DNA from: Vulcanisaeta distributa JCM 11217 | Lineage (GTDB): Archaea; Thermoproteota; Thermoprotei; Thermoproteales; Thermocladiaceae | Direction of reading: 5' to 3' | DNA: 64,000 bases | Assembly: GCF_001316005.1 (NCBI RefSeq) | Contig: NZ_BBBJ01000008.1 | Location: forward strand, 1 to 64,000 | In this document: one piece after another, positions 1-64,000 of the stretch | How the letters are laid out: every line of letters begins with the position of its first letter | Numbering within the stretch: the first letter of the stretch is position 1 | Program-made: the position numbers and the translations under genes | The notes under the pieces: model-generated | What the model was told of the DNA's origin: nothing | Databases searched by the model: none | What the model saw: the letters and a program-made list of their open reading frames with translations, nothing else

Positions 1-15
1 TAGAGGTCAGGTGGT

Positions 16-1059
16 ATGGATGAGTTAGGCGTGGTAGGGTTGGCGGTTGACCTTGATGGTAATACGGTAATTGTTGGACGTAGTGGGTCGGGTAAGACAA
101 GCTTAATGGAAGCCTTAGCCCTACTAATGCAGAGTAGGGGTGAGGAGTGGCTTGTCCTTGAGGGAAACCTGTTAATTATTCACGAGCCTGAGGACCTAGC
201 CTATGGCTTAGACCCTGGTGAGGCTATAACGATTGGTGTTTATTACGAGGTTGATGAGGATGGGGAGAGCCTTGGGCGTAGCACAGGCCTTGAGTTAAGT
301 AGGGGGTCCGTCATTGGTTATCACTATAGTTTTAGGCTTAAGGATTACTGGGTTCGCCAAGAACTGTACCTAGACAATGAGTTGGTGGCTGTTGTTGAGA
401 AGGTTGGTAATGAGGGTTCATGAGGTATCCAGTAAATGCTAAACTCTGTGTTGCACCGACTCACGTAATGCATGAGGATGCGTTCATCACCTGTGGCGGT
501 GACGAATCAAGGAGGGCCTACTCACTGGCGTTTATCCTAAGGAATATGCTCAAGAATAAGTTTTACTACCTTGGTGAGGGCAGGGTCTGTTGGTGGAAGA
601 GGGATTATGAAACCACCGTGGATTTACCGAGCAATTCCGTGGGGTCTGATGGGCAGTATACTGTGCATCAGCTCTCCGTGATACAGACAAGGCCTGAATA
701 TGAGGATATCTACAACGAATTAATGGGGCTAGCGAAGGAGCTTGGTATAGAGGGTATTAAGGCAGGCTTCACGGCTCCAAAGAGGGTTTCGGGGGTATAT
801 TAAGGTTAATGGTAAGTGGGTCCCCCCCATGTTCCACTCTGGCCTTAAGATGAAGGCCTTATTGCCAATTCTCGTTCAGTTAATACTCACGCCGCCAGGT
901 TCGGTATTACTCATTGACAGTGTTGACTTAGGCCTTACATATGATGAGTTGAATACTGTGGTTGACGTAATCAATAAAATAGCTGGGAAGGTTGGGTATC
1001 AAGTGGTGATGAGTAGTAAGGTGGCGCCAACCGTTAATGTGAGGGTTATGAGTATTTAA
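16..1059 (+). CDS. P-loop ATPase (SMC/RecF-like), frame broken twice
   Basis: The N-terminal piece has a Walker A motif GRSGSGKTS at residues 21-29. The third piece carries LLIDS followed by a conserved-looking D, which resembles Walker B. The order (P-loop, long beta-rich insert, C-terminal Walker B) is that of AAA ATPases of the RecF/SMC-like group. The frame is lost near 414-420 and again at the five Gs near 795-799, where four Gs would join the pieces. A C7 run at 821-827 adds a second Pro in WVPPMF. About 347 residues in total. The specific role is unknown. The 3' end overlaps the end of the convergent glycosyltransferase by 4 bases. Confidence 0.6.
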
Positions 1060-2239
1060 CGTGTTGTCTTCAACCAATTATTAACTGGCATTAGTGGTGA
1101 TGTTATTGTTACCGTACCAAGCAACAACCAATAGGCGGGCAATAGGATTAATGCCTTCCTCATGTCCATACTCTCGTTTATGAAATCACGCATTAGGTAT
1201 AGGACCACGACCTCCGAGATTGCCATAGCAAGTACTAATTGATATAGTGATTCCAATGTGAATACCCTGCTATCACGGCCATGTACACTACGGCGACGAA
1301 ACCAATAATGGAAATTAGCAATAATGCTGAGGGTAGTGCTATTAATACGTATAATGCCAATACCCTAAGCGCGTAATTAAATTGAACACCCTGCCTAAGT
1401 ATTAAAACGAAGTTCTGAGCATAACCCTTATTCCACCTAATCCTCTGCCTTATGAAGCTGATTATGTTCACAGGCGCTAACTCATATACGTAGGAGTCGA
1501 GAAGGCCCACTGAGTATCCACGACTAATTAGCTTTAGTGATAGTAATGCATCCTCAGCCATGCTCTGCGGTATTGAGTCAACAACGTCCCTCCTTATGAA
1601 GAGTCCCTCACCAGACAGAGGCGTTATCTTAATTGCAGATCTGAGGAATGGTATTATTGCGTTGTACCAAACTATTGATTCCAGGTACATCAAGCCACCA
1701 AGCACATTACTCCTAAACCTATACACCCTAGTGCCCACGGCCGCGTAATTCCTCTCCATCATTAGCAGAACCGCATTGAGGACTTGATCGCTTGGGAATA
1801 CGTCGTCAGCGTCATAAAAGCCAATTATTAGGCCCCCTGCATGTTTCATTGCAGTATTCATGGCTATGGCCTTGAGCCTACGCCCAGCATTCTCGTTAAT
1901 CACCATCTTAACATTGAGTGAGCCTAGGAATCTCTCTGCAGCCTTTAATGCCTCATTGAGGGTCTGCCTATCATCCTTGTCAACGACTATCAAAACTTCA
2001 AGGAGATTCTTCGGGTAGTTCTGAGATGATATGCTGTCAAGTGTCTTCTCAATGCTTTGCCTCCTCTCCTTATAGACGGGTAGTACTATTGAGACCTTTG
2101 GTAGATTCTCAACCTGGGCATTCTTTAATGAGGGCTTCTCGTATGCGTGGACCCTCCTTGAAACCATGTATTGTATTGCCCATAATAATGTACCTATTAT
2201 TATTAGTATTTCTAATACCATGACCGCATCAACTGTCAT
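1056..2239 (-). CDS. Membrane glycosyltransferase family 2, frameshifted near its C-terminus
   Basis: A single N-terminal membrane segment precedes a GT2 domain. Visible are the nucleotide-binding region (VSIVLPVYKE), the metal site FYDADD, the acceptor-site ED in AEDALLSLK and the QxxRW motif QRIRW that marks processive synthases of the cellulose/hyaluronan type. Several hydrophobic segments follow. The first reading frame stops at 1235. The next frame (1056-1256) continues with two more membrane helices, and restoring one G in GCAGGG near 1257 joins them. It probably transfers sugars from nucleotide donors to a lipid or surface polymer; the substrate cannot be read from sequence. Confidence 0.8.
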
Positions 2240-2376
2240 ACTACGAATATCTAAATTCAGGCATTAAAAGCATTTTTACTCACAGGAATGGGTGCTACGG
2301 CATACTGATATGATAGCGGATATTACAGCTATGGTTAGAATGAGTGCTTTAAATAGTGACAGGGCATTGGTAGGCT

Positions 2377-2580
2377 GTGGATTTAAGCATTAGGATTATT
2401 CAGGAGAGTGATGAGTATCAGGTAATCATTGAAGGTGACGGAGTGACACGTGTTCTTAAGGCGAGGTCTATTAATGAACTCATTAATTCATTAAGTACTG
2501 AGGTCAGGGACTTGCTAACGATTAAGGAGAACGATGATGCCCTTAAATCAAGCCCATGCACTCTAAGGTTGGTACATTAG
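2377..2580 (+). CDS. Small hypothetical protein (67 aa)
   Basis: This short frame begins with GTG and is followed closely by the next gene on the same strand. It reads as a compact alpha/beta protein with alternating charged and aliphatic residues. There is no membrane segment and no recognisable motif. Its codon use matches its neighbours (frequent AGG, GAG and ATT), which supports it being real. No function is proposed. Confidence 0.4.
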   Translation: MDLSIRIIQESDEYQVIIEGDGVTRVLKARSINELINSLSTEVRDLLTIKENDDALKSSPCTLRLVH

Positions 2581-2620
2581 GCTACCAGTCGCTAAACTAC
2601 TCGACATAGTAGCGTTCCTG

Positions 2621-3235
2621 GTGAGGAATAGGCAGGGTGATGACATGGAGGGGTTAATGAAGTACCTGGATTCCCACGGGCTTAGTAGGTCGAATTATAG
2701 AGTTATTATACCAACACTGTCGGCATTGGGTCTTTGGAAGCAGGGTAAATTGACGAGGGAGGCTGAGGAATTGGGTAAGGCAGTAATTAATGGTGGTCAG
2801 GAACTACCTAATTTACTTTATAGGATAGTCACTAGGAATTGCGTATTGAGAGAGGTCATTGAGAAGTTGGCTGAGGGATTACCGATGAACGAGGCGGTAA
2901 AGCTCCTGGGTCTTACGAGGAGGGATGAGGTTAATTACACGAGCAATTTACTGGAGATTGTAATGAGCAGTGACGAGTTTAAGTGCCTTCAATACTCAAA
3001 GGCATTAAGTAATTACTTGAGGAATGGCGGTTGCTTTACGGCCATTGACCTACCCAAAGGCTGCGTGTTGAATCAGGTAATCACGGTATTTAACTACTTA
3101 GTGAGTAATAAGGGCTTTCACCTAATGAGCCTTCTCAGCGATGTTGATGTTACGATAAACCTAAGCCTAATAAGCATTCAGCCAAGCAATGATTATGCGC
3201 TGATAATCCAGGGCGGTAAGCGATTGGCGCGTTAA
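2621..3235 (+). CDS. Hypothetical protein (about 204 aa)
   Basis: The frame is open from 2567, so translation may start upstream of the GTG at 2621, for example at ATT 2576 next to the previous stop. The protein is largely helical with scattered Cys residues (NCVLRE, FKCLQY, GGCF, KGCV). It has no membrane segment or catalytic motif that I recognise. Its TAA overlaps the ATG of the next small gene (3235), which suggests translational coupling of these three unknown genes. Confidence 0.5.
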   Translation: MRNRQGDDMEGLMKYLDSHGLSRSNYRVIIPTLSALGLWKQGKLTREAEELGKAVINGGQELPNLLYRIVTRNCVLREVIEKLAEGLPMNEAVKLLGLTRRDEVNYTSNLLEIVMSSDEFKCLQYSKALSNYLRNGGCFTAIDLPKGCVLNQVITVFNYLVSNKGFHLMSLLSDVDVTINLSLISIQPSNDYALIIQGGKRLAR

Positions 3236-3450
3236 TGGGTGATGTTATAACCACCAATAGCAATTACGCACCTAGGGCTAGGGAGACTGTGGATAGGCTT
3301 GAACCTGCGGCTACAAAGGTTATTAAGTCTAATAACCTGTCGTTTAGTATGATCATTGTGCCCATCGTTATAGCCGATGAGTGCCCTAGGATTAAGGTTT
3401 ACGTAATGGTTGGTAATAAAATGGGGGGATTGGATTGCGAGGGTTTTTGA
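3235..3450 (+). CDS. Small hypothetical protein (71 aa)
   Basis: The ATG overlaps the stop of the upstream gene by one base, so the two are probably translated together. The product is 71 residues with a central hydrophobic strand (MIIVPIVIA) and two cysteines. A G6 run near 3423 lies in KMGG close to the end, so the true C-terminus may differ. Not recognised. Confidence 0.4.
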   Translation: MGDVITTNSNYAPRARETVDRLEPAATKVIKSNNLSFSMIIVPIVIADECPRIKVYVMVGNKMGGLDCEGF

Positions 3451-3460
3451 CCTACCCTGA

Positions 3461-3934
3461 CTAAGTCTCCCTCGCGTAGATACTAACGAGTGATCTAAAC
3501 CCCCCCATCTTGTTGTAGAAGTTTATGGCTATCTGATTCTGAGTTGGGAATTCCGCCGTTATTAACTGAGCACCCCTCTCACGGAGCATTGTTATGGCCC
3601 TCTCAAGCATCATCCTACCCAACCCCTTACGCCTGTACTCAGGCATTACGTAGAAGTCCACAATGGCACCCTCAATGCTTGGCGAATAAAACAATCGCTC
3701 CCTAATATCCGCCTTCAACACACCAACTATCTTCCCCCCCATATCCTCAGCAACGAGTATTAAGTGATTCTTGTTATCACGTATTGCATTCATTAAGTAC
3801 TCCCTGGCGCGTTCCGCGCAATCATTCCTTGCACTAAATAGTGGGTCGAACTCACTATTAAGCCTTTTTAACCTGACGACCAGGTCTACCATGGCATCCA
3901 CATCGCTCTCCCGAGCCTCCCTAATCGTGACCAT
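3461..3934 (-). CDS. GNAT-family N-acetyltransferase
   Basis: This is a complete GNAT fold of 157 residues. It has an acetyl-CoA binding loop of the type RRKGLG and a preceding strand AIVDFYVMPEY. Near the C-terminus lies the usual FYxxxGF element, here spelled FYNKMGGF because a C7 run at 3500-3506 adds one Gly. A second C7 run near 3734 gives EDMGGK. The acceptor is unknown; the overall shape is RimI/ArgA-like. It converges with the small unknown gene upstream and diverges from the exosome operon. Confidence 0.8.
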   Translation of the reverse strand: MVTIREARESDVDAMVDLVVRLKRLNSEFDPLFSARNDCAERAREYLMNAIRDNKNHLILVAEDMGGKIVGVLKADIRERLFYSPSIEGAIVDFYVMPEYRRKGLGRMMLERAITMLRERGAQLITAEFPTQNQIAINFYNKMGGFRSLVSIYARET

Positions 3935-3997
3935 ACAAATAACTAAAGAAGTCCACCCTTAAAAATGCTTTTATACCAAGAGTTAATAATCGATTCA

Positions 3998-4740
3998 ATG
4001 GGTAAGCAACCCCCCCGGTGCCATTACTTGTTAATGGTAAGAGGAGTGATGGTAGGTTACCAAACGAGCACAGACCCGTTAGGATGGAGGTCGGTGTGAT
4101 AAACAATGCTGAGGGTAGTGCGTTGGTTGCCTATGGTAATACCGTAATACTAGCCGCGGTTTATGGACCGAGGGAAGTACCGCAAAAGCACCTTGAGTTA
4201 CCTGACAAGGCAATACTCAGGGTTAGGTATCACATGGCTCCATTCAGTACATCTGAAGGTAGAAAGAGCCCAACACCATCTAGGAGGGAGATAGAGATTT
4301 CTAAGGTGATTAGGACGGCGCTGGAGCCTGTGATAATTCTCGAGAGGTTCCCAAGGACTACAATCGATGTTTACATCGAGGTTTTACAGGCCGATGGTAG
4401 TACGAGGGTCACAGGCATAACGGCGGCATCGCTTGCATTGGCTGATGCTGGGATACCAATGAGGGATTTACTGGTCGGCGTTTCCATAGGCAAGGTCTCT
4501 GGAACTATAGTCGTTGATCTTAACCAACTTGAGGATCAGTATGGTGAGGGTGACATGCCCTTAGCCATAATGTATGGCCGTGGATTGATAACGTTAATGC
4601 AGGCTGATGGTGAGTGGACGCCGGCTGAGGTTAACCAGGCACTTGACTTAGCCTTTAAGGCTGCTGAGCAGATATATAGGTTGGAGAAGGAGACACTTAA
4701 GAGCAAGTACGTTGAGCCATCAATGTCATTGGTTATTTAA
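3998..4740 (+). CDS. rrp41: Exosome core RNase PH-like subunit Rrp41
   Basis: This is the catalytic RNase PH-type subunit of the archaeal exosome, which degrades and tails RNA 3' to 5' as a hexameric ring with Rrp42. Motifs include [28 protein letters not shown] and [11 protein letters not shown]. The ATG at 3998 gives an N-terminus ending in the typical PPVPLL only if the C7 run at 4010-4016 is shortened to C5. As written, the frame opens at about 4018. Rrp42 follows 72 bases downstream, the usual archaeal order. The catalytic Asp (EDQYGEGD) is present. Confidence 0.95.
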
Positions 4741-4811
4741 CCTTAAAAGCCACCTTGATCTAACCGTGACGAATAAAGTTAAAAGGGCTTAATTAATAGT
4801 CCCCCCCCTAA

Positions 4812-5662
4812 ATGCTAAGCGTAACCCAGGAGAGAGGTATTATTCCGAAGCTTAAGCAGGATGTCATGAGGAAGATGATTGAGCAGGGTGTTAGGATTGA
4901 TAATAGGGGGATTGAATGATTATAGAGAATTGAGTATTAGGGTCAATGTTGTGAAGACGGCCGATGGAAGTTCCCTGGTATCCCTCGGCAATACCAAGGT
5001 AATGGCTGGCGTTAAGGTTGAGGTGGGCAAGCCCTTTGAGGACACACCAGATGAAGCGCATTAATCGTGAACCTAGAGATAGCGCCAACGGCATCGCCAG
5101 ACATAGAGCCTGGACCACCTGATGAGAATGCAATTGAGATAGCCAGGGTTGTGGATAGGGCGATAAGGCATAGCGGCTTTCTCGACTTTAAGTCGTTATC
5201 AATAGTTACGGGAAAACACGCGTGGTTTTTATGGGTCGACATATACGTGCTCAACCACGATGGCAACCTAATGGATGCATCGACAATAGCCGCGGTGGCT
5301 GCACTAATGAATACCGCATTACCTAAGGTGGAGCTTGACCCTGCAGGTAATATATTGAAGATAGATAGAAGCGTTAAGTCACCCCTTAAGCTCAATACCG
5401 AGAAATTACCACTAACAATAACCCACGTCAAGATAGGAAACTTCCTACTCGTTGATCCAACCCGTGAGGAGGAGGACCTATCTGATGGCGTTTATATAAC
5501 CGGCATCGCCGGTGGTAACGTTGTGGCTATTCAAAAGGTTACGGGCGCCTTCACGAAGGATGAGGTAAGTAACATAATTAATAACTCGGTTAATCAATAC
5601 GTAAAGCTTAGGGGCATTATCATGAATGCATGGCAAATCCACAGACGGACCTTAAATTGTGA
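4812..5662 (+). CDS. rrp42: Exosome core RNase PH-like subunit Rrp42, frameshifted
   Basis: Non-catalytic partner of Rrp41 in the exosome ring. The start at ATG 4812 gives the usual N-terminus (IIPKLKQD...GVRIDNRG). The frame then slips at G5 4906-4910, where G4 restores RGLNDYREL. It slips again near 5056, where one more G restores the EGALIVNLEI stretch, and near 5630, where one A gives MNAMANPQ and a TGA at 5660-5662. Family landmarks are EPGPPDENAIE and LDVYVLNHDGN-like text. The longer frame to 5720 runs into a C/D sRNA on the other strand and is probably not coding. An 8-base C run sits just before the start codon. Confidence 0.9.
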
Positions 5663-5718
5663 AGTCAGTCCTCAGCGGTTTCTTCATTATTCAGGGCTGC
5701 AAACCATCATCACTGGGT
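5661..5718 (-). ncRNA. C/D box sRNA (2'-O-methylation guide)
   Basis: On the minus strand the elements have canonical spacing. Box C GTGATGA (5713-5707) is followed by a 12-nt guide, box D' CTGA (5694-5691), a 3-nt gap, box C' ATGAAGA (5687-5681), a second 12-nt guide and box D CTGA (5668-5665). Both guides are exactly 12 nt, as in archaeal dual guides that bind L7Ae, Nop5 and fibrillarin. The first guide is complementary to GGCTGCAAACCA, which resembles an anticodon stem-loop with anticodon GCA. The second is complementary to TCCTCAGCGGTT, which resembles a tRNA D arm. It lies in the gap after rrp42. Confidence 0.85.
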
Positions 5719-5752
5719 AATAAATATCAAAATTAATTAAAGGGTTTGCGCA

Positions 5753-6428
5753 TTGTTTATTGCAGTGGCCAATGTAGGTGTTAGGTTTGAGGATTATGTG
5801 GCTGAATTATTGAGTAGGCTTGGGCTTAGGGTCCTTGGTAGGAGGGTTAAGGTCACCGTTAATGGGGGGGTTGAGGTTGGCGAGGTCGACATAGTGGCTG
5901 AGGATAGTTCTGGCAACAAATACGCCATTGAGGTTAAGTCGGGTAAGGTTGACGTGAGCGCCATTAGGCAGGCATATGTTAATGCTAAGGTACTGAATGC
6001 AAAACCACTTATTGTGGCTAGAGGTTTTAGTAATGACTCGAGTAAGGCCTTAGCTGATGAGTTGGGGGGGGTTTCTGTTATAAATCTTGAGGAGGCTGTT
6101 GTATTAACGATTGATGAGTTAAGGACTGTCATCGAGAACGTGATTTACGAGGCAGTTGGCGATTTAATAAATACCGTGTTCACATTGGCCATGAAATCAT
6201 GTGATGGTAAGGTTAGGGATATTATGAACGCTGTGATGAACTGCAATGACTGGAGCTGCGTGTGCGAGAGGTTGGGGGGTTAACGCGGATAATTGTGGTT
6301 CATTAATAGGCGATGTTAGGAGGGAGTTAGGCCTTGGTAATTTATCGCTCGGTAAGTTGAAGACGGCAATTCGATTATACAACCTTATCTCCCTATTAAT
6401 TAACTCATGCAATAGAGGAAATGCTTAA
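5753..6428 (+). CDS. PD-(D/E)XK nuclease-like protein, frameshifted
   Basis: The core reads VRFEDYVAELL, GEVDIVAED and YAIEVKSGK. These are the E, D and ExK positions of the restriction-endonuclease-like fold. A helix (VSAIRQAYVNAK) and a strand follow, as in YraN/Mrr-like or RecB-family proteins. The last 60 residues contain several Cys and are reached by shortening the G6 run at 6276-6281 to G5. Starts at TTG 5753 or GTG 5765 are both possible. Two in-frame G7/G8 runs (5864 and 6064) add single Gly residues. The DNA substrate is unknown. Confidence 0.65.
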
Positions 6429-6453
6429 TTAGGATGTTACGGTTACCACGTTA

Positions 6454-7920
6454 ATGAAGATTGACGACTTACTCAGGGAGTACAAATTCGTGTGGGCCAT
6501 TGACCACGCAAACTCACTGCTTGGGTGGGACCTTGAGGTTAATATGCCCGTTGAGGCTGCATCGGCACGTGGTGAGGCGTTGGCTTACCTAGCGCTCATA
6601 CGTAGGGAGTACCTACTTAGGCTTAGGGATTTGGTCGGTAAGTATGAGGATGCTAAGGACTTAACCGACTTCGAGAGGGGGGGAGTCATTAGGGTCTTGA
6701 AGAGGGAGTTGAAGTACTACACGTCGGTTCCTCCTGAAATTATTGAGGAATTAAATAGGGTCACTACGAAGGCTGCCGTGGTTTGGAGGGAGGCGAGGAG
6801 GGAATCAAACTTCGAGAAGTTTAAGCCATACCTGTCAAAGATCGTGGAGCTGGAGAGGGTTATTGCTGATAAGCTTGGTTATGAGGGACACCCATACAAT
6901 GCGCTGCTGGATTTGTATGAGGAGGGCTTTACCGTTAATGATGCCGATAACGTATTTAACACATTACTCCCTAACCTAAAGTCAATACTTGAGAAGGTGT
7001 TGAGTGAGGGTAGGTATCCAAGTAAGCATCCACTTGAGGATGTGCCTTACGATGTTAATGTCATGAAATCAATCAATGAGGAGTTACTTAAGATACTCGA
7101 TATGCCCGTGGGCACGAGGTTCCGTATGGATGTGTCTGCACACCCATTCACAACGAGCATGTCCATAAACGATGTTAGGATAACCACTAGGTATGAGGGT
7201 AAGGACTTTAGATCAACGATGTTCTCCGTAATTCATGAGAGCGGTCACGCAATGTATGAGTTAATGATCGACCATCTGGAAATGACGCCAGTTGGCCGAG
7301 GAGTCTCCATGGGCGTTCACGAGAGTCAGTCGAGGTTTTGGGAGAATGTTGTTGGTAGGAGTAGGGAGTTCGTGCACTTAATATACCCATTACTCAGGGA
7401 GAGGCTGCCATTCCTTAAGGACTATAGCGAGGAGGACATTTACAAGTACTTTAACATTGTTAGGCCGAGCCTCATTAGGGTTGATGCTGATGAGGTCACT
7501 TATAACTTCCATATAGCCCTTCGCTATGAGATTGAGAAGGGGGGGTTGATAGCTGGTAAGCTTAATGTGTCTGACCTACCATCGCTTTGGGAGGACTTCA
7601 TGGATAAGTACCTGGGTGTTAGGCCTAGGAATGATGCTGAGGGTGTTCTCCAGGACATTCATTGGTCCCAAGGTTCCTTTGGCTACTTCCCAACCTACAC
7701 GCTGGGTAATGTCATTGCTGGAATGATCTACGCGAAACTCCCTGGGCTTAAGGATAAGATCGCGGACAGGAGGTTTAATGAGATTAAGGAGTTCCTTAGG
7801 GATAGGATTTGTAAGTACGGTGCCATATACCCACCTAAGGAGTTGCTCAGTAGGTCATTCAATGACACGTATAACCCAACGTACCTACTGAATTACCTGC
7901 GTGAGAAGTACCTGGGCTAG
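6454..7920 (+). CDS. Carboxypeptidase Taq-like metallopeptidase (M32)
   Basis: A zinc carboxypeptidase of 488 residues, the usual length of the family. All M32 signatures are present in order: AHPFT, the zinc site HESGHAMYE around residue 260, HESQSRFWEN, IRVDADEVTYNFH and the QDIHWSQGSFGYFP region that shapes the substrate site. It should remove C-terminal residues from peptides in the cytoplasm. Two G7 runs (near 6677 and 7539) are in frame but give ERGGVI and EKGGLI where family members have one residue fewer. Confidence 0.92.
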   Translation: MKIDDLLREYKFVWAIDHANSLLGWDLEVNMPVEAASARGEALAYLALIRREYLLRLRDLVGKYEDAKDLTDFERGGVIRVLKRELKYYTSVPPEIIEELNRVTTKAAVVWREARRESNFEKFKPYLSKIVELERVIADKLGYEGHPYNALLDLYEEGFTVNDADNVFNTLLPNLKSILEKVLSEGRYPSKHPLEDVPYDVNVMKSINEELLKILDMPVGTRFRMDVSAHPFTTSMSINDVRITTRYEGKDFRSTMFSVIHESGHAMYELMIDHLEMTPVGRGVSMGVHESQSRFWENVVGRSREFVHLIYPLLRERLPFLKDYSEEDIYKYFNIVRPSLIRVDADEVTYNFHIALRYEIEKGGLIAGKLNVSDLPSLWEDFMDKYLGVRPRNDAEGVLQDIHWSQGSFGYFPTYTLGNVIAGMIYAKLPGLKDKIADRRFNEIKEFLRDRICKYGAIYPPKELLSRSFNDTYNPTYLLNYLREKYLG

Positions 7921-7967
7921 GAAATCACTAAAAAGACTTAAAAGTTATTGATTGTTAGCAATTAGGT

Positions 7968-9075
7968 ATGAAGGTCGATATTGAGGAGTTGAAAAGTAAA
8001 ATAAAGCCTAAGCTTAAACCAATAATTTGGCGTGATGAGGATAATACTCTCATACTGCTTGACCAGAGGAAGCTACCCTTTGAGGAGACTTACGTTGAGT
8101 TGAGGGACCCTGTGGCGACGGCTGATGCTATTAAGCAGATGATCGTGCGTGGAGCACCGGCGATAGGCATAACGGCAGCCTATGGAATGGTCCTAGCCAT
8201 AGCACATAGCAATGCATCAACACTTGATGAGGCCCTTAAGGAGCTGTCCAGGGCTAGGGAGGTCCTTAATGCTGCGAGACCAACAGCTCAAAACCTGTTC
8301 TGGGCTACGGAGAGGATGTATAATAGGCTAGGGACGCCGTGAATAATGGTGAGGCTAAGAGCGTGAGGGAATTAGTCGAGGTCTTGAGAAGGGAGGCCAA
8401 GGCCATTTTTGATGAGGAATTTAATGCGGAGTTAATGATGGGGGGATTTATGGACTTGAGAAGATAAATAATGGAGATACAATATTAACACAGTGCAATG
8501 CCGGTGGGTTGGCAACGGGCACTGGCATTGGGACTGCCACAGCACCCGTAAGGGTCGCCCATGCATTGGGCATTAAAGTGTCAGTTATTGCACCGGAGAC
8601 TAGGCCGTGGCTTCAGGGTGCTAGGTTAACGGTTTATGAGTTGATGGCTGATGGAATACCTGTCACGTTAATAACGGATACGGCAGTCGGTTACGTAATG
8701 TATAAGGGCATGGTTAATAGCGTGATGGTTGGCGCAGATAGGATACTTAGGGATGGCCATGTGTATAATAAGATTGGGACGTTTAAAGAGGCCGTGATCG
8801 CCCATGAGCTTGGCATACCGTTTTACGCAATAGCGCCGTCATCAACCTTCGACATGAAGAGCAAGGTTGAGGATGTGAAGATTGAGGAGAGGGATCCTGA
8901 TGAGGTTAGGAAGATTAGGGGCGTGCCAATAGCCCCCTGAGAATGTCCCCCCGTGTTTAACCCCCCCGTATTCGATGTTACACCTCCTAAATACGTGACT
9001 GCATTAATAACTGAGAAGGGTATTATCTACCCACCCTTCGATAAGAACATACCCAGGGTATTAGGTGTTACCTAA
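7968..9075 (+). CDS. mtnA: S-methyl-5-thioribose-1-phosphate isomerase (MtnA/eIF2B-like), frameshifted
   Basis: This is an isomerase of the methionine salvage type related to eIF2B. It shows the RGAPAIG motif, an [13 protein letters not shown] loop, the catalytic Cys in TQCNAGG, the Asp in GADRI and the C-terminal NPVFDVTP block. The middle is split by G6 at 8440-8445 (G4 restores MMGIYG) and probably by a further slip near 8340. The end is split by C5 8933-8937, C6 8947-8952 and C7 8961-8967, where C4 in each case gives APENVPVFNPVFDVTP. The final TAA at 9073-9075 overlaps the convergent reductase gene. Confidence 0.88.
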
Positions 9076-10446
9076 CCATTTCAAAGTTATGCCAAGCTTA
9101 CCCGCGTAATCACGATAAATACTCACCAATCTCCTGTACCAACTCGCTAAGCCATCAGGACTTTCCGGATACGTCTCGTATAAATTCTTGACCTCACCCA
9201 TATACCTCAACGCAAGCCTTAGCTTAGACGCCACGTCAGGCACCTTCATTAGTCGTAGGCCAATCTTTAACTTATCAATGAGTGATAATTCCAGTGAGCC
9301 CTTCTCGGAGATCTCAAGCACCTCATCCTCAGTGAGCAGCCTAGCCTTCAACCCCCCCTATTTAATTGGTCATTAGTGAGTGTTTGAAGCATGAGCCTAA
9401 ACACATCAAGCATTGCCTGCTTTATCCCATAAGCCCTTAGATACTCAATATTATACCTCCATAACCCCCCCTCTCGGTGAAGTCACCCTTTTCAAAGGCC
9501 TCCAACACCGTCTTAGAAGCCAACTCGGCTGAGAGCAAGGCAGGGCCTATACCACCACCATGTACTGGATTAACCGTGACCGCCGCATCGCCAGCAGCTA
9601 AGAAGCCATTGGCTACTAATGACGGTAATGGCCTGCGCGTTGGCACTATACCTCCACCCACGTGTATTATCTTCCTGCCCCTAGTATACTGGCTATTGGC
9701 GAGGTATTTATCATAATTATGCCTAGGGTTCAATCCCTGCTCCTCACTCAACTTACCCCATAGGCCAAGCCCAATATTCATTATGTTTCGACCCTTTGGA
9801 AACAACCACCAATAACCACCCGGCGCTATGTTAGTGTCCAGGTATATCTTTATGAATTCGGGTTTCTCAATATCATAATCAACCTGGATAATCTCCCTAT
9901 AGGCATTCGAGACATCCTCAGGTAATAACGGCTCAGAAACCCACCACTCACGTGGTAACCTACTCCTAACGACAGCACCAACGCCACTGGCATCAATGAC
10001 AACCTTAGCTCTAAACTCCTCCGTGGATCCACCAGGCATTAGCACCCTAACCCCCCCTGAAACCGCGCCATTCTCTATTATTGGGCCTTGGACCTTATGA
10101 CCATCAAAAATATGCGCACCAGCCTCTCAGCCTCGCTCATTAACCATTGGGCCCACTTAGCCATGTCTAGCCCAAAGCCCTTACCAAGCACTACGTACTT
10201 AATTGATAGGTCCGGACTAAATAATTCAGCACCTTCATACTTAATCATGTATACATCACTCGGCGGTTTAATAGCCATTCGCTCGATGTGGTGAATACCA
10301 ATGGCATCACCGGTGGTCTTAAAGACCTTATCCCTCCTCTTCATCTCTATTAAGGCCACATTAAGCCCCCCCGCCTTAGCGAGTAGGTATGATGCGTATG
10401 AACCCGCCGTACCCGCGCCAACAACAACTACGTCGAAATTAACCAT
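9061..10446 (-). CDS. Geranylgeranyl reductase family FAD protein, frameshifted
   Basis: The N-terminus has the FAD dinucleotide loop [19 protein letters not shown]. Later comes the second FAD motif [15 protein letters not shown], with YWWLFPKG in between, all typical of the archaeal digeranylgeranylglycerophospholipid reductase family that saturates membrane lipid chains. The frame breaks near 10120 (one G missing), at C7 9464-9470 (G5 gives ERGLWRYN) and at C7 near 9353 (G5 gives NRGLKARL). The C-terminal part, otherwise read as a separate frame 9061-9351, belongs to this gene. C7 near 10375 puts an extra Gly in LAKAGGLN. Confidence 0.85.
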
Positions 10447-10501
10447 ACAAACAACGACTTGTTTGAGGGATTTTAAATATTAAGGGCTTAATAATAATTA
10501 A

Positions 10502-11195
10502 TTATTTAATTGGTAATTGTAAAACCTCACCAGGCTTGAGAATAAACACCTTAACGTCGGGTAACATGGACTCCGCAAGCTCCTTAAATTGCTGTGGATC
10601 CTGCTTGATGTCTGGGAATGTATTGTAATGCATGGGTATGGCAGCCCTAGGCCTTAGCATTGTCAGTGCGTAGGCAGCCTGCCTCGGGTCCATCGTGAAC
10701 AAACTACCTATCGGCAGCATGGCCACATCAATCTTAAACAACCTACCTAGCAAATCCATCTCACTAAATAACCCGGTATCTCCCGCGTGGTATATCGTTG
10801 CCTCAGGGGCCTTTATTATGTAGCCCACGGGCACGCCCCCCCTGCTCGAGCTATGCAGCGCGGGGGGTTACGTAAACCTCGATCTCGCTAGTCAACTTTA
10901 CGGAACCACCGACATTCATGCCTATGGTATTCTTAACACCCTGCTCACTAAGGTAGTTAACGAGTTCGAAGACGCCGACGACCGTGGCGTTCGTCTTCTT
11001 AGCTATGTCCACGGTCTCGCCCAGGTGATCGAAGTGATCGTGTGTCACGAGTATGTAGTCGACACTCGTTATTTCATTGAGTGTTACGGGTGATAATGGA
11101 TTGGAGATCCAGGGATCAATTAGGATTTTCTTACCGCTTAGCATTATTTCGAAGGCTGCGTGACCAAGCCATTTAATGTATGATTGCGTGCTCAT
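10502..11195 (-). CDS. Metallo-beta-lactamase fold hydrolase (UPF0173), frameshifted
   Basis: The first half contains IKWLGHAAFEI and the metal motif THDHFDHLG. The second contains YHAGDTGLF, LPIGSLFTMDP and IPMHYNTFP. Together these match the UPF0173 family of metal-dependent hydrolases. The two frames are separated at 10851. Shortening the G6 run at 10862-10867 by one base gives VTPALHSSS and joins them; the C7 run near 10836 then adds one Gly before VPVGY. The substrate is unknown for the family. Confidence 0.82.
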
Positions 11196-11237
11196 TAGTC
11201 ACTGAATAATCCTGAAATAAATAAACTTTACCGCAAT

Positions 11238-11516
11238 TCACCTCTTAATAATGAAGGAGAGCCTAATGGCTCTTGAGTGGGGTGAATATATCATTACATC
11301 GTTCAGGGCAACACCATACTTATTGGCAATAGTCCTCATTAGCTCATAAATACTGTTAAGCCGCATTGGATGCTCGAGGTATATCTTTATGCTTACCTCA
11401 AGGCCCTTATCAGAACCTTTAACGCTGACTCGCGTAAACCTCAGGGACTTGGTCTCAGAGGCCTTGAGCACTCCATCAACGAGCAGCTTTATTTCCCGCT
11501 GTATATTCGACGACAT
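11238..11516 (-). CDS. Hypothetical protein (92 aa)
   Basis: A compact alpha/beta protein of 92 residues with no G or C tract and no frame break. It reads as a helix, a beta strand with VSVKGSDKGLEVSIKIY, a helix and a final strand. Cysteines and membrane segments are absent. It lies between Hjc and the UPF0173 gene on the same strand, so it may be co-transcribed with Hjc. Not recognised. Confidence 0.5.
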   Translation of the reverse strand: MSSNIQREIKLLVDGVLKASETKSLRFTRVSVKGSDKGLEVSIKIYLEHPMRLNSIYELMRTIANKYGVALNDVMIYSPHSRAIRLSFIIKR

Positions 11517-11548
11517 TAATTACCCAGAACCTGCAAAATTATTAAGGG

Positions 11549-11982
11549 TTACTTCAGGTACTCGGTTAAGGACTTACTCATGTACTTATTGATTAATTGC
11601 TCAAGCGTATAGGCATTGCCTAAGTCATCAGGCTTTACGACAATGTCCCCCCCCTATCAGTTATTGGCAGGAAGCGCCAATCATCGCCCTTATACTTCAC
11701 GGCGACGTACGCATCACCCCCCCTAGCCCTATGCGCAAACTCCAGTAGCTTCTCCACCTTCTCGCCCTCAATCCTTATAGAACTCCTTTCAGACCTATAC
11801 TTAGCCTCAATTACCAACACAAACCCAGGGCCTATGGCAACGATGTCAGGCACAAACCTCTTCCTAACACCACCGCCTGAGGAACAGCCCCCCCTAAGGA
11901 CGGCAAGCCCCCCCATGCTCCATAGCTTATTTGCCAAGGCCCTTTCATGAGCCGACCCCCCCTTCCTCTTCGCTAAGCTCAT
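11549..11982 (-). CDS. hjc: Holliday junction resolvase Hjc, frameshifted at 3' end
   Basis: Archaeal resolvase that cuts four-way DNA junctions. Family signatures are KG..HERALANKLW, AVLR...SGGG, PDIVAI and IEAKYRSE, which hold the E, D and ExK catalytic positions. Then come KLLEFAHRA and YVAVKY. Four C7 runs (11717, 11888, 11908, 11956) are in frame but each adds a Gly; at KRKGGS, MGGLAV and LRGGC the family has one residue fewer. C8 at 11647-11654 breaks the frame. Beyond it the text DIVVKPDDLGNAY runs to TAA at 11549. Start ATG 11982 lies 3 bases after the upstream stop codon. Confidence 0.93.
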
Positions 11983-11984
11983 AA

Positions 11985-12704
11985 TTACTCAACCCCCCCA
12001 ATCTCCTTAACCAAATCCACGTTAGGGCATATCAACAAGCATAGTGGGTTTGGGAAATTACCGCAGAAGTCGCACCTAGCCTTGACACTAATCGAGGTGC
12101 CACCTACAGCGCCTCCTTTAATAATGCTGTTGTATAGCTCGGCGAGTTTGACGTCGTAGATGAAAATAAGTCGTGAGTTCATAAGTAGGTCAATGTTGTT
12201 AATGGAATCGCCACGCGTTAATACGTATAGATCGCCCCCTGAGTCTACGTAATCCATTAACCAATCAATGACAGCCTTAGGTAAAGCCTTAGGTGGTACT
12301 GCTGCGTCACCGCTACTAATTATTGGGTCTATGAATAATTCACTGGGTATATTAAGTAGGCTTGGCCTTACCTTTACGAACCTCATCAGTGAATCGAGCG
12401 TGAATCCAATTATAGTATTCGTGAGACTCATTACGTACTTAATCCATGACTCACCAACCCCCCCAGGTCCTAGGATTATGATTGCCTTATCGAATTTACT
12501 CAATGAATCTGGAAGCTTAGCGTTGAATTCCTCGTTAATTCTAACAATGCCCATGACCTCCTTACCTAACGATGTTAGTCTCCTCAATACTCCTGGGTTT
12601 ATGCTATCCCTTAATTCCACCGCTAATTTATTGGTGAACACCAGGTTTGGCATATGCTTAATTCCCTGGTCAACAATGGGTACTGCCTCCGGGAACATGG
12701 CCAT
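11985..12704 (-). CDS. Hypothetical protein with C-terminal Cys cluster, coupled to TBP and Hjc
   Basis: About 240 residues. The ATG at 12704-12702 shares two bases with the TGA that ends TBP when the TBP frame is repaired, and Hjc starts immediately after its stop. The three therefore form one operon. The body is alpha/beta with a strand-turn-helix ([13 protein letters not shown]) that is not a P-loop. The C-terminus has a [16 protein letters not shown] cluster, a possible metal site. I do not recognise the family. C7 runs at 11993 and near 12458 add single Gly residues. Confidence 0.6.
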
Positions 12705-13286
12705 CAAAGCTCCTCTTCCTCTTTACCTCCCTCCTCCTCGTACAAAGCCCCCCTATGTCCTTAAGGATATCGTGTATCTTAAATACCGCATCCCTCACCT
12801 GCTGCTCCTTCTTAGCTCCCGTGCACACGATCTTACCCGAACTAAATATTAAGAGGACAACCTTTGGGTCGTCCATCCTATAGATTAGGCCGGGGAATTG
12901 TTCAGGCTCGTACATCGAGTTCTCAAGCATTAAGGCTGACCTCTCAATATCGACCTCGGCATGTAAGTTACCGGAGGCTACTATGTTCTGCACCTGTATC
13001 TCTGGCGTGAGTGGTACATCAGCCCATGCTCATTAAGTAATCTCACCAATTCTTTAACGGCCCTCTTAAGCTCATTCTCACTCTTAGCACCTGTACACAC
13101 CATTTTGCCGGTTCTGAAGATTAAAGCCGATATTTTCGGTCTCTGCAACCTCAGAATCAAACCAGGGAATTGCTCCGGGTTATACTCAGCCGCTGGAAGT
13201 CTCTCCGCAAGTTTGTCTAGGTCTAAATCAATGCCGAGGTTTACCGTGGCGACAATATTCTCAATACGATAAGTGGGATTTGGCAT
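12704..13286 (-). CDS. tbp: TATA-box binding protein TBP, frameshifted twice
   Basis: The two halves are the direct repeats of the TBP saddle. Repeat 1 has [40 protein letters not shown]. Repeat 2 has [39 protein letters not shown]. The halves are split near 13005, where one missing A would give [11 protein letters not shown]. At C6 12748-12753, G4 on the coding strand gives [17 protein letters not shown] and a TGA at 12706-12704. The acidic tail is usual for crenarchaeal TBP. Essential gene; the broken frame cannot be biological decay. Confidence 0.96.
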
Positions 13287-13372
13287 TATTCATGATTTAA
13301 AAAAGCACTTAAAAAACCTTTCCGACACAATCATAGGCATAATACCTGTTCCGTCTTATACCGCGAGGAATA

Positions 13373-13382
13373 GTTTATAAAG
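13373..13382 (+). promoter_or_regulatory. TATA box of the S25e gene
   Basis: The AT-rich GTTTATAAAG element lies about 28 bases upstream of ATG 13410. This is the distance expected from a crenarchaeal TATA box to the transcription start, so the mRNA should be nearly leaderless. Confidence 0.6.
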
Positions 13383-13409
13383 GGAAGAGGCATTGAGATA
13401 TTGACCTAT

Positions 13410-13763
13410 ATGGGTGGTAAGAAGAAACCAACATTATCGCAATTGGCGAAGAGACAGGAGAAGCAGCAACAGCAGGCCCAAGCCAAACCAGCAGCGAAGG
13501 GTAGGAGGGCGACCACCGAGGAGAAGCCGACAGCCAAGGCATCACTTATTGATCAGAGACTCCTCAGTGATGTTGAGAAGGAGGTGGTTAAATGGGAGTA
13601 TGTGACGCCGTACCTAGTAGCCACGAGGTTTAATACAAAAATGAGCGTTGCCTATCAAATACTTAGGGCTCTCGCAAGTAAGGGTACGCTGGTGCTTGTC
13701 TCAAAGGGTCACAGGACTGAGGTATACACAACACCCGAGAGACTTAAGCAGGTGGCCGCCTAA
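13410..13763 (+). CDS. rps25e: 30S ribosomal protein S25e
   Basis: The N-terminus GGKKKPTLSQLAKRQEK is diagnostic of archaeal S25e. A basic Gln/Ala/Lys linker follows, then a winged-helix core (EVVKWEYVTPYLVATRF, SVAYQILRALASKG). The upstream TTG at 13401 is also in frame, but the ATG at 13410 matches the family and lies at the right distance from the TATA box. About 117 residues, normal for the family. No G/C tract and no frame break. Confidence 0.95.
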   Translation: MGGKKKPTLSQLAKRQEKQQQQAQAKPAAKGRRATTEEKPTAKASLIDQRLLSDVEKEVVKWEYVTPYLVATRFNTKMSVAYQILRALASKGTLVLVSKGHRTEVYTTPERLKQVAA

Positions 13764-14671
13764 TCATGTAAATAATGAGTCAAGCCTAACCTTAATAAAG
13801 TCCTTGGGTAGTTCCTTAACCCTATTAACAACGCCGGGCTCCACAACCTCCACAATGCCGAGTTTTCTAAGGGCCCTCAAAGCGCCGTCCTCAATCCTCA
13901 TAATACCCTCATTAACGCCACCGAACTGCTTAGCAATGTCGAGCTTAAGCCTTAACTCACCAACACTCCAATACCTCTGTAAATAACTCAGCATTGCCAG
14001 GGCAACCTTATAACCCTCCTCCCTATTCTGTGGTAATTCCTCCTCAACGGCCCTCCTAAGCATTGCGGTGAATTCCTCCATAGCCACTGTAGAGTAGTCA
14101 GTGGGGGGGATAGTCGGATTTTTAGTACTAACGGTCGCACTTAGCGCCTCCCCCCCTTCTTCCTTGATGCTTGCCTCAACCTTATCGCCCTCATGTTCAC
14201 CAGCTTCCCTATGCTCCACGACCTTCAACTCCTGTTTTTGCCGCTCCTCTTCCTGCCTAGTCTCCAGAGCCCTAGTCTCTCTCCTCTCGCCTTCATTACC
14301 CTCCACCGTGGTTTGCTTAACCTCTGCCTTCTTTTCCTCATTAAACACCTCCAGGATGCTTGAGCTCTTGACACGTCTTTGTTTAATCTGGCGTTTAGCC
14401 TGCATTGATGCTTAATGCCCTCACCAGGTACCTCTATATACATCGGTATTGATAGCTTAACCTCGCTATTACCCACCCTAATACTACCAATTACATACTC
14501 CCCAGACACCTTAAACCTCTTCTCACGAGTTAATTCCCTAATTAGTAGGTATAGTAGGGCATTACCAACCTTGTTACTTGACGACCACTTCAGCAGGTCC
14601 TGGTAAGTAACCCGCTTATTCCTCATTATGTACGTGCTCAACGAAACCTTCAAATCATCAAAACTAACCAC
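13764..14671 (-). CDS. Hypothetical protein with predicted helix-turn-helix ends and acidic linker, frameshifted
   Basis: Two overlapping frames join near 14400-14410 to give about 300 residues. The first 80 residues read like a small winged helix (RVTYQDLLKWSSS, LLYLLIRELTREKRFKV). The middle is a low-complexity Glu/Lys/Gln linker. The C-terminal 100 residues are helical again (TAMLRRAVEEELPQ, LRALRKLGIVEVV) and look like a second winged-helix pair. It converges with S25e with no gap. Family not recognised; a DNA- or RNA-binding architecture is only an inference. Confidence 0.5.
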
Positions 14672-14724
14672 AGAATACTCCCAAGAAAGAACTCTTTTAT
14701 ACTTACTCTATAAGTATTGCTGTA

Positions 14725-15546
14725 ATGAGTAGGGATATTGACGATATAAGCAATATTGTCCTTAAGCCAAGGAGGGTACAGATACTGAAGCTATTGCTTA
14801 GCCAGGGTACGATGAGGATATCAGACCTAAGGAAGGCACTGAATGCACCAGCATCATCTGTTTACTACGATGTCGAGATTCTAAGGGCCAATGGCTTAAT
14901 CATTAGGGATGGACCATACGTGAAGATAACAAGTAAGGGGGGGAGGATGATTATCGAGAAGATTGAGGGCTTAGTTAGTTCGAACCAGGAAACCGAGGAT
15001 TCCGTTAAGAAAACCGAGGAGATAACCAATGTATTACTGATGAGGCCATTAACAATAAATATGTATAGGCTAGGACCAAACACATTACTTATTTACTCAA
15101 TGGTTATTATAGTGCTTGGTCTAATCACGGCCTTCACTCAGAACTATGAATTGCTGTTGTTGGTGTTCGTGGAGGGCATGAACGTAATGCCGATTGGGAT
15201 AACGATAATTTCAATACTCGCATACATGGGCATCGCGTTGTTCATCTATAAGTACCTACTTGGTAGTGAGATCGTGGATCTCAAGTTATTGAGTGGTATT
15301 TTAACGTCGTTAATACCATTGTCACTATACCCAACGATAATGGCATTATTAACGCTGTGGTTACCGCCATACCCACTCTCAATAATTGATGCCTTACTCA
15401 AGGCGTTACTACCACTTGTTAGCCTGGTGATCCTTGCCACGGTATTATCCATAAGCTCAGGAAAGCCCATGGAATACTCACTACTCTTTGAGACCTTACT
15501 CCTATTGATACCCTCTGTAATAATATACATAGTATTGTTTAAGTGA
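14725..15546 (+). CDS. Membrane-anchored winged-helix regulator
   Basis: Residues 10-80 form an ArsR-like winged helix: KPRRVQILKLLL, then MRISDLRKALNAPASSVYYDVEIL and VKITSKGG. A short charged hinge follows, then about five hydrophobic membrane segments up to the C-terminus. This topology fits a one-component sensor that holds a DNA-binding head at the membrane. The G7 run near 14937 gives TSKGGR where winged helices normally have TSKGR. The signal is unknown. The methyltransferase gene follows after 3 bases. Confidence 0.7.
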   Translation: MSRDIDDISNIVLKPRRVQILKLLLSQGTMRISDLRKALNAPASSVYYDVEILRANGLIIRDGPYVKITSKGGRMIIEKIEGLVSSNQETEDSVKKTEEITNVLLMRPLTINMYRLGPNTLLIYSMVIIVLGLITAFTQNYELLLLVFVEGMNVMPIGITIISILAYMGIALFIYKYLLGSEIVDLKLLSGILTSLIPLSLYPTIMALLTLWLPPYPLSIIDALLKALLPLVSLVILATVLSISSGKPMEYSLLFETLLLLIPSVIIYIVLFK

Positions 15547-15549
15547 GCC

Positions 15550-16155
15550 ATGAAGATTAAGGTATTAGGCAATGTCTATCCCCCCCCTGCGGAGGATTCC
15601 TGGCAAACCGCCGAACTCCTTCGTTGGGTTCTGAGGAATCGCATTGGTAAGGGGGGGGCATTACGCATCGTTGATGTGGGTTCAGGGACTGGCGTATTAA
15701 CGCTAACGGCGTTAGAGGAGGCGGTAAGTATGGGCGGGATTGTGTGGGCCTTGTCTATAGACCTTGATAACAATGCATCGGTAAATACGAGGATAAATCT
15801 AATCGATAATGGCCTTTATCAGCATGCCGATGTCATAACCGCGAACCTCCTGGACGCGGTTAAGGCTGGATTCCGTATTGACATCATCGTTAGTAATCCC
15901 CCATACTTACCAGGTAGTTGGGAGGAGGATTGGAGGATATTCGGTGGGCCACGTGGCAATGAGGTAATAAAGCAATTACTAAGATGGGCGTGTTTGGGCA
16001 GGATTTCTACCATTATTCTTACCCAATCATCATTCTCTAACTGGGAGGAATCAGTTAATTACCTGGGTAAATGCAGCTTTAAGCTTGTAATGATTAAGGT
16101 AACCCATTATTTCTTTGAGGATATAATAACTATGGTTTTTGAAAGAAAGACCTAG
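15550..16155 (+). CDS. HemK/Mtq2-like class I methyltransferase
   Basis: SAM-binding motif I is VDVGSGTGVLTL and the catalytic NPPY is intact (SNPPYLP). An early Y-P-A-E-D-S element marks the HemK/PrmC-Mtq2 branch that methylates the GGQ glutamine of release factors. At 201 residues it lacks the bacterial N-terminal domain, like archaeal and eukaryotic Mtq2, which work with Trm112. C8 near 15580 and G8 near 15651 are in frame and add one Pro (VYPPPAED) and one Gly. The C5 inside NPPY is not expanded. It sits directly behind the membrane regulator. Confidence 0.78.
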   Translation: MKIKVLGNVYPPPAEDSWQTAELLRWVLRNRIGKGGALRIVDVGSGTGVLTLTALEEAVSMGGIVWALSIDLDNNASVNTRINLIDNGLYQHADVITANLLDAVKAGFRIDIIVSNPPYLPGSWEEDWRIFGGPRGNEVIKQLLRWACLGRISTIILTQSSFSNWEESVNYLGKCSFKLVMIKVTHYFFEDIITMVFERKT

Positions 16156-16166
16156 CTCCCATTTTA

Positions 16167-17225
16167 TCATCCAAACTGCTCAATTGCAAGGTTAAGCAGT
16201 GCCTCACCAACATCTGACGCGTACTCGGCTATCCTATAAATACTATCTAGTATTAACCTAGCCGATGCGGCTGCCTGCGTGGTTAGGTTGTAATTTGCTA
16301 GTGATGAGTCCAGTGAATCCACCGCTGAACGTATCTCGTACTTAACAGTGTCGATTATATAATTGACCTCCCTCATGTCTATCTTCTCCGTCATTGCCTT
16401 ACCAACATTGTTCATAATCATTGAGTCCTTACTGAGGAGCTCACTGAATCTCTGTCTAAGCTCCTGCGGCATTAGGAGGACGTACTTATCACCGAGATTC
16501 GCAATCTCACGAGCAATCTTAACTGCATGGTCGGCTGCTCTCTCAAGCGACTTATTAATTATTGCGTATTCAATAATGCTCCTTGGGTCCTGAATACCGG
16601 ATAGGCTTAGAGCATGCTTACTGACGAGGACCCTCTTCAACTGCCTATTTAGGAGCCAGTAGAACTTGTCGACCTCATTATCCCTCTCAATAATGTCAGT
16701 CGCTATTGCCTTATCACCATTCTCTATTGGTGTTCTTAAGTCATCAATCATGCCGACAACAGTCTTACCAAGCTTCACTATTATGTCCTTAATGTTTATG
16801 TCAGGCACATTAACGAGGTTCTGAATAACGAGTGTGCTCCTACCCTCCTCGATAATCTCAACGCCCGTCAGCTTCCTCCGGACTATATCCTTAACCTGCT
16901 TCTTGAGGTTTAGGGTTGACACATCGAAATTCAGCCTAAATATGTCATAACCAGATAGGTAATGCGCAAGTAATACTCTCTCGAGGTGGTCTATGTTTGA
17001 TAGGTCCTGGGTAACGTTTATTGATGACTCAAGGAGCGGCGCCTTAACCATCTTCTTAGGCACAACAAGTAGTGAGAGATCTGGCTGTGGTATTACGAGG
17101 ACTTCATCGCCAGGCTTAAGATCCACCTGCCTAGTCCACTCCTTCGGCAGTGAAACTATTAGGGTTGCGCCTCCCGTTAATTGAACTCTCCTGGTTTCCG
17201 GCTCAAATTTCACTATAGACATCAC
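16167..17225 (-). CDS. PhoU-domain protein with N-terminal AbrB-like domain
   Basis: The first 55 residues are a swapped-hairpin AbrB-type domain (RRVQLTGGATLIVSLPKEW, LKPGDEVLVIPQ). The rest is helical with the repeated E..ADH/D pattern of PhoU (EYAIINKSLERAADHAVKI, DSIYRIAEYASDVGEALLN). Archaeal proteins with this pairing are annotated as phosphate uptake regulators. 352 residues, frame intact. A C7 run near 17241 lies upstream, in the promoter rather than the gene. No phosphate transporter is adjacent, so the target is open. Confidence 0.8.
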   Translation of the reverse strand: MMSIVKFEPETRRVQLTGGATLIVSLPKEWTRQVDLKPGDEVLVIPQPDLSLLVVPKKMVKAPLLESSINVTQDLSNIDHLERVLLAHYLSGYDIFRLNFDVSTLNLKKQVKDIVRRKLTGVEIIEEGRSTLVIQNLVNVPDINIKDIIVKLGKTVVGMIDDLRTPIENGDKAIATDIIERDNEVDKFYWLLNRQLKRVLVSKHALSLSGIQDPRSIIEYAIINKSLERAADHAVKIAREIANLGDKYVLLMPQELRQRFSELLSKDSMIMNNVGKAMTEKIDMREVNYIIDTVKYEIRSAVDSLDSSLANYNLTTQAAASARLILDSIYRIAEYASDVGEALLNLAIEQFG

Positions 17226-17327
17226 GACCTAATAATTAGACCCCCCCTATAAATACCTTATCCTAATAAATCAATAATTATTAATAACGTGATTTTTAGA
17301 GATGAAATATCTATTTCTTTCCCATAA

Positions 17328-17762
17328 CTATTCTATTAAAACCTCCGTCTCTGCTATACTACCTAATTTAGGTATAATTATCTGTAGAACACCATCCCTA
17401 TACATAGCCTTGGCACCATCAACCTTAAACCTCACCCCCCCAAGCTCCACCTTCCTATAAATCCTGAAATTACTCAGTCTTTCCACCCTAGCTACCTTAC
17501 CAACAGTTGGCAGTGGCTGTGGCTCGGCCATTATCTCGACATAGTTACTACCAACCCTAACCTTAATACTCTCCTTCTTAACACCAGGTAAGTCAGCCAG
17601 TATTACTATTGAGTCGCCATTATCGAAGATATCCACGGGTGGTTCCCTAGTCACTAGCCTTGGATCAACAACCGTGGCCAACTTACTTATTAACTCATTC
17701 ACGCCAGCCTCCACCTTATTCACGCTCATTGCTATGTCCGTGGTGTTTTGCTCCATTGTCAT
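17328..17762 (-). CDS. Small heat shock protein, Hsp20 family
   Basis: Alpha-crystallin domain with VDIFDNGDSIVILADLPGVKKESIKV, FRIYRKVELGG and the signature AMYRDGVLQIIIPK. The IIIPK tail is short and there is a 45-residue helical N-terminus. 144 residues, typical. It should prevent aggregation of unfolded proteins at high temperature. The C7 run near 17434 adds one Gly in VELGGVRF. Single gene, with AT-rich flanks on both sides. Confidence 0.9.
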   Translation of the reverse strand: MTMEQNTTDIAMSVNKVEAGVNELISKLATVVDPRLVTREPPVDIFDNGDSIVILADLPGVKKESIKVRVGSNYVEIMAEPQPLPTVGKVARVERLSNFRIYRKVELGGVRFKVDGAKAMYRDGVLQIIIPKLGSIAETEVLIE

Positions 17763-17881
17763 GATTAATAATTGGTTACGATTAATAATTACCCAAACAC
17801 ATTAATTAAATGATACTCCATAAATCACACATGAATAAATACGGAACTAATCAATAAATCCACGTTAATGACCCTGGTTAT

Positions 17882-19059
17882 TTAAATGACTAATAACTCC
17901 TTGATTAGGTTCCCTGTAACAAACCTATCGGGTAAGAATGGCTTCATGACTGGGTCAACTACGCCATTAGCTATGTAGTTGGCCAGTAGCTCAGCTGCGT
18001 ATGGGCCGAACATAAATCCATGGCCCGAGAAGCCAGAGAGTACATAAACACCCTCAGGCCATGCACTTAACCTACCCATTACATGGCTATGGTCAGGCGT
18101 CATCTCGTAATAACCAGACCACACCCTCATGATCCTTACCCTCCCGAGACTTGGCACCAATTTCACGGCCTCCCTGGCCCAGGCGGTTAACCAGGTTAGT
18201 GTATTTCCATAGGGTAGGAAACCCTCACCACCCTCAAGCTCTATGCTGCCCAGGATCTCACCCCCCCTCATTGTTTGGCCAAGGTATAGGTTTGTCTCGG
18301 TATCTATTATGTAGGTATTGATTATAGGCCTCACAGGCTCCGTAATCCCAATCTCCCTCCTAACGGGTTTAATTGGGACCTCAATATTTAGGGTCTTCCT
18401 CATGACCTCGCCGGTCCATGCGCCAGCCGCGAATACCACGTTCTTTGTTCTCACAAAGACGTCGCTGCTTGACACGCTCGTGACCCTACCACCCTCTACA
18501 CCCACGTTTTTAACCTCGGAATACTCATAAACCCTAACGCCAAGATCGAGCGCCCTCTCGTAATAACCCAACACCAGGTAATCGTGGTGGAAGGCCCCAT
18601 CCTGGGGGGGCCATAGACCGCGCCCACTATGTTCTGGGTATTTATGTATGAGAATCTATCCCTTAATTCCTCCACTGTGAGTATCTGAACGGGCACGCCT
18701 AGTGGTTTCCATAACTCCTCATTAAGTCTTTCGTAATTCTCAAGAACCTCCTTACGCCTAACGAGCCATAAGTAGCCCTGTCTCTCAAAGACCCCATTCC
18801 AACCAAGTTCGCCGCTAAGCGACTCCAGTTTCTTAATGGCTCTTATTGCGAACTCCGTATTCTCCCTATTCCCAAAGTGAACCCTATACCTACCCGCATT
18901 CCTCGTTGAGCTTCCCGAACCGACGTAATCCTTCTCTAGGACAACTACGGAGAACCCCCTACGAGCTAGGTAATAAGCTGCTGCTAAGCCAACAATACCG
19001 GCGCCGATTACCACGGCATCCGCAGTTAGTGATATTAATCCACGACCCTCACTCATCAC
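17882..19059 (-). CDS. FAD-dependent amine/amino-acid oxidoreductase (SoxB/HcnC-like), frameshifted
   Basis: D-amino-acid-oxidase fold: VVIGAGIVGLAAAYYLARRG at the N-terminus, SGSSTRNAGRYRVHFG next to the flavin, and a C-terminal GVYVLSGFSGHGFMFGPYAAEL. The G7 run at 18604-18610 breaks the frame; C5 on the coding strand gives VYGPQDGAFHHDYL and joins the two halves. Its ATG overlaps the stop of the upstream large-subunit gene by four bases, so the pair is translationally coupled. It resembles the beta subunit of sarcosine oxidase or hydrogen-cyanide synthase-type dehydrogenases. The substrate is unproven. Confidence 0.82.
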
Positions 19060-20881
19060 TCACCACCCGCAAGCGTGGCCATTGGTATTGACGCCTCAGG
19101 AAACCTAATCCTAGGTAGGCCAAACTCGTTGGGCTTCTTTTGATAAATGAAGCTAAGTATTAAGTTCGTACTAATTAGGCAGAACTTGCCCTGGCAAGGA
19201 CCAGTGCCAAGACCAACAACCCTCTTTATCCTCTCCATGCTTGGTAACCTCAATGACTTATATTCCTCCTCCTCACCATGAAGGACCCTAACCCTAATCT
19301 CCCTACCATGCATCAACACCCTAACGGCTCCCAATACATCGCCTAAAGTGATATCCTCACAGAAACATAGGTACTGCCTATTGGCGCTTCTTAGGGCATT
19401 CTCCACATCCTCAATAGACCCGGCGGCAGCCCACATTGGTGCATGAGCCACGTTGGGCTCGGCATAATAACCACTGCCCTGAAGCCCCCCCTGCTCAAAC
19501 CTGAGGATTACGTTATAATACGAGGAATTCACAGTGACTAAATCCCTCTTGAACTCCGCTAATTCCTTATCGAGCACATCACCCGCAACTAAGCCCTCCT
19601 TAACGCCTATATTCAATGCGGTTATCCTAGCCTGCTTAACGATTAAGGTCTCCGGAAGTAATCCACCGGCGTCACCAACAACGTAAACATTGCCAAGCCC
19701 AAGATCCCCCCCCATAAAGCCCCCCCTCCTGGGCACGAGACCACCGACTTCAGGCGCGTAAACAATGGGTACACCTAACTGTGCTGGCAAGTCAATAACA
19801 GGCAGTCTAACCGCACTCACCAAAACATCCACGACCACCTCCTCCCTCCTCTGAGCCTTAGCTTTTCTGCCCCCCCTTATATTCTCGAGAGTTAGTTTCA
19901 ACCCATCACTCGAATCCTCGGCATCAACAATGTTCATGCCAATGAAGGTCTTAATACCAAGTGCGTCTATCTTATCCCTATATAGATCGCTCCTTACAAC
20001 GACTGAGTTATCGCCAAGGTACGTATCAACACCTAATTGGGCTAGATTCATAGCCACCCTAACACCCCCCCAATCATCACTGCCCCCCCAAACCAGGACC
20101 CTCCTCGGCTTAAAGCCCCCCCACCACTTAATTAGCTTGAGCATTGTTAATCCAGTAATCATGCGTGGCGTGCCATTACCAGGGAAAACAAGTGGTACCT
20201 CTCTAAAGCCCTGGGCGAGTACTAGGTACTTATAATTGAAGATATACAACTTTGAATAATCCCTAGAGTGACCAATCGCTGCATCCTCAAGAAATCCATC
20301 AAAAATAGTCCCAGTAAGTACCGTGTTGAATCACTCACCTCCTTACTCAGCTTACCAACGAATTCACTGCCCCTTCCCAAATCCTTGATCTCGGTATCGT
20401 CAACGACTAAGTGCCCGCCCGGGTAATGCTCACCTTCAACAACCACAACCCTTAATCCAAGCTTACCAAGCTCTTTAGCCACCGAGAGACCTGCCAAACC
20501 ACCACCAATGACGAGGACGTCAGCATTAATATTAATTCTCGAAGCCCTTTCAGGAACGCTCGGCAATTCATTAATTGAGGATCTATTTAGGGAGTTCCGC
20601 ACGGTGTTTCGTATCAACGGCCATAATGATATTAATAACCTGCTCCTTGGGAATGATGATGGGCTCGCAAGTCCCTTAAGTATTGATGGAATACTGCCGA
20701 GCCTACTGGGTATTGTTGGTTTCTCACTACATAAATTGTAATAGCCTGAGGATGCCCAGTAACCCTCGCACCACCACTCACAGCATATGAAACCCCCCCT
20801 CACCTCGCCAAACCTCGAACTACGCATAACGCCATAATTACCGCGATTAAGCTCCTCGACAATCCATGGCCGTTTGCTCAT
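19056..20881 (-). CDS. Large subunit of sarcosine-oxidase/HcnB-like FAD dehydrogenase, frameshifted
   Basis: After an N-terminal region of about 115 residues with CCEWWCEGYW comes the FAD loop VLVIGGGLAGLSVAKELG. Then follow a second nucleotide loop (VLVWGGSDDWGG), NVYVVGDAGG, and a C-terminal Cys set CFCED plus GTGPCQGKFC, as in alpha subunits of multimeric sarcosine oxidase and HcnB. The frame breaks near 20325, where one added base gives TGTIFDGFLEDAAIG. Seven or more C7/C8 runs insert single Gly residues, including WGGSDDWGG. It probably passes electrons from an amine or amino acid to a quinone or carrier with the adjacent SoxB-like subunit. Confidence 0.8.
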
Positions 20882-20921
20882 TCACGACCTATAGACCTAG
20901 TATAATTATAAATTTTGCCTT

Positions 20922-21164
20922 TTACTGTACTGAACCACTACTCCTCAGCGAGGATTTAATGTACTCATCACACTTACTACGGTATAGGCAGTAATTACAT
21001 GATTGCGGTAACTCACCCGCTAACCTCCTTCTCACTAATGGGCAATGCTTCACGTAGTAATCCGGGTAGCACCTCTTACATATCACAAGTGAGTTCCCTA
21101 TGTAGGCCACTTCCCAAAACGATACACGCCTCCCGCATATGCTGCATGTAAAGCTCACTTTCAC
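20922..21164 (-). CDS. Small Cys-rich protein upstream of the FAD dehydrogenase
   Basis: 80 residues with CSICGRR, CKRCYPDYY, HCPL, CNYC and C at the end, so at least two probable metal-binding Cys pairs. There is no membrane segment. It is the first gene of the same-strand cluster with the SoxA-like and SoxB-like subunits (41-base gap). It might serve as an electron-transfer or assembly partner, but it is not the ferredoxin-like HcnA that I would recognise. C7 at 21174 lies just before the start and may disturb the true N-terminus. Confidence 0.5.
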   Translation of the reverse strand: MKVSFTCSICGRRVSFWEVAYIGNSLVICKRCYPDYYVKHCPLVRRRLAGELPQSCNYCLYRSKCDEYIKSSLRSSGSVQ

Positions 21165-21257
21165 TCACCCCCCCAGCTGAACCGTTGTTAATTATTTTGT
21201 TATTAAATTAAGTACTACCTATATTAATTTCCTCAATAATGAATTACATGTTTTGTT

Positions 21258-21821
21258 ATGACCAACGTGTTTGTTGATTGCCTGAGGATTGATGGCTCAA
21301 TAAGGTGCCCAGGAGACGGCGGATTCAGTGAGGTAATAGTGTTCGGTAGGCACGTTAAGCTTAGGAAGGATCACCCAGCCATCGAGCTCATGGGCAGGCT
21401 CGACGAACTCGAGGCATTGGCCGAGTGGGGGGGTATTCAGGAAATTGGTGATGATGAGTTCAGGGTCATTGCTGCAATGACAGCAGCATTAAACACGTAC
21501 CTAGCCACCGGCGATGAGCGCTGGCTTAGGCCCGTTAAAGAGATTATTAATAAGGCATGTGAATTGGATAGTAAGGAGTTGGGTTGGTTCATACCTGGTG
21601 ATAAAGCCACGGCATTGCTGAACCTGCTCAGGGTTAAGGCTAGGGAGGCCGAGAGGACCGCGGTTAAGCTTCTTGATGATGACTTACCCACTAGCAAGGT
21701 TAACGAACTTATAGGCATGCTTAATCAATTGAATAAATACATAGCCCATTTAATATTCCTAAACAATGTGCATGTATTTAAGAACGTTAATGATAAGATA
21801 AGGACGTTATTAGGTACGTAG
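21258..21821 (+). CDS. Cobalamin adenosyltransferase-like protein
   Basis: 187 helical residues resembling the PduO-type ATP:cob(I)alamin adenosyltransferase bundle. MGRLDELEALAEW stands where the family has a ..VDELNA.. helix. IPGDKATALLNLLRVKAREAERTAV matches the R..CRRAER helix. LNQLNKYIAHLIFLNN matches the last LNRLSDYLF helix. Basic residues of the active site are only partly recognisable, so it may be diverged. G7 near 21427 adds a Gly in EWGGIQ. It is followed by a small membrane protein and AMMECR1. Confidence 0.55.
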   Translation: MTNVFVDCLRIDGSIRCPGDGGFSEVIVFGRHVKLRKDHPAIELMGRLDELEALAEWGGIQEIGDDEFRVIAAMTAALNTYLATGDERWLRPVKEIINKACELDSKELGWFIPGDKATALLNLLRVKAREAERTAVKLLDDDLPTSKVNELIGMLNQLNKYIAHLIFLNNVHVFKNVNDKIRTLLGT

Positions 21822-21857
21822 TTCCCCATAGGTAGTAACCTTTATATTTTAATTACC

Positions 21858-22106
21858 ATGACTTGGGAACTAATGAGGTACACCGTCATACTGGCCACCG
21901 TATTATTCATAGTGACCGTCGTGATACTCATTTATTACGCGGTATTCATGGACAAGGGTCAATTCCTAATTGGCAATACGAACAGGGCATTGGATGCCCT
22001 AATGCTTTCCCTCGTCATTATTTCAGGAATTATCACGGGCATAGTGTATTTATTTAACTCCAAAGTAGAGAAGAGTGGTGGTGATGTTCAGACCGTACAA
22101 TATTGA
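21858..22106 (+). CDS. Small two-helix membrane protein
   Basis: 82 residues with two hydrophobic segments (roughly residues 8-30 and 47-66) and a short polar tail. Its 3' end overlaps the ATG of the AMMECR1 gene at 22084. There is no motif that suggests a function. TATA-like TTTATATTTTAA lies at 21841-21852, close to the ATG, so the start could be leaderless. Confidence 0.5.
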   Translation: MTWELMRYTVILATVLFIVTVVILIYYAVFMDKGQFLIGNTNRALDALMLSLVIISGIITGIVYLFNSKVEKSGGDVQTVQY

Positions 22107-22760
22107 GGAGGGAAAATTCCTAGTTAAACTGGCTAGGATGGCCGTGGAGGAATACCTACGTAGTGGCAAGATAATCCAGCCGCCGCCAGATACACCATCG
22201 AGACTGCTTAAGGATAAGTATGGCGTATTTACAACAATAGAGGTTTCATGGGTAAGGATAGGAGGGGTGAACTTAGGGGTTGCATTGGTTTTCCGCAGGC
22301 GGTTTATAACACGGTGAATGGTGTAATTAGGAGCGCCATAGCCGCCGCTGTTGAGGATCCAAGGTTTGAGCCCATGAGGATTGAGGAACTGAGTAAGGTG
22401 ACCTTTGAAGTATCAATATTGAGCCCACTCGAATTGCTTGAGCCCGGTAATCCAAGGAGTTACCCAGAGAAGATTGTGGTTGGTAGGCATGGTATTGTGA
22501 TTCAGAAGGGTTACTACTCGGGGCTTCTCCTGCCCCCCCAAGTCCCCCCCGTTGAGTATTGCTGGGACTCCATGACATTCCTCAATGAGGGTTGCATGAA
22601 GGCATTTCTACCACCTGATTGCTGGCTTGATGAGGATACGTCAGTGCTTATTTACGAGGCTCAGATATTCAAGGAGGTTGAACCCAACGGTGAGGTTGTT
22701 GAGAGGGATTTAATGGAGGAATTAAAAGGGTGTAAAAATGCCAATAAAAATGAGAGCTGA
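22084..22760 (+). CDS. AMMECR1 domain protein, frameshifted
   Basis: Family signatures are LRGCIGFP, AAAVEDPRFEPM, EVSILSPLELLE, YPEKIVVGRHGI, GLLLP.QV...EY.WD and CMKAFLPPDCWLD. The frame slips near 22246-22250, where one missing base would join IEV to GKDRRGELRGC. Two C7 runs (22533-22539 and 22544-22550) turn the near-invariant LLLPQVxVEY into LLLPPQVPPVEY. The biochemical role is unknown in all domains; the family is widespread and conserved. The end overlaps the PHP gene by 23 bases, implying coupled expression. Confidence 0.92.
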
Positions 22761-23439
22761 CCTACACACGCACACCATATACAGTGATGGTAAGGGAACG
22801 CCTGAGGAGGTGATAATAAACGCCCTAAACAGGGGGGGCATAGGGATATTATCAATAACTGATCATGATACGTTCAGAGGCTCGCTGAAGGCCCTGGATT
22901 TCATAAAGAGTAATGATTTGTTCCGTAAAAACGATTTCATATTTATAATAGGTAATGAGGTTAGAACCGTTGATGGTGATGTGCTGGTGTTGTGTATGGA
23001 GTATCCAGGTACTGACTTGGTGCCGAAGTCAATACCTGAATTGATTGATTGGGCCTCCATGAATAATTGCGTTACGGCACCTGCTCACCCATACGATGTA
23101 TTGAGGCATGGCATTGGTGATAAGGTGAGGAAATATAGGTGGCATGCGGTGGAGGTGTTTAATGCAGGTGCGTTGCCAATATTTAATTGGAGAGCTGCCA
23201 AGGTGGCGCGCGAGCTTGGATTGCCAGGTCTTGCGAACAGCGATGCGCACGTGCCCGATCTCGTTGGCGTTGCTTATACCGTGTTTGATGTTGATGAATT
23301 AACGGTAGAGTCGGTGTTTAAGGCTTTACTTAATAATTACGTCAAGGCCGTCGCGCACTACCCAGGCCCTGAATTAATCATTAAGAGACTTTCCTGGTCT
23401 ATAAACCGTAGATTGAGGAGGATTAACCCTGCGGTTTGA
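22738..23439 (+). CDS. PHP-domain phosphoesterase
   Basis: The four metal-binding motifs of PHP proteins are present in order: DLHTHTIYSDG, ITDHD, APAHPYD and NSDAH. 233 residues, a stand-alone PHP domain rather than part of a polymerase or histidinol phosphatase. The substrate is a phosphate ester or nucleic-acid end of unknown kind. The G7 run near 22832 adds one Gly in NRGGIGIL. It converges with the next gene, overlapping it by 17 bases. Confidence 0.88.
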   Translation: MPIKMRADLHTHTIYSDGKGTPEEVIINALNRGGIGILSITDHDTFRGSLKALDFIKSNDLFRKNDFIFIIGNEVRTVDGDVLVLCMEYPGTDLVPKSIPELIDWASMNNCVTAPAHPYDVLRHGIGDKVRKYRWHAVEVFNAGALPIFNWRAAKVARELGLPGLANSDAHVPDLVGVAYTVFDVDELTVESVFKALLNNYVKAVAHYPGPELIIKRLSWSINRRLRRINPAV

Positions 23440-24231
23440 GTACCTCATCGATGAACCTCCTAAACAATAACCTAATCAAACCACTGCTAACGGAGTCCAG
23501 GTACTCCTCCGTTGATAAAACAAGGGAGTAATCATTATGCTTCACTAAATATATGTACTTATTACCGCTATAAATCACCATGAAATCCGTATTATAATTG
23601 ATGGCAGACCTCACAAGCTCCTCATTAACTCCCAACTCCCCCCCGGTATACTCAATTATATCGCTACCCTTCATAAGACCCACGAAAGATGCCCTAAATA
23701 ATTCCTTAAACTCTGAAAGGCTTGATGGGACATAGCCCATTTGAATGAATGGTGGATTCTGAACCAGGCATTGTCTCTCTAATTGATTAATGTAATCCTT
23801 CAACTCGTTAATCTTCGAAATAATAACATCCACGGTATCTGCAGAAGTCTGCCTAAGCGCCTGGACCAACTCATTCTCAATACCCCCCCTAATGAGCCTC
23901 TCAATCCTCTCAATATCAACTGGTCTCTCAGGGCTTTGTAAAGGCCTAATCTCAACCGGCCTACTCTCAACGAGTAATGCCTACTACCCTGCCCAGCAGT
24001 CACTTCCTGCGTCGGTAATGTTGGGCCCTGCCTTTGACGCTGTTGAGTTTGTTGGGGCTTCTGCTCTGGCTTGTATTGCGGAATTACCTGCTCAAGCGTC
24101 TCACCCTGTCCCTTTTCTCCACGCCGACCCCCCCCAAGATAGCCTAACCTATACAGTAGGGCGAGAATTACCGCAATCACGACTATCGCGATTACTGTAA
24201 TTGTCACCGCATTAACCTGTAGGGTTAACAT
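23423..24231 (-). CDS. Membrane-anchored coiled-coil protein of unknown function, frameshifted
   Basis: An N-terminal membrane helix (about residues 8-27) is followed by a Gln/Pro/Arg-rich linker. After a frame slip near 23985, where VESRPVEIRPLQSPERP continues the linker, comes a coiled coil (DTVDVIISKINELKDYINQLERQ). A globular C-terminal domain with LVKHNDYSLVLSTEEYL ends the protein. Total about 270 residues. C8 at 24128 and C7 at 23883 and 23638 are tract sites. The C-terminal domain could be a sensor of the roadblock/longin kind, but I cannot show it. Confidence 0.6.
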
Positions 24232-24262
24232 TACGATAGAGACTAAGGGAAAATTAATAAAA

Positions 24263-24909
24263 TTAATGCTTAATTGGGAATTGATCGAAATACCGGGTAA
24301 TATCCAACAAGCCCTTAATGCTTATTACCCGAGGATCGTTGTAATAGCCCAGGAAAAACACGGTCCTAACCCCGGCATTCAACGCCATTTCAACGTCATA
24401 CTTTGAATCACCAACAACTATAACCTCATCCACACTAAGCCCCAGTAAATTAAGTATTTTCAGTAATGGTTCAGGGTTCGGCTTACCCCTGCTAACATCA
24501 TCGCCAGCGATAAGGGCATCAACATACCTGTAAAGACCCGTCACCTCAAGAACCTTAGTGGCAACTCTTCGGGAGCTTGATGTAACGACGCCAACTATTA
24601 AACCCCTATCCTTAAGGAACCTTAATAACTCGGGCGCGCCATTAATTGTCTTAGCATTACCTAGCAATGATAGGTATATGTCATTCTTAATTTCGAGGGC
24701 TTTCTCGGCGATTTTCTCACCGCATAATTTCCTGGCTATGTCTAGGGCCCTTAATCCATTAGTGTGCCCACGTACTCCATGGTCGGTGCAGGAAGTCCGA
24801 GGCGCTTACATGTTTCTATCCATGATAGAGCATGCAGTGGTACGGTATCCACCAGGGTACCGTCCAGGTCAAATATCACGGCCCTTACTCCTCTGGCATC
24901 AGTTAGCAA
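24263..24909 (-). CDS. HAD-superfamily phosphatase (phosphoglycolate phosphatase-like), frameshifted
   Basis: HAD motifs are FDLDGTLVDT (I), VTSSSRR (II), GKPNPEP (III) and VVGDSKYDVEMALNAG (IV). The frame is lost near 24755-24765; GLRALDIARKLCGEKIAEK in another frame supplies the missing cap helix. The frame extends to 24948, but that part coincides with a probable C/D sRNA and gives an atypical N-terminus. TTG 24909 is therefore my preferred start. It is a small-molecule phosphatase by family; substrate not determined. Confidence 0.82.
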
Positions 24910-24948
24910 GGCATCGTCATTGCCATCGGTAGACCTGTAACTCATCAC
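24899..24948 (-). ncRNA. Probable C/D box sRNA overlapping the HAD gene start
   Basis: On the minus strand, box C GTGATGA (24948-24942) is followed by a 12-nt guide, D' CCGA (24929-24926), a 5-nt gap, C' ATGACGA (24920-24914), an 11-nt guide and D CTGA (24902-24899). The second guide is one base shorter than the 12 nt seen in the other three sRNAs, which may be natural or another indel. The D' guide is complementary to TAGACCTGTAAC. The sequence also encodes the odd N-terminal extension of the HAD frame, which argues that it is RNA rather than protein. Confidence 0.6.
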
Positions 24949-24991
24949 AACTAATTATTGATTCAGGAGGGATTAAAAACTTGCCCATAAC

Positions 24992-25725
24992 TCAAAGGAG
25001 GACCCTATAAAGCGATGCCAGTATTAATGACATAAGCCCGGTTATGTATATGCCGTCAAAAACGCCCGCACCTCCAATTGATACATAACCCCCCTCATTA
25101 ACCTTATCACCTTCTTAATATTGAGTATGTCAGCACCGAGTAGTGTCGATAATGAGCCAAGGCTATACGAGAAGGCCAGGGGATTTGCGTGGAGTACTGC
25201 CGTGGATATTAACGTAAACATCAGCGTCAGGAGGACTGGTAATGCCGTTGGCAATGCAATACCAATGCTAGGTATTAATCGGGCGCTCTGCCATATTATT
25301 AATGATGATGCTATTAGCGATACTATGAAAGAGATTAATATTAATACATTGTGAATTAAGTACTCACTTATTAGGTATATTGATATTATTGTTGGTATCA
25401 CCGCACCGCCAATATTCACTTCAAGAAATAATTTATCAACTCTCTGTATAATGATAGGCATTGGGAATAATTTCATTAAGTCCATGAATGGGTTAAATGG
25501 TACGTAATAAGTAACCTCAGCCACAACCACGTTAATGTAACTCGCCAGTAAGGAACCCAGTGTTAGTGTTAATGCGAGTAATGGCTGGATGCCTATGGTG
25601 ACTAAGACAAGGAATAGAAATAAGAGTAAAGGCGATATTACAAGAAATCCTATGAAAATTATTATATTTACAGGTAATGAAAATCTAATACCAAGCCTCG
25701 GCCTTACGTCGTATTTCACCGCCAT
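24992..25725 (-). CDS. DUF1614 membrane protein, frameshifted at 3' end
   Basis: Six or more hydrophobic segments, with the central VVVAEVTYYVPFNPF and NIGGAVIPTIIS elements of DUF1614. C6 at 25089-25094 breaks the frame. Shortening it to four gives GYVSIGGAGVFDGIYITG, the conserved C-terminal signature of the family, and a TGA at 24994-24992. Integral membrane protein of unknown role. Confidence 0.82.
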
Positions 25726-25763
25726 TACCCTGTGATGATTATCGCTAAGCTTAATAAACGTAA

Positions 25764-27130
25764 CTAACCAGTGGGCTTTACAAGCAGTGTATCGCCATCA
25801 ACACCAACAACGATCACCTCGGAACCCCCCCTCTTAACGCTCTCGAGGGCTTTAGCCCTCCAGTACTCTCCCCCCCTAACCTTTACGTAACCAATATCAC
25901 CCTTATTAATATCATCAACTGCAATCCCAACATCGTTAACGGGCCAATAAAGCCTCTCCGAGAGCGGTCTGGCCCTTATTATGCCTATTACCTTAGCCGC
26001 TATGAAACCGCCAAACCCACCCACGAAGGCAATCAATGCGTATAAGACTATCCTCGCCTCAACCTGGCTCGTAGCTATCAGCCAGGATTGAGCGTGTAGG
26101 TTGGTTGGAGGAGTATTATGCCTAACGCCGTGAGTATTATACCCGCTATGAACAATGCTGCATGGGTTGTAAAGCCTGCATGCACGTCAATCGCTATCGC
26201 GGCTAAACCAATAATTAGTAATGCTAAGCCAAGCCAATTAATTGATAGCCCCCCCGTAAGCATGGGTATGATCATCAATATTACGCCAACCCCCCCAGCC
26301 AGGTAGTAATGCCTTATGGCAAAGCCAATTATTGCGAGAAGAAGCCCCCCCAACCCAGCCAGTAGGTCCTGTATCGTGGGGGGGTTAATGAGCGCCTCAT
26401 AGACCTGGTAACCAATGCCCGGTTGGTAATAGGTAATGGTGGGGGGGTTAATCACGTAGTACGTGACCCCCCCATTTATCGTACTACCATTTATCTCATT
26501 AAGTAGTGAGTCTACGTCTGTGGCTATGAAGTTTATAACGCCATACCTAAGCGCCTCCTTAGGCCCTAGGTTTGTGTTGTAGAACACACAGTCATGGGCA
26601 AAGGTTGCATTCCTACCCCCCCTGAACTCGGCAACCTCCACGAAGTACTGACTAATCGCATTGAGTATCTTGCTCTCATTTATGAATATCTCCTGGCCGG
26701 TTATTGGGTTTATCTCGACGGGCTGGCATGAGCCTATTACCGTGCCAGGCGCCATTGCGGCTATGGTGGTAGACATAAGGACCAGCGTACCTGCAGACCA
26801 CGCATACGAGCCCGTGGGGGGGTACACAAAGCCTATCACCGGTATTTTTGCATTTTCAATACTTGATACTATGTTTAACGCGGCATCCAACTCACCACCT
26901 GGCGTCTTCAGGATTATTAGCAACGCCGAGTTTGGGGGGGTTGACTCTGCAAGCCGTAATGCGTTTTGTAATTCCTCATATGTTAGGTCGGTTATTTCAC
27001 CATTGAGGTTGAACACGTATATTTCATGAACCACGTATGTGCTAGAACCGGCGATTAACACGTGTGTTAATACCGCCATTAATAACGTGGTAATAATTAT
27101 TAGGGTTGATAATCCACGCCCAGGCTGCAT
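25764..27130 (-). CDS. NfeD-type membrane serine protease (long form), frameshifted
   Basis: A signal anchor (residues 8-28) leads into a ClpP-like protease domain with TPGGELDAALNIV, PTGSYAWSAGT (nucleophile Ser112) and AAMAPGTVIGS. Then come four to five membrane helices and a C-terminal OB domain (VKVRGGEYWRAKA, VVGVDGDTLLVKP). The first frame ends at 26078 and the OB part restarts at 26036; one extra base near 26085 joins them through SQVEARIVLYALIAF. About ten G7/C7 tracts fall inside. NfeD proteases cleave the C-terminal region of the partner stomatin, encoded directly upstream. Confidence 0.88.
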
Positions 27131-27139
27131 AATTACTCC

Positions 27140-28024
27140 CTACTGCGTGGCGCTTGAACCCTCCTGTTGCTTCTTCAATGCCGCCGCAGCCAATGTCGAC
27201 AATGTGGTTACCTCAAGAGAGCTTGGTACAACCAATATTAGGTTGTGTTCCTTAGCAACCTCAAGCAGTGTATCAAGCTGTCTAAGCGTCAGTGATATTG
27301 GGTTTTTGTTGTAGGTCTCGGCGGCTTTCAGATACATCTGCGAGGCTTCATAATCCGCCTGAGCCAGGATAACCTTGGCCCTCCTCATCCTCTCAGCCTC
27401 TGCCTGGGCTGCCATGGCCCTAACTAATGTGTCGGGCAGCTTTATGTCCTTTATCGCAACTGCCGTTACCTTAACGCCCCCCCATGGACTAACATGCTCA
27501 TCGATTATAGAGGCTATCTTCTTGGCAACCTCCTCCCTCTGCGTGAGTAATGTGTCCAGGTCAACCATACCAATGACATCCCTCAGAACAGCCGCGCCAA
27601 GCGTAGCCGTGGCACTCCTATAATCGGTCACCGAGAGCACGGCCTTGGCCGCGTCAATGATCCTCATGTAAACCGCGGCGTCTATCGTAACCTCAACATT
27701 ATCCTTAGTCAGGGCTCTTTGGCTTGATAAATCAATTGAGAGTACCCTTAGGTCCATCGTTATTGGCCTATCAATGAATGGTATTATGAAGACGATGCCA
27801 GGCCCATAAATGCCCTTATACTTACCAAGCCTAAGCTTAACAATTCTCTGGTACTCAGGAACTATCCTAATCGAGTAAGCGAGAATCGCTATAATGATTA
27901 TTAATAGTATTATCGCCAATATGGCCGCCACTATTATTGTGCCTACCTGAAGCAATACCTGAAGTGGTAATTGCATATACATTAAGTAGGTTAAGGTAAG
28001 GTTATTAATAAACCTATTTACCAA
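27140..28024 (-). CDS. SPFH/stomatin-like protein (slipin), NfeD partner
   Basis: One N-terminal membrane helix precedes the SPFH domain: YQRIVKLRLGKYKGIYGPGIVFIIPFID, VTIDAAVYMRI, RDVIGMVDLDTLLTQRE. A helical AEAERMRRAKVI segment and an oligomerising tail follow. It lies upstream of nfeD on the same strand with a 9-base gap, the standard slipin-NfeD operon. It probably organises membrane microdomains. The C7 run at 27477-27483 gives SPWGGVKV where the family has WG followed directly by V/I. Confidence 0.92.
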   Translation of the reverse strand: MVNRFINNLTLTYLMYMQLPLQVLLQVGTIIVAAILAIILLIIIIAILAYSIRIVPEYQRIVKLRLGKYKGIYGPGIVFIIPFIDRPITMDLRVLSIDLSSQRALTKDNVEVTIDAAVYMRIIDAAKAVLSVTDYRSATATLGAAVLRDVIGMVDLDTLLTQREEVAKKIASIIDEHVSPWGGVKVTAVAIKDIKLPDTLVRAMAAQAEAERMRRAKVILAQADYEASQMYLKAAETYNKNPISLTLRQLDTLLEVAKEHNLILVVPSSLEVTTLSTLAAAALKKQQEGSSATQ

Positions 28025-28055
28025 CGCGAATACTTCAGCCTTCGACTATGAATTA

Positions 28056-28573
28056 TCAATAACGTGAAATACGACGCACATACTTATCCCTTAAGTAATC
28101 ACCCAACGCAATTAATGCAAAACCCATTATTATAAGTGCTGTACCAACGCCAAATAAGTATGGCGCCAATGCGTACTGCCCAATGAATACATTAACCACG
28201 TAATTACTACCCACATACGCGCAGTGGATCTACCGAAAATCTCGATATTTCCGGAGACCATGGGCATTATTGCCACGCCACTCGCTCCAATCGGTACGTA
28301 ATAGCCGTAGGTCATGCTGGTGCCATTAGTATACTCTATATTTACCTCAATCGAAATAAGCAACGACTGACTCATAGACCTTATAACCTCCCCCCCTATC
28401 CTACCGCTAGTTAATGATCCATTAATAATGCTATTGAGGACTCTTATACATGTTGTTGCATTAATATGATTATACGAAATACTTGATTCCTGGTGTGAGT
28501 AGTAGATTGGTATTGATGAAATTACTATTAATAATGCTCCCAGAATCATTATTGCTTGGTACCTATTAATCAT
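28056..28573 (-). CDS. Hypothetical membrane protein with extracellular loop, frameshifted
   Basis: An N-terminal membrane helix (AIMILGALLIVISSIPIYY) is followed by an Asn/Ser-rich exported region with several NxS/T sites. As written, the end is polar. In the shifted frame from about 28200 the text VVNVFIGQYALAPYLFGVG and LIIMGFALIALGDYL gives a second membrane helix and a TGA at 28058-28056. This is the likely real C-terminus. No family recognised. Confidence 0.55.
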
Positions 28574-28701
28574 CTAGTCCTCATTACTTATCCCGCGCTA
28601 ACGCAATAAATACTTTAGGTATCCTGATTTCGTGGTTACGGTATTTATTTAAGTACGTAAAACGATTGGTTTATAAACCACCCCCCCTACCACAAGTCAT
28701 A

Positions 28702-29247
28702 ATGGCGGATTATCACCGGTATAAGTGGGAAGATATTGAGAGAGGTGTTATGAAATTGGTCCAGGACATTATTAAAAGTGGCTATCAACCAGACGTGTTA
28801 ATAGGCATCTCCAAGGGTGGCGTTGTGATGGCGTCATTAATGGCAGACATGCTTGGAATACCCACGGACCTCATGCAATTGGCGCACTGGGGGGGCTTTG
28901 GTAAGGCTAGGGATGACGTAGTCATTAAGTATAGGCCAAGTATCGACATTAGAGACCTTAGAGTGCTATTGATAGATGATGTTAGTGACACTGGGTTAAC
29001 ACTTAGTACGGCCAAAGAGGTGTTGATTAGGCTTGGCGCTAGGGATGTTAAGACGGCCGTCCTGGATTATAAGGCGATATCGAGTAAGTACATACCTGAT
29101 TACTACGCCTATAAGTGGGTTAGGTGGGTCTACATTATATATCCATGGGAGAGCTTCGAGACCTTCAAGAATGTTAGTATTAATGATGCCAGGATAATAT
29201 TCACAAGCCACGAATTAGTTAAAATGCAGGAATTAATGAGGACCTAA
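28702..29247 (+). CDS. Phosphoribosyltransferase
   Basis: The type I PRTase signature VLLIDDVSDTGLTLSTA binds PRPP. VLIGISKGGVVMASLMADMLGIP is the hood/PPi-loop region. A C-terminal YYAYKWVRWVYIIYPWE follows. 181 residues from ATG 28702; the upstream extension to 28666 reads through a C7 run and a TATA-like TTTATAAA (28670-28677), so it is leader. It is likely a purine or xanthine-guanine salvage enzyme. The G7 run at 28889 gives HWGGFGK. Confidence 0.85.
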   Translation: MADYHRYKWEDIERGVMKLVQDIIKSGYQPDVLIGISKGGVVMASLMADMLGIPTDLMQLAHWGGFGKARDDVVIKYRPSIDIRDLRVLLIDDVSDTGLTLSTAKEVLIRLGARDVKTAVLDYKAISSKYIPDYYAYKWVRWVYIIYPWESFETFKNVSINDARIIFTSHELVKMQELMRT

Positions 29248-29249
29248 CC

Positions 29250-30886
29250 TTAATCCTCCTCCTCACTAGATGATGTGTATAACTCCATGAGCTTAGGAGC
29301 TTCTACCTTTGAAACTAGCTTTCTATTCTTAATCTCAGCGGCGATTTGGTCAAGCCTATCGTATAAGGCCCTAACCCTCTTCTCCACGTAATTCATGAAG
29401 TAATTAACGGCAACCCTAACCGGCCAGTACTGCGGTCCCTTTAGGTAGAAGTGGTTCACAATGTCCTTAGCCCAGTATATACTGTGCTCGAACATCTTCT
29501 TCATTAACTCAATGTGCTCAGGCATTAGGTTGTACTTGATTATCCAGCCGTCCTTCTCAGCCTTATGTGTTCATGGCACATAGAACATGGGCACCACTAA
29601 GCTCCTATAAGGCCTTATTCTATCAAGTAATTCTATCGTCTCCATAACGTCGTCCTCCGTCTCCCCCAGGTAATCCTATAATCACCGTTAGCAGGTATGA
29701 GCTTAATATCATGCATCACGCCCAATGCCTCCTCAACAACGTCCCACCAATCCTCAATCTTGAACGGCGCAGCCTTACCCGGCATTATGGCCTTGGCCAA
29801 CCTCCTCGAACCCGTCTCAAGACCTACCTGCGCACCCCCCCACCACTCCTGGTGCTCATCCTCGATTATCTCAGCGATCTTCGTAGCCAATTTATTATAC
29901 TTTTTCTCTGCCGTCAGTACTGATGCCAGTGTTGTGTGGCTCCAAGCCATTGTTAGGTAGTATCTCTTAACGAGCTGGTGTAGCTTAATTAGTTTGTCGG
30001 GATTTAACTCAACACCTGTTGAACCATATAGTGGCACATCCTCAGCATGTATCAAGCCATGCACGACTCCGTACTTAATATGCAGCTTCAACTCCTCCTC
30101 AATCTTCTCAAGTGGGTACCACCTAAGCGGCCTTATTGTAACCGGGCAGAAGGCACAGCCCCTTGGACATCCCCCCCTGCCTATCTCAACAAAACCATTA
30201 ACGGCTGGGTACTTTATTATTGGTATTTCGTCAATACTTGGTGCATCATTCACGCCGACATATACGTACCGAGGCACAGGCTCATTATTAAGAATCCTCT
30301 TAACAAAGTCAACAACTAATTTCTCACCCTCGCCATCGAATACGGTGTCGATCCCAAAAAAGTCCATTAGCTCCGGCAGGTATAACCACTGCCATGCTGC
30401 TGGACCACCAACCACCACCTTAAGGCCATTCCTGCTCTTAGCATCCATTATGTATGGCCTAATCCTCATCATGAACCTCCTAAACGAGTATGCATTAAGT
30501 GGTTCCCTACCCACGATTGCTGACCAAGTCGATGATGGTGGGTTAAGCCCAAAGTAATCATGGTGGCTAAGCATGAGTATCCTGGCGTTAGGTATGTACT
30601 TATGCACATGGTCTGGGTCTATTATTGCCGCGTTAATACCAGCGTCAAGTAGTGCAGCCTCTATTTTCCTCATGCCATAGGGCGCTTGGTAAGGCCTACC
30701 ATACTTATCAACCTTCATCTTAGGCATTGCTATGTACTCGTGAATCCACTCACCAAGCTTCTTAAATGGACCCACCGTTATGAATAATGGTCCCGTCGTC
30801 ACGAACCCTAGGAACTCCTTGCCATGATAATTACTCATCATTGAACGATCTGTGGTCAATACAACATCGTACTTTGGTAATACCAT
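29250..30886 (-). CDS. B12-binding-type radical SAM protein, frameshifted
   Basis: An N-terminal Rossmann-like region ([29 protein letters not shown]) resembles a cobalamin-binding domain. It is followed by the radical SAM cluster GRG(G)CPRGCAFC, which is CX3CX2C, and [10 protein letters not shown]. The C-terminus is reached through a slip near 29695. From there [20 protein letters not shown] continues once G5 is read as G4, then a further frame runs to 29250. ATG 30886 is preferred because a TATA-like TTTTTAAAGG lies 27-35 bases before it. The C7 run 30171-30177 adds a Gly in the cluster motif. Confidence 0.85.
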
Positions 30887-31002
30887 TAGTGAAAGCAGGG
30901 GGGGTACAATTCCTTTAAAAACTTTTACCACTGTTTAAGATTCTCACTTGTATCTCTGCCCTGCTAATTAAGGAATATTAACCTCAATGAAGTACGCATG
31001 AC

Positions 31003-31722
31003 GTGGATATAATTCAACTAACAGAGGTCCCAGCCAACGATCTAAGTAATGTCAGGAACATCATTGAATGGGCATTTGAAGAACTTAATGTACCGAGTAA
31101 TGATGTTATTATTTACATAACGGATGACCATAATAAGGTAAGGGAGGCCCTAGGCATTGAGGCCGTGACCCATGAGGAGCAGCCCCCCCTAAAGTACATT
31201 GATGCAGGAGGGCAAGCCGTAATATCCGTAATACCCAGCAAACTACTTCGGCTAAGGGAGGGTGAGGTCAGGGTCATGGCATTACGTGAAGTCGCCCTCA
31301 TAAAGATTATGAGCGATCCTGAATTAATTAGTATGTGGGCTGTGCCGCAGAACATGAGTGATAATGTGGTACATAGGGTTTCATTAGCCATGCTCAGAAG
31401 GACCATTGACTTCGTAATAGCAAAGTACCAAGCGCTAATTCAATACCTAGTAAACGCATTTAATAGGGATGAATTGAAGAACTTATTAACCACCTGCCAA
31501 CCAACCATTGACTGCGCAATAACGACATTGGCACTCGACATACCGCTTAGCATCGAACTGGCAGGTAATGTGGGCTTGGGTAAATCCCTATGGAATGATG
31601 TTGTAAGGGGGTTAAATAATGACTTTATTAGGAGGTATGATGACTTCAGGGATTTCGTCAGGAATAACTTCAGCGTTGAGAACGCCTATAACTACCTATT
31701 GATGATGTTTAGGAAATCATAA
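31003..31722 (+). CDS. Hypothetical protein (239 aa)
   Basis: Starts with GTG. The protein is mainly helical and soluble. The middle has VPSKLLRLREGEVRVMALREVALIKIM, reminiscent of the helix that carries a metallopeptidase site, but no HExxH is present. Two cysteines lie close together in TTCQPTIDC. The frame is intact, with a C7 run near 31183 giving QPPLKY. It converges on the phosphatase gene by 6 bases. Not recognised. Confidence 0.5.
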   Translation: MDIIQLTEVPANDLSNVRNIIEWAFEELNVPSNDVIIYITDDHNKVREALGIEAVTHEEQPPLKYIDAGGQAVISVIPSKLLRLREGEVRVMALREVALIKIMSDPELISMWAVPQNMSDNVVHRVSLAMLRRTIDFVIAKYQALIQYLVNAFNRDELKNLLTTCQPTIDCAITTLALDIPLSIELAGNVGLGKSLWNDVVRGLNNDFIRRYDDFRDFVRNNFSVENAYNYLLMMFRKS

Positions 31723-32427
31723 CCTGGGTAGGTAATTTCTCAGGAAGTCGGCTACACCCTTACCACTGGGTTTGCTAAGCACTATCTTAGCCCTCCTCTT
31801 AAGCTCATCCGTTGCATTTGAAACGGCAACTCCGTAACCAACCACACCCATTACATCTACGTCAGTGTCACTATCGCCTATATAAACAACCTCATTACAG
31901 GATATACCCATTATATCACATAGGTATTTAACAGCCACCGCCTTACTTGAATTAATCGGCTGTAGATGCAGGGCATAGCCACTATGGGAAACCCTTACCT
32001 TGCCATCCAAGTTCATCCTCCTTAACTCCTCACTAACGATATTCACCAACTCGTAAGGATCCCTAGGCGCCCATAGTGTTATATCAAATTTCCTATAATT
32101 AAATTGATATGTTGGTCTCAAGCCAGGTATTAACTTCATAAGCCTTAAGGCAACCTCCTTTAAATTCAAATCCTCACACAATTCACGCACATCACCCTTG
32201 TAATCCACGATACACCCATTCTCAGCAATGAGGGGCGACCCCCCCCTGGGTAAACCTATGTATCGTGAGAGGGCTTGAGTAACTATTAAGGCGTTACCAG
32301 TTACGAGACCAACAACGTAGTTATTCACGATTTCCTGGATAGCAGCTATGGCGTCTGGATCAAGGGCCTCCGTATTCCTATCCCTTGTTAGTGTACCATC
32401 GATATCAAGCAGTATAAGCTTAACCAT
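31717..32427 (-). CDS. Archaeal phosphoglycolate phosphatase-like HAD hydrolase
   Basis: Motif I LLDIDGTLTRD, motif II VTGNALI, a C2B-type cap with SHSGYALHLQ, and motif IV IGDSDTDVDVMG match the TA0175/SPP family of Cof-type HAD phosphatases. 236 residues, complete. The C8 run near 32239 is in frame and adds a Gly in LPRGGSPLIAENG. It would dephosphorylate 2-phosphoglycolate or a sugar phosphate. Confidence 0.85.
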   Translation of the reverse strand: MVKLILLDIDGTLTRDRNTEALDPDAIAAIQEIVNNYVVGLVTGNALIVTQALSRYIGLPRGGSPLIAENGCIVDYKGDVRELCEDLNLKEVALRLMKLIPGLRPTYQFNYRKFDITLWAPRDPYELVNIVSEELRRMNLDGKVRVSHSGYALHLQPINSSKAVAVKYLCDIMGISCNEVVYIGDSDTDVDVMGVVGYGVAVSNATDELKRRAKIVLSKPSGKGVADFLRNYLPRL

Positions 32428-32461
32428 CGAGCACCTTAATTACAGAGCCCTTTTTACCCTT

Positions 32462-33128
32462 TTACGCTGCAGAGACTTCCCTAGGGATAAGGGATTCTCT
32501 CCACTTAATGCTCATTAATGCATTCTCATCATGGTAATACGTCCAATCCTTAACCCATTCACCAGTTATCATGTATATTACTAATGCTGTGGCCACTAAT
32601 TCATGCTCATTCAATGCCTTTATTAATATAGCCATTACCGACGTCATAACCGTAGATAACATAATGACTATGTATAGCAGGAAATCATGTAATATTTCAT
32701 TGAATGGTATTGCCAACGCTATGATTAGCATTAGTGGTATGGTTATGAGGATAAGAGGTTCAACTCTTCTTGGCGCCAATTTAAATAACGGTGATGGGGG
32801 TCTTTGATAAAGCACGTGGTGAAATACCTCGTGTATTAATACCCTGCCGAGCAACGGCTTAGGCTTGTTCATGAGCTCCGTCGATACGTACATGATGGGT
32901 ATCGGCTTACGTGGAACATACACGGCATATGCCCCCCCAAAGAAGCTTGTCATTAAATCAGATATTAAGACCTTGATGGGGGTCATACCCGCAATTAATC
33001 AATGCCTTATTTACTTCATTAATGAAGGATTGAAAATTAAGGTCTCCATTCTCGAATTCATACAGGACAAGCCTTAATCTATCAATGATGTCCCTATATC
33101 GAGAGAGCCAATTAGGCTCAGGATTCAT
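32462..33128 (-). CDS. Membrane metallopeptidase with HExxH, frameshifted
   Basis: The N-terminal 55 residues from ATG 33128 (WLSRYRDIIDRL, INEVNKALINCGYD) are joined to the rest if the G5 run at 32979-32983 is read as G4 (GYDPIKVLISD). The core has VLIHEVFHHVL, a zinc site of the M48/M56 kind, and two membrane helices after it. A possible third ligand Glu lies in ALNEHELVATA. M48-like membrane proteases usually act on membrane or exported proteins. Assignment to a precise family is not certain. Confidence 0.6.
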
Positions 33129-33194
33129 AACTCATCATTATCTAACTATTGATGCCTATATTTAAACCGTAGTAAAATATATCCAGCCTGCACC

Positions 33195-34076
33195 TCAGCT
33201 TACCTTTTTAAGAACGAGCATGTAATGATAGGGAGAAACCTCGGCATAACCCTCCCTAACAAATCCCTCCTTACTAAAGTACTGCTCAACCTCCTCGGGG
33301 GCTTAGCTTAAATGGCGGACCAAACACTACGTCTTTCCTAAACTCAATAATTAATAACCGACCACCAGGCTTCAAAATCCTATTAACCTCCTTAGCGGCT
33401 GCTTCCTTGTCCTCAATATCGTGAAACACGTTGGACATGAAGGCCAAGTCAACACTACCACTTGGTATTGATGTATTGGTGGCATCTTCATTAAGTATGG
33501 TCACGTTGCTATAGCCACCGAATCTCCTGCGAACCTCCTCAATCGCGATCTCATCAACATCAACGCAGTAAAGCCTCGATGCGTAGTCCTTAAAGAAATT
33601 GCAGTAATAACCCTCACCACAGCCTAGGTCTGCAATAACCATACCACTACTCACGTAGGGCTTAAGAAAGTCGTATTCCCCAAGACCCTCGATATGCCTA
33701 TGGTGTCCATGGTGACCGTGATGCCCATGATGCTCACCATGTGTTGGTCCCTGTGCCTCAGTTAACTTGCCATCGATAAATGCCCTAATCGCATCCTCAA
33801 CTCGCCCCTCAAATATGTAAATCCTAACACCCCTCTCAACGGCCCATCTATAACCTGGAGGCCCAATTTCAGATAGTATTACTGTGTCAACTCCACGTTC
33901 GAGCACACTCCTTAGCATGAATACCCCCCCCTAACCTGTTGAGCATACTTAGCTGGGTTTTCGTAACGCTCAACTACATCGTAGGTTCCGTCATCCCTAA
34001 CCTCGATAATCCACACCTCATCGCCCTCGCCAGGTCCTGAAACAAAGCCATTACTCACCGATATTGCTATTCTCAT
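33195..34076 (-). CDS. NifX/dinitrogenase-cofactor-like domain fused to a methyltransferase via a His-rich linker, frameshifted
   Basis: Residues 1-105 match the dinitrogenase iron-molybdenum cofactor fold: MRIAISVSNGF, VDTVILSEIGPPGYRW and VRIYIFEG. A His-rich linker HGEHHGHHGHHGHHRH follows. Then comes a class I methyltransferase with VIADLGCGEGYYC, LYCVDVDE and LKPGGRLLIIEF. The frame breaks at C8 33924-33931 and at G5 33297-33301, where C4 on the coding strand gives LSPEEVEQYF. The last part runs to TGA at 33197-33195. There are no nitrogenase genes here, so a metal-binding or metalloid-methylating role is an inference. Confidence 0.75.
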
Positions 34077-34158
34077 ATTCGATATCGGACCCGATTACTA
34101 ATTTAAAAAGCTTACGCGTCAAATCATAACCATAAAATAAACAATTAAGTAGGTTTGA

Positions 34159-34167
34159 TTTAAAAAG
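34159..34167 (+). promoter_or_regulatory. TATA box of the proteasome alpha gene
   Basis: TTTAAAAAG lies 29-37 bases before ATG 34196, in the divergent gap with the methyltransferase fusion gene. The distance predicts a leaderless or nearly leaderless transcript. Confidence 0.6.
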
Positions 34168-34195
34168 CCCACTTGATAAGGCATTAACGAAGGGT

Positions 34196-34938
34196 ATGTT
34201 CTCACCACAGGTTTACGGGTATGATAGGGCCATAACGATATTCAGCCCGGAGGGTGAGCTATATCAAGTTAGGTATGCTGGTGAGGCTGTTAAGAGAGGT
34301 TGGGCGACAGTCGGTATTAAATGCGTTGATGGCGTTGTGCTCGCTGCCGAGAAGAGGAAGGTTAGTGCGTTAATTGACTTGAATAGTATTGAGAAGGTGT
34401 ACATGATTGATGACCACATTGGAATCGCCGCGTCAGGCCTGTTATCGGATGCCAGGGTACTCATCGAGTACGCAAGGCAGGAGGCACAGACACATAAGTT
34501 GCTCTATGATGAACCCATAGACGTCGAGCTACTAACTAAGAGAATTAGCGATCTGAAACAGATGCATACGCAGTATGGTGGCGTGAGACCATTCGGCGCC
34601 GCTTGATTGTCGGCGGTGTTGATAAGCATGGACCAAGGCTATTCCAGACAGACCCAGGCGGTATTTACTTCGGCTTCTACGCGGTCGCCATGGGTGCCGA
34701 GTCATCTAGAATAACGGAGTTCCTTGAGAAGGAGTATAAGTATGACATGAACCTTGATGAGTGCATAAAGCTTGCCATTAGGGCTTTGAGCCTCGTGCTC
34801 GAGGCACCCGAACCCGATAGGCTTGAGATAGGGATTGTCGATGTTAAGACGAAGCTATTTAGGAAGTTAACCACGGATGAGATAAATAAGTACCTTCAGG
34901 AGGTTAAGGGATCCTCACCTCAAACGCAGTCCTCGTAG
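34196..34938 (+). CDS. psmA: Proteasome subunit alpha, frameshifted
   Basis: Outer-ring subunit of the 20S proteasome. The diagnostic N-terminus [26 protein letters not shown] gates the pore. [16 protein letters not shown] and [16 protein letters not shown] follow, then [11 protein letters not shown]. The frame stops at 34606 because one T is missing near 34603; restoring it gives [23 protein letters not shown]. No catalytic Thr, as expected for alpha subunits. No G tract is responsible here, which shows that other indels exist too. Confidence 0.95.
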
Positions 34939-34970
34939 TAAACCACCTAAAATTTCTTGTTAAATCAATT

Positions 34971-35579
34971 ATGAGCACCATAGTAAGAGCTGAATTTCCA
35001 AGGGTTAGATTCACCTGTGTATTGTGTGGCGAGTGCTGTAGGCGTTACTGGATACCGGTGACGCATAGAGATGTCATTAGGATTGCCAGGTATACGGGGG
35101 GGATGAGACCTCGAGAATTCCTCGCCCTATTCCCAAAGGACATGGCCGCTGATTGGGATGAGCCCGTGATAAGGCTTAGGGATGGTGAGTACTACCTTGT
35201 GCTTAAGAAGAGGCTTGATGGCACGTGCATATTTAATAAGTGGGTTGGCGATAAGCTGATTTGCTCGGTACACCCTGTCAAGCCCAATGTATGTAGGTAC
35301 TACCCATTCATTTACTGGCTTAATAATGGCGTGGTTAAGTTCGAGGTTTATGATAAGGCCCTTGGGTATTGCCCAGGAATTGGCAGGGGGGGAGGCTACG
35401 CTAATTTCAGGGTGGAAATATCATCGATTGAGGACTCGGTTAAGGCGAAGGCCGAGTTTAGGGAAGTTATTGAAAAGTGGAATGAACAATTTAAGAGGAG
35501 GTTAGTTAAGGGTACTATTGAGGAATTCATGAACTACATTGAGGCGGTTGTTGATGAGTATTCCCGTAAAAATCCATAA
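34971..35579 (+). CDS. YkgJ-type Cys-cluster protein
   Basis: The family motif CVLCGECCRRYW near residue 12, then CSVHPVKPNVCRYYPF and a last Cys in YCPGIG, give the eight-Cys pattern of the UPF0153/YkgJ zinc- or iron-chelating domain. 202 residues, complete. Possibly an Fe-S or Zn protein. G7 runs near 35096 and 35386 add Gly in YTGGMRP and GRGGGY. It lies between the proteasome gene and TrmI on the same strand. Confidence 0.82.
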   Translation: MSTIVRAEFPRVRFTCVLCGECCRRYWIPVTHRDVIRIARYTGGMRPREFLALFPKDMAADWDEPVIRLRDGEYYLVLKKRLDGTCIFNKWVGDKLICSVHPVKPNVCRYYPFIYWLNNGVVKFEVYDKALGYCPGIGRGGGYANFRVEISSIEDSVKAKAEFREVIEKWNEQFKRRLVKGTIEEFMNYIEAVVDEYSRKNP

Positions 35580-35606
35580 ATAATCCCTACATACTCATTG
35601 ATTAAT

Positions 35607-36400
35607 ATGCCCATTAAGGATGGGGATTACGTACTGATTGTTGGTGATGGCGTTAGGTCAGTGATTAAGGTTGTTAAGGGTTTGAGGATAAGTACGATAA
35701 GGGGGGGTATCGTGAATGCTGATGATATTATTGACCATGAATACGGCACCTTAATAAGGACAAACCTGGCTATGACCTCGCGGTGCTAAGGCCGTTAATT
35801 ACGGATATCCTACTCGAGAGAGCTGATAGGGTTACCCAGGTTATTTACCCAAAGGATGCAGCCCAAATAATAATCAATGCAGGGATTGGCCCAGGCAGTA
35901 GGGTTGCAGAGGCTGGTGTTGGGAGTGGGTTTATGACCGCCATGCTCGCTTACTACGTGAGACCCAACGGTAGAGTTTATGGTTATGATAAGAGGGAGGA
36001 TGCCATAAACATTGCTAGGAAGAACCTCGAAATGCTTGGACTTCTTGACTGGGTTGAGTTGAAGCTAAGGGACGTAATCACCGACGGATTTGCCGAGAGG
36101 GACTTGGATGCGGTGATACTGGATATGGGTGATCCCTGGAACGCGATACCCAAGGCAACGGAAGCGCTGAGGTCTGATGGGATTCTCGTGGTTTACGTAC
36201 CCACGGTGAACCAGGTAATTAGGGTACTCGCGGCAATGCGCGATTATGGCTATGTTGATGTCCGGATGTTTGACGTCATGGTTAGGGAGTGGAAGACCGA
36301 GCCAAATGAAGTTAGGCCTCAGACCTGGGTTAATGCCCATACTGGCTATGTATTAATTGGGCGAAGAACCCTCACGTCTATAGGTAAGCCAGCCAAGTAA
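35607..36400 (+). CDS. trmI: tRNA (adenine-57/58-N1)-methyltransferase TrmI, frameshifted
   Basis: The N-terminal beta domain (DGDYVLIVGDGVRS, ISTIRGGIVNADDII) is cut off at 35789. One extra G near 35770 gives TNLGYDLAVLRPLITD and joins the SAM domain: VIYPKDAAQIIINAGIGPGSRVAEAGVGSG, GRVYGYDKREDA and DAVILDMGDPW. This is the TrmI family, which methylates A57/A58 in tRNA and stabilises it at high temperature. ATG 35607 is preferred over TTG 35598. The 3' end overlaps the PAP2 gene on the other strand by 48 bases. Confidence 0.92.
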
Positions 36401-37033
36401 CCTTCTCATTATTGCATAAACGAGGTCGTAATACCAGGGTAGTGCAATCACGAGTTCAACATTGGCTATTCCCAACAACCAACCTGCGATAACGTCTAAT
36501 GGCCAGTGAACACCAACGTAAACCCTACCGTAGGAAACAAGTAGTGCCTCCACCGTTAAGGGTAATGATATATACCAGGGCAATGCCATTATTGCTGAGT
36601 ACGCCCCGGTGCTCACAATCAATGCATGGCCTGATGGGTATGAGGAGTCCGGCTGCTCGTGAATTAATGGCACTATATGCAGTACTAGGAATGGCCTTGG
36701 CTCGTATAACACGTGCTTCATTAGCTCACCAAGTACTAGACTTACCACGAAGGCTGAAACCATGAGAACGCTAGCCCTCCTATACCTACCGCCGAGGTAC
36801 CAGAGTATCAGGGCTACGGGTATCCAGAAAAACGCCCTTCCGTAATCATCGACACTGATTACCGTGAGTAGAGGCGACAACTGGGGGCAGTTTATTGTTG
36901 AAAATTGCGAAGATAGGTAGGTATTTAGTGGGGTGTCTTCTCCTTTCGTAACTACGTAGATCGTTAATAGGGTATAGAGAAGATACAGCGTTAGTGCTAT
37001 GTAGAGGTGTTTACGCTCAACCCTAAAATTCAT
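36353..37033 (-). CDS. PAP2-family membrane phosphatase
   Basis: Five to six membrane helices carry the three phosphatase motifs: KHVLYEPRP, SYPSGHA and GRVYVGVHWPLDVIAGW. This is the type 2 phosphatidic acid phosphatase fold, which hydrolyses lipid or polyprenyl pyrophosphates on the outer membrane face. In archaea it may recycle dolichyl pyrophosphate for glycosylation. 226 residues, frame intact, no G/C tract. Confidence 0.88.
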   Translation of the reverse strand: MNFRVERKHLYIALTLYLLYTLLTIYVVTKGEDTPLNTYLSSQFSTINCPQLSPLLTVISVDDYGRAFFWIPVALILWYLGGRYRRASVLMVSAFVVSLVLGELMKHVLYEPRPFLVLHIVPLIHEQPDSSYPSGHALIVSTGAYSAIMALPWYISLPLTVEALLVSYGRVYVGVHWPLDVIAGWLLGIANVELVIALPWYYDLVYAIMRRLLGWLTYRREGSSPN

Positions 37034-37134
37034 TAATCATGCCGTAACGCCAAATTTTATTAGTATTACTCTCAGCGTAATTCACCCAGGGCATAAGGTT
37101 TAATTTTACTTAATCCCTCCATAAACCGTCGATA

Positions 37135-38981
37135 ATGCCCGTCAGGGTTGCAGTCGTTGATAAGGATCTATGCCAACCAAGGAAGTGTGGCCAGGAGTGC
37201 ATTAGGTTTTGCCCAATTGTGAGGGGGGGCGGTAAGAGGGCAATATACATGGATGAGCAGTTGGGCCATCCAGTCATAACAGACCTATGCACCGCCTGCG
37301 GTATATGCGTTAGGAAGTGCCCCTTCGAGGCGATAACCATTGTTAATCTACCAAGCGAGTTGGGCGAGGACTGCGTTCATCAGTACGGACCAAGCGGCTT
37401 CAAACTGTTTAGGTTACCCATGCCCAAGCTTGGCCGGGTTCTTGGAATAATCGGTCAAAACGCAATGGGTAAGACAACGATTGCTAAAATACTCGCCGGT
37501 GAATTAAGGCCTAATTTATGCACAAATTCACAGGTGAGTACGGAGGATATAATAAGGTTCTTTAGGGGTACGGAGTTACAGCCATACCTAACGAGGCTTT
37601 ACAGGGGTGAGGTTAAGGTTGTTCATAAACCTCAATACATCGAGTTAATACCCATGTACGTTAAAGGGACGGTTAAGGATGTGCTAATGAAGATAAGCGA
37701 TAATGAGGAGAAGGTCACTAAAATCGCGGAGAAACTAAACCTCACACACCTACTCAATAGAGATGTCGATAAATTAAGTGGCGGTGAGCTTCAGAGACTC
37801 GCCATCGCAGCGGCGCTCCTCAGGGACGCCGATACCTACATATTTGATGAACCAACGACGCATCTCGACATTGTCGAGAGGTTGAGGGTTGCTGAGGCCA
37901 TTAAGGATATCGCCAGTGGTGATAAGTACGTGATTGTTATCGACCACGACCTAGCCGTATTAGACTACCTGGCTGACCAGGTGGTTATACTCTATGGGAA
38001 ACCTGGCGCTTATGGCATTGTATCCCACATGAGGGGGGGCGCTAGAGAGGGGGGGATCAATGAGTATCTTAATGGCTATCTAACCAGCGAGAACATGCTG
38101 ATTAGGAAGGAACCAATTAAGTTCAGGGTTAAACCAGCTCCAAGGCCTATACAGAAGGAGAAGGTACTCCTTGAGTGGACTGACTTAACGAAGAGGCTTG
38201 GGGACTTCGAGCTAGAGGTTAAGGCTGGAGTCATACATAGGGGTGAGGTTATCGGCGTCCTTGGCCCCCAACGGAATTGGCAAGACAACCTTTGCCAGGC
38301 TCCTCGTCAATGAGTTGGAGCCTGATTCGGGGGTTGTTATACCGCATGGTGAGGTAAGGATTAGCTATAAGCCTCAGTATGTCAGAGACTTGGCCGTTAA
38401 GCACAGCGATAAGACCGTCAGGGAATACCTAGCTATGGCCGTAGGTAATGACTTTATGTCGAAGATCATATGGCCTGACTTAGCAAATGGTTTGTCATTA
38501 ACGCCCCCCCTGATGGACAGGGAGTTGTCAAGCCTTAGTGGCGGTGAGCTTCAGAGGGTTGTTGTTGCTGGGTCGTTGCTTAAGGATGCCGAGGTTTACC
38601 TGCTCGATGAGCCGATGGCTTACCTGGACATTGAGCAGAGGGTTAGGGTTGCATCCGTGATTAGGAGGATAATTGAGGAGCGGGATGTGGTCGCCCTGGT
38701 TATTGAGCATGACATAACAATGATTGATTATCTAAGCACGTCAGTTATGGTATTCCTGGGCGAGCCAGGTAGGCACGGTATTGCAGAGCCACCAACCGAC
38801 CTAAGGACTGGCATGAATGAGTTCCTTAAGAACCAGGACGTGACGTTTAGAAGGGAGCCCCCAGGTGGGTAGGCCAAGGATTAATAAGAGGGATTCATAC
38901 CTGGACAGGCTTCAGAGGAGTATTGGTGAGTATTACTACTACATAAGTGCTGAGGAGGGAGAAGAGGCAGGTAGTCATTAA
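37135..38981 (+). CDS. Ribosome recycling ATPase ABCE1 (Rli1), frameshifted
   Basis: Two ferredoxin-like Fe-S clusters come first (CGQECIRFCPIV, CTACGICVRKCPFEAI). Two ABC domains follow, with GQNAMGKTT, LSGGELQRLAIAAAL, FDEPTTHLD, then a second Walker A and LSGGELQRVVVAGSLL, LDEPMAYLD. The frame breaks at C5 38265-38269 (C4 gives GVLGPNGIGKTTFARLL) and at C5 38858-38862 (C4 gives EPQVGRPRINKRDSYLDR). G7 at 37223 gives VRGGGK for the family VRxGK, and G7 at 38049 gives REGGINEYL for REGIN. The real stop is TAA 38979-38981. Confidence 0.95.
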
Positions 38982-39069
38982 ATAGGGAAATAGAACTTAG
39001 CAGGAGGGAGAGCAATATTGATAGGGCAGCAAGGTTAATAAGGGTATTCATTTTCCCAGATAATTGAAA

Positions 39070-39532
39070 ATGGTTAATTGGGCTAAATTAACAATACCGC
39101 CATTAATGACCGGCATAGGCTATGCGATGATTGAAGCCATGATATTACCTGAGCTCGTATACGCATTTCACCATGACCCAACCAATTCCTGGTACCTAGC
39201 CCTGGTTCACTACCACCCATGGCTTGGCATGTGGCTTTACAGGATTGGCGTTGCCATAGTACTTGCAATACCCTGGATAGCCTTTGGCGACTTCTGGCAG
39301 TGGTTATTCGCAGCCGATGTTGCCGTGTGGAGTGAGGATGCCATGTTCTGGCTATTTAGCGGCCATATACCGCATTCCTGGGGGCTACATTAAGAGCCTG
39401 CACATCTTCACTTACCCAACAATACCAATACATGGAGGGTTGCCACTATACTACATACCGGCCGCAGCAATACTTTACATAAGTGCTGTGAAGATTATGG
39501 AGAGGGAGGGACGAACTGCCCTAAGAACTTAG
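39070..39532 (+). CDS. Hypothetical membrane protein, frameshifted
   Basis: Start ATG 39070. The protein has several hydrophobic segments rich in Trp, His and Tyr (YHPWLGMWLYRIGVAIVLAIPWIAF, FWQWLFAADVAVWSED). The first frame ends in HSWGLH. Reading G5 near 39380 as G4 gives HSWGYIKSLHIFTYPTIP and two further hydrophobic stretches to 39532. About 153 residues. No family recognised. It converges with the AbrB-like gene. Confidence 0.6.
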
Positions 39533-39847
39533 TACAGCATTCCTCCTATTACTAATGCTTCGGCCGGTTCTATACTTACTATCTCAATCTCATCAAGAGG
39601 CTTAATGCCGTAGGTCTCCCTAACCTCCCTGGGGGATTGTGAACTGCCTAGAGGTTGCACGCCTATTATGAAGAAGCTTAACACCATTAATGCTGATTAC
39701 CCTACCCTCATGCCTAATAACCACATTGGCGAAAAGGCTCCTCTCAATACCAAGAAGCTTAACCAACTCAGACGGTATTAGAACTTGATTATTAATATAA
39801 ACACGGGTTCTATAGGGAAGCCCATCAATATGAATTCTCCTATTCAT
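39529..39847 (-). CDS. Double AbrB-like (SpoVT) protein, frameshifted
   Basis: The first half is a swapped-hairpin domain with YRTRVYINNQVLIPSELVKLLGIE. The second begins RQFTIP and is cut at 39620 by G5 (+ strand 39631-39635). C4 on the coding strand restores FTIPREVRETYGIKPLDEIEIV, the classical AbrB motif, and the stop moves to 39529. About 106 residues. Such proteins are transcription regulators or antitoxins; no toxin gene is adjacent. Confidence 0.72.
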
Positions 39848-40001
39848 AACAACCAGTCAAAAATAATTTCAAATATAAGACATTCCATCTAGTTAACATA
39901 ACCTGCAAAACCAAGTAATAATTAAGGGACTAGGCATACGAATGCAGAATTAGCAACACAACAACCAATTCAAGCGCTAAGTAAGCCATGAGGAAAAATA
40001 C

Positions 40002-40010
40002 TTTAAAAAT
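40002..40010 (+). promoter_or_regulatory. TATA box of tRNA-Val
   Basis: TTTAAAAAT lies about 25 bases before the first tRNA base at 40031, in an otherwise AT-rich gap (39848-40030) that holds no gene I can support. Confidence 0.6.
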
Positions 40011-40030
40011 AACATAATTAAGGAATCAAC

Positions 40031-40123
40031 GGGCCCGTAGTCTAGCGGTTAGGATGCCCGCCTCACGCGCGGGAGACGTAATTCGCGCCCGAAATCCCGG
40101 GTTCGAATCCCGCGGGCCCACCA
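40031..40123 (+). tRNA. tRNA-Val (CAC) with a non-canonical intron
   Basis: Acceptor GGGCCCG pairs with CGGGCCC and the CCA end is encoded. The anticodon arm CCCGC-CTCACGC-GCGGG gives anticodon CAC. After the arm, about 18 bases (around 40075-40093) interrupt the variable loop before the T arm. This is an intron outside the canonical 37/38 site, as is common in Thermoproteales. The T stem 3' strand is CCCG and lacks one G compared with the five-pair stem, which fits a one-base deletion. Confidence 0.9.
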
Positions 40124-40219
40124 CGTTCGATTTCTTAATTAACGAAGGTTGTCTTTCATCGCATCGCACTAAAGCCATGCATATAAGATTAGATTTTTCA
40201 TAGACTTTAGTTATTAAGA

Positions 40220-40624
40220 GTGTTACCTTTATCTGCCATTGGCTATGCTCCTCATTTGATGGCGAATATTTACATGGGGGGGCGTAGTAGTTGCTATGCG
40301 ACTAACGAGGGTATTTACGTGGCGCCTGGGCCTATGGATCTGGGTAGAGTCGCGGCGCATCTTCTTCTTCATTTGAGGGATTTGAGGAGGGGGGGTTGGA
40401 CTTACGATCATGAGTGTAATAGGATTAGCATGGATAGGGATTTGTTTGAGGCTAGGAGCAGGTACTTGGTTAAGATTTGTAGGGATCAGGGATTGAGTGA
40501 TTGCGATGATGCGGAGACCCTAATTAATGAGGTAGTTGTGACATTAAAATTGCCGAAATGGGTTGAGGATTTGGCGAGTAAGTACATTGTTAGGGTTAAG
40601 TCGATAATTGACTTTTCACGTTAG
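40220..40624 (+). CDS. Hypothetical protein (about 122-134 aa)
   Basis: A better start than the first codon may be ATG 40262 (MANIYMGG), since the upstream part is AT-rich leader. The product has several Cys and His residues (SSCYATNEG, AAHLLLHL, YDHECN, VKICRDQG, DCDD). HLLLHL plus HECN might form a metal site resembling a small zinc peptidase, but no HExxH is present. G7 runs near 40265 and 40389. It overlaps the convergent oxidoreductase end. Not recognised. Confidence 0.45.
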   Translation: MLPLSAIGYAPHLMANIYMGGRSSCYATNEGIYVAPGPMDLGRVAAHLLLHLRDLRRGGWTYDHECNRISMDRDLFEARSRYLVKICRDQGLSDCDDAETLINEVVVTLKLPKWVEDLASKYIVRVKSIIDFSR

Positions 40625-41535
40625 TAGTTTTCCCAGGTCTATGGTTGGGCTATTCATGAGTATGCCGTTAATTACGGCTAATGCCTAATGCCGTCAGTTA
40701 TGTCTATGATTGGCTTCTCAACACCCCCCCTCAGTACATTCATTACGTGAACCAACTCCTGCCTTAGCTGGTCAGGGCCCTCAACCACGTGCCTAACCCC
40801 ATCACGAACTAACACCCTATTCAGCAGGTCAGCCTCGTAATACCTATTCCTCAAAGCCACGTGAATCTTCCTAACCTTAACCTCGTAATCCCAGGATGCA
40901 TGGAGTACATACACCGTATCGCCGATGCTCAGTAAAGCCCATGCTGTTGTTACGGGGTTACCCCCCCTGAGTACTGTACCCAGTACTCTCACCCTATCCT
41001 CATTAACTATGTCCAGTACCAGGTCTATGTCGTGAATGCCGAGATCAAGAAGTACATTACCGTATGACCGCGGATCACCCCCCCTAAGCTTACTTATTCT
41101 CACTGATTCAATATAGATGGGCTTCTCATTACCAAGGTCATTAATCAAGGCCTTATACACAGTTGAACCTCTCAATGTGACCTACGAAGATTTGCTTACC
41201 GAGGGCCTCGATTTATGGTACAGGTCAAGGGCCTCCTCAAGTCTCTCCGTGATCGGCTTCTCTATCAATAGGTCCATGTGATTTATTAGCTCACCTGCAA
41301 TTTGATAATGAAGTGTCGTTGGGACTGCTATTATGCCCAGGTCTGGCCTGTGCTTTATGGCATCATGGTAGTCAGTGAATACTAAGTCAGCACCCTGGGC
41401 CCTGGCCATCTCAAGCCTCTGCTTATCAACGTCCGCAGCGTAAACCTCAGAAACTAAGCCCTCCCTCTTCAACTGCGTTAGTACCTTAACGTGGTTCAAG
41501 CCCATTGAACCAATACCAATAACAAGAACCTTCAC
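40616..41535 (-). CDS. Gfo/Idh/MocA-family NAD(P)-dependent oxidoreductase, frameshifted
   Basis: Rossmann motif VIGIGSMGLNHVKVL, the family EKP motif (LIEKPITERLEEA), and the substrate-domain helix LLDLGIHDIDLVLDIV. Frame slips near 41200-41215 (RALGKQIFVGHIERFN in another frame links the halves) and near 40678 (one G restores GIRALAVINGILMNS) lead to TGA at 40618-40616. C7 runs near 40724, 40971 and 41078 each add a Gly in an LRGG context. The sugar or inositol-type substrate is unknown. Confidence 0.82.
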
Positions 41536-41572
41536 GTAATTTTAACAGGTATACCCTTAATTAAAAGGTTAA

Positions 41573-42031
41573 TCACTTTGGAATAATCTTCTTGACGAAC
41601 TCGCTCTTTGATGCTATTAATAGTGTGGATACTGACTTGGGTACGTAGACTGTGTTAACATTGACTATCCTGGCAACCTTATTCCTTATTACGTCATTAT
41701 TAACATCCTCGGCGAAAATAAGCTCGTCCATGTCCTTGAAAATCACGGGCTTATCTAACGCCTCGAGGTCAGCCCTTGTCACGGTTAATGAGGATACACC
41801 GCTAATAACAACCACGTCACCAGCCCTAATCATGTTATCAATAGTCTTAGATATGTTCTCCAGGGTCGCTATGTACCTCTTAAGTGCCTCATTGACTATC
41901 TCGCCTATCGTGGTTCCCGTCTCCCTCGCGAGCCTGCTTACTCTGTCGTAAATGTCAGTGCTTAATCCCCCCCTAATAGTCACAGTCTTTCTCTCACTAC
42001 TCTCCTCACCACTGCTTGAATTGCTAGACAT
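41573..42031 (-). CDS. Ribbon-helix-helix DNA-binding protein
   Basis: A CopG-like ribbon-helix-helix is visible: KTVTIRGGLSTDIYDRVSRLARETGTTIGEIVNEALKRY, where the conserved Gly turn is TGTTIGE. A second half of about 90 residues resembles a ligand- or partner-binding domain (DVVVISGVSSLTVTRADLEALDK). ATG 42031 is preferred over the upstream TTG. C7 near 41967 adds a Gly just after the DNA-contacting strand. Probably an autoregulated repressor; targets unknown. Confidence 0.72.
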   Translation of the reverse strand: MSSNSSSGEESSERKTVTIRGGLSTDIYDRVSRLARETGTTIGEIVNEALKRYIATLENISKTIDNMIRAGDVVVISGVSSLTVTRADLEALDKPVIFKDMDELIFAEDVNNDVIRNKVARIVNVNTVYVPKSVSTLLIASKSEFVKKIIPK

Positions 42032-42119
42032 GTTAATCAAGTATTTCAAGTATTACTTAGTATTTAAGTCTTTCTTTGAGTTAAAGTAATAAACCAAGGA
42101 ATTAAGGAGATGTTGAATC

Positions 42120-42469
42120 ATGAGGTGCGAGAGTATTGATGTGATTGATAAGGGAGAAATTAGGGAGTATACGTGCGGTAATACTTCATTGGCGCGGCTC
42201 ATAGGCCTCGATAATGAGGAGAAGTTCTCAGCATTGACGTGGTTGCTCCGTGGAATTTACCAATTGATCAATCGCTCAGGGTTGGTGATGTGCAGTTGAT
42301 TTACCGTAGGGACGTAATTAATGGCCTTGAGTGGGAGTTTGTGGGTTACGACGATGGTTCACGTAGGGAGTTAATATCCGTGAGGATATCATTGAGGGGT
42401 GATGTTGGTGATTCATTCATTAAAGAATTAATAACTAATGTCTTAAGTACATACGTGAAGGATCCATGA
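42120..42469 (+). CDS. Hypothetical protein (about 117 aa), frameshifted
   Basis: ATG 42120 opens a frame (CESIDVIDKGEIREY) that stops at 42299. A second frame from about 42239 gives VAPWNLPIDQSLRVGDVQLIYRR and continues to 42469. One extra G near 42238 joins them. The product is soluble alpha/beta with a Cys pair near the start. Its stop overlaps the next ATG (42466), so the two small genes are coupled. Unknown family. Confidence 0.45.
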
Positions 42470-42964
42470 GACAGTTCGTTTTGGTATTAACGTATGTGAG
42501 TAGTGATGAAGTGCAGGAATTAGTGAATAGGCATTTAGCTGGTTCAGGATTGTTAATACTGCCTAATGTTATCATTTCATGGCTACCCAGGCAGGATTTG
42601 GAGAGGAGGTTAATGGGGGGGATTAAGGAGGAGTTGATTGATATAATGGAGAGGGTTTGAGGGTGAGTTTGCGTATGCCATTATTGAGTTAACGGATGAG
42701 CAGTTTAAGGCCATTAGGCCTATGATAGTTAGGAAGTTGGAGAATGATAGTCGGAAGTTAATTTCATGGGGGGGTGAGACCCTACTTAAGAGAATTAAAT
42801 CGCAAAGAATTGAGAGGGCTAAGAAGGAATTCCTGAGGTTTGATAGGGAGTATAGGCGATTAGTCTCTATGCATGAGGTTTTTGATGTTAAGCATGAGCT
42901 GTTGAATAAGGTAATGGAGCTCGCCAGGGAGTTAAGGATTGAGTATGAGAGAAGGAATCAGTGA
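42466..42964 (+). CDS. Hypothetical protein (about 165 aa), frameshifted
   Basis: The N-terminal frame (QFVLVLTYVSSDEVQEL, NVIISWLPRQDLERR) ends at 42660. Removing one T near 42656 leads into EFAYAIIELTDEQFKAIRPM and the basic helical tail to 42964. The arrangement of a short ferredoxin-like start and a long charged helical end (KSQRIERAKKEFLRFDREYRR) vaguely resembles ChrB-like proteins. I would not assign it. G7 runs at 42615 and 42768 add Gly residues. Confidence 0.45.
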
Positions 42965-43019
42965 TGGATTTTTAATAAAAGAAATTGAATTTTGAACCCG
43001 TACAATTTTAATAGGGGGC

Positions 43020-45031
43020 TTACATTGTTACAACCTCGTAATCCTTACCACCCTTCCTACCGGCGAAGGCAAAGGCTATGGCGGCGGCGCCACCAAGCCC
43101 AAGCGTGCCTATTAATGCCTCTATCGTGGTTATTGGGAATCCATCAATTATTGCCAGTATGTCAGACTTAATCGTTACTACGTCATTGCCATTAATCGTC
43201 ACCAACTCACTGTACTTTAGATTACCGTACTGGGCAGTGACTAGGTATGTTCCGCCAAGGACGTTAACGAATCCCGTCGTTCCAGTGTTACCGGTTGTTC
43301 CGTTATAGATTGGGCCAGTGCCAACCCTGTACAGCGTTATCTTGGCATTGGATATTGCCTGGTTCCTTGCACCAACAAATAGCACAGTCACGTTGTATAG
43401 GCCTATAGTCACGCCTATTGGCTGGTTAATTAGTGAGTTCACGTTGACGTAGTATATGGGTACATTGTCGTAATACACGATTGCCGTGAATGGGGGGGTT
43501 GGCTCCTTAATGTTTATGTACGCATTACCATTTGCATCACTAACGCTGCTTGTTATTAACGACCCATTTATGTACGCCTCAACCTTAACACCACTTATTG
43601 GTGCGTTCAACGTATTCGTGAAGTGCATAGTTATTGGTGTCCAATTAACGTAAACCGTGTACGTACCAGTCTCACTAACGCCTAGCGTTGAAACTGCTAT
43701 GTATGCCTGAGACCCATCAGGCTTATTGAGACAAGCCTCTCGGCTGAGCCCCCCCACGGTATTTCTGAATTCACTAGGCCTGTGTATACCGTACCGCTTG
43801 GCGTGACGATCTTGTATATATGGGCTATTTCGGGTAGTTGAACGACAAGGGCGGTCCATAGGCCGCCGGAGACGTCTGCGTCACTCACGGTAGCCTCTAG
43901 ATTACCGTTAACCCACTGCCCAACTGGCTTGTAGATTATTGGCATGAATGTCACGACGAGAGGCACGTTCAGGTTGTCGACGATCTCGAAGTACCTGTCA
44001 TACACTATGTAAATTCCTATCATTGGTGCGAACCTTATGAACGGCGGTAGTAAGTAGCTAATACCGCTGACCTGTATTAAGTCACTGTATAGGTAGGCTG
44101 GGGGGGAGACCATGTTGGCTATTATCTCGAAGTGGCCAGGCTGCTCGCCAACTACGAGTGGCTGCACTGTATAGACGGCGACTATGTAACCCAGTAGGTT
44201 CCAGCCGGGTGGAACGCCGAATTCCGAGCCAGTTATTTCCAGGGTCTGGCCTGGATTAACTGTGTAGTTTAGGAACTCCGTACCTTTAATCAGCATTGCA
44301 CTTGGCATTACGTACTCACTACCATAATTAATCGTTACCTGGTACTGACCAGGTGGTAACTCATTAGCTATTAACTCCACGTACTTAGGCTCAACCTTTA
44401 TGTAATTAGCCAATGGGCTCCAGGCAGAGACTAGCTGTGACAGTGTTGTACCATTTGGTAGGGCCACTCCAGCTATTTCAAAGGGCATGTAATTCGGTAT
44501 TGATAGCTCAACCACCTGTTGTGTCACGTACTGTATTGTGCTATCTGGAATTGAAATGCTTAATGTAAACGATGATGCTGAGGTGTTCAGTGGAATATAC
44601 TCCTCATTAACAAATACGTAAGTCACCGATATAGTCTCATTCAGTGGCTGATCACCTGAATTAGCTATCGTTAGACTATTACCCGTTGTATATGCACTAA
44701 CTATCGCACCAACCTCATTCTTACTATACATCACATTGTTACCACTGATTAGTATAGCCGGTGATGGTGGGTTAACACTAACCTTCACATAGTCAAGTAC
44801 ATAACCCGGGCCGGGAGGTAACGGCGCCTGAATCGTAACTGATTGGCCAGGTGCGAGGGTCACGGCTCTCGTAGTGTTTATGTAATCAATATACTCAAGT
44901 ATTGCGTAATACGGCTGATTTATCGTTGACGGTGAATTCACATTTGGTGATACTTGATACTGGGCAGCCAGGGCTACCACTGAGATTGTTATTGCCAGTA
45001 CAGTCAGGAGTATTGCCAGGTTTCTCCTCAT
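43020..45031 (-). CDS. Large secreted, C-terminally membrane-anchored surface protein, frameshifted
   Basis: ATG 45031 gives a signal peptide (RRNLAILLTVLAITISVVALAAQ). About 600 residues of Asn/Thr/Ser/Pro/Tyr-rich beta sandwich text with many NxS/T sites follow. Near the end are Ig-like repeats (ITMHFTNTLNAPISGVKV, GTTGFVNVLGGTYLVTAQY), then a C-terminal membrane helix and a short basic tail. This is the layout of an archaeal S-layer or cell-surface glycoprotein. The frame changes between about 43697 and 43860; the C7 run 43749-43755 lies there and is the likely cause. Confidence 0.7.
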
Positions 45032-45160
45032 ACTGTTCACGAAATCGACTATGAACCAGGTAATATTAAATAAGCAATTAAAATAACTAATGCAATACAT
45101 AGAAACGCGCGATTCCTGCTTGAACGAATTAAATATATAAACTAGTATTACTAGTAAAAC

Positions 45161-45217
45161 ATCCGTGATGAACCCTAGACATGCGGATGTGTGACGAAAT
45201 CGTTCTAGGCTGAATAT
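45161..45217 (+). ncRNA. C/D box sRNA (2'-O-methylation guide)
   Basis: Box C GTGATGA (45165-45171) is followed by a 12-nt guide, D' CGGA (45184-45187), a 3-nt gap, C' GTGACGA (45191-45197), a 12-nt guide and D CTGA (45210-45213). All spacings are canonical for archaea. The guides are complementary to CATGTCTAGGGT and CCTAGAACGATT. By the D+5 rule the modified bases would be U and G respectively. It sits in the AT-rich gap between the surface protein and IorA, with AT-rich DNA upstream that could supply its promoter. Confidence 0.87.
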
Positions 45218-45311
45218 AAACTATATATTCATTTAAAAATAAATATATCACTAATTAATTTATCAAGTTCTAGGAGAAAGGCTTTAAATTAAATATGCCT
45301 AGGTAATGCTG

Positions 45312-47167
45312 ATGAGCAACTGCACGATTAGGCTAATGCTTGGTAACCACGCAATTGCCCATGGAGCGCTAGAGGCTGGTATAGCCGTTGCGGCTGGTTA
45401 CCCAGGTACACCATCAAGCGAAATCATTGAGTACCTTATTGATTACGGTAAGGAATTTGGTGTCTACGCTGAGTGGAGTAGTAATGAGAAGGTCGCCTTT
45501 GAGGTGGCTTATGGAGCAGCCCTCACTGGCGCTAGGTCAATGGTTACGATGAAGCACGTAGGGCTTAACGTGGCCATGGACCCACTAATGTCAAGCGCTT
45601 ATACGGGCGTAAGGGGAGGCTTCGTCATTGTCACGGCTGACGACCCAAACATGTGGAGCAGCCAGAATGAGCAGGACAATAGGTGGGTTGGGCTTCACGC
45701 CTATATCCCCGTCCTTGAGCCCTACGATCCACAGAGCGCTAAGGACTTCGCGAAGATTGCCTTCGAATTTAGTGAGAGATATGGACATCCAGTGATGCTG
45801 AGGACCGTCACCAGGGTATCCCACGTTAGAGGGCCCGTAACTATATGCTCACCGGGAATCCCTAAGTATTCGAAGGAGTACGTTAAGGATCCAAGAAGGC
45901 ATGCGTTAATACCCGCTAATGCGCGGGCGCTTAAGGAGGATTTATTAAGGAGGTGGGACAGCATCAGTAAGGGTGTTGAGGAGTTACCGCATACTTACAT
46001 TGATGGTGATAAAAACCTCATAATAACCAGTGGCGTGGCCTTCACATACGCATTAGAGGCCGTTAAGGGCTATGGCGTTAAGGCAAGTATACTTAATGTG
46101 GCAACGCCAGTACCATTACCTAAGAAGGTTATTATGGATGCGGTTACCAGGGCTGATAAGGTAATCGTTATTGAGGAGGGCGATCCAGTACTCGAGTATC
46201 AATTAAAGGCCCTGCTTTATGACGAGGGCGTTAGGGTACCTGTACTTGGTAAGGCTGAGAACATCTTCAATAGGTTGGTGAATTAACTATTAATTCCGTA
46301 ATGGATGGATTATCAAAGGCTCTCGATATTGTAAATCCACTCGCATCATTAAGAGCGGTTAAGGTCGACTACACGCCACCGCCAAGGCCACCCGTCTTCT
46401 GCCCGGGTTGTCCACATACCGCCTCATTCTATGAATTAAAGGTTGCCACAGCTAAATCCGGTGTTAAGCCCGTATTTAGTGGCGACATTGGTTGTTACAG
46501 CCTAGGTATTAACAACCCATTTAACGAACAAGACTTGCTTACTGACATGGGCAGTTCCCTGGGCCTGGGCATGGGTCTTTACCATGGCACTAATGGCAGG
46601 ACAATGGTAATATCAATAATTGGAGACTCAACATTCTTCCACGCGGGCCTACCCGCACTGGTTAATGCTGTTTATAACAAGACTCCAATGTTGATATTGA
46701 TTCTCGATAACAGGGTTACGGCAATGACCGGCGGACAACCAAACCCAACAAGCATGATTAATATCGAGGATATAGCCAAGGCCGTTGGTGTTGATTACGT
46801 AAGGACAATAGACCCATTCGACGTAAAGAACGCTCAGGAGACCATGATTGAGGCAATGAACGTAGTTAGGAAAGGCGGAGTCGCAGTCGTAGTCATGAAG
46901 AGGGGGGGCTGCGCGCTGGAGGCCACTAGGTTGTTTAGGGGGGGCTACGTGACGCGTTACTACGTCGACCCAGATGCATGTAAGGCCTGCGGAATATGCT
47001 ACAACCTAGTTGCATGCCCAGCAATAGTGCCCCTCGAGAATAGGAAGGCCTGGATAGACCCTAACATGTGCGTTGGATGCTCCGTCTGTGCACAGGTATG
47101 CCCATACAATGCAATCAAGCCGGAGGGCAATGTTAGGGATTGGCTAAAGAAGTGGGCTGAGATGTAG
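45312..47167 (+). CDS. iorA: Indolepyruvate ferredoxin oxidoreductase, alpha subunit (IorA), frameshifted
   Basis: This enzyme oxidises aryl pyruvates from aromatic amino acid breakdown, makes acyl-CoA and reduces ferredoxin. The N-terminal half has GNHAIAHGALEAGIAVAAGYPGTPSSEI. After a slip near 46277, where one G restores RLGELTINSVMDG, the TPP-binding half follows: CPGCPHTASFYEL, GDIGCYSLG, GDSTFFHAG. Two 4Fe-4S sites end it (CKACGICYNLVACP, CVGCSVCAQVCP). G7 runs at 46905 and 46938 give KRGGCAL and FRGGY. iorB follows directly. Confidence 0.93.
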
Positions 47168-47177
47168 GGTGATAATC

Positions 47178-47779
47178 ATGAGACTCAACATATACCTAGC
47201 CGGCGTTGGTGGTCAGGGACTTGTCACATTCGCCACAGTACTCGGTGATGCAGCCATAAGGGCCGGTTATAAAGTCCTGGTTGCCGAGACCCACGGATTA
47301 AGCCAGAGGGGGGGTGGCTCTATCGATGTTCATGTCAGGATTGGAGACGTTGATGCACCATTAATACCCAGGGGGGGCGGCGCTGACGTTATCGTGGCCT
47401 TCGAAATACTTGAGGCGTTTAGGGCCATTGGCTATGCCAATGAGAATACGGTATTCATAGTTAATAGAAGGTTAATAAGCCGCCGGCCACGAAGCAAAGA
47501 ATACCGAGTATTAACGAGTTAGAGAATGCATTAAGGAGTAGCATTAAGAGTATTTACATGGTGAATGCCTATGATGATGCCATTAAATTGGGTAACGTGA
47601 TTTATGAAAACATGGTCATACTCGGCGCACTCTACTCAATAATGGGGCTAAACCAGTACATACCACAAAACATAGTTGAGGAATCGATAAAGTCTAACAT
47701 TAGGAGGGACGTGGATAAGAATCTAAAGGCGTTCACGATGGGTCTAAGGTATGGTAATAAGAGAGAAATTGAAATTTAA
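47178..47779 (+). CDS. iorB: Indolepyruvate ferredoxin oxidoreductase, beta subunit (IorB), frameshifted
   Basis: Gamma-like subunit of the 2-oxoacid oxidoreductase. It begins with NIYLAGVGGQGLVTFATVLGDAA, then has ETHGLSQRGGGS and IPRGGGADVIVAFE. Relatives read SQRGGS and IPxGxAD, so the two G7 runs (47310, 47371) each add one Gly. The frame slips near 47478; one added A gives LIKPPATKQRIPSINELENAL and joins the second half, which ends at 47779. Starts 10 bases after iorA. Confidence 0.92.
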
Positions 47780-47805
47780 ATTTAATTACCGAGCTAAGGG
47801 GGCTA

Positions 47806-49169
47806 TCACCTCTCCTTAACAATCCTTAGGTCAATGCCTATTGTCTCAGGCCCTATCGCAGCCGCAATTCCATAAACAACACCGGCGAGAATAAGCCAGA
47901 AGGCTGCCGTGAACCATATGTTGGCACCCTCAATAGCCGCGAAGGCGCCGTAGAGTGGTATTGAGTATAGAGGCATCCAGGCGCTGATGAATATTCCTGA
48001 GCTATAACCAAAACCAACGCCAGAACCCCCCCTCCTCTGCGTTGCGAAGCGCTCTGACAGATAAACGGGGACCAGCCCCCAGGGCCACTGCGATAACCAA
48101 CCCATCAGGAACGCGCCAAGTACCAGTAACGGTACGCTCCTAATAACGGCACTGTAATAAACAAGATAATATGCAGGTACTGCAAGTACTGCCGAGACTA
48201 TGGCCGAAATTATCAATGCACGTCTCCTACCGAGGAAGTCACTGGCGAATCCCCCCCATACCGTCGCCATTATCGCTGCGAATATCCCCCCCATAATACC
48301 ATAATAGAAACTAGCCAATCCCTCGGGTAAGCCAGCCCTTGTGTAAATACCAACTGCGAAGTCAAACATTGAGTACGCACTGAAAAAGAGACCTGTCATG
48401 AACGCCAAGACCTGTAGGAAGGTCCAGAGGGCTGGAGGCTTAAAGATGCTGAAGAACGGTATTCTCTCAAGCTGACCCTTCTCCTTAGCCTCCTGGAAAA
48501 TCGGTGTGTCGGGCATTGTGTACCTGATTATGAAGGCCACAGCGGCCGGTATGAGGCCCGTCAAAAACACGTAACGCCAGGCATAGGCATACATTGCCTT
48601 AACACCAAACACTGCCGTGAATGCCGAGACCACTAAACCGCCCAGGGCGACACCCCCCCAGGAGAAGCCACCCTGAATAATGCCACTGACCAAGCCCCCC
48701 CTCCACCTAGGGCTGAGTACTCCATGGCGAATGGGTGGCCAGCCGCGTACTCACCACCAACGAACACGCCGAGTATGAATCTAATCAATGCATATACCCA
48801 AAAGGCTGCCCAACCAACCTGGGCGTAGGTCGGTATCGCCGCAGTAACGGCACTCATTATTCCATAACCAAGTATCGTGATCATCAAGGTATCCCTCCTA
48901 CCAATCCTATCAGCAAAATTACCAAAAATGGCACTCCCCACTGGCCTAGCGATCATCGTAAAGGCATAACCAAGCAATGTTAGGTAATACCCAACAACGG
49001 ACTTGGATAACGTGGTGGGTAGTAAGACAGCTGCTAGGATTGGCGTCATTGCGGTAACGAAGGTCAGATCATAAGCATCGAGCATAAAACCAATGAATTG
49101 CGACGCAATTGCGCTACCCGACCTGGGAGGCCACTTATAGTGCTCAGGTGACCACTGAACCCTAACCAT
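47806..49169 (-). CDS. MFS metabolite:proton symporter, frameshifted
   Basis: Twelve predicted membrane helices once joined. Signatures are the MHS-type N-terminus ([22 protein letters not shown]), the loop [18 protein letters not shown] at the frame break and [12 protein letters not shown] in the second half. The two frames separate near 48705 because one C is missing in TCAGCC(C)CTAGG. C7 runs near 48026 (RRGGSGVGF), 48251, 48286, 48653 and 48695 add Gly residues. It probably imports an organic acid, such as an aryl or keto acid; it is adjacent to IorAB but convergent with it. Confidence 0.88.
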
Positions 49170-49389
49170 ACTACTAGCTTAATTATAGACTTATTTAAAA
49201 GGATTTCCTAATAGTTAATATTAAAATTAGTATTTAATTATTTCACAATATAGCCTAAAATATTTTGATTCCACATTTAAAGCATAATCAGCAATAATTC
49301 AGACCATAAGAACTAAGCACAAAATAAGTATCAACCTAAGCAAATATACTCATTGCAAGCCCCTTAATAACAACAGCATGAATAATGAT

Positions 49390-49464
49390 TGGTAGCCGGG
49401 CGGATTCGAACCGGGGGTCAACGGGTCCAGAGCCCGCCATCCTTGGCCGCTAGACGACCCGGCT
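49390..49464 (-). tRNA. tRNA-Gln (CTG), T arm two bases short as written
   Basis: On the minus strand the acceptor AGCCGGG pairs with CCCGGCT and CCA is encoded. The anticodon arm GCGGG-CTCTGGA-CCCGT gives anticodon CTG. The D arm GTCT-AGCGGCCAA-GGAT is typical of crenarchaeal tRNA-Gln. The T arm is CCCGG-TTCGAAT-CCG, two bases short of the five needed to pair, which looks like loss of GG from a GGG at the palindrome GGGCCC. A TATA-like TTTAAA lies at 49487-49493 upstream. No intron. Confidence 0.9.
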
Positions 49465-49618
49465 AATAACAAAGGCAAGGAACCAGTTTAAAAGCGCTAC
49501 GCATCGCGAGTCATCACGGCATTACGCGAAACTGAAACAACGAAGACCCTAATAAGGCAATCACATAAAATAACCAATTACCATATTAAACCAAGAAACC
49601 ACGAAAACAACGACCAAT

Positions 49619-49810
49619 ATGGTTACACTGGAGGATCTGGCGAAGAAGGAATATGATGTGGAGGGTAGGAAGCTTAAGCCTACGAAGGTTTGGAAGGTTC
49701 AGCCTAAGGGTAGGAAGGGCTTTGTGATGGCGTTGTTCAAGACACCAGACGGAAAGACAGTGAGGAAAGTAATAGCCAAAGTAGACGAACAAGGAAACAT
49801 AATAACCTAA
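49619..49810 (+). CDS. Cren7 chromatin protein
   Basis: 63 residues ending in [33 protein letters not shown], which is the Cren7 SH3-like core (VW..APKGRKGV..GLFKDP). Cren7 is the conserved crenarchaeal protein that bends and stabilises DNA. It has its own TATA-like ATATTAAA 29-36 bases before the ATG and a T-rich terminator behind it. No G/C tract. The surrounding DNA is unusually rich in A and C on this strand. Confidence 0.9.
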
Positions 49811-49844
49811 CAAAACAACAAACAAAAATCAAAATCAAAACCAA

Positions 49845-49860
49845 CCTCTCTTTTTTCTCT
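49845..49860 (+). terminator. T-rich terminator after Cren7
   Basis: CTCTCTTTTTTCTCTC follows the Cren7 stop by about 35 bases. Pyrimidine tracts of this type end transcription in crenarchaea; there is no hairpin. Confidence 0.55.
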
Positions 49861-49938
49861 CCACGCCAAAACTTTCACAAAACCTAACTAAACAGGAATA
49901 ACCACGAAAAATAATAAACACAAAGCAACAGACAAAAC

Positions 49939-51228
49939 ATGCTAAACGAAGAAACAGACCAAGCAATTAACTCATTGCCTACCTACACAAACATTAACGC
50001 AGTCTGGGCTAAATGTAGAAGGAGACGTGGTTGCTTAGCAATAAGTGAAATAACTAACGATCATATTAAGAAGGACATATTTAACGCATTAATTGAGGTC
50101 CATGAACGCATTAATAATTACAATATAAGTGAGGTAGCTGATAATGTAGCAAATCAGCTTAGAGATTTTGTTAAAAGTTTGAATGAATTAATAGATATTG
50201 ATGATAATACTCAGAATGCGATTTCATATGACGCTGAGAAGTTAATACATATGATCAATGAAATTAAAGAGAAATGGCTAAAGACATACATCAATGATGC
50301 TGATAATACCGTTAAAGATGCACTCACAGGTAGAAGGAAAGTATACGTAGTCAAGAGTAAGTACGGTAGCCTATTCCTTAAGATACGTGGCAGGTTAGTA
50401 TCAATAGAGATTGAAATTAAGAACAATAGGAAATCAATAACCGCCCAAGTATACCTAAAGGGCCTAGGCACAGAAACGCTAGAGATACCAGACATACTGA
50501 ACTTAAGTGATGGTGAGTTACGTGATTTAAGGCTTGGCTTTAGGGCAGGTGATGGTACAATATATAAAGAAAAACCTGCAATGAAAACCAGACAGATATG
50601 GCAATTAATACTCTGGGCATTACTTTATCCTGGAGAGGATAAGACAGCAATAAGAAGTCTAGGATTTACAAGGAAAGGTATTAGCATTACGTGGTTTATA
50701 TATTCTAACTCTCATAGAGAAACTATTAAAAGTAAGTATGAGGCATTTAAAGAGTTAGAAAAGAATCCCACACCATTAAGCCTACTCACATTAATACTTA
50801 GTGATGGTAGTATAGACTTAAAGAGAAAAGGCATTAAAATAAGCGCAGGGTTAGGTAGCTATAAAGAATTGAATAACGCCTTAACACGATTAATGACACT
50901 GCTAAGAATAAATAATAGAATATCCGTAAAGGACGACGGAGCAGGAATAATGTATTGGAATAGTAATGCTGTGATTCTGGCTAGGTACATAGTTTATAAC
51001 CTCCCAAATAAATTAAGGCTCATCCTCGACTTACTTGAGAGGAAATTAAGCCTTGATAAGTGGAATAGACTGAAGACATTAGCTAGTATGAGCACTGGGC
51101 GTAGGCATGGTTCATCTCAAATAGAGATTTACGGGATAAGGTTTAGTGTATTATTAACGGATAAGACAATACAATTAAGGGCATGGTGCGGAAAGAAATG
51201 CAATATTAATGAATTAATAATACATTGA
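49939..51228 (+). CDS. PaREP2b-family protein
   Basis: 429 residues. After a helical N-terminal third comes the PaREP2b core: LRLGFRAGDGTI, then AMKTRQIWQLILWALLYPG and ISITWFIYS, then LLTLILSDGSI and LRINNRISVKDDG. PaREP2 genes are dispersed repeats in Thermoproteales. The two GDG/SDG-containing helices (around residues 197-207 and 283-293) resemble the paired motifs of LAGLIDADG homing nucleases. The gene is AT-rich, rich in AGG/ATA codons and contains no G/C run of six or more. It lies between two tRNA genes, consistent with mobility. Function unproven. Confidence 0.7.
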   Translation: MLNEETDQAINSLPTYTNINAVWAKCRRRRGCLAISEITNDHIKKDIFNALIEVHERINNYNISEVADNVANQLRDFVKSLNELIDIDDNTQNAISYDAEKLIHMINEIKEKWLKTYINDADNTVKDALTGRRKVYVVKSKYGSLFLKIRGRLVSIEIEIKNNRKSITAQVYLKGLGTETLEIPDILNLSDGELRDLRLGFRAGDGTIYKEKPAMKTRQIWQLILWALLYPGEDKTAIRSLGFTRKGISITWFIYSNSHRETIKSKYEAFKELEKNPTPLSLLTLILSDGSIDLKRKGIKISAGLGSYKELNNALTRLMTLLRINNRISVKDDGAGIMYWNSNAVILARYIVYNLPNKLRLILDLLERKLSLDKWNRLKTLASMSTGRRHGSSQIEIYGIRFSVLLTDKTIQLRAWCGKKCNINELIIH

Positions 51229-51428
51229 GCAAGTACGGCATAGAATTCAAGCAACGAAACAATAATGGTATACCGGAAATATACATACCCTGGACCGTGA
51301 TTAAGAAATATGATTATATACTTAGTAAAGTAATTGAATGGCTAAAACAAACCATGAACAATCCCGAAAAAAGCGAGAGAATGAGATCATTGGCAAGGAT
51401 ATGGTTAGATAGGCTGAATATTAAATAG
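51225..51428 (+). CDS. Small protein coupled to the PaREP2b gene
   Basis: 67 residues. The start overlaps the PaREP2b stop by four bases (ATTGAGC context), and base composition is the same AT-rich type. It begins with a strand-like KYGIEFKQRNNNGIPEIYIP and ends in a basic helix. It may be a separate partner or the displaced C-terminus of the PaREP2b protein; I cannot decide. Confidence 0.5.
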   Translation: MSKYGIEFKQRNNNGIPEIYIPWTVIKKYDYILSKVIEWLKQTMNNPEKSERMRSLARIWLDRLNIK

Positions 51429-51447
51429 CATGAGAAATTGAACGAGA

Positions 51448-51593
51448 TGGTCCCCCCCGGCCGGGAGTTTCGCCGTGGCATAGCCACGGCTTCGAACCCG
51501 GGGGCCTGCCGGTGTCTGTTTGCCGTGGGCTTTTCCGCTGTCGCCCACGGGGCTGGCTACAGCCGGCCGCTCTAACCGCTGAGCTACCGGGGG
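51448..51593 (-). tRNA. tRNA-Tyr (GTA) with two introns and a G7 run in the acceptor
   Basis: On the minus strand the 5' acceptor strand is CCCCCGG, with C1-G72 typical of archaeal tRNA-Tyr. The D arm is GCTCAGCGGTTAGAGC and the anticodon loop CTGTAG gives GTA. A canonical-site intron follows with the 8-bp hairpin CCGTGGGC/GCCCACGG. The T loop is interrupted after TTCGAA by a second intron with hairpin GCCGTGGC/GCCACGGC. The 3' strand reads CC followed by seven Gs (51452-51458) and ACCA, although only five Gs can pair. This is a two-base excess. Confidence 0.88.
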
Positions 51594-51708
51594 CGTGGTT
51601 GTTTTTGTTTTGTTGGTTTTTAAGGTTTTCTTCGTGGTTGTTTGGGTTTTGTGTTGTTGGGTTAGGTTTTTACGCTTCCGCTGTGGAAGTTGCTTTCGGT
51701 GTGGAAGC

Positions 51709-52804
51709 GTGTTATTTGATACGAGGCCTAAGGTGCGTAGGGCGGATTTGTTTGATTTTGAGGAGGAGTTTGGTAGGCTTTCGGGTTTTGTTGGTGATTC
51801 TTTGACGCGGCTTATTGTTGTTAGGGGGGGTTTGAGGAGGACTGGTAAGACTTCTTTGATATTGACTACGCTTAATGAGTTGGGTGTGCCTTATGTATTT
51901 GTTGATGTTAGGGAGGTCATTAGGTCCAGGAGGGGGGGGTTGTATGAGGTTTTGTCTAGGGCGCTAAGTGAGTTCCTTAGGAGGTACTCTCCGTATAAGG
52001 CTTTACTTAGCAGTTTCATTAAGATGTTAAGTGGTGTTAGGGGGGGTGTTAGGGTGCATGGTTTTGAGGTCTCGCTTAATTGGGGGGGTAAGGATAGGCC
52101 ATTGCTCACTGAGTTGTTTAGGGAGTTTGATGAGGTCTCCGCAGGCGTGGGTGTTAGGCTTGTTATTGTTATTGATGAGGCGCAGAGGCTTGGTGGATCG
52201 TTGGGAGTTGAGGTTTGGAGTGCCGTGGCCCATGCCTATGACTTTCTCGGGAACATTAAGTTCATAATATCTGGCTCAGAAATGGGTGTCTTGAACTCCA
52301 TATTTAGTAATCCTGAGTCTCCATTGTTTGGTAGGGCTTATGCGAGGTTGTTACCGAGAGGTTGAGTCGTGAGGAGTCCCTGGAATTTCTTAGACGTGGT
52401 TTCTCTGAGGTTAGTGTTAGAGTTAGTGAGGATGAGCTTAGGGAGGTTGTGGATAGGCTTGATGGCGTTATTGGATGGTTGACGTACTATGGTTATTCGA
52501 GGAGTGTTGGTGGTAGGGATCTGGAGTCAATAATTAGTGATGCTGTTAACCTGGCTAGGCAAGAGCTCGATAACTTCCTCAGCCTTAGGGTTAGTAGGAG
52601 GTATAGGGTGGTACTTAGGTTGCTTGCCTCTGGGGGGGTTAAGGAGTGGGGTTGTTGAAGAGGGGTCTTGAGGATTATGAGGGTTCACCGATTAGTGATA
52701 GGGTTCTTCATGATATATTAACGACGTTGAAGAGGTACTCGATAATCAATGAGAACCTGGAGTTTACGGACCCAATAGTTAAGGAGGCGGCGCGGGGGTT
52801 GTAA
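51709..52804 (+). CDS. Archaeal AAA ATPase (PF01637-like), frameshifted twice
   Basis: Start GTG 51709 (DTRPKVRRADLFDFEEE). Walker A appears as RGGLRRTGKTSLIL, Walker B as LVIVIDEAQRLGG, and sensor 1 as KFIISGSEMGVL. A winged-helix region follows (RYRVVLRLLASGG). The frame slips near 52357, where one A gives LLTERLSREESL, and near 52650, where G5 for G4 gives EWGLLKRGLEDYEGSP, and ends at TAA 52802-52804. G7 at 51824 turns the usual GxRRxGKTS entry into GGLRR. These ATPases are numerous in Sulfolobales and Thermoproteales; role unknown. Confidence 0.82.
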
Positions 52805-52826
52805 TGCCTTTGATGCATAATGTGAT

Positions 52827-53270
52827 TTACTGACGTGCCTGGCATTCGCTTATGTCTATTCCGTGGCTTTTCAGTACTTGCTTTAGTGATCCGTAGTCCT
52901 CGGGCTTTAGGTATGGTATTTGGTACGTAGTGCCTTGGTAATTGATGAAGACGTTATACGCATATGGTCTAAAGTCCCTTCCTGTTATGGTCTTGTGGCA
53001 TATGGTTATTTCGTTAAGTTTTGCCGTGTATGTGCCATTGATTGTATCGAGAACAATAAAGCCGCCCCTAATCTCCACCTTCCTAAGGTTTGCTATGGCT
53101 CTTCTTATTGATTTAATACGTGTATGGGAATATACCGATAATGATATAAGTGTGGCTACCACTATTGATGCGACTATTGACAATTCAATGAGTTGGTTAC
53201 CCTCCGCATATGGTGAAAGAGCGATTATAATTACCACGTATAGTACTAGAAAAAGCATGCTAATTACCAT
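52827..53270 (-). CDS. Hypothetical membrane protein (147 aa)
   Basis: Two N-terminal membrane helices (residues 4-20 and 28-47) are followed by a soluble domain. That domain has strands VEIRGGFIVLDTINGTYTAKL and YAYNVFINYQGTTYQI, and a C-terminal helix like those of PH-type domains (YGSLKQVLKSHG). The frame is intact and without G/C tracts. No family recognised. Confidence 0.5.
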   Translation of the reverse strand: MVISMLFLVLYVVIIIALSPYAEGNQLIELSIVASIVVATLISLSVYSHTRIKSIRRAIANLRKVEIRGGFIVLDTINGTYTAKLNEITICHKTITGRDFRPYAYNVFINYQGTTYQIPYLKPEDYGSLKQVLKSHGIDISECQARQ

Positions 53271-53340
53271 GCCTGTTGAATATCTATTGATTGCTCATTC
53301 GGCATCGTTGCCTTCCCAGGACCACTCGCTCATGGGTTAA

Positions 53341-53643
53341 TTAATGTAATTCCTGCCTTGTTATTATGTATTTTGCGTTTCCTTCCCTTTCTATTTTTAG
53401 TTGTAGTTCCTGGGCTATTGCTGGTAGGTAGAGTACGAGGGTTCTTATGCATTGTTGTGATGCCTTGGTTCCGTACTTTGTTTGGTGCCATGCGTGGAAG
53501 CATGCCATTGTTATCTTGTACTCATTGTCCCTCGTTATGTTCCTCCTACAGTTAATCAGTGCGTAGCTTATTAGGAATTCCCTGATATCACTTATTCCGC
53601 ACCTATGCCTCTGCTCCTGGCTTTGCAGTAGTGCTTGTTTCAC
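53341..53643 (-). CDS. Hypothetical protein (100 aa)
   Basis: A helical, Cys/His-containing frame (HRCGISDIREFLISYALINCRRN, ACFHAWHQTKYGTKASQQC). It has no G/C tract and lies on the same strand as the membrane protein downstream. The pattern could be a small helical domain of the HEPN kind, but the RxxxxH motif is missing. Weak support. Confidence 0.35.
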   Translation of the reverse strand: MKQALLQSQEQRHRCGISDIREFLISYALINCRRNITRDNEYKITMACFHAWHQTKYGTKASQQCIRTLVLYLPAIAQELQLKIEREGNAKYIITRQELH

Positions 53644-53716
53644 ATTATTATTTTATCCACTTGATTTATAAGTTACTTTCAGTGTTGGGGGTTGAAATAT
53701 TTCGTGAAATTGAAAA

Positions 53717-54996
53717 TTAATCACGAGGCGGTTCCCTCAGGAGTAGTACTTCCACGTAGTCGCCCTCTCGAACGATTTGCCCCCCCTTCCTCGTGAACAC
53801 GAGTCCATTAACCATCAGGAGTGTGTGCGTTAATGAACTACCCTGTCTCGGTAACTCTTCAATCACGTAATCATTACCGACCCTCCTAACCCTAACCCTA
53901 TACTGCCTGGCGAACTCCTTATCACCCAGCGTACCCCCTACCTAGCCTAGCCATTACCCTGGGCTCTGCAATATCCACCTTAACACCCGCGAGCCTCTTA
54001 ATGACCTCCTTAACGACCACAGTCATGGCATTCAAGGCCGATATTGGATGCCCCGACAGGTTAATAATGACCTTATTACCACCCAATACCGCAAGTCCCG
54101 TTGGCCTGCCAGGCCTCATCCTTAACCCCCTAATGTATATCCTTGGGTTTAGTGATTTCGTTACCTCATAAACGTAGTCAATACCACTCGGTCCTGTGCC
54201 GCCTGTGGTTATCACGATGTCAGCCATGTCCAGGGCCTTCATTACCGCATTTCTAATGGCTTCCTGGTCATCAGGTACTATGGACTTACCCACGACCTCG
54301 GCGTACGGTATGTACATCCTCACGTAATTCCCTATGAAGGATGCCGTGCTCTCAACGACCTTACCATTAATTATTGCATCTAATACCTCATTTGGTGCCT
54401 TGGCCTCGATTAATTCGGAGCCAGTAGCTACTATGAATATTCTGACCCTCCTCCTAACCCAAACCTCGCCAATACCAAGCTCCAACAGTGCTGGTATGTC
54501 CCAGGGCATTATAACCGTACCCTCCCTAAGAGCCACCTCACCCCCCCCTCCTGGCAAAGTCGCCCGCTGGGTCTACATTCTCCCAGGGCTTAACTGGCTT
54601 GTTAATGACAACCTCATTATCACTAACGACATCAACGAACTCCTCAGGAACAACTGCATCAGCGCCACTCGGCAAGTAGGCGCCGGTGGTTACGTATGCC
54701 GTCTCCATGGGGCCTACCTCAATACTTGACACCTCACCAATACGTACATAACCCACAAGCCTTAGCCTAATTGGTGCCTTGGAAACGTCCTGGCTTCTAA
54801 CAGCATAACCATCATAGGCGGCCTTTGGGCGTGGTGGTACGTCTATGGGTACCACGACGTCCCTAGAAAGAACCCTACCCATTGACTCCCATACGGGCAC
54901 CCTCTCCTCATCGATTAGCGATAACGTGCTTATCGCATTGGTTAATTCCTCAAGTTCATGGGGGGGTTCCACGAACTTATACTCGTGAGGTTTCAC
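53717..54996 (-). CDS. moeA: Molybdopterin molybdotransferase MoeA, frameshifted
   Basis: Inserts Mo or W into molybdopterin. Motifs include DVPPRPKAAYDGYAV, YVTTGAYLPSGADAVVPEE, RIFIVATGSEL, VITTGGTGPSGIDYV and NLSGHPISALNAM. The frame breaks at C8 54541-54548 (G4 gives ARRGEVALREG) and at C5 53935-53939 (G4 gives RLGRGTLGDKEFARQYRV). The last part has TRKGGQIVREGDYVEV with one Gly too many. TAA at 53719-53717. Tungsten and molybdenum enzymes are common in Thermoproteales. Confidence 0.93.
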
Positions 54997-55038
54997 GTAC
55001 TTTTAAGGGCAATGCGCTATTTAAAACCTATAGCCTTA

Positions 55039-56139
55039 ATGATTAGTGTGGGTGAACCATTAAGTGTTGATGTGTTGGAGGGGGGGGTGTACCAACTGAT
55101 TAATTATGATGATGAGGATGAGGAGGCGTTAATACAGGACTTCAGGCTTAGGTATGGGGGGGATAGGTACATGGAGATCCTCAAGAGATCTAGGGAGTTA
55201 CTGGCTTCGCTTGGGGGGGAGGATGCTGGTGATAGGGTTAGGAGGTTTTACGAGTTATTGGCTGATCACTCAATGGGCAAGGTTAGGGGGGGTTTTGGCG
55301 ATGCGGCTTACGCATTGGTTAAGTACATGGGGGGGGCTTGGGGGGGGTGATGAGGGTGTCCTTAAGGTTCAATTCAGGCTTATGGGCTTCAACGAGGATG
55401 TGCTTACCGAGTTGGTGAGGGCCGGCGTTTTAATGCATAGGAGGAGGGGGGTATACTCTTCGTGCCTGAGTACTTAATACCCAGGCTCCTCGAGATGTCA
55501 GGCGACGTACCAATACCCAGCATTAGGGAAATACTAAGCGGCTTAGATGCCCTTGGGCTAGTTGCTGTGGAATCGGCGGCCTTCGGTTCAAAACCCATTA
55601 ATTGGTTGTTTAGGGCTATTTATGGGGTTGACTTTAAGGACTTCGTGCTTAGGGTGAGGATTGATAACGTGCTTGACGGTTCAATCGGCGAATTAATACT
55701 TAACCCATCCATTGACCTGAGGGAGCTTAGGTCCGTGATCCACGATATGAAGGACTCCAGTGCCAGGGCTATGAGGAGGGTATTAAGCCCTCACGGCCAA
55801 TACACATATAGTAAAGTTGCTAGGTGTGGTATTGTTTATACGGTGTTTGGTGAGGGTGGTAGGGAATTGATAATGCTCTATCCATGGATTGTACCGAGTA
55901 GGAGAGTCCTGGATTACCACCCACGTGAGGATAGGGTCATAGTAATAATGCATAGGCCCAGCGAGGAATTTACGGATATAATGAGCGAGCACACTAATGA
56001 TTTACCACCGCGCACCGGGTTCGTGTTCATAAGCGGTAATGAGGCCGTGGTTTACAAGCCGCAGTCCATGAATAGGTCCTTTGACTCATTCCTCGACTTC
56101 CTATACGGGTCAAACCTGAGAGTTACCTACCTTAACTAG
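55039..56139 (+). CDS. Hypothetical protein (about 365 aa), frameshifted, tract-rich
   Basis: ATG 55039 lies 15-20 bases after an ATTTAAAA box. The text joins through G8 55340-55347 (WGGDEGVLKVQFRL) and G6 55446-55451 (G4 gives RRRGILFVPEYLIPRLLEM). The N-terminal half is helical; the C-terminal half is alpha/beta with KVARCGIVYTVFGEGGRELIMLYPW and VIVIMHRPSEEF. The order suggests a helical effector plus a DNA-end or nucleotide-binding domain, but I recognise no family. Seven or eight long G runs fall in the first 450 bases, the densest cluster of the window. Confidence 0.55.
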
Positions 56140-56434
56140 CCCTTTATCAGGCCTATGACGAGGCCTATTATGAATGCCAGTGATGAGTATGGAATGGCGC
56201 CAATGAATTGCTGAGCCTTCACGTAGGCTACGCTCATTGCATAGCCTGCGTAATGCAGTAACGTGACTAGTGTTGATGGGCTTAGGTAGCCCAGGGCTAT
56301 CGCGAGTATTACTATGGCTAGCAGTATTAGGCGACGCCTATCAACCTCCTTATTAGGATACCCACGAGTAGCCCAAGTATGAACAAGCCTATTATACTGA
56401 CTATCTGCGTTAGTGTTAAACCAAATATCTCCAT
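56136..56434 (-). CDS. Small membrane protein with about three helices, frameshifted
   Basis: From ATG 56434 the text EIFGLTLTQIVSIIGLF and LGLLVGILIRR gives one helix and then stops. In the next frame VDRRRLILLAIVILAIALGYL, LVTLLHYAGYAMSVAYVKAQ and AFIIGLVIGLIKG continue to TAG at 56138-56136. The length is not a multiple of three, so one base is missing near 56340. The end overlaps the upstream gene's stop on the opposite strand. Unknown function. Confidence 0.5.
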
Positions 56435-56468
56435 TTAGGAATAAATTATAGGAGCGGTAATATAAAAG

Positions 56469-56889
56469 TTAACCCATGCTACTAAGTACCTCCTTAACGG
56501 CCTTAGACAACAGCTCAGATACCTCACGACCCTCCTCCTCAGTCAGGTAATGCCTACCAACCACGTGACCAGCCATTGGTATTACGTGGAAGTGCAGGTG
56601 AAAAATTACCTGGCCGGCCTCGGCACCATTGTTTTGGACTATCCTAACGCCAGGCGCATTTAATGCTTTGATAACAGCCATGGCCACGGCTTTAGTAACC
56701 CTTATCACGCGGCATAGCTCGTCACTCGGGATCTCAGTTATATCCCTATAATGCCTCTTTGGCATTACGAGTGTGTGACCCCCTATTTATTGGGTACTTA
56801 TCGAGTATTGCGATTACATGGTCATCCTCATAAACCACGTAGGCAGGTTCCTCACCCCCCCTGATTATTCTGCAGAATACGCAGTCCAT
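56469..56889 (-). CDS. HIT-family nucleotide hydrolase, frameshifted
   Basis: The catalytic triad HLHFHVIP and the N-terminal CVFCRIIRG are of the Fhit/HinT kind. C5 near 56779 breaks the frame; G4 gives KYPINRGHTLVMPKRHYRD and links the start at ATG 56889. A C7 run near 56854 gives IIRGGEEPAYVVYED, one Gly more than usual. It hydrolyses nucleoside phosphoramidates or dinucleoside polyphosphates. About 140 residues, normal. Confidence 0.9.
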
Positions 56890-56933
56890 AGTGATAAGAC
56901 GCCAATAATAACCTGCTTTAAAGATTTAATTGC

Positions 56934-57250
56934 TCAGCACATGCCTCCGTACGATGAGATAGATAGTAGGTAAAAGCTGACGGTAAATATCACGAGAATA
57001 GCCACAAAGACCATAAGCAATAGGTCACTGGCACTACCCCCCCTACCGAGATAATTCATTAACAGGTAAATGCCCGCGACCGCCAGTATTAGGCTAGTAT
57101 CTCCATCATCGTAAATGGGCCTGAGCATGTTGATGCAACGCCAGGCGTGTAAACCGCGTACCAGAACCCCCCCATTACGAATAGCACGAGTAGCAATGCA
57201 GCCACAATACCAAGGGCTGCAAGCCACTTACTCGGCGTTACTGAGCTCAT
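56934..57250 (-). CDS. Small membrane protein, two to three helices, frameshifted
   Basis: ATG 57250 begins a membrane helix (SKWLAALGIVAALLLVLFVMG) followed by FWYAVYTPGVASTCSGP. Restoring one C near 57121 continues with IYDDGDTSLILAVAGIYLLMNYLG and a third hydrophobic stretch to 56934. A Cys at each end of the loop is notable. Unknown family. C7 near 57270 lies just upstream of the start. Confidence 0.5.
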
Positions 57251-57430
57251 CAATGTACGCCTGAAACAACCCCCCCTTTTAAAGATGACTTACCCACCGT
57301 AATTAATGAACACCGCGTATACCCGGTAAATTAGGAACTAAGCAATAGGGATATTATATTCATTATTAGGTTGATAAGGCCTGAGGGATTAATAATAGAC
57401 CCTATATACCCAAGCCAATTGATTCAATTT

Positions 57431-58430
57431 ATGAATAACGTCATGAGACTCACCGCATTTAGTGCGTTTAATGTGGATCCATGCTACGTGGGTTATTGGG
57501 AATACTCATTGGGGGCAAATCCTAGAACCATCAATTAGGAAGTACCTACTTACCAATCTTTACGTCTTTGTATGGACAGCACCCACATTCGTATCCCTAC
57601 CAATCCTTGGAATTCCGGCTTATGCTGATGGCAATGGGACCTTTTACTGGGACACGTGCCTGGCGGTGGGCAATGTGGTTAATGTGGAGTGGTTAATGGG
57701 TCATAACCTGGTTTATTGGGTCCCCCCCGTGGGTGTGATTGGCTATGAGAATTACCTTGAGGACTCCACCATGTATTATAATAATGGTTTTGTGGTCTCC
57801 CAATTAGGGGCCATTGATTATTACTACGGATACGAACAGTACAGTGCCGGCATTACCAACACCTTAATTGGCAATCAGGGCGGTGCCGGTGTTTGGGGCC
57901 CAGCACCAATGAGTGGCGTTAATCAATATGGCGTGTTCCTACTCGGCGTTGTATCAGTAATCCCATTTATAGGCGTTAACATGACACTACCTCCAGGCGC
58001 CACTGAGGATATTGGCAACCTGCTTAGCCCCACCGAGACAATAAGCTTTAATGGCTGGACTGTGGAGGTGGCTAACATCACGTGGACCTTCAACATAGAT
58101 TATGGGAGTAATCAAAAGATGTTTGCGAATGCCTTCGAGAATCTCTTAGCTAATTTATTCATACCAAGCCTAACCTCAGTAAGTGACGCCGAATTTAATG
58201 TGCATTTCGATAATTACGTAATCACATTGTATAGGCCATACGAGTACTTCACGACCGAGACCATTTGGGTCAATACGACGTGGATGACAATCTTCATACC
58301 TCAATCAAGCACCGTAGTGAGTATACCAATGTATCATCAACAATCATCGACCCCCCCATCAAACTCCTACGTGAGTGGCGTATCATCAAGTAGGTACTAC
58401 TTATTATATGGTTTGTATGGTTATGGATAG
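57431..58430 (+). CDS. Hypothetical aromatic-rich protein, probably surface-exposed, frameshifted
   Basis: From ATG 57431 (or a TTG near 57372, as the frame is open upstream to 57331) the text reads RLTAFSAFNVDPCYVGYWEYSLG. It continues as QILEPSIRKYLLTNLYVF if G5 57511-57515 is read as G4. The rest is rich in Tyr, Trp, Asn and Ser with NxS/T sites (NMTLPPG, ANITW, VNTTW), and ends in QQSST...SSSRYYLLYGLYGYG. This composition is that of archaeal exported proteins, perhaps a thermopsin-like or S-layer-associated protein. No clear signal peptide and no catalytic motif seen. Confidence 0.5.
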
Positions 58431-58509
58431 GTCAATGGCATTAAGCACCTCTAGGCGATGAATCCTCTGGAATATGTTTTAAATACCGGGGTTAAGCCAT
58501 GACCTATTA

Positions 58510-59096
58510 ATGGATAATAATGACCTGAGCTTTCATGGTAAGGTGCTTTATACGGGGATTGAGAAGTGCCCCCCCGTATGTGGTAGGGATTCTCTTCATG
58601 TGATTGAGATACTATACAATGACCCTGCCTTTGGTGACTTAATACTATATAGCAATCAATGTGACTACTGCGGTTATAGGAGGGTTGATATTCATTACCT
58701 AAACTCCAGGGGGGGCCTGTCAGGATAATATACGAGATTAAGGATGATGTGGATGTCTATAGGACCTACATATTTAGGTCAAGGACCGCCAGGATAAGCA
58801 GTCCTGAGCTTGGCTTTGACATCGATCCAGGACCTGATGCGGAGGCCATGATAACCACGGTGGAGGGCCTATTGCTAAGGATGATTGATGTTGCGGAAAG
58901 GATGGAGGTTCTTAATGAGGATAATGAGGAGAGTATGCGTAGGCTGAGGGAGTTTAAGGATAAAGTACAGAGGGCTCTTCAGGGAGGTCTTAGGTTTAGG
59001 ATAATCATTGAGGATCCATACGGTAATTCAGTAATCAAACCGCCACCAGGTCGTGATTCCGAGGTCCGTATAGAGCCACTCAACCCGATGGCGTGA
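58510..59096 (+). CDS. ZPR1-related zinc-finger protein, frameshifted
   Basis: Archaeal ZPR1 homologue. The zinc finger has two Cys pairs: EKCP(P)VCGRD and QCDYCGYRR. G7 at 58709-58715 breaks the frame; G5 gives SRGPVRIIYEIKDDVDVYRTYIFRS. The conserved block ARISSPELGFDIDPGPDAEAMITTVEGLL follows. The C7 run 58569-58575 puts an extra Pro inside the first Cys pair, so CxxC reads CxxxC. Eukaryotic ZPR1 is a chaperone for elongation factor 1A, which suggests a similar role here. Confidence 0.88.
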
Positions 59097-59147
59097 TAAC
59101 CCCCCCCTTGAGTTAAGTTTTTAACTTCCTGATAATGCCGATAATCA

Positions 59148-59327
59148 ATGCCTAGGCGTAGGCGTACATCGGGGGGGATGTCACCATTCATAGCCGCTGG
59201 GTTAGTTAAGTTTAATGAGGCTAAGGAAATTGAGAGGATTAAGATAAGCCCGCAGGCCGTTATATTCCTCGGTATTGCAATCTCGGTAATAATAATAATC
59301 CTGAAGTTCCTAGTTCCCCCCCTCTAA
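59148..59327 (+). CDS. Protein translocase subunit Sec61 beta
   Basis: 59 residues. A basic start PRRRRTSGG leads to MSPFIAAGLVKFNEAKEIERIKISP, then a single membrane helix (AVIFLGIAISVIIIILKFL). This is the archaeal Sec61 beta/SecG-equivalent, which binds SecYE. Two tracts lie inside: G7 near 59171 (TSGGM) and C7 near 59316 (LVPPL), both in frame. The 3' end overlaps the GGGP synthase gene on the other strand by 18 bases. C8 at 59100-59107 lies upstream. Confidence 0.9.
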   Translation: MPRRRRTSGGMSPFIAAGLVKFNEAKEIERIKISPQAVIFLGIAISVIIIILKFLVPPL

Positions 59328-60086
59328 GCTCCTCCTCTTCGCGATTCCACCCTCATGAACAGCCCTTATAATGTCCTTAATTAACTCCGGTTTTTCCTCA
59401 ACAATCGTACCCGTAACTATCGCGTCAGCGCCAGCCCGGGCTAATTCCGCCGCCTTCTCGGGATCTCTGATGCCACCACCAACGATTAATGGCTTACTCA
59501 CCAACTGCTTTACCCTGGAGACCATTCTTGGCCTCACGGGTTCGCGAGCACCACTGCCGGCCTCGAGATATATCATGTCAAAACCCATTAACTGGGCTGC
59601 GTATGCGTAGGCTAGGGCGATGTCATCCCTATCGTAGGGTATTGGCCTTGCATTACTTACGTAGCCGACGGCGCCGCCATCGCCGATTATTATGTAAGCC
59701 AGTGATATTGGCTCCAGGTTCCTAAACCTCTTTATTAGTAGTACCGAGGCCTGTATTTGGGCGCCTACTATGAAGTACGGATCAGTGCTGTTAAGTACGC
59801 TGAGGAAGAACACGGCATCGGCATACCTACTCAGGTTTGCCACGCTGCCTGGGAATAGAATAACGGGTATCTTCATCGAACCCTTAACCGCGCTTAGGTA
59901 CTCATCGAGCTGCCCCTCGGATATGCCTAGTGAACCACCAACCATAAGCGCATCACTGCCGTATTCCTGAACCATCAATGCCAATTCCTTGAATTCCTTA
60001 GCGGTTACCTTATCTGGGTCAAGCAATGTCATGTGTATTGTGCCGACCTCGGCAATACGCTTAAGTAGGTAATCCTTAACACCCAT
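59310..60086 (-). CDS. Geranylgeranylglyceryl phosphate synthase
   Basis: TIM-barrel prenyltransferase that makes the first ether bond of archaeal lipids. Motifs are THMTLLDPDK-like text (TIHMTLLDPDKV), LMVGGSLGI, PVILFPGS, IYLEAGSGA and the phosphate loop PLIVGGGIRDPEKA, ending in AGADAIVTGTIVEE. 258 residues, intact. With the geranylgeranyl reductase at 9-10 kb it covers two steps of membrane lipid synthesis in this window. Confidence 0.95.
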   Translation of the reverse strand: MGVKDYLLKRIAEVGTIHMTLLDPDKVTAKEFKELALMVQEYGSDALMVGGSLGISEGQLDEYLSAVKGSMKIPVILFPGSVANLSRYADAVFFLSVLNSTDPYFIVGAQIQASVLLIKRFRNLEPISLAYIIIGDGGAVGYVSNARPIPYDRDDIALAYAYAAQLMGFDMIYLEAGSGAREPVRPRMVSRVKQLVSKPLIVGGGIRDPEKAAELARAGADAIVTGTIVEEKPELIKDIIRAVHEGGIAKRRSLEGGN

Positions 60087-60120
60087 TAGGAATGAGGGAG
60101 TAATTATTGAATTTTAAGTA

Positions 60121-60573
60121 TCACTCCTCGGTATAGCCTGTATCCTCAGAGTACTCGCTCTCCTCGCCGTAAACCTCCTCAGCGCTGCCCTCGCTGAATT
60201 CCTCACCACCCTCGGTGAAGGGCTCGGTTGATTCCTGCGTCTCCTGTTCCTGCTCCTCGCTTAGTAATGGATTTGTCTTGGTTGTTAATTGGGATAATGA
60301 CACGGTTACCTCCTTCTTAGGCTTTATCTGACCCTGGTAATAAAGGTCAACGAATTTGTTGAAGTAATCCACGGGGGGGAGTAAACCTGGTATGTAATTG
60401 AACTCAGCCTCAAGGCCGCAATTACCGCAGTTAACCAGTACCTTCCCCCCCTCCTTCTTATCAATCTTCACATTAACCAATGGTGCGCCGCAGTGTGGGC
60501 ATGTGAATATCTTTGGCAGTGTCTTCTTGGGCTTTAGTAGTAACTTCTTACGACTTTTCCTCCTACGACCCAT
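60121..60573 (-). CDS. Elf1-like transcription elongation factor
   Basis: N-terminal basic GRRRKSRKKLLLKPKK leads to the four-Cys zinc ribbon FTCPHCGAPLVNV and VNCGNCGLEAEF, then VDYFNKFVDLYYQG. This is the Elf1 fold found in archaea and eukaryotes. A long acidic Glu/Ser/Tyr tail follows. 150 residues. G7 (60373) and C7 (60446) runs add Pro in LLPPVD and Gly in KKEGGKV. It acts with RNA polymerase during elongation. Confidence 0.88.
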   Translation of the reverse strand: MGRRRKSRKKLLLKPKKTLPKIFTCPHCGAPLVNVKIDKKEGGKVLVNCGNCGLEAEFNYIPGLLPPVDYFNKFVDLYYQGQIKPKKEVTVSLSQLTTKTNPLLSEEQEQETQESTEPFTEGGEEFSEGSAEEVYGEESEYSEDTGYTEE

Positions 60574-60648
60574 CGAAGCCCCAACTAAACTTTAATATAA
60601 ATATCTTTTTCTTCCTATTCCCACTAATTGCCTGTAAACCCAGTAATT

Positions 60649-60705
60649 CAGGTCAGCCGGGTATGTTATCGTCATTGATCCGCGTAACTCTGAATCATCA
60701 TGAGC
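60649..60705 (-). ncRNA. C/D box sRNA (2'-O-methylation guide)
   Basis: On the minus strand, box C ATGATGA (60701-60695) is followed by a 12-nt guide, D' CGGA (60682-60679), a 3-nt gap, C' ATGACGA (60675-60669), a 12-nt guide and D CTGA (60656-60653). Box types and spacing are the same as in the sRNA at 45.2 kb. The guides are complementary to CGTAACTCTGAA and CCGGGTATGTTA. It lies in the 203-base gap between Elf1 and the divergent DUF92 gene, which otherwise holds only AT-rich promoter DNA. Confidence 0.87.
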
Positions 60706-60776
60706 ACCATATCGAGCATAATCAAGCACTCAATAGGTATTGAAATAATACTTAAAAAACCTTATCGAGCATTTAA

Positions 60777-61698
60777 TTGATGCATGGATTAATCACGAGC
60801 ATTGGCGATGCTGTAATTACGTATTTGGTAATCGTGGTTGTGGCATTAATAATATCATTAGTATTGACCTATGCCGCGTTAAGGATTAGGGTGATTACGA
60901 GGGATGCCGTCATACCATCGGTTCTCATAGGCTCTATGATACTCCTTGGTGGGCCATCATCAATACTGCCATTCGTGGTATTCCTAGGAAGCTCAAGCGC
61001 ACTTACCAAGGTGGGTGTTGAGAGGAAGGAGGAGCTTGGCACTGCCGAGGATGTTAAGGGGGAGGAATTGGAAGCAGGTACTGGCTGTTGGCTTGGTACC
61101 AAGCACCCTTGCGTTGCTGGCTGGCGTGGCTTACTTCGCGCACGATATCGCCATGTATCAATTACTCTCCACGGCGGCCGTAACTAGCATCGCCTACTCA
61201 AACGCGGATACCTGGGCCTCTGAATTGGGTGTTCTCAGTAGGTCAAGGCCTAGGTTGATAACGAGGCCCTGGACCGCAGTCGACCCTGGTGTGTCGGGTG
61301 GCGTTACATTACTTGGTGAGCTCAGCTCATTCACTGGGTCAACCGTAATAGCACTAACTTACTTAGGCATTCAATACCTGCTCAGGTTCCTGGGGGGGTA
61401 TATAAGCTCAGTGAATATTTGGCTTGTCATTGTTGTTTTAATCCTTGGTTACCTGGGTGAGGTCCTTGATAGTGTTTTTGGGGGGGCTTTGTTCCAACCT
61501 AAGTATGTATGCCCTAGGTGTGGCGTTATGACTGATAGGGAGATTCACGTGTGTGGTGAGAGGGCCGTGAGAGTCATGGGTAGTTATGACCTTGAGAATG
61601 AGGATGTAAACCTGCTCGTATCAGCCATAATAGCTGCGGCTTCAATAATTACCTTATTACTGTTAATAAGTCCTCGCGTGATTATACCCAATTTATAA
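60777..61698 (+). CDS. DUF92 membrane protein (VTE6-like), frameshifted
   Basis: Seven or so membrane helices with the family signatures YSNADTWASELGVLSRSRPRLIT, VDPGVSGGVTLLGEL and LDSVFGALFQ. DUF92 includes plant VTE6 phytyl-phosphate kinase. The frame slips at G5 near 61060, where G4 gives VKGRNWKQVLAVGLVPSTLAL. A zinc-ribbon-like CPRCGVM...HVCGE follows the G7 run at 61480. That run gives VFGGALFQ where the family has a single Gly. A polyprenyl-phosphate kinase role is possible. Confidence 0.82.
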
Positions 61699-61840
61699 GG
61701 CTAGCGGGTAGGTAATTATTCCTCATGGGCATTCATAAGTACAGGCATATTTATTGCATATTTATGCCTGGATATACAGGGCTATTACGTATACGTACCT
61801 AATCATGAACCCTTTAAATCTGGCTGTCTACGTCTACTTA

Positions 61841-62184
61841 ATGACCCAGATAACGAATATTTACGCCGATTTCAAGAAAATCGAGGAATTAGTTGCGAGG
61901 GGGGGCTTGTGGGTGGCTGTTAAGTATGCGAGGGGGGGTACCTGCGTGAGTTTCACGCCAAAGAAGGTTCTTGAGTATGCGGAGTTCAATGACGCAATAC
62001 CTGTGGTACTCACGCTGGTTAAGCATGTGCTTAAGCAGCTTAGTGATTCCGGTTATTTGCAGGTTGATAGTAGTAGGAGTGTCGTTAGGTACAGGCTGTG
62101 TAAGGACTCCAGGCTTTGGGGTTGATAAAGCAGAGTAGTGGTCCTGAGGATGTATTAAAATTCCTCGAGGAAGTGACCCAGTGA
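61841..62184 (+). CDS. Small winged-helix-like protein, frameshifted at end
   Basis: ATG 61841 follows a TTTAAATC box at 61813-61820. The text ITNIYADFKKIEELVARGG, CVSFTPKKVLEYAEF, VLTLVKHVLKQLSDSGYLQVD and RSVVRYRLC reads as a small winged helix. The frame ends at 62125. One T inserted near 62118 continues with GLIKQSSGPEDVLKFLEEVTQ to TGA 62182-62184. G7 runs near 61899 and 61932. Function unknown; DNA binding is an inference. Confidence 0.5.
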
Positions 62185-62238
62185 GTCGTTACTCTAAATC
62201 CAACACCTTATATATGAGGCATGCACATTCTCATTGAA

Positions 62239-63239
62239 ATGAGTGGGGGGGAAGGCAGTACCAGGATGGGCGGTGTGTTAAGGGGGGTTTTGGAGAGACG
62301 AATTTAATAGGCATTATTAGGAACATCACTGGTTCGGCCGAGGATAATGACTTGGAATTTATCGAGGTTGATGGCACCGCATTGGCCATTAAGATTGATG
62401 GTATATCACTATCGACATCGAGAATGCCCTTCATGACCTACTTCGACATGGGTTGGAAGGTCATGATGGCAGTGGGTAGCGACTTCCTCGTAAAGCTAAG
62501 TAGGCCTCTTTATGCCGTGGTCTCAATAACCATGAGAGGCAGCTCGGGTATTGATGAGTTTAGGGAGTTGATTAGTGGGTTGAATGAGGGAGCAAACTAC
62601 CTTAGCATGAGGTATTTAGGTGGTGATTTAAATGAGGGGGGGTTTGATGACATTATTGATGTTGCCGCAGTGGGTAAGCCATTGGCTGGTGTTATAGGTA
62701 GGAGGCCTAGGATTGGTGATGTTCTCGTGACCAAGCCTTACTTTGGTTATACGGGTCTCGTGTTTAAACTATACTATAGTAATGAGTTGGATAGGTGGGT
62801 TGATTTGAGGATTGTTAAGGAGGGGGGGATAGACATGATTAAACGACCCAAACTTGAGATGAATTTACTAAATGAATTATTGAAACGTAGAGACTGCATT
62901 TCGGCTAGTATGGACTCAAGTGATGGGCTTGGTAAGGTGCTTTGGACAATGGCCATGGACGGCAACGTTAAGATAGTGATTAATGATTTACCAGTTAATG
63001 AGGAGTTTCTTAACATGGTGAGTGAAATCAGCGGTATTAATATTGAGGAGGTCGTGTTTAATGGCGGTGAGGAGTTCCTGCCCGTGTTCTCAGTAAGGAG
63101 GGATTGCATACCCGAGTTTGAGGAGCTTGGTTTTAAGGCGTTTGCAACGGTTGAGGAGGGTAGCGGCGTTTACTTTAGGGACTCAATACTTAGGTATAGG
63201 GGGGGTTGGGACTACTTCATTGGCTGGGCCAGTACCTAA
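62239..63239 (+). CDS. ThiL-like kinase of the AIR synthase superfamily, frameshifted
   Basis: Signatures of thiamine-monophosphate kinase/PurM-type proteins: DGISLSTSRMPF, VAAVGKPL, RPRIGDVLVTKPYFG, SASMDSSDGLGKVLW and FNGGEEFLPVFSV. The N-terminus is joined by reading G6 near 62282 as G4 (VLRGFGETNLIGIIRN). Four G7 runs are in frame. It may phosphorylate thiamine monophosphate. The usual Asp cluster is only partly clear, so a paralogue with another substrate is possible. Confidence 0.72.
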
Positions 63240-64000
63240 GCCTCAATAGCCCTTATTTCGCCCTTCACGAATATCTCACGCGTCAATGTTACGATAACTA
63301 CTATAGCCATTACGTAAAGCGCCGTGGTTATTATAAACATTAATTGATAGGAGAACTTCGCAGGCAGCGTTATCCAGAACAGGGGGGCCTTAATGAAATG
63401 AGCACTGAGCTTGGTACATACTCATTAATGAACCAGCCACCGCGGGCCCCCCCACGCACCCCCTATGTTCCTAAAGACCGAGTTAAGACCTGTGGCAAGG
63501 CCCATGTTTCTCCTGCCCACGGAGAAGACTAGGATGTTTATCACCGCGACATTAACCATACTTATGCCGGCGGCTAGTACGGACATCGACCCTATCACAT
63601 ATGATAAGCCGAGGAATGACGTGTACGTGAGCATTAATAGGCCGATTATGGCTATTGAGGAGCCAATGACAGCCAACTTCCTGGCGCCGATGCTCGTGAT
63701 TACCCTACCGGCTATTGGCGCAACTATCATCTGAACAACGGCCATGGGTATCATCATGATGCCTGCATCAAGTATTGATAGGTCATAACCAAGAGGCTTG
63801 GGCGACTCAAGTAGGTATGTTAAGGCTTGAGCCATTAGGAATAGGGCGAAGCCGGCCAGGGCAACGCCTATGTTGGCGGCCATGACATTCCTATTACCTA
63901 ATAGGTTTATTGGAACCAGGGGGGGTAATCAACCGTTGTTTCGTAAAGCACAAATACTCCAAAGCCTAGCACAAAGAGTGTAAGTAGGGACATTATTAGT
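63236..64000 (-). CDS. MFS drug/solute transporter, 3' part only, frameshifted, truncated by window end
   Basis: Hydrophobic text runs in three frames: SLLTLFVLGFGVFVLYETTVDYP (63996-63910), then AANIGVALAGFALFLMAQALTYL, AAGISMVNVAVINILVFSVGRRNMGLATGLNSVFRNIGGAWG (63883-63440), then APLFWITLPAKFSYQLMFIITTALYVMAIVV to TAG at 63238. The FRNIGGA(x)G-PAVAGS element is typical of 14-helix DHA2 carriers. C7/G7 runs at 63447 and 63919 and a G6 at 63382 break the frame. The N-terminus lies beyond the window. Confidence 0.75.

Follow-up and report, generated by a model that had tools for sequence, protein, structure and literature searches.

The runs of exactly seven G or C residues that fill the draft assembly of Vulcanisaeta distributa JCM 11217 are almost certainly a homopolymer-calling artefact extending over the entire assembly: the pattern is real in the file but absent from the organism, and no biological function of the tracts is involved. 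An earlier note, made from the nucleotide sequence alone, had weighed such an error against genuine tracts and had favoured error. That preference is now backed by the alternation of affected and unaffected genomes within one genus, by changes in the 23S rRNA gene and by the lack of excess sharing of sites between two affected drafts.

Methods

The window is the whole stretch of 64,000 nt analysed here, positions 1 to 64,000 of contig NZ_BBBJ01000008.1. The genomes compared were its source assembly (G000), the drafts of Vulcanisaeta sp. JCM 16159 (G002) and Vulcanisaeta sp. JCM 14467 (G005), and the draft of V. distributa JCM 11216 (G003; BBBI, NZ_BBBI01000007.1), the last of which was assigned by sequence identity. 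Run lengths were compared only where the three bases on each side of the run were identical in both sequences, within alignments of more than 200 bases (more than 100 for the 23S rRNA gene). On these terms, 30 of the 144 long runs of the window were comparable via G002 and 31 via G005. The distribution of the effect was surveyed in 81 genomes, namely G000 and 80 relatives.

Results

The earlier note had estimated about 140 runs of at least six G or C, nearly all of length 7 and none beyond 8. The exact count in the window is 144, made up of 10 runs of length 6, 119 of length 7 and 15 of length 8, while longer ones are absent; the respective numbers are 3, 69 and 9 for C and 7, 50 and 6 for G. 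A simple model of same-base continuation predicts about nine runs of length 7 (4.6 of C and 4.2 of G), and for exact length 4 it predicts about 180 each, against 30 C and 37 G runs (67 in total) actually present. The A and T runs of the window are normal, their counts declining smoothly to length 6. The count over the whole assembly that the note had suggested gave 3857 exact G7 or C7 runs in 2.08 Mb, and the effect covers the whole genome. The run-length histogram of 320 kb of contig C1 is that of the window. Clustering along this contig was considered and rejected on plain counts of 22 to 60 long runs in each of sixteen 20-kb bins.

The alignment with G002 spans 57 kb of the window at 81.8% DNA identity. 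Runs of at least four G or C occur at 3.81 per kb in the window, 3.77 in G002 and 3.85 in G005, but the share of these that are six or longer is 59% in the window versus 1.1% in each of the two relatives. The runs of the window differ from those of the relatives by length and not by number: ordinary runs of four and five were lengthened in place. Where G002 has four residues, the window has seven or eight in 26 of 46 cases, four in 13, five in 5 and three in 2; where G002 has five (n = 5), the window has seven in three cases, five in one and a single residue in one. Against G005, seven or eight replaced four at 25 of 37 sites. In the control pair, G002 versus G005, length 4 was kept in 32 of 34 runs and lengthened in none. 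Runs of three in G002 were three in the window as well in 321 of 327 cases, and A and T run lengths were essentially the same in the two sequences.

Expansion from four or five residues, as the earlier note had proposed, is thus seen directly against the relatives' genomes, where the runs are mostly of length 4 to 6 and not 7; in the 23S gene, runs of six were extended in the same manner. That some runs of four escape, as the note had also said, is borne out by the 13 unchanged cases above. Its view that G2 and G3 runs lose a base as part of the effect is not supported, because a change from three to two (4 of 327) and from two to one (4 of 1223) between the window and G002 is no more frequent than in the control pair, whose two drafts are free of the G/C effect (4 of 256 and 5 of 863, respectively). 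Individual sites are given in Table 1.

Table 1 Lengthened runs and related features of the window, with the state of the aligned genomes
Feature	Position	Strand	Observation
G/C runs of length 6–8 (n = 144)	1–64000	both	spread over the window
Two C7 runs	22533–22539 and 22544–22550	+	G002: CCCC and CCC then T; G003: CCTC and C7
C7	29835–29841	+	G002 and G005: C4; affected G003: C7
C7	30171–30177	+	G002, G003 and G005: CCTC; expected length in this species probably 4
G7 inside ORF 46301–47167	46902–46908	+	G005 and G003: G4; G002: GAGG
tRNA-Gln gene	49391–49465	-	run of 4 reads 5 at 49413–49417; CCC reads C, relative to G002 and G003
C7	51452–51458	+	G005: C5; 2 longer than G005, which is no multiple of 3
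C8	54541–54548	+	G002 and G003: C4; G005: CCC then T; 4 longer than G002, frame-breaking

Contig C10 of the same assembly opens with part of the 23S rRNA gene, which is cut there. Compared with the G002 gene (L019), 39 of its 60 runs of four to six residues read seven or eight, which applies to 22 of 39 runs of four, 13 of 17 runs of five and all 4 runs of six. Five further references from the same genus show the same picture as G002. Taken at face value, these alignments would mean dozens of insertions in an rRNA at positions conserved among its relatives, which is not credible, and arguments from codon gain or slippage do not apply to this gene. The change in the 23S gene is the strongest evidence for error. 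For the 16S rRNA as a second test, an archaeal SSU match was absent from the 19 contigs of the assembly.

Damage to a tRNA, which had weighed in the earlier note's preference, is present in the tRNA-Gln gene (Table 1), where both changes stand out against G002 as well as G003. The tRNA-Val gene in the window still has a good score (48.8 bits versus a gathering score of 29). In the affected draft G003 the tRNA-Val gene (L055, about 2555–2643) contains an extra stretch with a C7 run that is absent there from the window, G002 and G005; this stretch is possibly an intron. Separately, the segment 39563–39850 of the window gave several scattered matches in each of G002, G003 and G005 and no match to an RNA family, and it is probably a short multi-copy gene family.

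Thousands of exact G7 or C7 runs were found in 3 of the 81 genomes: besides G000, these are G003 from the same genus (4803) and G020 from the same family (7958), which has the peak at 7 and the ceiling at 8 as in G000. The other ten genomes of the genus have 0 to 5 such runs each. A draw of 398 genomes from the phylum, with G020 outside it, contained more than 1000 in G000 and G003 alone, the next highest count being 340. Among 80 named loci (of 471), a peak at 7 appeared in L087 alone, while in L084 length 7 occurs once and length 6 is absent. Although G003 and the unaffected G002 are 95.0% identical over about 39 kb, runs of four in G002 read seven or eight in G003 at 53 of 86 sites. The trait follows assemblies and not ancestry, affected and unaffected genomes alternating within one genus. 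At sites where a relative has four residues, G000 and G003 were both long in 13 cases, only one of them was long in 7 and 6 cases and neither in 1 (Fisher p 0.63, small numbers); on these small numbers, lengthened sites are common to the two drafts no more often than by chance.

The draft G002 showed a deviation of another kind. In 74 kb of it (L051–L054), A and T runs of length 6 are nearly missing (2), and there is an excess of runs of 7 (11) and 8 (4). At the A/T sites where G002 has seven or eight, the aligned G003 sequence has six in 6 of 6 cases. This draft likely carries a second homopolymer fault that is specific for A and T.

Real, hypermutable G/C tracts held near seven residues are a reading that the earlier note had left open. 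Such tracts might be tolerated, since a step from four to seven inserts a single codon, or slippage in transcription or translation might correct them. Phase-variable poly-G and poly-C tracts of some bacteria are likewise intragenic stretches of G or C with a length of about seven or more; however, they are few and located in particular genes, whereas the runs described here occur everywhere, including in rRNA, and are shorter in close unaffected relatives. It would fit with such tracts that the reading frame is kept in most changed runs with a reference length of at least four (24 of 37 against G002 and 25 of 35 against G005). Yet frame-keeping is expected anyway if most true runs are four residues long, because seven minus four is three, and changes from five to seven and from four to eight also occur in the window. 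G002 and G005 have four to five residues at the same sites and no long tract there, the 23S gene is altered in the same way, two drafts as close as G003 and G002 differ completely in these runs, and G000 and G003 have no more long sites in common than chance would give. Hypermutable tracts are therefore unsupported, and we regard them as extremely improbable.

A strain-specific DNA modification of G/C runs of at least four, occurring in part of Vulcanisaeta and in a related genus, might also distort the sequencing signal, in which case the artefact would be the trace of real chemistry. That the effect is confined to G and C and sets in sharply at four would agree with this. Dependence on flanking bases or on a motif, tried as a sign of modification, was rejected: neighbouring bases affect lengthening weakly (for example, runs are long in 55% of cases after an upstream C compared with 66–67% after A or T) and there is no motif. 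Moreover, the effect is found in three genomes of 81, from two genera, and spares the 95% identical sister. We therefore consider a modification highly unlikely and retain the interpretation of a calling error.

Discussion

The source of the error is probably a flow-based sequencing platform. According to a 2023 paper (PMC9872577), the draft BBBK01000000 of V. souniana JCM 11219 was made on Ion Torrent PGM. It belongs to the same accession series as the affected BBBI (G003), and from this neighbouring JCM draft we infer a flow-based homopolymer-calling fault in a batch. Two 2014 announcements of other JCM strains name PGM as the platform and Newbler 2.8 as the assembler (PMC3961732, PMC4014693), and several JCM Vulcanisaeta drafts are listed under BB accessions in a 2016 paper (PMC5069417). 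The complete V. distributa genome (matched to G008), assembled from 454 reads with Newbler according to its description (PMC3035369), has 2 exact G7 or C7 runs, so that flow data or Newbler alone are not the cause. G002 and G005 are also JCM drafts but lack the G/C effect; at most one batch was affected.

The closest known errors are the homopolymer over-calls and under-calls of PGM and 454 (Bragg et al. 2013, PMC3623719), which resemble the present ones in that length errors become worse with length and frameshifts result. The direction does not match. As described there, errors on runs of at least two are mostly under-calls, long homopolymers are mostly called too short and high-frequency indels are mainly A/T insertions or C/G deletions, whereas here runs of four to six of G and C exclusively are over-called by two to four residues with a ceiling at eight. 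Because the published errors are opposite in direction, a jump by three in G and C alone is not the textbook error of the PGM. This atypical jump to seven under a ceiling of eight would suit an artefact of another kind, such as a long-read error or a consensus or polishing error. We consider a non-flow origin improbable, as G003 is a JCM draft with an accession close to that of a PGM draft, and prefer the flow-based source.

The Ion Torrent base caller may include a length recalibration that starts at four. The onset at four, the restriction to G and C, the prevalence of seven over five or six, the cap at eight and the weak influence of flanking bases look like a wrong length correction in one batch. 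That such a step for strong G/C signals was the origin of the jump is a tentative proposal, to which we give somewhat less than an even chance. In the affected drafts (G000, G003 and G020), true runs of four, five or six G or C were written as seven (or eight) at roughly 60% of the sites, and runs of one to three as well as A and T runs were left intact. These drafts probably belong to the RIKEN-JCM series sequenced on Ion Torrent PGM, in which the length of a run is read from the size of the signal. Under the proposal, the length of G and C signals of at least four would have been wrongly corrected in one batch, which would have pushed the calls to about seven with a ceiling at eight. Each site would then have been fixed at four or seven by whichever reads covered that site. 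In the literature searched, we found neither a paper on the homopolymer length recalibration of Ion Torrent nor an earlier report of this particular artefact, the latter being no proof of absence.

Conclusions

Completeness amounts to 67, 67 and 47% in the three affected genomes, and to 63% in G002 and 81% in G005. As the value of G002 is low despite the lack of the G/C effect, other draft errors also lower completeness. In the window, 30% of the sequence falls within open reading frames of at least 250 residues, with 24% in G003 and 20% in G020; the coverage is 52–65% in G008, G011, G014 and G017, and 34–37% in G002 and G005 although these are without the G/C effect.

Three species-representative archaeal drafts, one of them that of V. 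distributa JCM 11216, hold thousands of exact G7 and C7 runs, most of which are probably false. Such assemblies can be screened for simply by setting the number of exact G7 runs against the number of G4 runs. The false runs lead to spurious glycine and proline codons and to frameshifts, and proteins and completeness values derived from the affected assemblies are to be distrusted, as is any absence or splitting of genes in them.
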